Shown here: positions 1 through 64,000 of the stretch, in pieces
Layout of the letters: the number at the start of each line of letters is the position of its first letter
Numbering within the stretch: the first letter of the stretch is position 1
Assembly: GCA_016647705.1 (NCBI GenBank)
Contig: CM028333.1
Coordinates: 20,392,243 to 20,456,242 of the forward strand
Direction of reading: 5' to 3'
DNA: 64,000 nucleotides
Source: Eucommia ulmoides
Taxonomy: Eukaryota; Streptophyta; Magnoliopsida; Garryales; Eucommiaceae
The notes under the pieces: model-generated
Databases searched by the model: none
What the model was told of the DNA's origin: nothing
Seen by the model: only the letters and a program-made list of their open reading frames with translations
Program-made: the position numbers and the translations under genes

Positions 1-950
1 TATCTTATTTTGACATTGAACAAAACTACCATATAGGATATCAAAGATGATTATGTTCAGTCTCTTACTATATTTTTAAGTCCCTTGTGGTTGTTTTAGT
101 ATCTCATATTAATGGTTCGAGACTCACCATTTTTTTTAAAAAAAAAAAAAAAAAACAACGAAACAAGTTAGCCTAAATTGTTGAAGACAATTTTCAATAA
201 TTCAATACCGATTAGGAACAATTTAAAATATCAAGTTATCAAATATATTTGTTCTTCGCCTTTTAATCATATTAAATGGTCAAGACAGTTCAAGTTAATA
301 TCCAAGGCGTACGACAATATTGTTATAATTAAAGAATAATATCAAAAATACATTTTATTAATACTAGGGATTGAAATATTTTACAGATACAAACCATAAA
401 TGTAAAATTACAAGATTAACTATAGGACTTACTTCGAACACCTAATGGATCACGCACAATGAAAAATTAGTTTGAATTGTCCTTGAAAAGGAATGCATAA
501 CAATGATGAAGTGTTTAAAAATTCAGGGGCCAAAGTGTAAATAAAAAAATAAGAGATTTAGGATTTTGAACCTGAACAATATTAATAATAATAAAGTCAT
601 CAAATGGCCACCCCCTTCTGTTATAAAATATCATTCTAAATCAGTGTGTTTACGAGATGACACGGTGCAATTTTTTTTAATTCTCAAGAGTAGCGATTTT
701 TTGTTTGAGTTTCAAGTTTTCTTTTACAAAGTAATTTCTAAAAGCAATTAATTTTTTAATGGCCTTATGAGACACTTTTTCATCATTATCATTATCACTT
801 CACTGTTACAACATGAATTATTAGTAACGTTGGAGCAATCAAGTTTAACACAATCATTAGAAGATATTCATAGAAGATTGTCCTCTGTCTCAGCGATTGC
901 GTGTATCATAGTGATCGATTGGCGAGGTTTTTATACCAATTAAGTTATTA
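1..950. other. AT-rich intergenic sequence, nothing identified
   Basis: Very AT-rich with poly-A runs (about 139-156). Only a 61-codon chance frame is present at 566. I see no gene, RNA or terminal repeats. Confidence 0.5.
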
Positions 951-3150
951 GCTCTAGTACCAATTCTAGGCCCAAAGTACTACCGAAGAGGGTGGCGAAT
1001 TGGATAGTTTAAAACGTTTGATCCAAGTGTGTGTGACCTTTTCAATTTTTTATCATATTTTACCTTGACTTAGATTTTCAATGAAAATGAATTAAGGGAA
1101 CCACACAAAAACACAAAACCAAATAGAGAAGAGATAGAGACAGTGACACACAAGATTTTTATAGTAGTTCGGCGAACTACTCTTGCCTATATTTACTTCC
1201 CCAAGTTGTCGCAAGGACTTCAATCCACTATAATCTCATCTGTTTTTTAGGTGAAAATCAAACTCTTATACTTAGTTTGAGCAAATTACCCTTACAATAA
1301 AACAACATTTTCACTTAAACTAATTACACTTAAGTCCAAGCTATAAATCCTCACAAATATCCAAAAAAAAAAAAAAAAATCACACAGGAGCTTCTGCCAA
1401 CACTATAGATATCAATTAAGTCAAGTGTGATAGAAGTCATTTTAACATGATATATAGATAATCAAATTTATAAAGTTGTATTAATTTCATCTGGAATAAA
1501 TCAATGTAAGCACGTAATCAAGCAATCCAGATAAACACAATCAAATTGTTTTTACTCAATTAATATCAAAAGATCAATTATAACATGCAAGTTTAGATAA
1601 CGATTCAAGTAATCCCAGTAATTAAAAAAAAGTACTATTTTCAGTTAAGAAAGATTACTAAACAATCAAAGATTTAATCTATCATACGAATTTTTTCAGA
1701 TTCCAATTATAAGATATTTCAGGTAAACTTAAGATCACAAATACTCACACATAATTTTCAATCTCATCTTAGAGAGATTATCAATTAAAATAATCAGATC
1801 TAAATGAAAACAAATGGAGAATGATCTCACAGGGAAAGAAGAATGAATTGGATCAACAAGTGAGTTCCGCCTAATGTGAATCTAATTATGATAAACATTT
1901 AATATCTTCAGAAAAATGTCACAATCTTTTCTCACAAATTTTGATCTTAGAGATTAATGCCTTTTTTTAAGAAGTACTTTCAGCCTTTTTTTCACTCAAT
2001 AATTGTGTATATTATTTGTGAATTTTATAATATTTAATAGCCAATATTTTAGAAATTCCCAACAATCACCAAATCAGATTTTATTCCGTAAAAATCTGCC
2101 CATTAACCATGTACTTTGACACCCTCAAATTAGTCCATTAATGTATTTGGACACTTTAATGGCTCTAGGTTAATTAAATAATACATTAAAAACATGCAGC
2201 TATTAATGTGCAATTCAAAAGAGTCCAATATCATCGAGGAAGATTTTGGAAATCTAAAAAATTAAGGGCTTAAATAAAATATTGCAAAAAATGTCTTTTT
2301 CAAATAGTCTTTATTGCGTTAAACCCTATATAAAAAATTTCCAACAAAAGATAATTTATTTAAGAATATTAGTAAATTATTTTATAAAGATTTGTCGTTA
2401 AAACAATGCACGAAGATACCAAAAAATGTTCATATTTTTTAAATAACTTAATCAAATTCAGTTGACTGCCCTACAAATCCAATCAATCACCCAGGGCAAC
2501 AAACATTTTGTTACCTATTGATGGGGTCGGTCAACTGACCAATGGACTCGGTCGACTAAATTTGATTAATTGTCAACTATATCACGTTCTGTCCAAATCA
2601 GCCGATTGTCATTCCTACCCGTCGACCATTTGACTATTTTTCATATATTCAGCCTACTGTCCAACTCAGTCGACTGCCTAAGACGTTCAGTTGACCGTTA
2701 TTTTGGGAATTCAACATTTTCATATATTAATTACTCCCAGTTAACCATTTTTACACACCAATTAACTTTTTTAATCATTACATGAACTAGTTAAGCATGT
2801 ATAACAATGCAAAGCACATAATTCATATATCATGTAATTATAATGTATAACACACAAGATTATGCAATTTTATATTGTTAATGTACCATGTGTGATTCTA
2901 ATTGAGTTGACATATGATCAAATAAATAAAAAAGCTATTTTTACTAAAAAAAAAAAAAAACAGTCAATCCTCTGAAGAGTCTTGATCTTCTATTCCATTT
3001 GCTCAACATGATTGATCATATATTTGACTTATCATTATCATAGACCTAAATCTGTCATGTTTCTCAGTAAACAGATTAATTTAGAAAATTAGTAAGTTAT
3101 TGTTATCATCAAAATCAACGTTAATGATATTAAACCTTTTAGGGCTAACC
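950..3150. repeat. Unclassified interspersed repeat
   Basis: Three landmarks resemble a widespread plant repeat type that I recall: a 'GAGGGTGGCGAATTGG'-like start near 987, a 'TTTTTATAGTAGTTCGGCG' block at about 1156, and a 'TTGTTATCATCAAAATCAA' end near 3101. A cluster of GTCGAC-like motifs lies at 2460-2710. No terminal repeats or coding frame were found; class and borders are uncertain. Confidence 0.35.
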
Positions 3151-4440
3151 TAACGTATAAGGGGAGAAGGTAAAAACGAGTCTATAAAGAGAGAAATTGC
3201 AATTGTCCCAACAATTAAACAACAAAGCCTAATTGTATTGGATTTGTTGTTGTTTTGGTTGGATGACCTTGTAGACATAAGATAGTGGACATTATTTTTG
3301 TTCATTAATTTTTTAATTAGATGGACTTTAATTAATATGGATCACCGAATTTTGGCATGAAAATAAAGTGAATAATAAGGCTTTAATTACTAGTGATGTT
3401 TGGTTATGATTGGATTTTGAAGAAAACAACTATATTTTTAATATGGATTATTTTTCAATTCATATGAAAAAAATTATAGGGCCTCAAGGCCGGGCTTTCG
3501 CCTTATTTATTTTTTAAAATAGGAAAGACTTGGACTAGAAACTCGGTTCGGTCGGGCTTGGGCTTCGACCAATTTTGTAATCCCTTCGTGAAGACTGACC
3601 CAAATTCGCCAGCCCCAACCCCTGAACATCCCTAAGTACAATGTGAACAAAAAATCAAAGGTGGATTTTGTACCAAAAAATGGAATAAAAAGGTTAATTA
3701 AAATGGCTTGGTAAATGGAACAAAAGGAGGGGGGCTGATAAAGATAAGATAAATTATTTTAATACCATTCATTATGCTTTTTATTAGAAAATTATTAATC
3801 TTGCGAAATTGCAGATAGGAATCAAACTCCTAATAGAAGAAACAAAATAAAAAACGAATTCACTCACAAATACATTTTGTGGGTTTTCGCATACAAATTT
3901 GCTTCTCGATATCACGTAACTCCTCCGGGAAATCAAGGGTTCATTGTATTCGGTAAGGAGTGTCCAAAAAAATCAGAATCATTAACATGTAAAGTAACAT
4001 ACATGTCTTTTATCGATAAACTGCACAAAACATTTTTGAAAATTCATGCATAAAAAAATAATTACATATTATTAGCAATCGGATCGAGAACCTACATGTC
4101 AATTTTTTGCAGTACTTGCAAACATGTTGAAATCAACACATTAATTTTGTTTAAATTTATTTGTTAAGTTCAAAAACAAAAGTACATGTGCCTCTATTTT
4201 GAAGTACTCGTTAACAAACTTTGAATTCAACACCAAAAATAAGTTCTCAACAAATGTTTCACTTTGTCATAATCAAGCCACACAAAAATTCTCGCAAATA
4301 TTCTGCTTCCAAAAACCGTTCTCATATTGCAAACCAAACACCCCAAATAGAATTCTCCTTTTGTCAAAAAGGATTATAAATGCAGGCTCATACAGCCTTA
4401 CCCTAGTATGAAGAAAACCAAAGATGCTGTAATGATGATT
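3150..4440. other. Intergenic AT-rich sequence
   Basis: No gene, terminal repeat or RNA was recognised. A short GC-richer patch lies at 3480-3630. The frame at 4199 (70 codons) has no coding character. Confidence 0.4.
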
Positions 4441-4442
4441 AT

Positions 4443-5100
4443 AGACCAAAAAACACTTTGCACCCTTATGGTTAGACCGAATTACACTTTACACCCCTAT
4501 GGTATTTTGGTCACAACTTACACCGCTGTGCTTTAAATTTAAGTGCAACGGTAAATTTTCGGTTAACTTTAACAGACAAAGGGCAAAAGTCAATGAAAAT
4601 AAATTATTAAATATTAAATTACATTTATATCCTTCAAAGATTTTAATAAGGACTATTTTTATACTTCAAAAACTTAGGAAGGCATTGTGTATTTGTTCAA
4701 GGGTTCAAATTGTATTTTCCTTTACCAACTTCTTCCTATGCTCCCATCCTCTCACTCTCCCTATTCCACACACACCCCGTCTTCTGCTACATACACACAT
4801 ATATAACATAATTAAACATATAAAAAAAACATTTCATAGTTGACCATCATACTCTGCTTGCGAATCACCCTATCAATCGGAGCCACTGCTCGAGAGTGTA
4901 AATCCCATTAAATTAGTTGGAACAAAATAACAAAATTATCCTTATGTTTGAACTGAAATGACAAAAAATATCCTTAGTTCTATTAAATTTATAATTGTTA
5001 CACTTAAGTCTAAAGCACAAAGTGTAAGTGATGGCAAAAATACCACAGACGTATAAAGTGCAATTTGGTCTGGCCACAGGTGAAAAGTGTAATTACCTCC
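4443..5100. mobile_element. MULE-like element with long TIRs
   Basis: The left arm (4443-4535) and the reverse complement of the right arm (about 5010-5100) align over about 90 bp, sharing CACTTT..CACC blocks, 'AGACC(G/A)AATT(A/G)CACTTTA' and 'GTGCTTTA'. The interior has no transposase. Long TIRs fit Mutator-like elements. TSDs are not clear, so the ends are approximate. It abuts the 3' end of the host gene. Confidence 0.6.
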
Positions 5101-5149
5101 CAAGAAAAGGGTAATAATAGATTGAAGTCATTTGAGACAAACAAGCAAA

Positions 5150-5544
5150 ATCATACAATCTCCAAATGATCATTTAATTACACACAAACGAAGCTTATCC
5201 TGAAATCATTAAGAACAACAAAGAATTAATTACATTACTCAAAATATACCACAAGGGACAAACGATACTCCTTTGAAATAAGAAAACAGAAACAAGCCAG
5301 AAGAAATAAGACCTGTTTTTGGAAGCCCAGAAAAAAAAAAAACAAAAAAAAAAAAACAACACAATTTTGGCAGCTCGAGCAACTAAAAAACAGGCAGCCA
5401 CGGCTTTGGAGATAAAGCAGAAGGGATTTCATATAGGGATATGGTAAACAAAAAACAGGGAAAAAAAGAAAAAAGAAAAAAGGAATCCGACATCAACAAT
5501 GAGCTATACACAGATTGTTTGGGTAGATTTTGAACCTGAATCTC
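5150..5544 (-). other. MAP3KE1: Likely 3' UTR of MAP3KE1
   Basis: T-rich sequence (on the gene strand) after the stop codon, with TGTAAT/TTAAT-type near-upstream elements around 5165-5235. No perfect AATAAA stands out. The left limit is a guess, bounded by the MULE-like element that ends near 5100. Confidence 0.45.
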
Positions 5545-5721
5545 CTACAAAACGGTGTTGATATGAAGCGCTTTCAGAAGAGAAGTAGCCATCTGCTTCA
5601 CCAAAACTTGCCCACCTGAACTCTGGCCGTCCCTTCGCTCTTCAATCAAATTTTGAAGTTTCTGAGGCAGGTCGTTCTCCACAATTAGTTGCTTTGGACG
5701 AGGATGGTGCTCATATATAGC
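5545..5721 (-). CDS. MAP3KE1: MAP3KE1 last coding exon with stop codon
   Basis: 177 nt, 58 codons plus [36 protein letters not shown], and the C-terminus [17 protein letters not shown] typical of the family. The acceptor AG is at 5722-5723. Because it sits 7.0 kb from the penultimate exon, an automatic model could drop it. Confidence 0.95.
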   Translation of the reverse strand, partial: AIYEHHPRPKQLIVENDLPQKLQNLIEERRDGQSSGGQVLVKQMATSLLKALHINTVL

Positions 5722-8700
5722 CTGTCATCATAAAAGCTCAGAATAAGCCTTCCCTCCCTCTATTGGGTGGAGTAAAATGTATTTCTAGTTTCACTTTGTG
5801 CTCTCTGTCTGGGAAAAATGATTTCAGCAGTTTCCATGCTTTTGGTTGGACGTAAAAAATGTCTTTAGGCACATAATCATCTACTAAGAACAGAGTAGTG
5901 AACTGATTGTGAAATAATGGACATTATTTTACAGGTACATACCAAAAAATGAAAAATGTATATATTGTCATTAATACGATTTACTTTGATGAACAGTGTT
6001 TTTATTGCAACGAATGTCTAAATTCCTTGATTTTAATTCCCTCCATCAAAATGGAACCTCAAGACATTGTTGACTAACTTTGCATGCAACCTCAAGATTC
6101 AGAAACTAAAGCAATAAAAAAAATCAAATACTCCCTCCGTCCGTCCCAAATGTATTGTCACATTTGACTTTGCCCAAGCTTTTAGGTACTCTTTGAATAT
6201 TTTGCACTTTACTATATTGCCCTTTGTTAAAGGGTATTTATGTCTTTTCTATTACTTAGAATTTTCTGTATGATTTCCTAATTCTTATTATGAATAGTGG
6301 GAGAAGCTAACACAATAGTTAAGCCTTCTTGTTCTTTCCATATCACCTTTTTACTTTAACATGGTATCCAGAGTAGGTTATGAGAGATTGATTCCATACA
6401 TCTGTTCAAACCAAAAAAAAATTATTCTCTTTTCCCCTGCCTACTGTTCATACGAAAAAAAAATAAAACTGAAACCCTAGCGGCCCGCCGCCGGCGCCAC
6501 CGCTCAACACACTCAGATCCGCGCCTCGCTGCAGTCACCCAGGCTATTTCGAGCCTCACCGACCGTCGCCCAGGCCATTCCGAGGCGCCGTCATCATCGC
6601 GAACCATCATCGACCCCAAAATTGAGCTATACCATCATCGCGAACCAGATCTCCTACTCGCTGTCCACCATCGACGTTGTCCACGTCGCCGTCGTCTCCT
6701 CTAATGTCGCCGGACCTTCGCTGGCCTTCAATTGCGCTGACTTGAGACTGCCGCTGTTGCTTCTGGTTATTGTTTGTAAGACAGCCCTACAGATGTTCGT
6801 GAGTATTATTCTGATTCTCATGTTCTTCGTTTAAGTCCTACAGTTATTTATATTGTTGGTTTGTTTCCCTTGGGCAAATTGTTTGTTAGTTGTTGTATTG
6901 GAGGATACTAATGTCGATGGCAACACCTCAACCATTAACAACCTGTAAGTTGAACGGAACCAATTATTTAAATTGGTCTAAGGCTGTGAAAATAGCCCTC
7001 ACCGGATAAAAGAAACATCGTCACCTTACGGAATCCGCCCCGGCAACAGATGACAAAAAGTATGACGACTGGATTCAGGCTGATGCGCAGATTGTAGCAT
7101 CGTTGTGGAATTCAATGGAATCTCAAGTTGTTGAACTCTGTACTCATCTAGATACGTGCAAAGATATATGAGAATATCTTCGTGTATTATATTCCAGTAA
7201 TCTCCTCAGAATGTATGATTTATCGGTAGAGTACTTTCAACTTCAGCAAGGCACGCAATCCGTTACAGATTATTTTGCCACATTCAACAGTCTCTATTAG
7301 GAGATGAATACTATCCTACCGATGACTATTGATCTGAAAGAAATACAAAAGCAATGTGAGCAGATAGTTATCATGAAGTTCTTGCCTGAATTACGCCCAG
7401 AATTTGAACCAGTCCGATCTCAGATTCTTTTCAGTGCTACTATTCCCACTATCACAGAAATGTATTCTCGCGTCTTGCGTTGCACTACCAAGGACAATGT
7501 GTCTGGCTTGAGTTCGTCTGTGTCGTCTGAGCATTCAGCACTTGTTACTCAGATTCCTACACGAGATCGTGGTGTTCCACTCAGTGGTGATCGTGGTGGT
7601 TTTTCTCGTGGTGGTGGTGGTTTCTCTCGTGGTGGTGGCTCTCGGGGTGGACGTAGTAGTCATGGTCGTGGCTCATATCGACAGTGCCCTTTTTGCGGAA
7701 AGGATAATCATAGTCGATAAACACATGGGGATTTAGTTGGCCGTCCTCCCAAATTCGCCAATGCAATGACATTTGATCCAAATACTCTTACCATTCCAGA
7801 ATTTCAGGCGGCCAAGGACATCTCTGATGATGACTATGCTCAATTCATTCAGTATAATGCATCCTAGCAAGCATCTTTTCCCATTGCTTCTTTAGCTCAA
7901 CGAGATACTTCTACTGCCTGTTTTTCAATTCACCATTCCCCATCTACTCCCTAGGTCATAGATTCTGCTGTCACTGATCACATGTCAGGTACTTCTACCC
8001 TCTTTACACATATTCAGTCATCTTCTTCGTTGTCTCCTGTAACAGTTGCTGAGGGTTCCACTGTCCCTATCTGTGGCATTGGCACAGTGGCACCCTCACT
8101 CTCCTTATCTCTACCCTCTGTCCTGTATATTCCTTCGTTTTCTTCTAATTTAATTTCAGTCAGTAAGCTTACCAAACACCTTAATTGTTCTGTCTCATTT
8201 TTTTCTGATTCTGTCATTCCCAAGGATTTGAGGATGCGGAAGACGATTGGCACCGAGCGTGAGGAAAATGGCCTATATTACTTTGATGACCATGGCGAGA
8301 GTCCTGCTATCCTACCTATTGCTTGCCCTACTGTTGCCTCCGCTCACCAGATCCATTGTCGCTTTGGTCATCCCTGCCTTGGCAACCTCAAGTTACTTGT
8401 TCCTAATTTGCGTCATTTGTCTTCGTTAGAATGTGAGTCTTGTCAATTGGGTAAGCATCATCGTATTTCATTTGCTTCCCCAGCTCATATTCGAGCATTG
8501 AGTCCGTTTAGTTTAGTTCATTCAGATATTTGGGGTCCTTTTTGTGTTACTTCTACATTAGATTTTCATTATTTTGTGACATTTGTGAATGATTTTTCCA
8601 GAGTTACTTGACTTTATTTAATGAAAGATCGTTAAGAATTATTCTCTATTTTTCGTGCATTGTGTGCTGAAATTAAAACTCAATTTAATGTACCAGTTCA

Positions 8701-11700
8701 TATTCTTCGAAGTGATAATGCTCGAGAATACTTTTCTCAGCCATTTACTTCTTTTATGTCACACTCTGATATCTTGTTCTCACACATAGCAAAATGGAGT
8801 TGCTGAGCGTAAGAATTGACATTTCCTAGAAGTGGCTTGTACTCTTCTTTTTAAGATGAACGTTCCCAAACATTTCTGGGGCGATGCGGTTCTTATCGGC
8901 TGCTTCTTAATCAACAGGATGCCATCCTCTACCCTCAACGGCAAGGTTCCCCATTCCATTCTTTTTCCTCGTTCTCCCTTGTTTAGTTTACCTCCTCGAA
9001 TATTCGGGTATGTTTGTTTCGTTCATCAATTGACTTCTGGCAGAGACAAGTTAGATCCTTCTGCTTTAAAATGTGTTTTCCTCGGCTATTCTCGCACACA
9101 AAAGGGTTATCATTGTTATAGTCCATCATTATGTCACTCGTTTGTATGTGCAGATGTTACCTTCTTTGAGTCTACCCCTTACTTTTTTGCCCCTTCCTCT
9201 TGAGACGATCTGGATGTTACGCTTCCCTTGCCAAGTGTACCAAATCCTACACTATCTTTCTCTATTCCAGATCCTATCATGCCTAGTCGTTCTTCAGCTC
9301 CTTTGCAAGTCTATAATCGTTGCCAGAAGGCCCCTTCCGTTGTCGCGCCCATCTACTCTGTGTCCTCAGATTCTTCTCCAGTTGACCCATCCATCTCTGA
9401 CCTGGACATGCCCATTACCATCCGGAAAGGAAAGCGCACATGTACTACCTATCCTATTTCTAACTTTGTTTCGTATGCACACCTATCTCCTTCGTATTCC
9501 TCTTTTGTTGTTTCTCTGTCCTCTGTTTCTATTCATAAGTCTGTTTCAGATGCCCTCACTCACCCTGGTTGGGCAAAAGCAATGGAAGAAGAAATGCTTG
9601 CCTTACATTAGAATGGCACTTAGGATATCGTCTCACTTACGCCTGACAAAACAATAGTTAGATGTAAATGAATGTACACTGTCAAGGTTCATCCGAATGG
9701 CACCATTGATCGACTCAAGGCTTGCTTAGTTGCTAAAGGCTATAATCAGATATACGACCTTGATTAATCTGAGACCTTCTCTCCGGTTGCCAAGCTCGCT
9801 TCTGTTCGCTTGTTTATCTCTTAGGCTTGTCACTTTTCGTTGGCCATTACATCAGCTTAATATCAAGAATACTTTCTTAAATGGCGATCTAACTGATAAA
9901 GTATCTATAGAGCAACCTCCTGGGTTTGTTACTCAGGGGGAGTCTAGATTGGTATGTCGCTTGAAGAAATCTATTTATGACCTCAAGCAGTCTCCTCGAG
10001 CATGGTTTAGAAGATTTAGTGAAGTGGTCACTGAGTTTGGTCTTCGACGATGTGGAGTCGATCATTCCGTCTTCTACAGGCATAGTAAAGTTGGGAGAAT
10101 CTTATTGATTGTGCATGTGGATGACATCGTGATTACCGGGAATGACTACAGTGGTATTCGAGAACTCAAAAAGTTTTTCAATAGTTAGTTTCGAACGAAA
10201 AATTTGGGTCACTTAGGCTCCGTTTGGTAACCCATTCCTTCCTAGAATTTCTCATTCCATTCCCGAATTTTTGGGAATTCTGTTTGGAAATAGCGTTTGG
10301 TAATTTTTGTTTTCGTTTCTATTCCATTTCCATTTGAGAATTGTGCCCATTTTTTTCTTAAGAAATGAGAAACAAAAAAAGGTTGTTTCTCATAATTTTC
10401 ATTCCATTCCCAAAACCACTGGACATTGTTCATACGCCGGCCGACCACCGTCTAGGAACCTCCGGCGACCGTCGCCGGCCACCTCCAGGAACCTCCGGCG
10501 ATAGTCACCGGCCATCTCCGGGAAACTCCGGCCACCGTCGCCGCCGCCGCCGCCAAAAAAAAAAAAAAAAAAAAACTAAAAAAAAAATAAAATTGGTTTT
10601 AGGATAAAAGCGTTACCAAACGCAATTCTATTCCCAAAACAAAAAAAAAATTATCGTTACCAAACGCGATTCTACTCCCAAGAAGGAAACAACATTCTCA
10701 TTCGGTCCCATCCTATTCCCATCTCACTGCTGGAATAGAAACAGAAACGGTTACCAAACGTCACCTTAAAGTACTTCTTGAGAATTGAAGTCGCTTGATC
10801 AAGTCAAGACATTTACTTGTCTCAGAGAAAATATGTCATTGACCTATTGAGCGAAACATGAATGTTAAAAACTAAACCGATTGACTCGCCTATGGATCCA
10901 AACACCAAACTGTTAGCAGATCAAGGTGTACCACTGACAGATTCAGCACAATATAGACGGTTAGTTGGAAAGTTGAACTACCTGACAGTTACCAGACCAG
11001 ATATCTCATTTGTTGTTAGTGTTATCAATCAGTTCTTAGATCGTCCAATGACTTGTCACTGGGATGCACTGATCCGTATTCTCCGATATTTGAAAGGTGC
11101 TCCTGCTTGTGGTCTGCTATATCAAAACTTCGGCCATACTCAAATAAAGGGCTACATGGATGCAAATTGGGCCGGATTGCCCTCGGATAGAAAGTCTACT
11201 ATTGGATATTGTGTGTTCGTTGGTAGTAACCTTGTCTCTTGGAAGAGTAAAAAGCCGACTGTGGTGGCACGGTCAAGTGCAAAATCGGAATACAGGGTAA
11301 TGACCCATACCACTTGGGAGTTAACTTGGTTGAAACACTTGTTAGAAGAATTTGGATTTGAACACTCTTCACCGATAGATCTGGTATGTGATAATTAAGC
11401 AGCACTTCACATTTCGTCCAACCCAATCTTACATGAGAGAACAAAACATATTGAAGTTGATTGTCACTTCATTCGAGAAAAAATGTTATAGAAGCAGATT
11501 GAAATTAAACATGTAAATTCAGTTGATCAGTTAGCTGATATATTTACTAAACCATTGGGAAGCTCAAGGATAAAATACATTTGTAACAAGATAGGAACAT
11601 ACAATATATATGCTCCAACTTGAGGGGGAGTGTTAAAGGATATTTATATATTTTCTATTACTTAGGGTTTCCTTTATGATTTCCTAATTCTTATTATAAA

Positions 11701-14700
11701 TAGTGGGAGAGACTAACACGATAGTTAAGTCTTCTCTTTCTTTTCATATCATCCTTTTACTTTAACACCCTTATTGGGAATGGTGTTAAAGTGATACAAC
11801 ATTTTGAAATTTGAATGCATGGTAAAGAAGAGGGTTATTTTGGAAGAGTGATAAAAGTATATTTGTTAAAAAAAGAAATATGACAATTAATTTGGGACAT
11901 CCTAAAAAGGAAAGTAAACAATTAATTTGAGACATATTAAGCAAGACTTGTTTCAATGTTTGTTCTCGAGTTGTTTAAAGTGCAATCATTACGCCTTTGA
12001 TCTTAGAGCAAGTCGAGAACAGTTTTATTTGAGGAAGAAATCAGGAACCAAAGCTGTCATAACTAACAATGAATGAATTAAGAAACAGGGTTCGCTTTCA
12101 CATCTTTCACATTAACAGAAAACAAAAACTTAATGAAGTCAATACAAGCTAGCTGGACTATTATTTTATGTATATATTCAGAGCAAACATGATTGAAGTT
12201 CGAAACTCGTGAATGCCAAAATCGAATTTAAAAACAGATCCCACGAGGAAAAGAAAAGGTCAAGGAATAGAAAAAGTCAAAAGTACTTCATCACCAGAAT
12301 TGATTGCTTTATGACGTTACAGTTTGTCACTTCATACCAAGGTAATAAAATAGCTACCTAAAAATGTGGAAGTTATATACATCCACTTCTTTTGCTAGGC
12401 TATATACAAACATGTGTGTGGTGTGTGTGTGTGTATGCAAAACACTGATCCTCAGAAGAACCAGCCAAATATAATAAAAAAATAAGCTTCATTCCCAATT
12501 CTAATGTCTAAACAAATTCTTAAATCCTATGATTAAGAAATTCAAATGATATAGAGGCCTCTATCTGAATAAGATTCCAAAGCTACAGTTTGAATAACAT
12601 ATCATCCATCGAAAGAGTGTTAAGTAGCATGCGTTAACATATTGAGCTTACAATAGAAGCGATTGCCAGCAACATAAATCAACACTAGCAAAATATAGTA
12701 ATCATAACAATAAATAAACAAAAAACCTGTAAAATCAAAGTTTCTTACCTTGATTAGTTTGAGCAGATTCAGTCTAGCAATAGCATCCTGGTGATCAAGC
12801 CTCGAAATAAGCAAGGGGGTCAACCCATTAACAGCCAAAGTGGTATTAATTCGGGATGATTTCCTGCATAGTTTTAGAAAATATAGCAGATTACCTCCCA
12901 AATATGAACCACAGTAAAGATAGGTTACCAACCACACAAGACATCACGTGCTTCATAAAGAACCTACAGAAGTACATCCCATTTCAAGCAGGAGAGACTT
13001 TGCATCTGCATCATGACACAATGAACACTTCCCTACATCCAACAGCCACATCCTAATGCAAGCATGTGTTTTACGCAGGAAAACCTCTGCTTTCATTTTA
13101 TTTTTGAGTTTCACTAGTGAAACTTCTCAAAGCTAAGCAATGTGAGAAAGAGATAATAATCATACACCTTTGAATGGTTAGTAACATAGAGAAGATTGGG
13201 GAAATAGGGTTACATTTCAAATACACATGAACTGTACTTACCCTTTTCATAAGCATAATGTAGAATTTATGCAGATGTTTTAAATATAGTATTTATTAAA
13301 GATAGTAAGGGCGGTTTGTGATAAATGTTTCGGGGTGCAATGAAATTATTTATAAAAAATATTTGGAAAGTAACATTTGACTAACTCACTGTTAGTCAAG
13401 GGGGCAATCTGATACGAAAACCCAAACCTCAAGGGTAGTTCTTGCTATTTAAGAAAAAGTAAGGGTGGTTTGTGATATCATGGCAAATCTCAGGGGAGGA
13501 TAATGATAGTTTCCCTCATATGAATAGATAAAAATTAAAACTGGAAGGTTGAAGATAACGTACGTGATAATCTTTAAGAAGGGCTCCAATATATGCAGAA
13601 AATGCTGTTCCGGACAGCTCTGGAAGAAGTTCACCAGTTTCTGGACTGCCTCCTTTCTCAGTAAAGCTTGTTCTACCTTTTTGTTGTCATTGTCATGTGC
13701 CAAGCAAACAGCAATAGAATCCAATGCTGTTACAGACCAAAAATCATCTTCAAGTAGGCTTAGGTACACATCTAACCCACCATGAGCCCTCAGCTGCTCT
13801 CTTGAATTACGTGATGCATGGGCCATATCACATAGCAGAGGCAACGCACATTGTTTCAAAGGAGAACTTGACATAATAAAATGCATCAAGTGTGGAACGA
13901 TTCCATTTTCGGCCGCTTGTTCCTGTCTCCTCTTATTTATCTTGCAGAGATTGAATAGTGCATGGAGGACCTTCAATAGATGAAAAATTAGCTAGAGAGC
14001 ATCCAAAAATGGAAATGTTGTAGATATGCGCCGCTTAAAAAAACAAATTTAATTTACATCTAAGAAGATATCTACATGTAGAACAACAGAGAAATTCATA
14101 TAATTTGGAAGACCACAAATTGGAAAAAGATAAGAAATCACTATTACAATCTACAAATAACATGGAACACTGAAACAGGCCCAAATTTTAAATGCTGCCA
14201 CATAACCACTTCACGCAGAAAAAAAAATCATCACAATGACATTAATTGTGGATAGGTTTGTGCAGGCGAGAGAGAAGAATGAGAAATAAAGTAAAAAAGA
14301 GAAAAAAATGACTAAAGAGAGAGGAAAAAAAAAAAAAAAAGGCGAAGGATAAAAAGGAAAGAATTTGGGAAATTCTGAGAGTTCCCACCTCATGATGTAT
14401 TTGAGATACAAGAGGGCCTTCTTTGAGGTCAAGGTTTGGGATCAAATGTTTAATAGCATCTGCTCGCTGAAGATTCTCCAAGCAGTGTGGATCGGTCGAC
14501 AGGAGATTGATACACCTCAACAACTAACAACAGAAACAGAAAATATCAAATGAATGTCAGAATTCATTGTGCTGAAACAAAATGACAACAAAATGCTCAT
14601 GTACCTTTAGAAGAATAGGGGGCTCTATCTTATTGAACATCTGAAAAAGACGACTAAGCAAGCTTTGGCTACACATGTAGGATTTTACAGCAGTGTCTGC

Positions 14701-17700
14701 CGCGGCAAACTCAAGTAATAGGTCGGCCACCTTCTCTAGATATTCCCTGGCAATGTCAGCATTCCAAGGTGATACCATATGAGAAAGTAATCCAGATGAT
14801 GTAGCACTCCCAGGTCTACCATTTAAAACTCCAGAACCAGAAAGTACGCCAGAAGCCGTCTGAGATGCAATTCCAGAAGTATAAGTGGCTCCATCGGTAA
14901 AGGCCAGTGGCCCTACCTTCTTATTTACTAGCTTATGTGAACTTCTGGGCATAGATTCAACATTTGCATTTTCTCTTCCACGTCCAGAAACCTCTGTTTA
15001 GTTATGAAGAAAACATCATTTCTCATAGAATAAGTAATTTTAGAGTAAAATGCAGGGAAAATTACACTTTATCCCCATGAGCAAGTAACACTTTACCCCC
15101 AAGTACTACAAAACAGGACAATAAACCCCCCACATACTTTGACCATAGGTGTCACCATTAATTTTCTGTTAAATATTATTAAATTACAAAAATATCCTTT
15201 ACGGAAAACAATACTTAAAATATACCTTTTTATTTGGTAAAACTAATTTATTGTTAAAATATAAGGGGAAAATGTAATACACTTATTGGTTGATAATTAG
15301 TGGACAAATTGCAATTAGAACTCCGAAATTCCTATTTACACTCTCATACACTATTGTTTAATAAATTAGGCTCCAAATAGATTTATTGAAGTACCAATAG
15401 CACTTCCCAAATTAATTAATTTATTCATTACATAATAAACATAAAATAAATAAACTATAAATAACATCTAGTAAATGAAAAAAAAAAAAAATTAAATCAT
15501 ATATCATGGTTGTATGTAAATTGCTCAAACACAAATAATTATGATTAAAAAAAAAAAAAAGTGAAAAACAAATTTTCTCTCTTTTTCTTCTCTCTCTAGC
15601 TCTCTCTCTAAAACCCAGAGAAATCCATGAGCAACCCTCCACCGCCGGAGACCCCCACCTCGTGAGCCGCTGCCAAAGCCCCCCCTCTCTCATTTTTTTT
15701 TTTCTCATTCTTTCAACTTTGTGCTTGGGATGTGTGAATGGAGATCCAGAAATGAATTCAACATTGAAGTGGAGTTGGGATGATTTGTTTTGATTCAAGG
15801 TTGAACCATTGACATTAATTCAATCCAATAGGGCCTGACAACCATCTGCAGCACCCATTCACGCTAACCCGGTGCCTCTCCAACTCCGCCAACAACACCG
15901 TCTGTGATCGAATATCTAAGATCACGATGGTATTGTTGTCCAATAAAATCGTGGCCATGTACCTCAGATCCTGCCTGTCCCAAGCCATCAAATCGTGGTC
16001 ATCTGATTTGTTCTGGCATGCAGAGGTGGTCGACGGGAAAGAGAAGCCTCTGATTTGTTTGATTGAAGATGAGGTCGAACAAATTACACTTCAAACCCCA
16101 AAAACATAGATACATTTTCTTTTATATTAATGTTTCAAGAGAAGGGCCATTTGGTCAATTAAATAAAATTTAACACCTCAAAATGACAATATTCACATAG
16201 ACGAGGTACAAATTTGACAGAATAAGTCATGGTAACAATTACAGTCAAAGTACGTGGAGGTTTAGTATCTGATCTCAGAGTACACCAAGGTAAAGAGTTA
16301 CTTCCTCAAAATACGTAGGGGTGAAGTGTAATTTTCTCTAAAATATAATACCAAGAAAGCCAGATACAAGAAGGGTCCGTTGGAGAAACTAGTATTGGGG
16401 GCAATTTAATTATTTCTCTTTCCAACTCAACCCTACTATAAAGGGTTATATGACTTTGCAATTTTTCGAACTCACAGTTGAATACTAGCCTAGCCACAAT
16501 AAAGCTTATTTCTTGCTTTTGTCAAACCTTCATGAGCATTGAACTAAAAACTACCCCAATTTTCTCTCCTCGTCCGAATCCCTTCTGAGTCAAATTGAGT
16601 GGCAAAAATGCTGTGAACAGTTTCACATGAACCATTAAAAGTAAACAGTAAAGACATTAATGGTTAATGCCAAGCTTTTTTAAGATCTTATAATTGCCTT
16701 TTTATTTTTTTAAATATCCTCCATGGGAAAGGGCTTAAATTTAGTTTTCCATGAATAAATAAATAAATGAGTTGGGGAAGAAAAAGAACTCTTACTGAGA
16801 TAATTCAGGTTTGGGACTACTTAATATACTACTATGACTATGCTAAAGCAGGGATTCTAATTCTCCTCAGGTTATAATCATCCAGATTCCAGATAAAGTA
16901 AATATAAAATTTATCACAATTTTATCGCAGGGAAAAGCAAGTCGAGTTATGTCACAAGACTCGTGAAGACGCCAGCAGACTAGAGGTGACAAATGGGCGG
17001 ATTAGGTCGGATATAGATTGGTCGCTCAAGGATATGGGTATACAATGGTCGAGTATCAATCCTACGATTTATTGATCAATTACAATGGATATGGGCAAAC
17101 CTGAATTATATATACATGATACGATTTTTTACAATTGTTCGAAGCAAGCCATTCATTGAACATGCAGTCCTTTTTCAAGGGAATATACTGAGAACTGAAA
17201 AAAAAGTCTGGAATACTAAAAATACAACTGTAAGAAGATTTAGAAAAATAAAAAATAAACAACTAAATGTTAAGCCATTAATTTTCCAGTCAATTAAACA
17301 ACCAAATCAATTAAATCTACAACTAAATCAACTAAATATAGCAAGTCTGGTAACCGTTTCGTGCCCATCCTATGCAGTGGGATGAGAATGGGATGAGATG
17401 GGATGGGATGAGAAATCCGTTTTCTTATTGGGAACAGAATCGCGTTTGAAAACGACAATTTTTTTTTTGCATCTGGGAACAGAAAAATGTTTGGTAACGA
17501 TTTTATTCAAAAAATCAAAAAATGAACCTTAAATCACAATCAAGAAATCATCAAGTAATCAAACCCTAAACCCCAATTGAAATCGAAATCCTAAAATCCA
17601 ATCGAAATCGAAATGAAAATCCTAAACCCCAATCGAAATCGAAATCCTAAACCCCAATCGAAATCGAAATCCTAAACCCCAATTGAAATCGAAACTATTT

Positions 17701-20700
17701 CGACAATCAAAATCCGATTTGGGTTTCGATTTCGATTTTGAAATCGAAATTGAAACCCAAAATCGAACCAAGAAGCAGACGAGCGAACGACAAAGAACCA
17801 GACGACGACGAGCGAAATCAACGAAGACGAAGGAACGACGAAAAACAACGATGACGAGCACGAAGAACAATGAAGAACCCGACGAACACGAAGAACAACG
17901 ATGACGAGCGAACGACGACAACGAAGACAATAGAGAAGGAGGAAGGCGATGGAGGATGATTATGGGAGACGAAGGTGATGGAGGTGATCGGAGCAGACGA
18001 AGACGAAGCCTCTTTTTGGTTGGGAATGGGATGGGAATAGGTAGGAAAAAAAAAAAAAAAAATTATTTCTCATTTCTAAAGAAAAAGGTGCGATCGATTC
18101 TAGTTTTGGAATGAAATGAGAACGGAAACAAAATTTACCAAACGCTATGCCCAAACAGAAATCCCAAAAATTTGGGAATGAGATGGGAATTTTGTGGATG
18201 GGAATGGTTACCAAACGGGGCCTAAATCAACCAAAGCATGCAGGCAACCTCAAAAAACTCTAAATCTAATACATTTAACTCGTTTGGGGGCTTCTGAAAT
18301 GCTTATGCAAAAGATCAAGGTGAGATATGACAAGTGACCTCTAAAGTTATAATTCTTAAAAGATTTAAAAAAAAATAAAAATGAACTAAATGTCACACCA
18401 TTAAGAAATTAATTCTCCAGCCAAATGAACAACTGAATCAACTAAATCAGCAGCTAAATCAACTAAATCAACCAAAGTCTACAGGCAACCTGAAAAACAC
18501 TAAATCTAATCTTTCAACTCTTTTTGAGGTTTCACAAATGCATAGACCAGAAATCGGGATGAGGTAAGGTAAGTGACCTCTAGTCTACCAACACTGTTGT
18601 GCTGCTATTAACTGCACAGAGAAGAATGGTTCCTTTTCCACCATAACCACACCTTAATATCTGAGCAACTATCTCAGATTCCATAAAAAAACAAGGAAAA
18701 TGCATTAGGAATCAGAATAATGTGAATTCAATTCACCAAAGAAGGACACTCTTGATCAAATATCCGCCAGATCATACGTGAGATACAAAGATTTACAGGA
18801 ACGGTGAGAAATCGAGAAGATGACTATACAATGAAATCTACTTTGAATCAAGGAAGACCAACCGGATATTGAAAATAGATGGAATTGTATTTCTGGAGGG
18901 AGAGAAGAGAAAGTAGGCAGCATTCAGAGGTTTCAAAATAGGAGAGAGAGTCGCAATGTGAGCAGGCTGAGGCAGGCATCCAAATTTTTAGTTTCTTACA
19001 CTAATTTGGTTAGTATCCAATGGTTATTCATTTTTTTACCTATTTACCTATAATCCAAAAATGGATGAATTTTATCCAGAGGTTTCAATCCGTTTTAAAA
19101 AATTGTGCCAGCTATACAACAAACCATATTGTGCACATGTTATGCACCAGAAAAGTTCAGCACATTGCTGAAACATAAGCAGAGAAAAGCCGAAAGTAGG
19201 CTGGAGAAAAAGAATCAAGGAAGACTAGAGTTTTCCAATACCAAAAGTTTGTTCCATCTAATAACTTCCCTCTAGGATGTCAATGGATACAAAGACTAAT
19301 AAAAATTGTTGAATGATCAACTTTGTCATATCGTTCAATTAAATGAATTATGTTTACTAGAACATTCAATTAAATTCTGGTAATAATAAAGAGTAAGATT
19401 AATGACATGAAAATAGGTATTTTAGATAAACTAAGTTGTTAGTAAATTCCAAAAAAAAAAAAAAAAAAAAAACAGAATTCGTACAATTGAATAAATTAAA
19501 GAGATTGCAACAATCGGAGAGCACTACACTGTCACTCATGTGGCGGGATTCGTTGGATAAATTTCAGTTATGTAAGGGCATGGGATTTTTTTATATTAAT
19601 TTCCCCTAAAAAATAAGTTAATCTGAAATTATTAAGTTGTTAGGTACTGTGAAATAGGATTGGCAAATATGTCAGGTAAATGAATATAACTTACCTGCAA
19701 ATTCGGCCATCAAGAAATCTAGTCCATTTGCTTTCTTTTCATTAGATGCATGTAGAAGAGGCAGTATACTTTCATGTTTTTCCAAGCCAGCGAGCTGGCG
19801 TACATACTCAAGCTGACCGGAATAATGTCGAGAAGGAGGTTCCTTCTCCAACAAACTAAGAAGAGGTCTCACGTTCTCTTGCTGAGAAGACAGTGTAACA
19901 GGATATCCATTTGAGGAACCTTCCATCTGTTTGGGGGGCCTGTCTGTGGATGTTCTATTTGCTGCAGTACCCCGCTGCTGTCTAGGGTCAACTTCTGCTC
20001 GTGGGAAATCAACTCTCAGCCGATCTACATTTTCTCGCTCTTTTGAACTACTTGAATAATCCTTGGCTGCAGTAGCTAATTTGTCAAAAGATGTTGAATC
20101 TGGTGATTTTGAATTAGCGGAAGCTTCTACAACAGAGTTGCTCGATTGGGTTCTGTCACTGTCGAGAGGAAACGACCTGGAATCTGGTGATAGAGAAGCG
20201 GAGACACGTGCATGTTCTTGTGTTCCAGCAGACAACGGATGATCTATTACTCCATGCTTAACCTTAATCGGGTCAGAATGATCCATTGAATAAACAGGTA
20301 CCTCACTCAGCATAAATGCAGGATTGTTTGGATCGAGCGGACCAGAACGAGGTCGTGGAGCAAAACCATCTACCGGAAGCCCAACACCACCAGATACAGA
20401 AGCTAGCCGAGCAGCCTCATTTAAGCTATATAGAGTATTGATGAGCCTAAGTAATATTCCATTCTTGGCAGCTACTCGGCAGAAATCATTCCTAGGGGTT
20501 GAGCGCTGAAGTTTAAATACCTGCCACATGCCATCTATAGCGAGATGAACCATTTCCCTGGATGTCAAAGGAAAGGTTATACATTCTGTAACATTATAAA
20601 GGAGAACAAAATGACAGAAAATATGCAACTCTGGAAGAATATGCATCATATAATGCTAATGGGGGAAGCAGATAAATAAGACAATGGTGGGAAAAAAAAA

Positions 20701-23700
20701 GGAAAAATAGAGATAAAAAAATAAAATAAAAATATGAACATGCGGCCAATATAACCGTGGAATTTTATAGAATAGAAAGAGAGATGAGGGTCCAAAGGTG
20801 TTCTCCGAATCACTAGGTACTGTGCAATACACCCATTCATTTATCTGGTCACGTGGTGGAGGTGTTCAAACTTGCTTGAAAGCTTCCCACCAAGAAATGT
20901 AACTGAGTAAAAAGATGTGAACTTACAGGTTAACATGCAAGTCAATAGATATATGTCTAGATTATATGTTGTGCCTGTAGATGCTAACATGAGTTATCTA
21001 GTCAGATTTTCTTAGTAGCATAATATAAGTTTTCTCATTAGCCTTTTCCTCCTACTTGTCTCTTTTGTTGCATTTTTCCCAGTGTGCCTCCTTGTACCGA
21101 AGAACAGTTGCATATTTCCCGGTGTGCCTCCCTGTACCGCAAGAACAGTTGCATATGTCCATGTTCAAGGCCTTGTGTTGTTGTAGATCATAGAGTAGAT
21201 TCTCCAAATTAGACAGAGCTAAAAAGAACAATTTTGTATCTATTCCTCTGATGAGTGACGGTAAAAAATGGATAAAATTTCTCGGCCATTTTTTCTTAGC
21301 CAAAGGCTCTACAAGCACTGGTCCCATGGCAGCAGGGACCCCTAGGACCAGCACAACCATCCCATCGACGTCAGTTAGGATAAAGTGGCATATTTTTCAT
21401 AAAATGAAATTTTTAGGGATAATGGTAGAACTTTAGGAGCACGAATAGGTAGTGGGGGATGGAGATGGGGATGCATTGAACTTTCAGAGGTTCATGATAC
21501 ACAAATATAACAAATATTTTACTAGAAGAGTCTGTGGGTCGAAATATAATCGGAATATAATATTTTGTTTTTAAGTAGTCATGCATCAAATTTTCGAAAA
21601 GCTTGAAAGTAGGCAGCACATAATCATGAACCTTAAAGAGAGAACGCAGAGTAGAAAGGTTCATGCACTCGAGGGTAAAATCGACAAAGATAAGGCACTA
21701 AATAAGTAAATGACAATTTAAAAGAAAATAGCTTTGTATGGTTTAAAGGAGATCAGGTAATACGAAATTCGAGGGATTTAATTTTAGCTCAAGTAGTGAG
21801 GAGCAGCATTTGGCCAGTAATAAACCAGGGTTTGAGTTTCGCTTATCCCTTGCCCTTGAAATGTTAAAACAAAACCAATATAAATTTAAAATCCTCCTCC
21901 ACTATAAAAAAATAAATAAAAAATAAAGGAAAAGAAAGGTGTGAACTTCGAAGGTGTAGTTGATGCTGAAATTATTGACTATACGGAACTGTTAAAGTAA
22001 AAAAAGAGTAGGAAAAGAATGAGACGGCTTTGCGATGGCGGCTAGGAGTTCAACGGTCGGCGACGGGGCTTTGCGACAACGAGGCTTGTGCGACAGTGGC
22101 TATGGATTGGATGGCGGCAACGAGGCTTTCTGAAACCCCTTTGTTTGTCTTTTTTTTTTTTGTACGGATGGTGAGGGAAATTGAAAGAGGGGAAGGAGAG
22201 AAAAAAAAAATAGTTGAACAGATCTATGGGATTAATGTCCTATAACCTGTTCTTGATACCATGCAGAAAATCCAATGAGTCTAACTCACTCTCAAAAGAC
22301 GCCTTGTAAGAGTAGGATTGCCCTTAGCTTTATATATAACTCAGGACTACGTAACACAAGCGATGTGGGATTCAACACGCCCCCTCACGCGTAGGTGGAC
22401 TTTGCCAAACCACTGCGAACGGATATCAGAATTATTATTATTTTCCTTTTGAGGATTGCTTGGCCTTTTTCTAGGGGATTATTCTTTCATTTGTGGGTTT
22501 TGTTTTTTGTTTTTTTGAGTGGCGGCAGGAGGGTTTTAGGAAGAAAAAAAAATAGTTATTTTTTCTTCTTGTTTTTCTTTTTGATTGCACTCAATAAAAA
22601 TCTTGACAATCCAAAGGAAGACTCAAATGGAGAACAAATCGATGCATGGCTAATCCCCTTCAATCGGGTTAAGATTGTGATATGTATTTTGCTTTATGTA
22701 ATATTGTAATTTTTTAGTTTAATTTTAGTTCATGTGTAAACAATTATATGATGCTGACTTTTTTGCTTGTTATATGGTTTAAATCGTAATTGAATTTAAT
22801 CTAAAAAAAATGTTGAATCCCACATCGATTGTGTTACCTAATCCTAAGCTATATATAAAGCTAAGGGCAATCCTCCTCTTAAAAGGCGTCTTTTGAGAGT
22901 GAGTTAGGCCCATCGGATTTTCCTACATGGTATTAGAACCAAGCTTTTGTTTGATGTTGGGTGTGTTAAATCCCACGTCAATGATGGGCCCCCCGATATC
23001 CGTTCGCAGTGGTTTGTCAAAGTCCACCTTGCGCGTGAAGGGGCGTGTTGAATCCCACATTGATGTTGGACCTCCCGAATCCCGATATCTGTTCGCAGTG
23101 GTTTGTCAAAGTCCACCTTGCGCGTGAGGGGGCGTATTGAATCCCACATTGATGTTGGACCTCCCGAATCCCGATATCCGTTCGCAGTGGTTTGTCAAAG
23201 TCCACCCTGCGCGTGAGGGGGCGTGTTGAATCCCACATCGCTTGTGTTACCTAATCCTGACCTATATATAAAGCTAAGAGCAATCCTCCTCTTACAAGGC
23301 ATCTTTTAAGAGTGAGTTAGGCCCATTGGATTTTCTATAGGAACAATGGAGAAGCTCACAAATTTCATGTTAGTAAAACAAAGCTACACTGGTAAAATGG
23401 AAAAGTGTGTGTGGAGCCATGTCGAAGCTAGAGCCAATAACTATTTTCAGCAACTGAAGAATTTTAAAATACACAAGGGGCAAAGCATAAAATTGAGGAG
23501 GAGGGGCCTTTAAAGATTCATAATATTACAATGCCGCCGTAACCAATGAATGAGGAACCGAGCATAGTGTGGTGAAGAAGGTGGATACATGAAAATAGAG
23601 AGTGATGCTTATCCTTTGAGGCATCGAATAATTCCAATACCTTTTGATGACACCGTAATTATCTTTACTTTGTTCTTGTTCTTCTGTATTTAAATACACA

Positions 23701-26700
23701 CAATGATCAAGATACAGAAATATTTGATGATTTTGACCCCAAATTGTTTCATATAGTAAAAGTTAATACATAAAATATAAACTAACCTCAAAAATGCAAT
23801 GATCAAGATACAGAAATATTTGACGATTTTGACCCCAAATTGTTTCATATAGTAAAAGTTAATACATAAAATATAAACTAACCTCAAAAATGCAATATGG
23901 ACAGGATAGCTAAAAATTAGGAAGAAAATCTCACCATTCAATTTTAAGTGCACAAATGTAGGTTTTTAAACCATTAAATGTTATCATGTACATGCATGTC
24001 ATGTGTGCATGCCATTTACAATGCAAACGTTTTATGTTTTTGTTCATGTACATATCAAACATCAACAAAAATCCAATAATTATATATGCAACATTCAATG
24101 GGAATTATTGTATATAAAACAGGAATTCAAAGTTTTTTTTTATATAGAGGACATGAATCTTGAAAACCTGGAGGAAGCACACAGGTCGTTTCAAGATTCA
24201 GATTCAGGTATCCGTTCCACGGTATGCACTACACATTAATATATGGACTTGTGGATATAATAACAAAATTTAAGACAAAAAATAATATATAAAGAATAGT
24301 TTAAAAAAATATCTACTGCCAAACATTATGCATTAAATTTGAGAACAACCACAGCAGAGAAGTGTACTTCCACTTACAAATAATCCAAAATGTTTATTTG
24401 TTCCTTGTGAAAAGAGTACCATATTCATAGGGAATATGTCAAGCACAACGGAGTCAAAACCAGATGACACGGTCAAAATAGGTTCATACAATCAAGATAT
24501 GGTCAGTGCGTCAGATATATACGTCCGATGCGCGTCCAATATGGAGAAAACGCCTCTTTAACAATGTTTGTTTCCTTTAGAATTTTATCATGTTTCCTTT
24601 GTGTTTTTTTGCATTTTATGTTGCGAGAACCTTAAAAGAAAAAAAATATAAACCACATTTGACATATTGTACATGAAAAGATAATTATTTCAACCATACC
24701 ATATATATAGTAATTACCAACCTGTACTTTGCATAGTCAGCCTCTAGAAAGCCAACAAGAATAGGTATTCCACAGCAAGCTATAAACATTTGCAACGTCA
24801 ATGAACTGCACAAAAAGAAACTCCAAGTTTCACTATCAATCACCAATTAATCAAAATAAATTTATTCCAATAAAGAGCACAAGGAAGAAACTGCACACCT
24901 TGACTGACAAAGCTGCTGTAAGAAAAAAGCTGCTTCCATACGAACTTCCCGGGGTCGATCAGGTACCGCAAAGCTCATGACAACCGGAATCTGTAATCGA
25001 TTATAACAATAACTACAACTGCATAATGATACATCTATAATATTTTTTGGGCAGTTTTGTAAAAGGTAAGTGTGCAACGCGAGACAGTCTTTATGAGGCA
25101 GGGGTGTATGTCGCAAGGCATGGGAGTAAGCCACACAAATTGAATTTTTGTTTTTCCTCAAAGATATGAATTTAATTATAAATATGAAAAAGGTAATCAT
25201 CCGTCCTCTTATATTCCTTTTAAGTATGTCCTAAAGTAATAGTCGGTCTTGTAATTGAGAGCAGTAAAAATATATAAACATTGTAAAACACTGCAATATT
25301 TGTTCCACCAATATTAACTAAAATAAACGTACTCGCCGAGCTCATGAACCAACAAAAAATAAATAAAAACAATGTCAAACCCTAAAAATATGTAGATCAT
25401 GTCAACAGCGAACTAGATGGCCATAAAAGAAAAGAGAAAAAATCTCCTCATATCTCCTATTACTATCCATCACAAATAAAAACGACATGTATACTCTTTT
25501 TAAAATACCATCCATCACAAATAAAAATATACACAACTATACTTTGTTAAAATACTAAAATCTTTTTGTATACTCTTTTTCAGAAAAGGTGGAAATTAAA
25601 ATTCCTCCAAACGTAAGCCCAACAGGTAAAAGTCCAAACAAGTGAGCCTTTATGCCTCAAGCAACTTTAGGGGTAAAAATGTATGCCTATAGGACTCTTT
25701 TCTAATGAGATTTGAGGCGCTTTTGGACCGTCTCGTCTCGGGGCAAGGTCCAAACGAGCCCGACCAGTGCCTTTTAGAACATTCATTATTTAGAAAGGGC
25801 AAAAGACCTCCGCCATCCACCACCTACGAGAAAAAATAAATAAAAAAAGCTCAAAAGGACAAGGATACAGAATTCCATGGGTCAAAATCATTTGGAGCAG
25901 AATTTAAGAAAAACCACCAACACGTGGGAAATATACCATGTATCATCAAGAATTAGAACATATGACAATAATCTTACTGCCCGAAATAGAGCATCTTCCT
26001 CTAAAACTGAAGGAATTTGGAAAACCATATAAAATATAAATTAGAAGCAAGTTGGCTATAAAATTCAATAAGAAGCATCTTAATTATAAATGCATGCAGC
26101 AGTTTAATGTGCCAATCATCTAAAACAATGTCAAACTGAGAGCACAGAATCATAGACTATACTTACAAGGCCAACAAGACAAGCGTTTTCCTGAAAATCA
26201 GTATTATCTTTGATTATCTGGTTTAAGACTTGAAGCACCGCGCATATGACCTATAATTTAAGAGAAAAAGAGAAGAAATTTATCCCCAGTAGTTGAAATG
26301 CTTTAACAATGGTAGCAACACTAGAACAATAACACGTTTGACAAGGCCTCACAAGGATGACATACACGAGTTCTAGGAACCTCAAGTAATTCCATAAGAG
26401 GAAGAAAACCCTGCTGGGTAACAAAAACAATTTTCTGCTCAGGACGTTGGTGAAAGAAAGCCGTTAATTTTTGACAAGCAGATACGATCACGTCTTCTGA
26501 TTCATCTGGCCTTAATAACGAGACTAGCTTGCTAAACTCAACTGCCTGTCATAAGCATGTAGAATGGAAATCCAAATTGGTTACAAATTCAATAAACAGA
26601 AATCCTTCAGCAGCATGTGATAAAAAATGAGGGGGAATCTGATGCACACATATCATTTGAAACAGCCACAACATGAGAACCATATTTGAGATCTTTTATG

Positions 26701-28160
26701 GCATTCCACTACAAAATATTCATTCCGTAGAGGTATGGTTTTACTGTTTGGTTAAATCAGATTGCTCAAATATTATCCTGTATCCATAATAGAGACAATA
26801 TGAATTAGAAGAAGGTTGATTCATTGACCTTGAGAGATTCTTCACACGGTTACAGGCTTTGCAGCATTCCCTAATGGGAATGTGATGACCATGTAGGACT
26901 ATCAAAAATAAATATAGGACAGTATGCACTTGAGGGAGCATGCATTGATCATGTTTTATAGTTACGAAGGAAAAAAAATAAGTATCATACGGAAATCAAA
27001 CAAGTCAAGCAAATGTGAAATATTTGAAATTAGAAAGAACATTTGCAGTTCATCATTATTTTACCATGAAGGGAGAATAACTTAATTTGTTAATTCTCAG
27101 GAAAGGCCTTCCAACCGGACCAACCCTCGTTGAATACTCAAAGATCAACGAGATTATGCTATATTCCTTACCAGTATAATTTCAGGAATGACTCCGGATG
27201 GGGATCGATTAAAAGTCCACTGCTTCGAGCTTACATACAGCATGGGGAGGAAAAATCATTAGTGTCTCTCTTCCTGCAGTAGTTAATTATACCTATTAAA
27301 GTAGCCGTTATTCCTATTTTTTTTAGTAGCCCTTATTGTTTATCGTAAGCCAATATTTTTTTTGGTACATTACTTGTGGGAAAAAGGCTTAGTTGTTGTT
27401 GTTGTTGTTGGAAGAAGAGGTTGAACTCTAGACCTTTCACAAGGGAGGCTAGATACATATCTACTAAATTACAAGTCTTAGGATATTGTGAGCCTATATA
27501 ATGGGGCTTTATTATAATAAAAAAAAATCTTTGATTGATTGATTATTGAATTGTTTGAGTAAAACTCTCTTCTTTTTATTATTTCTTTTCTTTTCAATTG
27601 ACCTCATTCATAAAGTTTTATTCAGAGTTGGTAATTCTTTACGCTCCAGTTGCATACTTTTCCAACCACCACAAGTCAAAAAACCCTAGCTGCCATAACT
27701 CAACCAGCCACGCCATTACCATAATCCAGATCCATCCCATCAGCTAGATTCAGCCTTCAGCGCTCCAGATCCAGTTCGTCGGAACTCAAGCAACCCTCGC
27801 CGGATTTCCCCAGGCATCGTTGGATCTCCAGACGCCCTTGATCTGGCCTTCACATATCCAGATCTAGACTCGCCGATCCTCACTGGACTTCCCCAGAAGT
27901 TGTCGGATCTCCGGCCGCCTGTTCCACTTTGGAGGCTTTTCGTGGCTCGTTCAGACTCATCCAGCCACAAAGAACCACCGCCAACCCTCAACATCGCAGA
28001 TCAGACGTGGCCAGATCTTCACCGCTCGTCCCCCACTTTTCCGATGTGGTGGATGGACAACAGTATCATCTGACTGCACTCTTTATGCCCTAGGCACAGT
28101 CTATAAGCCCTACTCCTTTTAAAAAAAACAAAAAAGAAACAACAGAACATATACAAATAC

Positions 28161-28195
<35 letters not shown>

Positions 28196-31100
28196 CACTA
28201 TTGATTTATTTCCAGTTTTGCATTTTAATTAAAGAAACAGATATAAAAACTGCAGATTATTTCTATTTTTCTTGTCACATTAGTACCCCTACTGCATTAT
28301 TTTCCTTTGTGATAATATAGCATTGTAGCACTTACATTTAAAATACTTGGAGCATTAACATCAACATTACTTTATAATACACTTCAGGACTATTTGAGAT
28401 CTAGAAAATTCCCAAAATTCCATTCGACAAGAAATCCAAACCATGCAAGAGACTTTGGCTAACCTTCAAAACTCAATAGACCACCTTTAAAATTCTGTTA
28501 ACGACCTTAGAAAGGAAGTGAACCAAAATTGAGATGATTTATATACAGACATCCATAAGCAATAAACTGAATATCATAAGAGGATCGACATTGAGTTAAG
28601 TAGCTTGATCACTCAACTAGTTGAGCAACAATTAAACCATAGGCCTACTAGGCACATAGAAAAACAACCAGTAAGGAAAAGTAGAGTGGAATCTAGTTTT
28701 TCTCATCACAATGCACATTTTCCATCCCCCCACTCAATGCCCACTACTCCAAAAATTCCATATTCAAGTTCTTAACCTACCTTAGCCCCTTTCCACAGTC
28801 ACCCCGAGCAAGGCACAAATGAAAGATAGGGTAGGCTCAGGGAATTTGGTAGAAGATTTCCCCTAGAGAGTCGTCATCCCATAGCCCCGAAATATCCATT
28901 TGATGAGGCTCCAGAAATTTTCGATGAAGTATACCCCCATGAAGGAGAGACACATATCTATCCTAGACCAATAAAAGCCCAAGGTAGAAACCATCAACCT
29001 CGCTTTGACCATGATGATACTACTAGAGAGGTGAAGGTTGATGTTTCTTATTATGATGGCACTCTAAACCCTAACACTTCATAAGATTAGCTAAATGATT
29101 TGAAGGATTATGTTGAATGGTATAAGATGTCAGACAACTGTTAAAGAATGAGAAGGCTTAAACCATTGTGGTAGCCTCTCTCTCTATTTATATAGAAAAC
29201 AAAGAAACAATGCAGCAAACCCTAAACCATACTAGAAACTCTAAATAATACAGAAAAAACAGAAATACCCTTTTAACACTCCTCCTCAAGCTGAAGCATA
29301 TATATTGTATGCTCCTAACTTGTTACAAATGTACTTTATCCTTGAGCCCCCCAACGGTTTAGTAAATATATTAACTAACTGATCAACTGAATTTACATAT
29401 TTAGTCTCAAACTGCTTCTGCAACAATTTTTCCCTAATGAAATAACAATCAACTTCAATATATTTTATTCTTTCATGGAAGACTGGGTTGGAAGCAAAGT
29501 GAAGTACTGCTTGATTATCACATACCAGATACATCGGTGAAGAGTGTTCAAATCCAAGTTCTTCCAACCAGTGTTTCAACCAAGTTAACTCACAAGTGGT
29601 ATGGGTCATTGCCCTATATTCCGATTCTGCACTTAACCGTGCCACCATAGTTTGCTTTTTACTCTTCCAAGAAACAAGATTATTACCAACGAACACACAA
29701 TATCCAGTAGTAGACTTCCTATCCAAGGGCAATCCGGCCCAATCTGCATCCATGTAGCCCTTTATTTGAATACGACCTAAGTTTTGATATAGCAAATCAC
29801 AACCAGGAGCACCTTTCAAATATCGGAGAATACAGATCACTGCATTTCAGTGACAAGTCATTGGACGATCTAAGAACTGACAAATAACACTAACCGTCTA
29901 TATTGTGCTGAATCTGTCAGTAGTACACCTTGATCTGCTAACAATTTGGTGTTTGGATCCATACGCGAGTCAATCGGTTTAGTTCCTAGCATTCCTGTTT
30001 CGCTCAATAGATCGAGGACATATTTTCTCTGAGACAGGTAAATGCCTTGACTTGATCGAGTCACTTCAATTCCCAAAAAATACTTTAAGTGACCCAAATA
30101 TTTTGTTTGGAACTTACTATTCAAAAACTTTTTGAGTTCCTGAAAACCACCGTGATCATCCCAAGTAATCACGATATCATCCACATACACAATCAACAAT
30201 ATTCTCTCGACTTTACTATACCTGTAGAAGATGGAATGATTGACTCCACATCGTCAAAGACCAAACTCAGTGATCATTTCACTCGATCTTCCAAACCATG
30301 CTCGAGGACACTGCTTGAGGCTATAAATAGATTTCTTCAAGCGACATACCAATCCAGACTCCCATTGAGCAACAAACCCAGGAGGTTGCTCTATAAATAT
30401 TTCCTCAGTCAGATCGTCATTTAAGAAAACATTCTTGATATTGAGCTAATGTAATGGCCAACGAAAAGTGGCAGCCAAAGAGATAAACACGCGAACAGAA
30501 GCGAGCTTGACAACCGAAGAGAAGGTCTCAGATTAATCAAGGCCGTATATCTGATTATAGTCTTTAGCAATTCAGCAAGCCTTGAGTCGATCAATGGTGC
30601 CATCCGGATGAACCTTGATAGTATACACCCATTTACATCCAACTATTGTTTTGTCAGACGGAAACGAGACGAAATCCCAAGTGCCATTCTGATGTAAGGC
30701 AAGACTTAGAAATAGAAACAGAGGACAGAGAAATAATAAAAGAGGAGTACGAAGGAGATAGGTGTACATACGACACAAAGTTAGAAATAGGATAGGTAGT
30801 ACATGTGCGCTTACCTTTCCGGATAGCAATGGGAATGTCCAGGTCAGAGATGGATGGGTCGGCTGGAGAAGAATCTGAGGACACAAAGTAGATGGGCGCG
30901 ACAACAGAGTGGCCTTCTGGCGACGAGAGTAGACCTGCAAAGGAGCTGAAGAACGACTAGGTGGGATAGGATCTGGAGTAGAGGAAGATAGTGTGGGGTT
31001 TGGTACACTTAGCAAGGGAAGCGTAACATCCATATCATTTCGAGAGGAAGGGGCAGAAAAGTAAGGGGTAGACTCAAAAAATGTAACATCCGCACACACA

Positions 31101-34100
31101 AATGAGCGACGTAATGATAGACTACAACAACGATAACCCTTTTGTGTATGAGAATAGCCGAGGAAGACACATTTTAAAGCACGGGGATCTAACTTGTCCC
31201 TGTCAGGAGTCAATTGATGAACAAAACAAACACACCCAAATATTTGAGAAGGTAAACTAAACAAGGGAGAACGAGGAAAAAGAATGGAATGGAGAACCTT
31301 GCCATTGAGGGTAGAGGACGACATCTTGTTGATTAAGAAGCAGGCAGTAAGAACCGCATCGCCCCAGAAGTGTTTGGGAACATTCATCTCAAAAAGAAGA
31401 GTACAAGCCACTTCTAAGAGATGTCGATTCTTACGCTCAGCAACTCCATTTTGCTGCGGTGTGTGAGGACAAGATACCAGAGTGTAACACAAAGGAAGTA
31501 AATGGCTGAGAAAAGTATTCTCGAGCATTATCACTTCGAAGAATACGAACTGGTACATTAAATTGAGTTTTAATTTCAGTACAAAACGCACGAAAAATAG
31601 AGAATAATTCTGAACGATCTTTCATTAAATAAAATCAAGTAACTCTGGAAAAATCATCCACAAATCTCACAAAATAATGAAAACCTAATATAAAAGTAAC
31701 ACGAGAAGGACCCCAAACATCTTAATGAACTAAACTAAACGGACTCGATACTCGAACATGAACTGGGGAAGCAAATAAAATACGATGATGCTTACCCAAT
31801 TGACAAGACTCACACTCTAACGAAGACAAATGACTCAAATTAAGAACAAGTAACTTGAGGTTGCAAAGGCAGGGATGACTAAGGCGTCAATGGATCTGGT
31901 GAGCGGAGGCAACAGCACGGTAGGCAGTAGGTAGGATAACAGGACTCTCGTCATGGCCATCAAAGTAATATAGGCCATTTTCCTCACGTCTAGTACCAAT
32001 CGTCTTTCGCGTCCTCAAATCCTGGGGAATGACAGAATCAGGAAAAAATGAAACAGAACAATTAAGGTGTTTAGTAAGCTTACTGACTGACATCAAATTA
32101 AAAGAAAACGAAGAAATATACAAGACAAAGGATAGAGATAAAGAGGGTGAGAGTTCCACTGTGCCAATGCCACGGATAGGGACAGTGAAACCATCAACAA
32201 CTGTAACAGGAGACAACGAAGAAGATGACTGAAAATGTGTAAAGAGAGAAGAAGGACCTAACATGTAATCAGTGGCAGTAGAATCTATGACCCAGGGTGT
32301 GGGAGAGGAAGGGCGAATGGAAAGACAAACAGTAAAAGTACCTCGTTGAGCTAAAGAAGTAATGGGAAGAGATGTCTGTTGTGATGCCTTATACTAAAGG
32401 AATTGAGCATATTCATCATCAAAGATGTCCTTGGTCGCCTAAGATTCTGAAATAGAGTATTTGGATCAGATGTCACTGCATTGGCGAATTTGGATGGACG
32501 GCCAACTAAATCCCTACATGTTTCTCGAGTATGATTCTCCTTTCCACAAAAGGAGCACTGATGTGAGCCACGACCACGACCACTACGTCCACCCCAAGGG
32601 CCACCACCACGGCCACCACGAGAGAAACCACCACGACCACCATTGAGTCGAGCACCACGATCTCGTGTAGGAATATGAGTAACAAGCGCCAAATGCTCAG
32701 ATGGCGCAGACGAACTCAAGCCAGAAACATTATCCTTGGTAGTGCTATGCGAGACGCGAAAATACATTTCAGTGATAGTGGGGAGAGTAGCACTGGAAAT
32801 GATCTGAGATCGGACTGGCTCAAATTTTGGGCGTAATCCAGCCAAGAACTACATGACAGCCATCTGCTCACGTTGCTTTTGCATTTCTTTCAGATCGATA
32901 GTCATCGGTAGAATAGTATTCAACTCCTCATAGAGGCTGTTGAATGTGGCAAAATAATCTGTAACGGATTGCGTACCTTGCTGAAATTGGAAGTACTCTA
33001 CTGATAAATCATACATCCTGGTGAGATTACTGGAATATAACACATGAAGATACTCTCATATGGCTTTGCACGTATCTAGATGAGTACAGAGATCAGCAAC
33101 TTGAGGCTCCATCGAATTCCACAACGACGCTACAATTTGCGCATCAGCTCGAATCTATTCCTCATACTTTTTTATCATTCTCTGCCGGGGTGGATTTCGT
33201 GAGATGACGGTATTTCCCTTGTCAGGTAAGGACTATTTTCACAACCTTAGACTAATTTAATAATTGGTTCCGTTCAACTTACGGGTTGTTAACGATTGAA
33301 GTGTAGTCATTGACATGTGTACTCGTCAATACAGCAACTAACAAACAACGTGCACAAGGGAAACAAACCAACAATACAAACAACTATACTCACGAAAATA
33401 TGGACATTCTCATGCTCAAGAACCCTTGTGGTAACCAATGTTACAGCTCCTTAATGTTACTGTGTTTGAGACAAGCCAGGAATACAGTGTATCACTTTCA
33501 TCCAGTGAGGTCTCGAAGGCCGTGAGTCTCCAACCAGAGCAATCGATGGCCGGCGAAGGTCTGGCGAAAGGTCGGCGAACCTCAACAAAGCGTCGGCGAA
33601 AGGTCGGCGAACCTCGACAAAGCGCCGATAGAGGAGATAGCGACAACGTGGACGACGTCGTTGGTAGACAGCGAGTAGCAGATCTGGTTCGCGATGATGG
33701 TACAGCTCGATTTTGGGGACGACGATGGGTGGTGACGGCTCGAAATGGCCTGGACAACGGCGGCAAGGCTCGGAATGGCCTAGACGACGGCGGATCTGAG
33801 TGTTTGATGGGCGGCGGCGGGGGCTTATGGGCTGCTAGGGTTTCAATTTTGTGGTTTTTTTTTTTTTTTTCCCTTTTTGTTTCGGATGAACAGTAGGCAG
33901 AGGAAAGAAAAAATAATTGGTTTGAACAGATCTACAGAATCAATCTCTCATAATCTGCTCTGGATATCATGTTAAAGAATGAGAAGACTTAAACCATTGT
34001 GGTAACCTCTCCCTCTATTTATATAGAAAACGAAGAAACAATGCCGCAAACCCTAAACTATACTGGAAACCCTAAATAATACAAAAAAGATAGAAATACC

Positions 34101-37100
34101 CGTTAAACAACAACCATAAGGCTAGATTTGCCAAAATAAATCTTATCAAATCTGCTAAGAGGTATTGGCAAAGAGTCCAAAAAAGCATGGAATGAATAGG
34201 AGAGAAATCTCCGACCCGTTAGGAGGACATGAAACGTCGGCTAAAAGAAAAATCTCTCTCAGCATGTTGTTAAAAGGTAATTATGTCTTTCTAATATTGT
34301 TTAGGGTTTCCCATATCGTTTAAGGTTTCTTGTATTGTTATCTAGTTACTAATATAAATAAAGGGAGAGGCTAACACAATTGTTGAAGTCTTCTCGTTCT
34401 TTTCATATCACCCTTTTACTCTAACATGGTATCCAGAGCAGATTATGGGAGATTGATTTCATAAATCTGTTCAAACCATTTTTTTTTTCTCTTCTTCTCT
34501 TTTCCGCTTACTGTTCATACGAAAAAAAAAACAAAAAAAAAAAACCCTCGCCGCCGCTCAAAACACTCAGATCCGCGCCTCACCGCTGTTGCCCAGACTA
34601 TTCCGACCGTCGCCGACCGTCGCCCAGGCCATTCCAAGCCGCCATCGTTGTCGATCCCACCTCTCCCAGTCGCCGCAACCCTAGCACACAGTTCGCAGAC
34701 CTCCCCGACCATCATCGACACTTCGTCGCGATTTGTTCACCCTCGCTGGACCTTTGCCGGCCGTCGCTTGCTCTGTCTTCAGACTCAGCGACTTCGCTTC
34801 TGTATTGAGTTGATGATTTGGTTCAAGTTTTGCTTCGGATCGTCCATGGCTGTTGTTGTTGCCGTCGATTCGGTAGGAGAAGCGTCGTTAGTTTGAGAAG
34901 TAATCATACCGTTGCCACCACTACCAGCTGCTGCATTTTGTCAAGCTCCTATGGTCGCCCAATGGTTTTGTTCGTGATTTCGTTCGTTTTTCCCGCTTTG
35001 CAACAGTATTCTGGACCAAATCTAATGTCTCGGATGTTGGTGTGCATTGTTTTGCTTATACTGGTCTTCATTTAAGCCCCACAGTTGTTCGTGTTGTTGG
35101 TTTGTTTCCCTTAACAAGTTGTTTCGTATTTGTTGTTGTATTGGCGAGAACTAACGTCGATGGCTACCCCCCAATCGTTAACAACCCGCAAGTTGAATGA
35201 GACCAATCTTTTACACTGGTCCAAAGTTGTACAAGTTCTTCCCGATCAAGGGAAACGAGGTGACCAAGGAAGTCGTAGTAATGAATTTCGGGGTGGCTGA
35301 GGTGGCCATTGTCGTAATCCACATCGACGGTGCTCATTTTGTGGCAAGGAAAACTATACCCAAGATACTTGTTGGTACAAAGTTGGTCGTTCTTCTAAGT
35401 ATGTTCATGTGGCAACTTAGTTGCTCCCGTTTCCGCATCCAACTCTTTAACTCCCAAAACCATTTCTGATGATGAGTATGTTCAGTTCCTCCAGTTTAAG
35501 TTGTCCAAGCAGACATCTACCCCCATTACTTTGCTAGCTCAACGAGGTAACCCTAGTGCATGTCTTTCTTTTCATCCTTCCACTTCTATACCTTGGATCA
35601 TAGATTCCGCTGCCACCGATCACATGTCAGGTACATCTTCTCTATTTACGCATATTCAGTCATCTCCCTCATTGTCCCCTGTTACTGTTGTTGATGGTTC
35701 CACTGTCCCTGTTCGTGGTATTGGCACTGTGGAACTTTCCCCATCTTTCTCTTTATCCTCTGTGTTGTATATTCCCTCATTTGCTTTTAATTTGATATCA
35801 GTTAGTGAGCTTACTCAACAATTTCAATGTTCTGTTTGTTTCTTTCTTGATTCTGTCATTATCCAGGATTTGAAAACACAGAAGACGATTGGCGTAGGGC
35901 GTGAGAAAAATGGCCTTTATTACTTCCGCAATCATGCCAAGACATCTGTTATCCCACCCACTACCTACCCTGCCGTTGCATCTACCCACCAAATTCATAG
36001 TCTCCTAGGTCATCCCTGTCTTGCCAATCTAAAGGTACTTGTTCCTAGTTTACGTCATTTGCCCTCCTTAGATTGTAAGTCTTGTCAATTGGGAAAACAT
36101 CATCGCACTTCATTTACTTCCCGAGCTCAGTTTGGCGCATCAAGTCCTCTCAATTTAGTTCATTCAGACGTTTGGGGTCCTTCTCGTATTGTCTCTACAC
36201 TTGGCATTCGTTATTTTGCCATGTTTGTCAATGATTTCTCTCGGGTTATATGGCTCTATTTAATGAAAGATCATTCTGCATTGTTCTTCATTTTTTCTGC
36301 CTTCTGTGCTGAAATTAAAACTCAATTTAATGTCCCTGTGTGTATACTTCGTAGTGACAATGTTCGAGAATATTTTTCTCAACCCTTTACTTCATTCATG
36401 TCACAATCTGGTATACTGCATCAGTCTTCTTGTCCTCACACACCGCAGCAAAATGGAGTCGCTGAGCATAAGAATCGTCATCTCCTAGAAGTGGCTCGAA
36501 CTCTGATGTTTGAGACGAATGTTCCCAAACATTTCTGGGCAGACGCAGTTCTTACAGCTTGCTTCTTGATCAATAGAATGCCGTCTTCTACCCTGAATGG
36601 CAAAATCCCTCACTCTATTCGTTTTCCCCGATTACTCTGGTTTGTTTTACCTCCCCGTATCTTTGGATGTGTTTGTTTTGTCCACCAATTGACTCCTGGC
36701 AAGGATAAGTTAAATCCTCGTGCCATAAAATGTGTCTTCCTTGGTTATTCTTGCACACAAAAGGGTTATCAGTGTTATAGTCCTTCTTTATGTCGCTCTT
36801 TCACCTGTGCAGATGTCACCTTCTTTGAATCCACCACTTACTTTTCTGACCTATCCTCTCGGGATGATCTGGATGTCACCCTTCCTTTACCAAGCCTCCT
36901 AGACCCAACACCATCTTCTTCCACTCCCAAACTTGTCCCGCCTAGTCGTCATTCACCGCCTTTGCATGTATACACTCGTCGCCAGAAGGTAGTTCCCATC
37001 GTTGAGCCAATCGTCTCTGTGTCTTCAGATTCTTCTCCAGTTCATGAATCCGTGTCTGACTTGGACATACCCATTGCTGTTCGGAAGGGTAAGCGTACAT

Positions 37101-40100
37101 GTACTCAACATTCTATTTCTAATTTTGTCTCATATGCACATATATCTCCTTCATATTCTTCTTTTGTTGCTTCTCTATCATCTGTTTCTATTCCTAAGTC
37201 TGTCACAGAGGCTCTCCATCACCCTGATTGGACAACCGCAATGGAAGAGGAAATGCTAACTTTACATCAGAATGGTAATTGGGATCTTGTCTCGCTTCCG
37301 CCTGACAAAACAATAGTTGGATGTAAATCGGTGTACACAATCAAAGTTCATCCGGATGGCACCAATGATCGACTCAAGGTTCGTTTAGTTGCCAAAGGTT
37401 ACACTCAGGTATATGGTCTTGATTATTCTGAGACCTTTTCTCTCGTTGCCAAACTCGCTTCTGTTCGTCTGTTCATCTTTTTGGCTGCCACCTTTCGTTG
37501 GCCGTTGCATCAACTTGATATCAAGAATACATTTTTAAATGGCGATTTGACTGAGTAAGTTTTCATGGAGCAACCTCCTGGGTTTGTTGCTCAGGGGGAG
37601 TCTGGTTTGGTATGTCGTTTGAATAAATCCATTTATGACCTCAAGCAGTCTCCTCGAGCATGGTTTGGGAGATTTAGTGAAGTGGTCACTGAATTTGGTC
37701 TTCGTCATTGTGGAGTCGATCATTCTGTGTTTTACAGGCACAGTAAAGTCGGGAGAATATTGTTAATTGTGTATGTGGATGACATCATGATCACCGGGGA
37801 CGACCACCAGGGTATTCAGAAACTCAAAACGTTTTTATATGGAAAGTTTCAAACTAAAGATTTGGGTCAATTGAAGTATTTCTTGGGGATTGAAGTTGCT
37901 CGATCAAGTCAAGGTATTTACCTGTGTCAGAGGAAATATGTTCTTGATCTGTTAAGTGAAACAGGAATGCTAGGAGCTAAACTGATTGATTCACCTATGG
38001 ATCCAAACAACACACTATTTGCAGATCAAGGTGTACCATTAACAGATTCAGCACAATACAGACGGTTAGTTAGGAAGTTGAACTACTTGACGGTTACTAG
38101 ACCAGATATTTCTTTTGCTGTGAGTGTTATCAGTCAGTTCTTGGATCGTCCCACGACTTAGCATTGGGATGCAGTGATTCGTATTCTTCGATACCTAAAA
38201 GGTTCTCCAGGATGTGGTTTGTTATATCAGAACTTCGGTCACACTTAAATTAAGGGATATACAGATGCAGATTGGGCCGGATCCCCTTCGGAAAAGAAGT
38301 CTACTACAGGGTATTGTGTGTTTGTTGGAGGTAATCTCATTTCTTGAAAGAGTAAAAAGCAAACAGTTGTGACGAGGTCCAGTGCAGAATCGGAATACAG
38401 AGCGATGACCCATACCACTTGTGAGTTAACTTGGCTGAAACATTTGTTGGAAGAACTTGGATTCAAACACTCTTCACCAATGGACCTCGTATGTGATAAT
38501 CAAGCAGCACTTCACATTGCATCCAACCCAGTCTTCCATGAGAGGACAAAACACATTGAAGTTGATTGCCACTTCATTCGAAAAAAAGTATTACAGAAGC
38601 ATATTAAAACTAAGCATGTCAAGTCAGTTGATCAGTTAGCTGATTTATTCACTAAACCGTTAGAAGGTTCAAGGATAAAATATATTTGTAACAATTAGGA
38701 GCATACAATATATATGCTCCAGCTTGAGGGGGAGTGTTAAAGGGTAATTATGTCTTTCTAGTATTGTTTAGGGTTTTCCATATCGTTTAAGGTTTCTTGT
38801 ATTGTTATTTGGTTACTAATATAAATAGAGGGAGAGGCTAACACAATTGTTGAAGCCTTCTCGTTCTTTTCATATCACCCTTTTACTCTAACACATGCTA
38901 TATGCAACAACTAATGAACCAATGGCTTAACCTTAAGCAATTATCCTCTAGCGTATCTAATTATGTAGCCCAATTTGAGGAATTAAAGTTGAGATGTGAT
39001 ATTGATGAGGCATTATGGGTTCACGTCACCAAATTCATTAATGGGTTAAGGCCTGATATTCAAAAAGAAGTCTCTCTCCATTCCCCAAAATCAGTAAAAA
39101 AAGGCATATCGTGAGGCGCTAGAAATAGAGAGGCTTTCTAGGTTTTTCAATCAGAAGAGTAACTTCTCAAATCAGAGGATCATATCAGCCTAGATCTGCA
39201 CCTTTTGAGAAATCACGCGGGACCAATCAATCACAACTTGTCTCCATAGTACTCAAGCGTATTTACAACCTCAGTGGCATGCCACCAAAACAAGCTCTAA
39301 TCCTAGTTAAAGTATCTACTAGAGACCTATTATGACTAAAACTAGGGATTTCTCCTCCATTTTATGTCACAGTTGTCATGGTGTAGGTCATCTTGCATCG
39401 CGTTGCTCACATCGAACCCTGGTAATAGGTGTCAAAGAAGTAGAACACCTAGATAAGAAAGAAGCTAACTAAATAGTGGAACCTTTAGAACCATGTAAGA
39501 TTTTGACGCCTAAAAACATGAAGTATCTTTCACACTTATGTCATGTGCGTGTAGAGTTTGTAAGTTGGTTATCGATGGAGGAAGCTCAATGAGTGTTGTA
39601 TCCTAGTCCGTTTTTGCTAGTTTAAACTCAAAAACGACCCACATCCTCACCCATATAGGTTCGCCTAGGTAGATAAGACCTCCTTACCAATTCTGAGACT
39701 TGTTTGGCACCAATCAAGATGGGTTATTCCACACAGATTTTATGTGCTGTTTTACCAATGAATGTTGCTCATGCTTTCTTAGGTTGTCCATAGTTCTATA
39801 ACGTGGACACGAAAAAAAATTGGTAGGGAATACTTGTGTTTTTCAATATGATGACAAAAACATGGTTTTAAAACTAGCCAAACCCAACCCCAAAAAAAGG
39901 CAAACAAAGAATGGGTCTTCTTATCAAACCACCCATAAGAATGAACTTCATATCTTATCCCGTCAGAGGTTTGAGCATGCTGGCAAAAACATTATTTTAA
40001 AAACATTATTTTAAAACCAGCCAAACCCAACCCCCCAAAAAAGGCAAACAATGAATGGGTCTTCTTCTCAAACCACCCATAAGAATGAACTTCATATCTT

Positions 40101-43100
40101 ACCCATCAAAGGTTTGAGCATGAGGGTGAGAATTCAGGTGTCTTAATGGAATTAGTGGGCAAAGGAGAAATCCACTTTCCCACTGATGCAAGTTTCGATC
40201 TCCCAGAATAGGGGAGTTTAGCAAAGTGACACCTGAAGAACTGCGTGAAGAATTACCACCTATGAGGGACATTCAGCATGCCATCGACCTAGTACCAGGA
40301 TCCCAATTGCCTGATCTCTTGCATGATATGTTAATCCCAAAGAACGGGCATAAATGAATAGGTAGGTAGACAAACTCCTCGCAAAAGGTCGGATTCAACC
40401 TGGCCTTGGCCCTTGTGCAGTTCCTGCTTTGTTGACTCCCAAAAACGATGGCTCTTGAAGAATGCGCGTGGATAGTCGAGCCATTAATAGGATCCCAATC
40501 AAGTATCGATTTCTTATCCCTAGACTTTATGAATTGCTAGACCAGATAATAGGGTCCAAATGCTACAAAAAGATCGACTTGCGTAGTGAGTACTATCAAA
40601 TTTGGATCCGACCTGAGGATGATGGAAGACTGACTTTGAGACCCAAGATGATTTGTATGAATGGTTAGTCATGTCATTTGGACTCCCTACTACGCCAAGT
40701 GCCTTCACAAGAGTTATGAGTTGTGATTGAGATTTTACGACCTTTCATTTGAAAATTTTTGGTGGCATACATTGATGATATCCTGATTTACACTACATCT
40801 AGGAACGAACATATAAGCCATATCCGCTTGGTTCTTAAGAGACTTAGAACTATCAAATTGCACGTCAATCTCAAAAAATGCTCCTTTATGCAACCTCAAG
40901 TACTATTCTTTGGATTCATCGTGTCTGCTCATGGTATTGTTGCTAACCCTAAAAAGGTCAAACCTACTAGGGAATGGTCAAAACCTAAATCCATTTCCAA
41001 TGTTCGTAGTTTCCATAAACTAGCCACTTTCGATCGGCACTTTATTAAAGGCCTTAGCACTCTCATAGCCCCAATAACGGATTGTATGAAGAAGGGAGAA
41101 TTCAAGTGGACTAAAGCGGTCCTTCGAGTCTTCCATGTCATTGAAGACAAGATGACCGAGGCACCTATCTTAAGAAATCCCGACTTTTCCAACGTCTGTG
41201 AGGTTGCTTGTGATGTGTCTAGCATTGGAATGGGGGGCGTGTTGAATCAAGAAGGTCACCCGTTACTTCAGCGAAAAACTTAATGAAGCCAATAAAATAC
41301 TATACTTATGATAACGATTTTTATGTTGTTGTACAGGCTCTTCTATACTGGAGAGATACTATCTATTACCCCAAGAGTTTATTTTGTATCATAAGGAATG
41401 GGTAGAGTTCCTCCAAGAATATACATTTGTCCTTAATCATAAATCTGGTGTAGAGAACAAACTCATAGATGATCTTAGTCGGGTTTGTATTGTTTTATAG
41501 CCTATGAACGCCCATGTTGTCGGTTTTGAAAGATGAGGCTTCTACTTCCCTAATTTTTGTGTCATTTTTCATGATATCTCAGAGGGTTTGCGACTTCACC
41601 ATCTTTATTCGCGATGGTTACTTGTTTCATGGTACTAGCTTGTGCATCACTCGCACATCTCTTCGTAAATTTTTAGTATGGGAATTACACACTTGGGGGC
41701 TCACGGGACACTTTGGTTGCTACAAAACTATTGCTTTGGTGGAGGATAGATTTTATTGGCCTAGCTTGTAGAGATGCCCGCGGTCCAGGTTCGGCTCGGT
41801 TTTATATAAAACCAAAACCAAAACCATAAAACATATATAAAACCAAAACCAAAACCGCCGGTTTCTTTTAAATGGTTTTAAAACCGGACCATGTAATTTT
41901 ATTCAAAACCAAAACCAAAACCAAAACCGCGAAACCACAAAACCGTTTAAAAAAAATTAATTTATAAAAAAAAAAATCAAAACCAAAATCGCGAAACAGC
42001 AGACCATTGTTTCTTATATATGGAAAAAAAAAACATAAGTAAAATATAACAACAGTCTCCAAATCATTCTCATACAATTAATTTTTAATTCTACAAAATC
42101 AACTGATTGATTTTGAAGAGAAAATATGAAAAGTGAAATTTGAGAACCCTACCTATAACCATATATTTATACTAGGGTTAGTGAGTAAATTAACTTATAA
42201 ATAAATAAAAAAAATAGGGATTAAACTGTAAATTTCTTATTTATGTGTGTGTGTGTATATATATATCGGTTACACGATTACACAGTTCGGTCACGTGATT
42301 TGGTTACGCAATTATTATCCCAAAATCAAAACCAAAACCGCTTCGATTGCTAAATTTAAAACCAGAACCAAGACCAAAACCATTTAGTCGGTTTCAACCC
42401 AGACCATTCGATTCAGTTTCTCTCGGTTACCCGTCGGTTCGGGTTTTTTGGGCATCCCTACTAGCTTGAAGAAGAATACTCCAAAATTGTGTCGCAATGT
42501 CAAACTTATCAACTAGCTAAGGCTAAGAAAAATAACATGGACATGTACACCGCTTTGCCTATTTCTCACATGTCGTGGAAGGATTTAAGCATAGACTTTG
42601 TCCTTGGTCTGCCGAGGATGGTTTGAGGTCATGATTTGGTGATAGTTGTCGTGAATAGATTTTCTAAAATGTTTCATTTTATCCCCTGCAAGAAGTCGAC
42701 TGATGCGTCATATGTGGGCAAATTGTTTATAGAGAAGTTGTACGATTACATCGATTACCTACTTCTATTATGTTAGATCGAGATGTCAAGTTTGTCAATT
42801 ACTTTTGGAAGACAGTTTGAAAGCTTTTTGGTACCACTCTAAAATTCTCATCAGCCTTCCACCCCCAAACTGATGGGCAAACTGAGGTCGTCAATTGCAG
42901 TCCAGGTAATTTGCTCCGTTGTCTAGTAGAGATAAGTTGGGTAGGTGGGATTTATCGTTGCCTACTACAGAGTTGGCATATAATAATTCGGTCAATCACT
43001 CTACTGCAAAAGCTCTTTTGAGATGCCAACCTGTTGACCTTATTCCCTTGTCCCCCGATTCTCGCCCTTTTGAGACCGCTGAATCATTTGCCCAACATAT

Positions 43101-46100
43101 TCGTGATCTTCATGCTAACGTCAGGCACAAAATAGCTACAAGTAATGAAAATTACAAGCTTGTTGCTGAAGTTTACTATAGGAATGTAGAATTTATAGAG
43201 GGTGAGTCTGTAATGGTTCAAGTTTGCCCTGATGTATACCCAAAAACTTTTTCAATAAACTGCATGCTCTAACGGAGCCATACCATATTCTCCGTAGACT
43301 CAAACATAATGCTTATTTACTTTATTTACCATCTCGTATGCATATTAGTCATGTTTATAATGGGGAAGATTTGCCACCTTATTGAGGCACATTCGAGCCT
43401 CCAATTATTTCCACAGGTACTCTTTCTAGGAAAGATATTAATTCGCCTGCGCCTGCGCCAACACCAAAGCCACCCCACTTGCCACCCAAGCTTTAAAAAT
43501 AGGACCGGGCCACCCGGTTCCACCGGTTGAACCGTCAACTAGCCTAGATTCTGGTCTGGTCAACCGTCGAAAACCGTTTTGGGTCAAAAACCGGTGAACC
43601 TGGACGGTTTCACTTGAATCACCCGGTTTTTAGCAATTTTCAGTATCTATAGCCTTACCGCTAAAAAACCTAACTTCTTGTTCTTCCCCATCCCGAATCC
43701 AAAACGAAGCACATCAAGATGACGATCGTGTTCTTATTTCACGGAGGATAGTGGCGATCTTCTTGATAATGATGGTGATAATAGCCATTTCAGCAGCTAG
43801 ATCTTTCGATTTCAATATCGCCAGTGTACAATTTTCAGGGAACGATCAATTAGGTTTGTGGGTGTGGAAGGATTCAAACAATCATTTAGCGATTCTTGCG
43901 AGTACCTGCGAGCAATTTGAGGCGATATCATGACTAATCTTAAAACATTGCAAATAGTTGATCTTGTACAGCTTTATTTTCGATTCTTGAGCAGAACTGT
44001 GCACTGTGTTCTCCGATTCTTGGTTTTGGAAGAAGAATTATGCACTATGCAGTGGTGATGGGCCAATAGGGAGAGAGAGAGGAGGCGGAGGAGGAATTGT
44101 CATTGAGAAACCCATTTGCGCTGGAATGGACCTAGAGCTATAGGAAGAATTGTTGTTGGGTTGGGGCTTGACGATTGAAGAATGCATTCATGGTAAAGGC
44201 CCATGAATTTTTATATTTTTTATGTATTTTATTAATTTAAAATTATTTTATTTATTTAATGACGTCACGGTTCAACCGCGGTTCACCTACCGATTGAACC
44301 ACTGATCCGTGATTCAATGATTTTTCCGGTTCAATGTCTGATCTGGGTTTTAAAACATTGATATCAAATTGAGGAGGTGTTAGAAGACGAGATCATTGGC
44401 TCTTCACAATGTGGTTTTCAAAGGTATCTCATCAAATGGAAGGGTTGATCACTCTCAAATGCTACGTGGATTCTAAACGAGGAGTTAAGACTTTCACCTG
44501 ATCTCTTGGAGCAGTACCATTCGTATAACTCTCCGAAGGTGAGTTTTTTTCAGCCGGGGAGAATTGATGGGGATCGACTAAGGCCACCACTTTGAACTTA
44601 CATATGGCGGGGGCGAAAAAATCATTAGTGTCGCTCTTCCCGGAGTAGTTACTTGTAACTGTTAAAATAGCCTTTATTCCTATTTTGTTAAGTAGTCGTT
44701 ATTCCTATTTTGTTATTCCGAGCCTATATAATGAGGCTTCATTGTAATAGAAAGACAATTTTGTTTAATTGATTATTGAATTATTTGAATAAAATTATAA
44801 AACTTTCTTCTTTTTATTATCTCTTTTCATTTCAATTGACCTCCTTCATCAACTCCTTTAACCCGCTTTGTCAAACCTTTGAAAATTTTCTAAATCCCAT
44901 GTATGACTTGATGTTCCGAGACCCTCAGTTTGTGAGGGACAAAACAGGGTGATGTTTTCTTTGTATAACTTAATTAATAATTTAATTAATATATATTCAA
45001 TAAGAAGCAGTTCTCTTCAACTTTAAGGGAGAAAATATGCAGACAAATGGTAAAAGCATCAGTGTTGGCAACTCTAGCACAAAATGCTCAGATATCAAAA
45101 AAGAGGGGCAAAGACAAAAAAGGAAAGGAAAAAACAGTTCAGAAGGTAGTGAACTAGAACACCAACATGAAACTGAGCAGATTGTGTCATAGAAAAAAGA
45201 ATAGAGAACCTGTAGGTGGAAAAGATTGTCTACCGGCAATTTATTATCAAAATCCTGATAAGAAAAATTGAAAGCAAAAAACACAAGGAAAAAAAATGTC
45301 AGTAACAAATCATGAAGACATAGACCAAGCACAACAGGTCATCAAGCTTACCAGACCATCTATATCAATTGCATCTTCCTTCAAAACGCCCATCATTATT
45401 CGCAGTAAATCACTGCCATTTGACTGCCCTGACTCATTCTCCATTTGTTTTTGAGCAATTGTAGCCCTCAATTTTGTAGCTAGGTCATTTTTCCCAGCAT
45501 CAGGTACAAATGAACTTCCCTGGTTCACCTGAGACGAGGATGCAGATGTTGAGGCTTCAGCTGCTCGATCATCGAAACCTTTATCCAGTGGATGAAATAA
45601 GTCATCTAAGGAAGCATCTCCAGGAGAGTCACTAAATCTACTCAGCTCATTTCCTCCGGAGCTCGGAGATGCCTTGGCAGCCTTCTAAAGAGAGCATATC
45701 CATGGGAATTATATAAGAAACTTTTAACATCAAATTAAAAGGTATTTCAATTATATTGCGTCAATCACATAGATAATGAAAGAGCAAAGAGAACAGTGCA
45801 AGATTTTGGAAAGCAAGGAAATGAAAAACTACAAAAAGTAATAGACATAACAGAGATCATTTCACCGTGTGTTGTAACCTCATGTTAGGTACCCATGATG
45901 GAATGGATAGTAGCAGGAGTAGAAATTGACTTTTTTTTTTAGCAAATATGATGTTTAAGTGTATAATAATGACAGTCTAAAGATACGAAATAATACTGCC
46001 TCATAGCTAAAACCTATTCTTTTCTGCTTGGTATGCAAGGAAATATATAAATCAGGGATTCTGGGAACATCAACCCTGTACAGCTATGTAGCCTTTATGT

Positions 46101-49100
46101 CATGGGCAAAAGAATTCTCCACGACCTGTGCGGCCTTATGTCATTTCCACCCCGTTGAAAGTGCTAAGTAAGCCTAACCAACTCACTCACTGGAGGATGA
46201 CCTGAGTAGAGAGAAGGAATTGGGAAAGAAGGCTAAGGTGGGAAAGAGAATTCTTGGTGGAAACAAATGAGCTCCACCTTTTACAGAGGTCTTGGCCTTG
46301 CCAAAAGCCTTCTACACTATCTATAGGTTAGGATTAATCCACTAGAAGCTTCTTTCTAGATCTTTTGTACAAAAAATATTCTAGAACTTCCTACACATGT
46401 CTACGTATTTACAAGGCAACATATTTTAGAGAATCCTAGTGTTCTTTGTAAACTTTCGAAACAGGAGAACCTCTTTGTACAGGACTCCTTCCTCAAATTG
46501 AAATGGATCTCTGGGCCTATCCAAGCTCAATGACTCAAGTCTTGATATTAAGCTCTCCTAGAAAATCGAGAACCTAAAAACTCCCTAAAGGATACTGATA
46601 TGCACCAAACAGTAACTAAGAAATTTATTTAACAATCTAACGATTACAAAGATAAACCAAGCATTCGAGAGGTTTGAGAACTCTCCAAATGAAGTAATTC
46701 GAGAGACTTGGGACTCTCCAAATGAGCTAAGCTCAATTCAAAACAATTATCAATTTTCCAATCCCTCATTCAACCTCAGCTACCCCTTTTTATGCTCACC
46801 ATACACTCCCTAACAAAATATTAAAACAAATTCATAACAGAAATTCTACCTAACAAACTAATAACCACCATTAACCTAATCTACCCAAATTGCCCTTTCT
46901 TCTAGAATATGGGGCCTAACAGATACCCTCTCCTCCACCGAAAAAAAAAATATATATATATATAAAAACGATTGTTTCAAAAAGGTAAGGACAAAGTGAC
47001 TTCATCAAAAATTTGTCGATCTTGTTTGGTCAAAAGAAATAAATCAAAGCCAATGGAATCAAGGACCATATTTTAGAGAATCCTAGTGTTCTCCGGAAAC
47101 TTCCAAAAACATGAGAGCATCTTTATATTGGACTCCTTCCTCAAATAGGACTAGATCCCTGGCCATGTCCGGACTCAATGACTCAAGTTGTCACATTAAG
47201 CTCTCCTATTGAGAAGCTCAAGACTCCCTAAAGGATAGCATCAAAAACATAAAATATACAAAAAAGGACTGCTTCAAAAAGGTAAAGACAAAGTGATTCC
47301 ATCAAAAAATACATCTATTCCATTCCTTCCAAAGAAACCAAATCAGAGCCAATGGAATCAAGGCCCATATTTCCCTTGGACTACCAACTAGTCTACCTCC
47401 CTACCAAAGTAAGAAGCTTTAGGCATGAGTAAGGCAATACACCATACACACCCAGTTGGCAAAAAAAATAATATTCCACTTCCTCACACATGCCACACCA
47501 ATTTGGAAGACGAACCTCTCTTCAAATTTGTCCACTATGAGTATAGCATCCCAAGCCACCAACCAAAAATAAATAAAAGCCACTTTTACCGGAGTATTAG
47601 ACCTCCAAATATCTCTTCATGGAAAAGGAATGTTCCTAGGCCCTGTCAACAAGCTATAGAAAGATTTAACTGAAAAAGGCCATTTCGGCTCCCCAACCCA
47701 ATGCAGCTTTATCCTCTTCGCCAATGTTGATAACCACTGTATGGAGAAGATCAAAGAAATCTACCAACTTGGGAACAACATGAACATAATTGTGTCTTGA
47801 ATTTTATTTCTTGCGCTAGCATCCAGAAAAAAAAAAAAAAAAAAAAAACTTGATTCATCTAGACCATCACCAAAAGGAACCATAAGTTGCTTTGTATTTA
47901 CCCTTTTTTGAAGCAATCCTTCCTATATATGTTATGCTTTTGTGGCAGGGATGCAATCCCATAGGGAGTCTTTAGCTTTCGATTTTCTAGGAGAGCTTAA
48001 GGCTGGTTAATGCCCCTTGCGTCCTCTATTTTATATCCGTTTGCCTACCTGGCCAAAAAAAATGGACTCCCAAGTATCCACTCCCACAAACAATGACACC
48101 TTCAAGCACCTTATCTCACCAAATGAACATCCAATATATGCCCCTTTTAACATAATAAATCAAGAGAGTTTTAATCTTGAAAATTTTAGTTTGCTTTCAC
48201 CAGTTACTGACTGATGTTGCCAAAAAAATCCCCGGCACTTGTAACAATTCCGCACATGCCAGAAATCTCCGCAACCTGCATCTTCAACTTAATAACCTGC
48301 AAAACTGATTAGTTCTAAGGGGACACCAGTGTAGTGTCGGTCAAAGAACCTCCGGCGTGAGAATAAGTCAGTCTGCTTTAGGATATCAGACAAAAGACTG
48401 CATTGCCATAATAATGTGATACCTTTCCCTTATTTATAGACTGAGCAAATCACGACCGTTGGATATGGGTGACATAGTCCTTGATGACTTGGTCTTCCCT
48501 CATTATGTTGCTATTCAATAAGGAGTTAATGAGGAGTTACACAATTAGTGGGAAGTTATGCCCTTTCGACTCCCCCATTAAGCGTGAATTACGTTCTTTG
48601 GAGATTCACTTGATGGATCCGTACATGGATCACCGGTTTGGACCAACGCCCACGACCCGGTTCCTTTAAAGCATTGGACTCATCGTGATGGGCCCCTTCC
48701 GGGTAGCAGGAATTTCTCCTGCATCACTGACAATCCCTCATAAACCCATCAACCAATTTCACATACCACCTTCCAGATCACAATCATTGTACCCTTCATG
48801 TTTCACTAGTCCCTTCGCACCCTTCTCGAATGTTGAACGTTTACTTAGTTGGATCAATTTTGTTCATTGTATTCTATATTTTAATTTGTTTCCTGGCATT
48901 TGAGATTTTGAGTAATATTTTTCAGCTAGTTCACTATCTAGCTTGTATAAGTTGACTCAAATTTTGTACTCCTTTTCCTCTTTTTATTAGAAAACAGACG
49001 AGTATTGAAGAACTTCTTGATAATATGTAGTGCACTACTCCAGCATACTGAAATAGAAATAGATGATTCTTACCTCAGATTTATTTGACTAAATAGAAAC

Positions 49101-51633
49101 AGGATTTCATTATATTTTATTTTGTTGTTTTAAGGTGTAGTGAATTAATTTTTTAGTCAAATTTTGGATGCCTATTCATATCCCATAAATCGCGTACGTT
49201 TCAATTTCAACCACAATTAGAATGTTTGATTTACCTTCTTCATTATGCCTCCAATGATGCATTAAGTTGTTTTATTACTAACCAGGATTACAACACAAGT
49301 GGGTTTTTTTCTTGTTAAGCAACCGGGAATACATTAAAAAGACGCATAGCACAGCAGACAAGAAATTAAGGAAGAGACTAGCTCCTTCAGGAAGTGGAGG
49401 AGAGAGAGACTGGCATGGGGTGGAACCCTTGGACCAAAAATAAAGCAAGTAAAAGAATTATCAAAAAATCACCCGTTCCTTCTCTCCAAATGCACCATCA
49501 GAAAGCATGAATCACCCTCCAAGTCTTTAGTAATCTGGGGCACCCACTCTTCTAGCAACAATTAAATCTCACATCAAATTTGTAAGACTTCTCAAACTAG
49601 TCTATACATGGAAGGAGTTACTCCACTTACTGCTACATGATTTTAGGTTGGAACCTCTTAACATGATATCAAAACTGGGTTTAGAAAGGCTCGTTTGTTT
49701 GTCCCCAAGTTGTTCGGCTTCTCTTTTCTATCTTCTCATGTATGTTGATTGCACCACGTGCAAGTCAGGGTTTCACATGAGGGTAGGTGTTGAATTCCAT
49801 ATCGAATTTGTGAGACTTCTCAAAGTACTCTATATGAGAAGGAATTACTACCATAGGATTTTAGGTTGGAACCTCCTAATAGTAACAGCAACTTACAAGA
49901 TTTAAGCAAACCTGAAAAAATGCCAACTAACACAAAGATCATACCATGCTATAGCGCAGAAAAACAGCAGATTGACGACTCAATCCTCTTCAAGGTAGCA
50001 CATGCAGCATCTGTTTGGAAGACGAAAACCACTTCTTCGGAGATTGTCTAAGGTTAACTTTTTAATCTAGGATGAACCATGAATCAAGTAAAAAATGCTG
50101 CAGAGACAACTATGATCTCTAATCGATTTTTCCACTTCTCAGGAGTCTGCGGAACATTTTTGTGGTACGTATAAATTGAACTTAAGCTACTAATTCTTCT
50201 CCAATGATCAGATCTATACTGAGTCACTTAACATATGCAGAATATAGTTGAAAAGGAAAAATAGAATTCTTATTATGTTCTGGAATTAAGAAAGTCCTAT
50301 GATGGGTATCGCTACGAGAGAGAGAGAGAAAGAGAGAGAGTTCATTGTCTAAGACTGTGGGGTATAACAACATAAATTATGAGTAAGAAGTAGAGAAAAT
50401 ACACCATCAGTTATAAGTGCAATGTTACCTTGTGAGGACTATAGCCTTGGCTCTTTGATTCAAGGCTGACTGATCCCAGCTCAACATGACTAGAACTTCC
50501 TTTCCCTTCAACTTGTCCAGCTAAACCATTCCTTCTACTTGACTCAGGAGACCCCACCTCATCATTGGCCAGTGCTTCCTCCTGATTACCTAAGTGGGGA
50601 ACCTCTTGAACATTTGTGGTAGTTGTTATAGATGGCTTTTCATGGATAGAAAACGTGGGAACTTGATCCGACAAACCATCGATTTCACAATTATCTGCTA
50701 TTTCTTTAACAGGATCCACCCCCAACTTGCTAGTATCAGCAGCCTCCATAGACAATACCTCCGTTCTGAAGCCCTGAAATTAAGAAGGTAGGTCTTTAGA
50801 AACGGAACATGAATTACAGTTTGCAGTCTTTTCCACTTGTTACCAGCATATAAAGACAATATTAGAAATCAAGAAAGTTTATTGATGTTTGAGACAAACC
50901 AAGTTCACAGGCACTTACATTTGTGCTTTCTAAAGCATGGTTTTCAACATTGTTTTTATCATCAGAATTTGAAGTCCCCGCAACCACTGCACCACCTTCA
51001 TCGATGTTTCTGAAAAAATCCGGGCACTTGGTTAAACATATAGTTATAAATTATAGATATGTATTTAATTTCTCTTATCCTAATCTACAGCATATCTATA
51101 GGATATCTGCTGCAACATATTATAGGAAAAGTGTCCCAAAAATAGTATGACGGACTTCCTAATATACATTAGAATATAAAAGGAAATTATATGGAAAAAC
51201 ACCACAAAAGAAAACCTAAGTTTCATAAATAGCATAAAAATAGTACGCTAAGTTTCAAAAGACTCCACTTCTTGCACCATTTATGTTGACAGCAGTAAGC
51301 AATTCAAAAATAAAAATTCTCCTTTATTGCTGACTACCATTTACTCTGCATTCTAGAACTAGTTTTACGATATAAGCTTATAGATTTAAGATACAAGAGC
51401 ATGATGCAGAATCTAACTAATATTTAACTCGCAAACGTCATTCTAGTCTCCAAAACAGCATGTGGATAAGAGGATCCCAGATGCCAAAAATGCAGCCTAA
51501 CGTACACCAAGTATTAAGCACGAAGACCGTTAAATATAAAATCAGACAAGGATTATGAAATAAGTATGCGTAATGATTGTCAAAGGTGATTAAAAATACT
51601 ATTATACTAAAATAACAAGAGAGACAGACAGAC

Positions 51634-51668
<35 letters not shown>

Positions 51669-54600
51669 GCAAGTGTTAGCAAACAAGAACACTTCATATT
51701 GAAAATAATAATAGTAATTTATTTTTTTGGTGGATAAGTCGCATTCTTAAAAGAACAGCATCAAAATTGCATGCATAATTGGCAAACCTAGATACATTGA
51801 AGAAAGCTACAGAAGATGTGGAAGGTTTCAAAATAAATAAGAAGTAAAACTTGAAGTGGAAGAACATATATCATACCAGAACAAACTGGAAGTGAAGAAA
51901 AGTGGGAAACGTAAAATTGATAATCTAACCAGATCAGACTGTGTTTCAATGTGTTAAAGAGATAATGCATCTACAAATGGGCTGACATAAATATAAAACA
52001 CCACAAACATTTTTCATACACTTTATACAAGTCGTTAGCACACAAAATTCCATATAAATATTGTATCTTTCAGGTAAAAGAAAAATATTCTGGAAAAAAG
52101 GACAGGCTAGTGCAAGAAGGCTCTTGCAGTTGGAGGATTTAGGGAGGGTCAGATGTACGCAGGAAAAAAAAAAAAAAAAAACTTTTCGAAACTTGGAAGA
52201 AACTCACACCTTGAGTCTTCTTTTATATAGCTTTCTTACCTAACCGGGAAAAAAATTGTAAATAATTAACCTCATCAAATTCATCTAGCCAATGAACATT
52301 AAGATGAGGCCTACCTTTTTATTTTGCAATTAACTCTCTCTCATTGCAAGGAAGGAGTGTTTGCAGCTGCTGATTGAACCTATTCTAGGAAGCACGGACA
52401 CTCCGCCGAAAGTTGAGTGTCGGTGTCTGACACGTGTCGGACACTGACACGCCGCCAACACGTGTCAAACCCGTGTCGGACCGTGTCAATATTTTTTATT
52501 TTTTTTCTTAATTTCCGACACGGCTCCGACATGTGAGGGAGCCGTGTCGGACACTTCACAAGGACATGTCGAAGTCTAGGGCTGATTCATACGGGGGCGC
52601 CTTAGCGTGTTGGCCGTTACAGACAATAGTTTAAAAACTTACCATTTCGCAGTCGCAGTTCATCAAAATTGAGAAATTCGTCGCCGAACATGACTCTTGC
52701 CGTTGCAATCGCAGGCTCGCAGCTCCTCGCCGCTGCAATTGCTTCTCGCCATTACAGTCGCTCCTGCCCCGTTGGCGCTCTCTCTCTCTCTCTCTCTCTC
52801 TCTGATTTGGGTATCGTTTGGATTTTGGAAGGGTTGATAACTAGGGTTGGGATATGTGGAAAAAGGAAGGAGGCAGACAACTATTATTAGGGAACAAACG
52901 CAGGGCTCGAGAATGACAAACAGTAATTAAGGTGGCTCTATTTCTGTTCCTTTTCTTTGTATAGTGTAGGCACTGACATTTACTTTTGCTAATTACATTT
53001 TTACCCTTTATGTTTAGACTCAATTTTACTGTGTAATTTTTTGTTACATTGTGTATTTTTTTTTCATTTATTTACAAGTGTTTTTAAGCCTTAATTATTT
53101 TTGTTGAATGAATCTACTTAATAACAATATAAATTTCGTAAATTAGACTCATAAATAAAATTATATATTTATTTATTGACGTGTCCAAGCCGTGTCCGTG
53201 TTGGGGTTTTTGGAAATTTTCCATATCGCCGTGTCCGTGTCGCGTGTCCGTGCTTCCTAGAACCTATTATACAAGGGTGCATTGCATGGATAAGAGGTTC
53301 TAACTTAAAATCATATGGTGTTAAGTGGAGTAACTTCTTTCATATATAAAATACTTAGGGAAGCCTCACAAATTCGATGTGGGATTCTAACACTCGCCCT
53401 CACGTGCAACCCTGCCTTGCATGTGATGTGATCACACAACAGAAGAAATAAGATAAACATCCAAACAGTCGGGAGCAAATAAACGATAATTCCCAAACCT
53501 AGCTCTAATACCATGTTAGAAGGTTCCAACTTAAAACCATATGGTGTTAAGTGGAGTAACTTCTTTCATATATAGACTACTTCGGGAAACCTCACAAATT
53601 CGATGTGGAAGTTGAGTAACTTCTTTCATATATAGACTACTTCAGGAAGCCTCACAAATTCGATGTGGGATTCTAACAGATAGTAAAAGGGAGAGAGAAT
53701 TAAAAATTCAGGCTACCTTAGTGTTCCACCATGACGGAGGGAGGACTGCAAAACACGCCTCGAGTTCTGTATCCAAGGGTGTGAAAGCAGTGTCTTCGCA
53801 TCAGGCCTCTGCCTAGCATCCTGAAACAAGCTACTCAGTGTCAAAATTAGTAAGTTTGGGAAACAATTAATCAGCAACCAAAGATGAAAGGAGGAAGCAT
53901 GGACTGAAAGTTCAGGTAATCAGCAACCAAAATCACCAAGTAATCTGATTATAATGAAAGCTTCCTGTTGAAATGACATGAAAGAGACCATTCGGTTGAA
54001 TCAAAAACAATAACAGTGGCACTAAAACAGGATTGAACTATACATGGACCAAATAAGTAGGAGGCATGTAAAATGATTGGAAATCCTCTAAATCAACTTG
54101 TTCTACTGTCAAAAATATTTTCAGTCTTATTGGTTTGATGAACAAGGAGTCAGAGAGGGTGTCGATCAGCTGAAGTAATCATTCACGATTCTAACTTCAT
54201 TTTTTCACTTATGGAGCTTTCTTTGTTTCCTTTGGAACTATATCCAAACTTGAAGGGCTTCTCTCTTTACATCATTCTAATTTTAAAAGGGGGGGTGAAT
54301 AACCAAGCAAAAAACAGAATTTTAGGGACAGATGGAGACCTATGACTAAAATCATAAATCTAGGGTAAAATTTATTTTCCACCTTACCTTCTTAAAACAC
54401 TGCCAAAGAAAATCAGTAATAGCAGGAGATAGGCTATCTGGTATTGGAGGATGGTCATCCTGAATAATAAGAAAAGCAAATCCAATAAGTGTCATCGCCA
54501 AAAAGTATAGTAATTTGACTATAATCAACGAATTCATTCATTAATTTCATTGAATATAATAGTTAAAGATGATACAATCCGCTAGTGAAAAAACAAACAA

Positions 54601-57600
54601 AATTTAATGGTGACAAAAGATGTGCAAATAAGGAAGATAAACCACCAAGGAAATACAAAGTTCATGATAGTTCTTCCTATCAAGGGAACTAAGGTCTCCT
54701 AGTCTCCTTGCAATAAGAAATCCTGACAACGGTGGTCTTTGTTGCAGCTTTTTATAAAAGAAATAGCTTTGTCATAGCAGCTTCTCAAGAGCATGTACGA
54801 ACAAAAATCCTGATCACAACTTTGTACAGCTTATTTAGTAACCCTAAATTAAGCCACGTAAGCTGAACCAAACATGTCAAGACAGCTTTTCAAAAACTAA
54901 AAGTTAGTCAAAATAAGCCCAACATACATGCCCAGTAATAAGTAAGACCTATCGAGAAGAAACCTGCACAATTCGAAAGAGAGCTGGCATAGGCTGGAGA
55001 TCATAGTATGGAGGCACACATGTAAGAAGCTCAATCACAGTGCAGCCAACACTCCATATGTCAGATGCAGCACAAACTCCAGACATTTCAATCACCTGAA
55101 AATTCAGTAAGTTAAATAAAATTGATTCTGATGTAAATCCTTGACACTGCTAAATACAAGTCAGTATAATATCTGTCTGTCCCAGGTGGCATTACCAGCT
55201 CACAAATTGAAATCAAGTCTCTACCTGTTCTTACTGCCTTATCTACTACTTTTTTCCCATATAGGGTGGGCCGTGATAAAAGTACAACTTCGATAAGACA
55301 ACTGCAGAGACGGCTGGGTTTGGAATCAAGTTAGACCACAAACATCTGAGCACCATGCTGTAACTCATTGTACGATTTAGCTCAAAATATATAACACGGA
55401 GAATACATAATGTGCATGTCTTCTGTTCCTCACGATATGTATACTATAAGAGGTGGGGTGTCTTTCTATTATCTATTTACGTACAAATTGTATTTTTTTC
55501 CCTCATCTGCCCAATTGTAAAAACAGAGAAATAATAGGATAGAAAAGATGTTAAACATAATGTAATAAAAAAAAAATCATGAAATACATCACTGAATTAA
55601 AGTCTAAGCTTCTGCTGGCCACCTACTCACATCTACTTCGTTTTCCATGACACATACAGAGGGAAAGTGGCCGAAAATCAATGAAAAATATTGAGTTTCA
55701 TGAATTTCGAAAAGGTATGAGAATGGAGTAAGGTTTTGAGGTGTAAGGAAGCAAGAAAGAAAAAAAAATAACATTATCTATCAGTAACCCAGGACTGTAA
55801 TTTTTAGTGTTTGTGAATTTCGATTGTTTCAATTACAATTTGGGCAATTCGAATAGCAACCCAAATTTTAAAATTTATGTGACTATTAGTCCCATCAATT
55901 TTAAACTTAGTTTGTACTACCCCCCTACAACAATCATGTGTGTATTGCCTGAAGTCATTGACGTCAGTGACGAACAAATTGAAAAAAAAAATGATATAAC
56001 TTTCAATACACAACTCTGTTTTCAATAAGATTTAAAGATCTGAAATCTACTCATCATCGAGTACTTTAATAAAAGTACCATCGTTAATAATTTCAGTGAA
56101 TAAAAAAATAATAAAATTCCACTAGATTTAGTTTACAAATAGTGTTTCAATGTCACATTGATATTTGATCCTAGTGGAAAGTAAATTGATAATTAGCATA
56201 TAACTCAATAAATAATATCCACAGTCCTTGGCTGGATGAGTAGGAATGCCACAAAAAACCGAATCGATGGGTAACCAAGAGAAACCGACTAAATGGTTTG
56301 GTTGGAGTTTTGGTTTTGAAATTAGCAACCAAAGTGGTTTTGGTTTTGGTTTTGGGATAGAAACTACAAAATCGAACCACGAACCAAACTGCGAAACCGA
56401 GAAACCGATATTTTAAAAATATTTTAATACATATATACCCTTATTTTTTTAAATATATTTACATTTTAACCTTAATATATATGTATATATTTATTTATTT
56501 ACACTTTTAGTCCCTCTCACTATAACAAAAACTATCTATTAGGGCACTTTATTAGGACACTACACGTAATGTGCCCTATAAAGGTGCTTTTTCAAGGCAC
56601 AAAATTGAAAGTATTGTATGAAGGTAAATTTGATATTTTTAATATTGATTTTCTTATTATTTTATTAACAACTAATATATAATCAAATATTTAAAAGACA
56701 AAAAGTAGTGTCCCCATAAACTTAAATTAGTGAAAAAAATTAATATTCTATATATAATATAAAGGGATAACAAACAGTGCCCTAAAAATAAAGATTATAT
56801 TAGGGCACAATTTTTGTGTCATATTGTAATTGAATAATTTAATTATAGGTCAATTAATTGTGCCCTAATAGATATAATAAAATAAATTAAAAAAAAAAAA
56901 ATTAAAATTGAAATTAAAGGTCAATTAATAGTGCCCTAATAAATATAATAAAATCAATTAATATTTTATGTTTGATATTTTAACTATGTTTTTGTTTATA
57001 TATAAAAAACAAAGATTTCCGATATTTTATTTTATTTTATTTTATTTTATTTTTATAAAATTGAAAAATCTTAAATGGTTTCGCGGTTTTGGTTTGGATT
57101 TTGTGTAAATTTAAATGGTTTGGTTTTAAAATCGAACCAACGGTTTTGGTTTTGGTTTTGGTTTTGATTTGATATATCTCTAGTGATTTTGGTTTTGATT
57201 TTATATGAAACCGGACCAAAACCGAACCAATGACATCCCTATGGATGAGAAAAAACATGAATCTTATTCATGAAAGAACCGTGGGGAGAAGAATGAGCAG
57301 ATTTTCCTCATTTTACTGCATAGGAGGTACTGAACCCTAGATTTCCAGATATACCTCAACTTTCTGCAAAGAACGGAAAGAATCCCACACTATGACACGG
57401 TTGCAGTGCACACAAGAAAAAGAATAAAAAAAAAAAAAGCAATAACTCTTCCAACAAACTGCCGACGTGAAGAACCATAAACGACCATTCCTCAAAGTGA
57501 GCAAAATTTTCACTGGCCAAACAAAAAAGGAAAAAAGAAAAGTACCTCAGGGGCCATCCAGTATGGTGTTCCGACAACAGAATGTGTATTAACATCTGCT

Positions 57601-60600
57601 TCTGTCAATTTTGTCGCAACCCCAAAATCTGCAAGTTTCACAAGACCCTGAAAGCGCAGGTCAGTTCAACCAAGTATGTCAATTAAAACCCTAAATATAT
57701 TGAGAAAGCAAAATAAACAAGCAGATAACAATAAGAAAAATAAATATAAGGAAATTATAAGGAAAAAAATAAAATGAAAACTAGGCATGTGAACAGACGA
57801 TGAAAACTGAGGACGCATAAAGGGATAGTTAACAACTGAGTTCTATATCAGTTCGGAAAGAGTTTCAATACACCAACGGAATAATGTTCAGAAAATGTTT
57901 AAATGTCAATTCTTCAAACCAATATTGTGGTCTATCAAAAGAAGCAAAGTTATTCTACAGAAACATTTAAGGATGTGGTATGAAAACCCTACACACAATA
58001 AAAATGTGTCCTACAGACAGATGAAGTTATGGTTGGCTACCACCCTTACGGAAAAATCATTTTTGGTGTGTAGATTCCAAGAAATGTGAAATGGAAACAA
58101 CATATAATTCAAAAGGTGGAAGGCAAGTGGTCCGAACCTTTTAAGGACATTTCACTTTCAGCATGAAAATAAAAAGAAACAAAAAACAATTCAAATTCAT
58201 TTGTTTACTTGATGAAACAAAGAGTATGTTCGATAGTTGAACTCTTTTTCTAAAACAAGCAAAACTCAAACACATTTACTTTTGACTCGTAAAGATTCAA
58301 CTTCGCCAGCTCAGCTCATTTGCTAATATGACTACTATATTAAAGCCAAGATCACGTACAGGAATCACCAAATATAACACAAGGCAGATCTGTATTTTGC
58401 CATACGTCAATTAATTTAACCAAGAAAAGTTTCAATTTTCGTGGAATTATATGGTTAAAGATGCCCGCATCAATTCAAGTTCGTGTTTCATGATTCATGA
58501 ACTTTTTACATTCATTACAAGTATGTTTTCCAACCTCCTAACTTATCATATTTAATTACACACATGAATTTCTAGCTTTTCTTGCACCTGGATTTTTTAA
58601 AATTCGATACTCAAGTTTTCCAAATTTTTAATTCATTCTACTTGGATTTTCCTTACTAGCAAAATCCTTCAAAAAAGTCACACTCATGTGCGATCAGGTT
58701 TGAACATCTCTTGCACCAACTAAACCTCAAAAAAAAATTTCTCAAATATTTCAGCTGAATAGAAAACATGTAATAGCACTTCTTGAAAAAAGAACATCTC
58801 TCAAGCAATGGCCACTAGCCCACTAGCCACCCTCGGCAAGACACAGCCAAAGCACCACTTCTCATCTCTCACGCAATGGCGACTAGCCCACTAGCACCAC
58901 CAAGGCACCACCACCATCAAAACCCTTTATCTCTCACTGATTTTATTTTCATGTACATTTTCTCTTTATCTCTTCCCTAACCTAAATACATCTCTCACTA
59001 AGTGGTGCATGCACCACCAGATTCAAGTTCTCTTCTCTGCCTTCCTCCGACCACCGTAGTTAGATCTGAGCTTCCCATCATGCCTTTCGCCAAATTCAGG
59101 TGTGCTCATCTCTCTCCATCTCCCTTGCGCTTCCCTCCAACCATTATAGCTAGATTGGAACCCGATTCTAAAGTCTCTACCAAATTTTCTTGAATATTAT
59201 CCGTTGATTACTTTAAAACTATGCATATTGAAGTTTTGTAAGCATAGTTGGTATTGAAGAGTTGTATTTTTGTTATTTTTTCCTATTTATTTTCTTCAAG
59301 AGTTTCTCGATTACACAATTGATAATCTTTTATTTTCTTTCTAAACATATTTGAATTTTAATGTTCTACTTGTTTGGTTGCAATTGAAAATGTGATTTCA
59401 ATTCAAGGATTATAGAGATTTTCAATCAAAACGTATAATGCGAATTCAGAATGAAATTTTATGTAATATATTTGATAAGATTATTTTTTAATTGGGTTGC
59501 ATTGATAACTATAATTTCTATATTATATAGGTTTCTTGATAATAGTTTGCTAATGTGTAATGTTCATTGTAACAAAATCGTGCTACTTTATCAGGAATTA
59601 AGGACATGTATTACATTAGTGCCTTTAGGTATGCATACACGCTAATACATTATATATATATATATAACTTCAACAAGTCTCACACTCCTACCCCTGCTCA
59701 CCCCTCGCTTCTTGCTTATAAGTGATTTACTATCAATAAATGAATAATTAGAACTTTCCAAAAGTCTTCACACTATTAGCTTGTGATCTAGAAACCCCGA
59801 AATAGAAATCGTCATGGAAAGTAACAGCAAATTTCAACATACACTGAAGCTTTACTTTGCACCAATAGAAAATTTGCTAGACTTTACGAAGGCTACATTA
59901 ACCCAAACAAAACAACATACATGAGCAGAACTTCTGTAATTTCAAAAATGCTAGTAGGTTCCTCATTAGCACGACGTAAATTAGCCAAGGAAAGCCGAGT
60001 GTAGTCACTCATATGCTTGAAAAAGAGAGTCATGAAAATCCCCTTCGAAAAATGCAGCTAGAATAGCATAGGAAGGAAGGCTCCAATAATACCTCTTTGG
60101 TTGTCAATATATTTGCACCCTTGATATCCCGATGGATCACACCCTGTTCGTGGAGATAAACCAAGCCTTCCAATACCTGGTAAAGAGTAAATTGTCATCA
60201 AAGTGAATCCCAAAATAAAGCAACAAACTGCATGGTAATTGACAAACCTGAGTAATGTAAACAGCAACAAGTGATTCTGGAAATGGCCCGAATTTGTTCG
60301 GCTTGATAATGTTTGCAAGTGAACCATTCTCCACATATCTTTATTCAAAAAAAGAAAATGGTGCGCTGTTATCTATTGATTGTCTCCAGCATCATGACTT
60401 AAATTATACTCCCTCCATCACGAAATAATTGTGTCTAGGCACTGACTTAAATTATACTCCCTCCATCACGAAATAATTGTGTCTAGGCACAAAGTTTTAG
60501 GTAATGTTTGACAAATATCTGTTTCCTATGGTGCAACCAGGTAAAGGTGTAAAAGGTTTCATCTATGTTGTTTAGGGGAGTAGTTTAAAAGAGAATAAGA

Positions 60601-63600
60601 TTGGGAAAAGTGAAAGTTCATTAACTAAAAGAGAATGTGGACATTTATCTTGGGAAATCATAAAAAGAAATTTAGGACAATTATTTTGGAACTTGAGTAT
60701 AAGAAAGAAAGGGGGTGAGGGGTGGGGGGTGGGGGGGTACTTACTCGAGAATTATGTGAAGATGAGTCTTTGTCTTTAAGGATCCAAGATATTTGACGAT
60801 GTTTTTGTGATTCAAATTCTGAAACATAACAAAAAAAATTAAGTGGATGGACAAAGTCGAACACAAAGTTATGCAAATTCTCTTGTCTAACTTTGGTCAT
60901 CCAATATGTACACCAGTTAGTTATAGTACATTGATACCATGCATAAATAACATTGACCAAATTTCGCACGTGATGAAACCACAGGCAATCCCAACATGTA
61001 ACTTTTTCTTTTCTTTTTTCTGCTAAGCAAGGAAATGTCATTACAAGGCACAAGCCTTACAACATAGAAAAGACTGTGAATCCTTAATTTCCTCTGGAAA
61101 ATCGAGGAATGAAGAGCTCCCTAAGATATCTCCATGGGATATTTGCCAACATGTACATTTAGCAAATGCTTTGCATCTAAACTAAGACGAATAAGAAGCT
61201 AAACTATACATCTACATGCGAAATAGATATGCCTGGATCGATTGAGGATCAATTGATATGAGAAGTACTGGAAGAGCAGTCGTAAAAGATGGAGAAGTTA
61301 CCTTGAGCAAATCAATCTCTTGCTGAAGCCATTAATGCAACCCACCAATGTCAGAATATTCCAAAAGAAAAGCAACAACTGGTGAGTGAATTTAAAAAGG
61401 GGAAAGAATGCATTATAGAGCATGGATAATACATATAAAACAAGATACCAAAAATGTCTTGGTGTGCACACTAAAATAAATGCAGAAACAACAGTTAAAA
61501 GAGATAAAACCGCAACCACATCAAAATCAACAGAACATATTAAAATGCTAAATTATGTAATATCCTTCCACAGATTGACAAACCAGAAGAACAAGAGGAA
61601 GGGCAATGTGGAAATCAAATGATACATGCCGTGGAACTTGGCGAAGTTCATATTCACGATGAATTATTTTTAGTATCGGTATATATCTTTTTCCCAATTA
61701 CATGTAAATCTCCTTTTGCAAAAGTCTTATGAATGTTCTATTTGATTTCAGGACTTAATGATTAGAATCTTTGGCCTAAGGTGTCATGTTGGAAACTTTA
61801 TTCTGGATCTATTTTCTAATTCCGGTTATGAATTTTAAAGTCACTTGGGTTCTGCATTTTAAAGACCCACCATAAGTCCTAAACGAATTAAGCAATTTAT
61901 TCCTAAGTTTTTACTGAGAAATAGTTCGTGATCCCAATTATATCGCATCATATTCATTCTGCAAATTACTGAGCAAATATATATATACATTTACATATAC
62001 TACTAAAGTACTAAGTCTGTATGAAACATGACGGAAATAATACGGTGTCTCTATAATTAGTTCGTGCGTTCCTCAGATGATGGGCCTAATGCGTTTCATC
62101 CAAGGAAACTCTTGGTGGGATGTTTGGAACTTTCTCTTCCACTTCTATTACTAGATTTCCATTCTCTCAGAAACTACAGCTCACATGTTACAACTACTGA
62201 AGACACCATTTTATTTTCAATCTCCAAGACAATCCTTATCAAGCTGATGTTAAATTGAATCCATTCTGCCACTGTTTAGCCTTCAACAAAACATCCCAAA
62301 TCAAAGTTCACCATACAATAAATAAAAATACTGACACCTCTGTTCGTAATCAAGCTAAAACAGGCCCACTTATACCTAGCATGACACTTGCACCATTTCC
62401 ATGAACAGGTATTATGAGCACACTCCATATGTTGTAAAACAAGCACTTCATCATCAGGACTGGGATGGAAACAAAACCTAAAGTACCGGATTTGCGGCCT
62501 GTATACAACCATCAAACCACAAACAGAAAAAGGACTCTGATTCACACAAGAAAAGAAGGGAGATACCAGGGTCCTGTAGAAGGATCTAATCAAAAAAGGT
62601 TCCTCTTGTACCAAATCAACTTATTTTCCTTGCCACTAACCACCCTGAACTCCGAAAGCAACGCAAGAAAATTCCCAACAATCTGAAACACCAAATCCAG
62701 AAGGTTTCTTCTGATGGAAAGCCAAGTCCAAGCGGTACAAGTTAAAAAGCAATGATTCCATGCTTGTTGCTCGCCACCCAAAAAACCCGAGGAAAATGCT
62801 CCACAAGTGACAAAACGCCACACCGTCTGGCCACCTCTCCCATTCCAATCTCAAAATGTGTAGAGGACCAAAAGGTGTAGGCGACCCCCATAATGGTCTT
62901 CCACACTTCGACGCCATAAGAGGAACTTACGGTGCGAGATCTCCAACCACATTGCTCCAAACCTCGCCACAATCACACTCCTCCACATCGCCCATCCTCA
63001 ATGTGAATCTCCAGATCCACTTCCCTACAAGAGCCTGGCCGAGATTAGGAAACTAGAGATACCTAGGAATCCATCCTAAGGCGATCTGCACAATCGCCTC
63101 CAACTTACAAAGTGAATCTTAATACTATTTAGTGTCTCCCACAAAAACATACTAAATTTTGCTCAGCGTCTCCACAACCGAAGCTGGAATAGAGATGGAA
63201 GGGCATGAAATAGGTAGGTGAACTAGCGAGAATGTTTTCAACAACGTCCTATTTCTATCAAATATTTTATCTATTTCAGATCCAAAATTGATTTATGAAT
63301 GTCAAATGAACTAAACTCCATGTAAGAGTCCACACTATTCCTTTGTTATTAGCCTTTTTTTAATATAATTACAGTTTTGTACATACTGCTATATATATAG
63401 AACATCCATAAAATTAAAAATCCTATTTGGACTTCTATGTCTTTACAATCATAAGGAAAACATTACAATTTCTATGATAGCGCAAGTAGTTTTTGTGTCA
63501 TACATTTTTGTTGATATTTATAAACTTATTCCTTAATAAGAAACTCAATTTGATAATTACAAAAGAAGATATAAATAAATAAATAAATAAAAAAAGGTCG

Positions 63601-64000
63601 CACACGGCATAGCTTGTGCTCCAAGTATATAACCAAATAAAGACAACAACTCCATTCTATTGCATGCCTAGAGAATCACATTTAAATTTAAATCTAAGAT
63701 TTCATACTTGGTGTTGAGCCAGCTTGAAGTCTTAATTTTATCAAAGCAGAAGATTGAAGATTGAAGATTGAAGGTAACCAAAGAAGAAGAATGTTTCTAA
63801 TAAACCAAGACTCTATATTCCATCTCATGTAGTACATAATCAATAAATTTAAAGAGGAAAAAGGAGATTGAAATTATCTAATTTGAAGCAAAACATACCA
63901 TAATGATGTTAAGATCTACTTGAGCAATATTCTCCAAGGAAACTTGCTTAATTGCAACAAAGTCTCCATTTTCCAAATCTAGACCTTTGTAAACTCGACC
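5545..64000 (-). CDS. MAP3KE1: MAP3K epsilon protein kinase gene (5' end outside window)
   Basis: Spliced gene of at least 23 coding exons, each listed separately. Together they give 1,373 codons plus a stop; Arabidopsis MAP3K-epsilon proteins are about 1,370 residues, so only about 30 N-terminal residues are missing. Order: Ser/Thr kinase domain (VAIK lysine, HRDIKGAN catalytic loop, [12 protein letters not shown]), a Ser/Glu/Asp-rich linker, a conserved block ([16 protein letters not shown]), then ARM/HEAT-like helical repeats ending [11 protein letters not shown]. Every junction is GT-AG and all phases agree, so the gene looks intact and probably functional despite about 54 kb of intron. 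Family knowledge: these are Cdc7/Sid1-like MAP3Ks acting with MOB/SGP-type partners, needed in Arabidopsis for pollen viability and plasma-membrane integrity. The name rests on remembered family sequence, not on a search. Confidence 0.96.
6225..6361 (+). repeat. copia-1 5' LTR
   Basis: 137 bp, TGTTAAAGGG...TTTAACA, followed directly by the primer-binding site. Confidence 0.93.
6917..11620 (+). pseudogene. copia-1 gag-pol remnant
   Basis: Single-polyprotein order with many in-frame stops: gag (from MATPQPLTT; Arg/Gly-rich tail and CCHC zinc knuckle near 7685), protease (VIDSA..DHMSG near 7958; the DSG-type site reads DSA), integrase (zinc motif [10 protein letters not shown] near 8346, VHSDIWGP near 8515), RT ([11 protein letters not shown] near 9970; active-site YVDD reads HVDD near 10112) and RNase H (CVFVG..LVSWKS near 11210). 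Stops replace Trp and Gln codons in several places, and a Harbinger insert splits RT. It cannot be translated as one protein. Confidence 0.9.
10216..10765. mobile_element. PIF/Harbinger-type nonautonomous element inside copia-1
   Basis: 550 bp with TIRs GGCTCCGTTTGGTAACC / GGTTACCAAACGTCACC and a 3-bp TSD TTA (10213-10215 and 10766-10768). Removing it and one TSD restores the copia RT sequence. The interior is simple (CCGGCGACC repeats, A-runs) with no transposase. The same family occurs at 17339-18222. Confidence 0.88.
11631..11767 (+). repeat. copia-1 3' LTR
   Basis: 137 bp, the same length as the 5' LTR, preceded by a polypurine tract at 11620-11630. Confidence 0.93.
12413..12434. repeat. 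(TG)n microsatellite
   Basis: TG-rich dinucleotide run in the last intron, with one interruption. Confidence 0.8.
12749..12863 (-). CDS. MAP3KE1: MAP3KE1 penultimate exon
   Basis: 115 nt. The first base completes the split Thr codon, then [20 protein letters not shown] and [18 protein letters not shown] follow. The last coding exon lies 7.0 kb further on, beyond a retrotransposon. Confidence 0.95.
12864..13563 (-). other. MAP3KE1 intron, 700 nt, nothing else identified
   Basis: AT-rich, with no recognisable transposon ends. Text near 13305-13460 contains two similar 'AAGGG(C/T)GGTTTGTGATA' phrases about 150 bp apart, perhaps the arms of a decayed MULE-like element. Confidence 0.4.
13564..13970 (-). 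CDS. MAP3KE1: MAP3KE1 exon: [20 protein letters not shown]
   Basis: 407 nt. Several ARM-like repeats, including [40 protein letters not shown] and [11 protein letters not shown]. It ends in phase 2. Confidence 0.95.
14389..14523 (-). CDS. MAP3KE1: MAP3KE1 exon: [20 protein letters not shown]
   Basis: 135 nt, 45 codons, phase 0, ending [11 protein letters not shown] before the donor GTGGG. It is an ARM-like repeat. Confidence 0.95.
14605..14993 (-). CDS. MAP3KE1: MAP3KE1 exon: conserved VADLLLEFA region
   Basis: 389 nt. After a variable start ([13 protein letters not shown]), it encodes [20 protein letters not shown] and [20 protein letters not shown], then [20 protein letters not shown]. 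This is the most conserved part of the C-terminal half. The following intron is 81 nt. Confidence 0.95.
15055..16338. mobile_element. Mutator-like (MULE) element, possible gene capture
   Basis: Long TIRs: the left arm 'GGGAAAATTACACTTTA' and the reverse complement of the right arm 'GAGAAAATTACACTTCA' stay alignable for about 60 bp. Flanking 9-bp direct repeats TAAAATGCA (15046-15054) and TAAAATATA (16339-16347) match at 7 of 9 bases, the size typical of MULEs. No transposase was seen. The interior 15600-16110 is GC-richer and coding-like. Confidence 0.75.
17339..18222. mobile_element. PIF/Harbinger-type element, second copy
   Basis: The right end is GGTTACCAAACGGGGCC followed by TAA; the left end is a degenerate CTGGTAACC near 17347. 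The right 150 bp match, inverted, the left end of the element at 10216 (TTTGGGA, GCGTTTGGTAA), so both belong to one family. The left border is uncertain by a few bases. The interior carries a 26-bp tandem repeat at 17570-17700. Confidence 0.8.
17570..17700. repeat. Tandem repeat, unit CCCCAATCGAAATCGAAATC
   Basis: About five imperfect units of 22-26 bp (AATCGAAATCGAAATCCTAAACCCC type) inside the Harbinger element. They make a fake 102-codon frame on the minus strand. Confidence 0.8.
18600..19694 (-). other. MAP3KE1 intron remainder
   Basis: No transposon ends or coding sequence recognised. A 20-bp poly-A run is present near 19451. Confidence 0.4.
19695..20557 (-). CDS. MAP3KE1: MAP3KE1 large central exon
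   Basis: 863 nt, the largest exon. It starts [20 protein letters not shown] and [20 protein letters not shown] (helical repeats). It then enters a Ser/Pro/Asp-rich disordered stretch of about 170 residues, and ends with the conserved [20 protein letters not shown] and the [20 protein letters not shown] segment. The frame runs open at both ends, but the AG acceptor at 20557 and the GTAAG donor at 19694 fix the boundaries. Confidence 0.95.
21980..22430 (-). mobile_element. TRIM LTR joined to a copia leader (chimeric fragment)
   Basis: On the minus strand, a partial TRIM internal repeat (22378-22430) is followed by a 116-bp TRIM-type LTR (22377-22262, TGTTGAATCCC...TTTTCTGCA). Next comes TGGTATCAAGAACAG and a stretch matching the 5' leader of the copia elements ('CATAGATCTGTTCAA', then the T-run and CT-rich tract). 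It ends with TTTTACTTTAACA, the 3' end of the copia-1 LTR, at about 21985. Confidence 0.7.
22811..23339 (+). mobile_element. TRIM element (TRIM-A)
   Basis: Miniature LTR element of 529 bp with no coding capacity. The 5' LTR is 22811-22927 and the 3' LTR 23224-23339 (116-117 bp, both TGTTGAATCCCACATCG...). The PBS TGGTATTAGAACC starts at 22928 and a purine-rich tract GTGAGGGGGCG lies before the 3' LTR. No clear TSD was found. Confidence 0.88.
22964..23223 (+). repeat. Three tandem units filling the TRIM-A interior
   Basis: Units at 22964-23045, 23046-23134 and 23135-23223 (82, 89 and 89 bp). Units 2 and 3 are nearly identical. Each begins with an LTR-like 'TGTTGAATCCCACAT' and contains 'CCGTTCGCAGTGGTTTGTC'. 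Confidence 0.9.
23701..23892. repeat. Tandem duplication of 96 bp
   Basis: Units 23701-23796 and 23797-23892 differ at about one position (TTTGATGA / TTTGACGA), suggesting a recent event. It lies in an intron and has no coding content. Confidence 0.92.
24722..24805 (-). CDS. MAP3KE1: MAP3KE1 exon: [20 protein letters not shown]
   Basis: 84 nt encoding a helical repeat that ends EADYAKYR, the last Arg codon being split with the next exon. It is separated from the previous exon by 93 nt. Confidence 0.95.
24899..24990 (-). CDS. MAP3KE1: MAP3KE1 exon: [20 protein letters not shown]
   Basis: 92 nt ending ...FFLQQLCQS in phase 2. It is helical-repeat coding sequence with a conserved position in the family. 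Confidence 0.95.
24991..26166 (-). other. MAP3KE1 intron, 1,176 nt, no feature found
   Basis: AT-rich with GC-richer patches at 25080-25110 and 25700-25770. No terminal repeats, RNA gene or transposon domain recognised. Confidence 0.4.
26167..26250 (-). CDS. MAP3KE1: MAP3KE1 exon: [20 protein letters not shown]
   Basis: 84 nt, 28 codons, phase 0. It continues the ARM-like repeat through ENACLVGL. The intron to the previous exon is only 115 nt, in contrast to the 18.7-kb intron just upstream. Confidence 0.95.
26366..26545 (-). CDS. MAP3KE1: MAP3KE1 exon: start of ARM/HEAT-like region
   Basis: 180 nt, 60 codons: [20 protein letters not shown], then the [20 protein letters not shown] helices, ending LLEVPRTR. 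First helical repeats of the C-terminal domain. Donor GTATGT after the Arg codon. Confidence 0.95.
27196..27613 (+). repeat. Gypsy 5' LTR with a 130-bp insertion
   Basis: 418 bp against 287 bp for the 3' LTR. The extra sequence lies at about 27340-27480 and includes a (GTT)n run. The first base is G where the 3' LTR has T (TGATGGGG). Confidence 0.8.
28173..28194. repeat. (AT)n(AG)n microsatellite
   Basis: ATATATAT followed by AGAGAG repeats in the gypsy untranslated leader. Confidence 0.85.
29139..29278 (-). repeat. copia-2 3' LTR
   Basis: 140 bp. The adjacent CTCCTCCTCAAGCTG is the complement of the polypurine tract. Confidence 0.92.
29286..33310 (-). pseudogene. copia-2 gag-pol remnant
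   Basis: Starts [17 protein letters not shown] at 33310. Gag with Arg/Gly-rich tail and zinc knuckle near 32560, protease (ATDYML in place of ATDHMSG, near 32265), integrase (SHTAAKWSC / [14 protein letters not shown] near 31455), RT (YVDDIVIT near 30185) and RNase H ([20 protein letters not shown] near 29710, [20 protein letters not shown]). The RNase H part is a clean 184-codon frame, but stops and frameshifts occur in gag, integrase and RT. Confidence 0.9.
33970..34109 (-). repeat. copia-2 5' LTR
   Basis: 140 bp, flanked on its inner side by the primer-binding site and on its outer side by ACAAC. Confidence 0.92.
34268..34426 (+). repeat. copia-3 5' LTR
   Basis: 159 bp, TGTTAAAAGG...CTCTAACA, with the PBS directly after it. 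Confidence 0.93.
35160..38698 (+). pseudogene. copia-3 gag-pol with most of gag deleted
   Basis: From MATPQSLTT the frame jumps after about 20 residues almost directly to the Arg/Gly tail and zinc knuckle ([14 protein letters not shown]), so about 500 bp of gag is missing. From 35501 a 685-codon open frame covers protease ([13 protein letters not shown]), integrase ([24 protein letters not shown]) and the start of RT. Single stops follow at 37556, 38159, 38246 and 38345. YVDDIMIT is intact. Recent but not autonomous. Confidence 0.92.
38735..38893 (+). repeat. copia-3 3' LTR
   Basis: 159 bp, 22 bp longer than the copia-1 LTRs but sharing the same ends. Confidence 0.93.
39858..40125. repeat. 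Tandem duplication of about 145 bp inside gypsy pol
   Basis: 39858-39998 and 40003-40125 share 'AGCCAAACCCAACCCC', 'GAATGGGTCTTCTT', 'CACCCATAAGAATGAACTTC' and 'GGTTTGAGCATG'. It falls between protease and RT and adds to the disruption. Confidence 0.85.
41769..42460. mobile_element. hAT-type nonautonomous element in gypsy integrase
   Basis: 692 bp, TIRs TAGAGATGCCC / GGGCATCCCTA, and a perfect 8-bp TSD CTAGCTTG (41761-41768, 42461-42468). The interior is a mesh of AAAACCAAAACC repeats with no transposase. The same family is at 56241-57241. Confidence 0.92.
43484..44361. mobile_element. TIR element with GGTTCAACC-rich ends
   Basis: The left end CTTTAAAAATAGGACCGGGCC and the right end (reverse complement CAATGTTTTAAAACCC...) are inverted, with shared CCGGTTGAACCG-type blocks. 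It lies between gypsy integrase and the chromodomain. No clear TSD, so the borders are approximate. The interior has a short coding-like stretch at 43710-43933. Confidence 0.65.
44372..44548 (+). pseudogene. Gypsy integrase C-terminal chromodomain
   Basis: [17 protein letters not shown], then RYLIKWKG, one in-frame stop (TGA), then [20 protein letters not shown]. The Y-L-I-K-W-K-G and TW..NEEL positions match chromodomains of plant chromoviruses. It is separated from the rest of integrase by a TIR element. Confidence 0.85.
44565..44851 (+). repeat. Gypsy 3' LTR
   Basis: 287 bp, TGATGGGGATCG...CTTCATCA, preceded by a purine tract (GCCGGGGAGAAT) and followed by the TSD ACTCC. Confidence 0.88.
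45210..45254 (-). CDS. MAP3KE1: MAP3KE1 short exon [15 protein letters not shown]
   Basis: 45 nt, 15 codons, in phase 0, matching the family segment before AVEFSRLV. It is the last exon before the 18.7-kb intron; the next coding base lies at 26545. Confidence 0.93.
45352..45684 (-). CDS. MAP3KE1: MAP3KE1 exon: conserved linker block
   Basis: 333 nt, 111 codons. It begins [20 protein letters not shown] and contains the strongly conserved [20 protein letters not shown] and [19 protein letters not shown]. This is the junction between the linker and the C-terminal helical region. Confidence 0.95.
46400..47690 (-). mobile_element. LINE (non-LTR) 3' end fragment
   Basis: On the minus strand, around 47690-47260, frameshifted translation gives a reverse-transcriptase zinc-binding C-terminus: [39 protein letters not shown], then W/R-rich residues. 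Two related 165-bp blocks (46427-46592 and 47070-47240) lie on the 3' side. No RT core is present. Confidence 0.6.
46427..47240. repeat. Direct repeats of about 165 bp
   Basis: 46427-46592 and 47070-47240 share 'TTTTAGAGAATCCTAGTGTT', 'GGACTCCTTCCTCAAAT', 'CTCAATGACTCAAGT' and 'TTAAGCTCTCCTA'. A third, inverted remnant (AGTCTTTAGCTTTCGATTTTC) is at 47970-48003. Confidence 0.75.
48290..48900. repeat. Possible solo-LTR-like fragment
   Basis: GC-richer block starting near 'CCTCCGGCGTGAGAATAAGT', a phrase that reminds me of LTRs of plant retrotransposons. No TSD, PBS or partner repeat was found, so this is weak. Confidence 0.25.
49557..49881 (+). mobile_element. TRIM element (TRIM-B)
   Basis: Left LTR about 49557-49663 (ending CCTCTTAACA), PBS-like TGATATCAAAACTGG from 49664, right LTR from 49788 (TGTTGAATTCCATATCG). 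Both LTRs contain 'GATTTTAGGTTGGAACCTC'. No coding capacity. The ends are eroded, with no TSD. Confidence 0.75.
50319..50341. repeat. (GA)n microsatellite
   Basis: Nearly perfect GA run in an intron. Confidence 0.85.
50429..50773 (-). CDS. MAP3KE1: MAP3KE1 exon: linker with [11 protein letters not shown] motif
   Basis: 345 nt, 115 codons, rich in Ser, Glu and Gly. It holds the short conserved motif [12 protein letters not shown], also present in the Arabidopsis proteins as I recall them. Probably disordered. Phase 0 at both ends, open throughout. Confidence 0.92.
50919..51009 (-). CDS. MAP3KE1: MAP3KE1 exon: variable acidic linker, part 1
   Basis: 91 nt encoding a low-complexity stretch ([20 protein letters not shown] and onward to ESTN). 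It follows the kinase domain directly. The sequence is poorly conserved, so the call rests on splice-site fit and frame continuity with both neighbours. Confidence 0.85.
51618..51664. repeat. (GACA)n(GA)n compound microsatellite
   Basis: GACAGACAGACA followed by a GA run; likely polymorphic. Confidence 0.9.
52385..53260. mobile_element. hAT-type nonautonomous element
   Basis: 876 bp with perfect 17-bp TIRs CTAGGAAGCACGGACAC and an 8-bp TSD AACCTATT (52377-52384, 53261-53268). The subterminal regions are packed with GTGTCGG/CCGACAC repeats. No transposase was seen. If one base is shifted, a 9-bp TSD reading (GAACCTATT, MULE-like) is also possible. Confidence 0.88.
52780..52803. repeat. (CT)n microsatellite
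   Basis: CT run inside the hAT-type element. Confidence 0.9.
53288..53678 (-). mobile_element. TRIM element (TRIM-C)
   Basis: Minus-strand TRIM. The 5' LTR is 53514-53678 (TGTTAGAATCCCACATCG... on the minus strand) and the 3' LTR about 53288-53392. The PBS TGGTATTAGAGCTAGG lies just inside the 5' LTR. It sits 40 bp from a kinase exon and next to the hAT element. It is the same family as TRIM-B (shared LTR phrases). Confidence 0.85.
53551..53670. repeat. 60-bp tandem duplication inside the TRIM-C LTR
   Basis: 53551-53610 and 53611-53670 are near-identical (GAGTAACTTCTTTCATATAT...). This makes the 5' LTR 165 bp rather than about 105 bp. Confidence 0.92.
53717..53820 (-). CDS. MAP3KE1: MAP3KE1 exon: end of kinase domain
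   Basis: 104 nt encoding [20 protein letters not shown] and [14 protein letters not shown]. It contains the RPDA and HPWI motifs that close the kinase fold. It ends in phase 2 into the linker exon. Confidence 0.95.
54388..54459 (-). CDS. MAP3KE1: MAP3KE1 exon: [15 protein letters not shown]
   Basis: 72 nt, 24 codons ([20 protein letters not shown] then CFKK), the alpha-H region of the kinase C-lobe. The residue after ITDFL is Trp, where I recall Arg in Arabidopsis; this is probably a neutral difference. Confidence 0.95.
54964..55095 (-). CDS. MAP3KE1: MAP3KE1 exon: kinase C-lobe, [14 protein letters not shown]
   Basis: 132 nt, 44 codons: [20 protein letters not shown], then [20 protein letters not shown] and RIVQ. 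This is the alpha-F helix region with the conserved Asp-Ile-Trp-Ser motif. Phase 0 at both ends. Confidence 0.96.
56241..57241. mobile_element. hAT-type element, second copy of the AAAACC family
   Basis: 1,001 bp, TIRs TAGGAATGCCA / TGACATCCCTA, and a perfect 8-bp TSD TGGATGAG (56233-56240, 57242-57249). The ends are full of GGTTTTGGTTTTGG repeats like the element at 41769. The interior from 56519 looks like a separate insertion (see the CACTA entry). Confidence 0.92.
56519..57000. mobile_element. Possible CACTA-type MITE inside the hAT element
   Basis: Starts CACTATAACAAAAAC, like the ends of CACTA-derived MITEs. It contains repeated 'TAGGGCAC' / 'GTGCCCTA' blocks on both strands. The opposite end is not clear, so this is tentative. 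Confidence 0.4.
57546..57647 (-). CDS. MAP3KE1: MAP3KE1 exon: DFG and activation segment
   Basis: 102 nt, 34 codons. DFG (magnesium-binding) is followed by [17 protein letters not shown] and TPYWMAPE, the full activation segment and APE motif. All catalytic residues are intact, so an active kinase is expected. Confidence 0.96.
57648..60092 (-). other. MAP3KE1 intron, 2.4 kb, no clear element
   Basis: AT-rich except for a C-rich patch at 58800-59190 that has two similar 'CAATGGC(C/G)ACTAGCCCACTAG' phrases. It looks like the leader of some transposon, but no terminal repeats were found. Confidence 0.4.
59651..59668. repeat. (TA)n microsatellite
   Basis: Short TA run. Confidence 0.8.
60093..60176 (-). 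CDS. MAP3KE1: MAP3KE1 exon: catalytic loop HRDIKGAN
   Basis: 84 nt, 28 codons, encoding [20 protein letters not shown] followed by ANILTTKE. It contains the catalytic aspartate of HRD and the conserved lysine and asparagine of the loop. Phase 0 at both ends. Confidence 0.96.
60248..60338 (-). CDS. MAP3KE1: MAP3KE1 exon: [11 protein letters not shown] hinge region
   Basis: 91 nt encoding [17 protein letters not shown] and [11 protein letters not shown], the hinge and alpha-D/alpha-E region of the kinase. The first base completes the Glu codon of the previous exon. The following intron is only 71 nt. Confidence 0.95.
60396..60490. repeat. 48-bp tandem duplication of the MITE end
   Basis: Two copies of 'GACTTAAATTATACTCCCTC...' with no visible differences over 47 bp, implying a recent event. 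Confidence 0.92.
60409..60697. mobile_element. Stowaway MITE with duplicated left end
   Basis: Left end CTCCCTCCATCACG after TA; the right end GGAACTTGAG before TA is a degenerate inverted copy. A 48-bp tandem duplication (60396-60443, 60444-60490) repeats the left TIR. The element makes up most of a 406-nt intron of the kinase gene. Confidence 0.75.
60706..60739. repeat. G-run tract on the plus strand
   Basis: Several runs of 3-7 G in 34 bp, ending 5 bp from the donor-side edge of the exon at 60745. It could form a G-quadruplex on the strand opposite the gene. Confidence 0.85.
60745..60818 (-). CDS. MAP3KE1: MAP3KE1 exon: [12 protein letters not shown] to HIILE
   Basis: 74 nt covering kinase subdomains IV-V ([13 protein letters not shown], then [10 protein letters not shown]). 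It ends in phase 2, completed by the next exon. Its donor GTAAGTA runs straight into a C-rich tract on the gene strand, reported as a finding. Confidence 0.95.
61302..61322 (-). CDS. MAP3KE1: MAP3KE1 micro-exon QEIDLLK
   Basis: A 21-nt exon encoding QEIDLLK, the alpha-C helix segment whose glutamate pairs with the catalytic lysine. It is flanked by AG and GTAAC and is in phase 0 on both sides. It is easily missed by gene finders because it lies between a 2.6-kb and a 0.5-kb intron. Confidence 0.93.
61323..62269 (-). other. MAP3KE1 intron part, no feature found
   Basis: AT-rich; no terminal repeats or coding region recognised. Confidence 0.4.
62270..63060 (-). mobile_element. LINE (non-LTR) C-terminal fragment
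   Basis: Frameshifted minus-strand translation from 63060: [17 protein letters not shown], then [24 protein letters not shown] and [16 protein letters not shown]. This is the post-RT region of plant L1-type LINEs (ALLGKWLWRF...; W-K-I-..G; F.VGDG..I.FW). No RT core. It lies in the first visible intron, in the same strand as the gene. Confidence 0.6.
63061..63898 (-). other. MAP3KE1 intron part, no feature found
   Basis: AT-rich, with a short (AATA)n run at about 63572-63590 and a 'GAAGATTGAAGATTGAAG' repeat at about 63751. Nothing else recognised. Confidence 0.4.
63899..64000 (-). CDS. MAP3KE1: MAP3KE1 exon: glycine-rich loop and catalytic lysine
   Basis: First visible coding exon, cut by the window edge. 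It gives 34 residues in frame from GRVYKG (end of the GxGxxG nucleotide loop) through [11 protein letters not shown], which holds the ATP-anchoring lysine. The donor GTATG follows directly. The upstream part of the loop (expected GKGAY) and the start codon are beyond 64000. Confidence 0.93.

Follow-up and report, generated by a model that had tools for sequence, protein, structure and literature searches.

The locus examined here raises the question of how a gene for a conserved signalling kinase can extend over more than 58 kb, most of it intron loaded with transposable elements (TEs), and keep its reading frame, and of whether such a gene stands apart from others of its genome. The window, i.e. 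the whole 64,000-nt stretch of Eucommia ulmoides DNA that was analysed, corresponds to C9:20392243-20456242. Exons were placed by spliced alignment of its minus strand with an Arabidopsis MAP3K-epsilon-like probe, after which the junctions were set manually and checked for phase. The automatic alignment had placed spurious short exons at 63,706 and across the divergent linker (53,600-46,000) and had split exon 18, all of which were replaced by the phase-checked junctions; it had also skipped a 21-nt micro-exon (QEIDLLK, 61322-61302), which is bounded by AG and GT.

Read on the minus strand from 64000 to 5545, the gene model comprises 23 exons of 4,122 nt in total, stop codon included, in a single frame with zero internal stops. 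The exons are separated by 22 introns of 71 to 18,664 bp each (54,334 bp in sum), with GT donors in 22/22 and AG acceptors in 22/22 cases. A sequence-only reading of this DNA had claimed 23 exons (4.1 kb) in one frame with canonical splice sites and 22 introns of about 54 kb, and these counts bear it out. In a leave-one-out scoring against all minus-strand GT (3,576) and AG (3,547) dinucleotides of the window, a background that includes the true sites, 19 of the 22 donors lie at or above the 90th percentile (the weakest at the 84th), as do 16 of the 22 acceptors (the weakest at the 58th). The further claim of an intact gene of more than 58 kb holds for the frame, but the gene is not whole inside the window: its 5' end lies beyond the edge, with the start exon 2.8 kb further upstream. 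In full, 1,404 codons are spread over 24 exons, the 23 introns amount to 57,022 bp, and the distance from ATG to stop is 61,237 bp. From 5' to 3', its parts are located as follows:

L009 2781..2722, upstream flank outside the window, 5' of window position 64000: gene exon 1, the start exon (MSRQTTTSAFHKSKTLDNKY)
L009 33..1, directly adjoining window position 64000 on the 5' side: first 33 nt of gene exon 2 (MLGDEIGKGAY)
63899..64000, minus strand: window exon 1 (= gene exon 2); the glycine-rich loop GKGAYGRVY spans the window edge
61302..61322, minus strand: window exon 2, micro-exon QEIDLLK, 21 nt
60745..60818, minus strand: window exon 3
60248..60338, minus strand: window exon 4
60093..60176, minus strand: window exon 5, catalytic loop HRDIKGAN
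57546..57647, minus strand: window exon 6, DFG and GTPYWMAPE signature
54964..55095, minus strand: window exon 7
54388..54459, minus strand: window exon 8
53717..53820, minus strand: window exon 9, where the kinase domain ends
50919..51009, minus strand: window exon 10, linker
50429..50773, minus strand: window exon 11, linker
45352..45684, minus strand: window exon 12
45210..45254, minus strand: window exon 13
26546..45209, minus strand: window intron 13, the largest (18,664 bp), with 5 of the 12 named insertions inside
26366..26545, minus strand: window exon 14
26167..26250, minus strand: window exon 15
24899..24990, minus strand: window exon 16
24722..24805, minus strand: window exon 17
19695..20557, minus strand: window exon 18, the longest (863 nt)
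14605..14993, minus strand: window exon 19
14389..14523, minus strand: window exon 20
13564..13970, minus strand: window exon 21
12749..12863, minus strand: window exon 22
5545..5721, minus strand: window exon 23, the last coding exon, with the stop codon

Intron length is distributed unevenly over the gene (mean 2,479 bp, median 700 bp): 12 of the 23 introns are at most 700 bp long, and the 11 introns above 1 kb carry 53,342 of the 57,022 bp. By arithmetic on exon lengths, window intron 13 falls after codon 563 and separates residues 1-563, which comprise the kinase and the linker, from the C-terminal region. Two intronic tandem duplications are apparently recent, a perfect one of 48 bp (60395-60490) and one of 96 bp that is 99% identical (23701-23896). 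Rfam searches at gathering thresholds returned no family in the window.

The encoded protein looks like a MAP3K-epsilon-type kinase. Its protein kinase domain (Pfam PF00069, residues 20-274, E=6e-73) has intact catalytic motifs and carries GTPYWMAPE at residue 181, an instance of the MEKK-type signature, which is given as G(T/S)(P/A)x(W/F/Y)MAPE in a 2017 survey of the Eucommia MAP kinase cascade (PMC5735150). From end to end (1,438 aligned columns), the protein is 68.1% identical to an Arabidopsis MAP3K-epsilon-like sequence, which serves as a family guide only; together with the kinase domain, this agrees with the family named in the sequence-only reading. A C-terminal region of ARM/HEAT-type repeats is a feature of the MAP3K-epsilon family, and residues 1101-1248 match Pfam ARM_ARMC5 with E=9e-12 and 45.4 bits, a score below the curated cut-off of 79.9. 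Among the best 60 of 145 matches to solved chains, the top ones are STE20-family kinases (STK25, STK24, MST), and MAP3K2 and MAP3K5 rank lower. Arabidopsis MAP3K-epsilon1/2 (AtMAPKKK7/AtMAPKKK6) likewise consist of an N-terminal MEKK-type kinase and a long C-terminal region, and the probe, again as a guide only, aligns with the predicted Eucommia protein over the full length.

The 2017 survey reports 57 MAPKKKs in Eucommia, 12 of them of the MEKK type, with EST or unigene support for every listed gene, and in its main text AtMAPKKK6 (AT3G07980) and AtMAPKKK7 (AT3G13530) are named as homologue of none (PMC5735150). The MEKK-type genes it describes have at most 17 introns (PMC5735150), as opposed to 23 in the present gene. 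Given its year, it presumably drew on proteins of the fragmented v1.0 draft. The locus may therefore fill the AtMAPKKK6/7 gap, the gene having possibly been absent from the survey because of its length, and it may illustrate how TE-stretched genes escape surveys.

Copy number was assessed with two non-overlapping protein queries which together cover 696 of the 1,404 residues, both taken from the region C-terminal to the kinase domain. A C-terminal query of 232 residues gave three matches in the 946.7-Mb assembly, all in window exons 21-23 (7/7 candidates scored), and a 464-residue query corresponding to window exons 18-20 gave three matches as well, each in an exon of the same gene (5/5 candidates scored). 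A second intact copy elsewhere, which had been named beforehand as part of the possible counter-evidence to the proposed gene, was thus not found in the 946,670,599-bp assembly (391 contigs) with these 696 residues, and as far as tested the gene appears to be single copy in the assembly. A genome search with PF00069, in which 128 of 2,350 first-look candidates were scored, listed no exon of the gene and is therefore silent on copy number. If a genome duplication reported for Eucommia at 27.3 Mya is right, the duplicate of this gene has been lost. Arabidopsis, in contrast, has two redundant MAP3K-epsilon copies, and a T-DNA in exon 17 of one of them is just 4,534 bp away from its ATG (PMC8910673), compared with a span of 61 kb for the gene in Eucommia.

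Self-comparison and Pfam searches identified three LTR-bounded copia elements in the introns, which belong to one family with short LTRs:

6225..11767, plus strand (antisense to the gene): Copia-1, window intron 22, LTRs 6225-6361 and 11631-11767, frames broken
29139..34109, minus strand (gene sense): Copia-2, window intron 13, LTRs 29139-29278 and 33970-34109, frames broken
34268..38893, plus strand (antisense to the gene): Copia-3, window intron 13, LTRs 34268-34426 and 38735-38893

Ty1/copia elements are recognised by LTRs of the form TG..CA, a 5-bp target-site duplication, a tRNA-primer site and an integrase that precedes the reverse transcriptase. Copia-3 qualifies as such an LTR retrotransposon by its ends (TGTT...AACA), its target duplication (CATGT/CATGC, 4/5 matching), the tRNA-primer site TGGTATCCAGAG after the first LTR, and its Pfam domain order of gag_pre-integrs, rve, SH3 and RVT_2; its integrase and reverse transcriptase regions are recognisable and its frame is interrupted. 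Genome-wide, its LTR has 1,480 first-look candidates, 40 of which were scored. Copia-1 is flanked by CCCTT/CCCTT and Copia-2 by ACAAC/ACAAC. Copia-2 and Copia-3 lie 158 bp apart (34110-34267) in opposite orientation, and since each has its own flanking duplication they represent two separate insertions near one site.

The two LTRs of an element differ at 17 of 137 sites in Copia-1, 13 of 140 in Copia-2 and 7 of 159 in Copia-3, which corresponds to distances of 0.139, 0.101 and 0.046. At 1.3e-8, an alternative substitution rate for LTR dating, the insertions are 5.4, 3.9 and 1.8 My old, respectively. At 8.25e-9, the rate of the Eucommia v2.0 assembly paper, the ages become ~8.5, ~6.1 and ~2.8 My, and at either rate the errors are wide because the LTRs comprise only 137-159 sites. 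The assembly paper puts the onset of the LTR expansion in Eucommia at ~7.2 My and its peaks at 5.2-3.6 My, a wave that the three copia insertions roughly match.

The other named insertions in the window introns are mostly shorter repeats:

10216..10765: nested within Copia-1, a MITE-like insert with a duplicated TTA
17345..18235: MITE-like relative of the insert nested in Copia-1, window intron 18, approximate edges
22256..23336: TRIM-like repeat cluster, window intron 17, TGTTGAATCCCACATCG-type units with an 89-bp tandem array inside
27197..27614: dispersed ~0.3-kb repeat, window intron 13, split by a ~0.14-kb insert
40753..43527, plus strand: gypsy-type remnant, window intron 13, RVT_1, RT_RNaseH_2 and Integrase_H2C2 at 40753-41768
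44566..44852: second copy of the dispersed repeat at 27 kb, window intron 13
46596..46921: LTR-like repeat, window intron 11, with 40 of 282 first-look genome candidates scored
49562..49880: TRIM-like element, window intron 11
53291..53678: window intron 9, TRIM-like element whose LTR-like ends are duplicated

TTA duplication, inverted ends and the lack of a transposase are hallmarks of PIF/Harbinger-type MITEs, and the nested insert, a candidate of this type, has inverted CCGTTTGGTAACC-type ends in which 14/17 bases are alike by eye; neither Copia-2 nor Copia-3 has such an insert at the matching place. For the ~0.3-kb repeat at 27.2 kb, 40 of 654 first-look genome candidates were scored, and its ~0.14-kb interruption (27342-27483) is absent from several other genomic copies. 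Several of the scored copies of the LTR-like repeat at 46.6 kb are paired, 0.3-3.0 kb apart. The part of the gypsy remnant at 41769-43527, in which no Pfam match was obtained in its two frames, was included by eye only. Altogether, 12 insertions could be named, located in window introns 9, 11, 13, 17, 18 and 22 (six out of 22), four of them with protein-level evidence (the three copia elements and the gypsy remnant), where at least 15 recognisable transposon insertions had been claimed. They account for ~21.6 of 54.3 kb, counting the nested element once and including 1.8 kb of the gypsy remnant placed by eye, and leave ~33 kb of the intron DNA in the window unassigned to any element. A BLAST comparison of the window with 28 other loci (230,120 bp) yielded 15 matching intervals, which serve as a pointer only, the loci being non-random (20 placed by hand, 8 from the kinase search).

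Taken together, the locus is very probably an ordinary nuclear MAP3K-epsilon-type gene on the large contig C9, single copy as far as tested, whose introns have been stretched by TEs and which tolerates this load. Its length would result from its many introns (23) and from recurrent TE insertions in a subset of these. RNA polymerase II would transcribe across about 61 kb, the TEs would be kept silent within the gene, in line with the heterochromatic marks on intronic TEs of transcribed genes in Arabidopsis, where factors of the IBM2/EDM2 type act in reading through them, and the introns would be spliced out whole; with the TEs silent and the introns removed whole, the load would be tolerated rather than functional. 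To be set against this reading are the 3 donors and 6 acceptors, of 22 each, that score under the 90th percentile, and the ~33 kb of intron DNA outside the named elements. That the gene keeps its function under the TE load, as the sequence-only reading had it, is accordingly a prediction: the clean frame is compatible with a working gene as well as with a recently silenced one. Such silencing would mean that the exons are intact and that the TE load has abolished transcription, with the function lost or assumed by other MAP3Ks. The heavy insertion load and the lack of a second copy to the two queries (696/1,404 residues) are compatible with a dead gene, as is the 2017 survey, whose main text has no AtMAPKKK6/7 homologue among genes that are all supported by ESTs or unigenes (PMC5735150), although absence from a protein set that presumably derives from the fragmented v1.0 draft is weak evidence. 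Against it, the 1,404 codons are free of stops and frameshifts and 22/22 introns keep GT-AG, even though the oldest dated insertion is ~5-9 My old, and the Arabidopsis double mutant is reported to have abnormal pollen (PMC8910673). A recently dead gene is therefore considered improbable. The chance that TE sequence was misjoined into the gene during assembly is slighter still. TE-rich loci are generally error-prone in assembly, but the window contains zero ambiguous bases (N), the target-site duplications of three insertions match exactly or nearly so, and the nested insert has a 3-bp duplication, features that misjoins would not produce. Furthermore, Eucommia v2.0, if it is the source of the sequence, is PacBio-based and was made from a haploid.

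More weight, albeit still as an unlikely alternative to a tolerated load, falls on the possibility that transcription often ends within window intron 13, yielding a short transcript for residues 1-563 beside the full mRNA, with the balance set by heterochromatin of the intron. This intron separates the kinase and linker from the C-terminal part and harbors Copia-2, the only one of the three copia elements in sense orientation, but the other two and the gypsy remnant run antisense to the gene, which argues against early termination. In Arabidopsis, where LTR elements likewise reside in introns, intronic TEs are heterochromatic inside transcribed genes, and this is described as affecting how transcripts elongate and whether poly(A) signals within the TEs are used (PMC4417168, PMC10241880), which provides a precedent. 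An extended form of the proposal, in which the ratio of the full-length to the short kinase-plus-linker product (1-563) is governed by silencing of the 18.7-kb TE intron, so that the sole MAP3K-epsilon gene is dosed by chromatin, is a long shot. If true, a signalling gene essential in pollen and lacking a backup copy would have gained a regulatory switch through TE insertions of the last several My.

The tolerated load favored here has counterparts in other plants. In grapevine, the 2,697 introns mapped in the range of 3-100 kb are reported to consist of more than 80% repeats, without bias toward gene families, and to cause genes to be split in annotation (PMC3058033). As in Eucommia, these large introns are built from LTR elements and other repeats; however, ~30% of the intronic LTR pairs in grapevine are >99% identical (PMC3058033), whereas the pairs at the Eucommia locus differ by 4-12% and are older. 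For Pinus massoniana, 18,536 introns >20 kb are described, the long ones validated by PacBio reads and introns being longer in low-copy genes (PMC12122422). The Eucommia locus resembles this situation in that long introns occur in a low-copy conserved gene, but introns in the pine are much larger (mean 11.56 kb) and have long-read validation (PMC12122422), as opposed to a predicted mean of 2.5 kb in the Eucommia gene. TE-rich introns in plant genes are hence already established, and the locus adds a well-bounded new example, namely a conserved, apparently single-copy gene with datable intronic insertions.

Within its own genome, the gene was compared with 12 Cpn60/TCP1 and 12 adaptin-type genes or gene pieces, for which HMM-matched domain spans were taken and exon hits were grouped by eye. 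For the Cpn60/TCP1 controls, 50 of 67 hits were used (12 genes) and 17 lone or paired hits were left out; for the adaptin-type controls, all 39 of 39 hits were used (12 genes, two of them with just two hits). The measure is the genomic span divided by the matched model positions and refers to domains, not to whole genes, and the spans of controls come out too short because of missed exons. The 24 controls range from 3.0 to 50.8 bp per position (median 10.4); five of them lie below 5 bp per position and are intronless or nearly so over the matched stretch, and the other 19 have a median of 15.7. With 43.6 bp per residue, the MAP3K-epsilon-type gene is second of 25, the sole more stretched control being a Cpn60/TCP1 gene at C16:38646184-38666522 (50.8 bp per position). 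The gene thus lies within the upper tail for its genome and not outside it, as measured against few, hand-grouped controls. The Eucommia v2.0 paper gives a mean intron length of 1,306 bp and a repeat content of 62.5%; a mean intron about twice the published one, combined with 23 introns, accounts for the long gene. The sequence-only reading had recommended the locus as a good study case, a view that loses force with 1 of 24 controls more stretched and with TE-expanded introns known in numbers from grape and pine.

Among the Cpn60-type matches, most of which are split by introns, an intronless frame of 549 aa was observed at C10:19422572-19424059, which matches PF00118 positions 1-487 and may represent a retrocopy or else a sequence derived from an organelle or of bacterial-like type. 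Adaptin-type frames that are intronless over 441-455 model positions were found at C84:91000-92346, C56:830135-831478 and C10:18038703-18040088, and two of these three sit on contigs beyond the 17 large ones.
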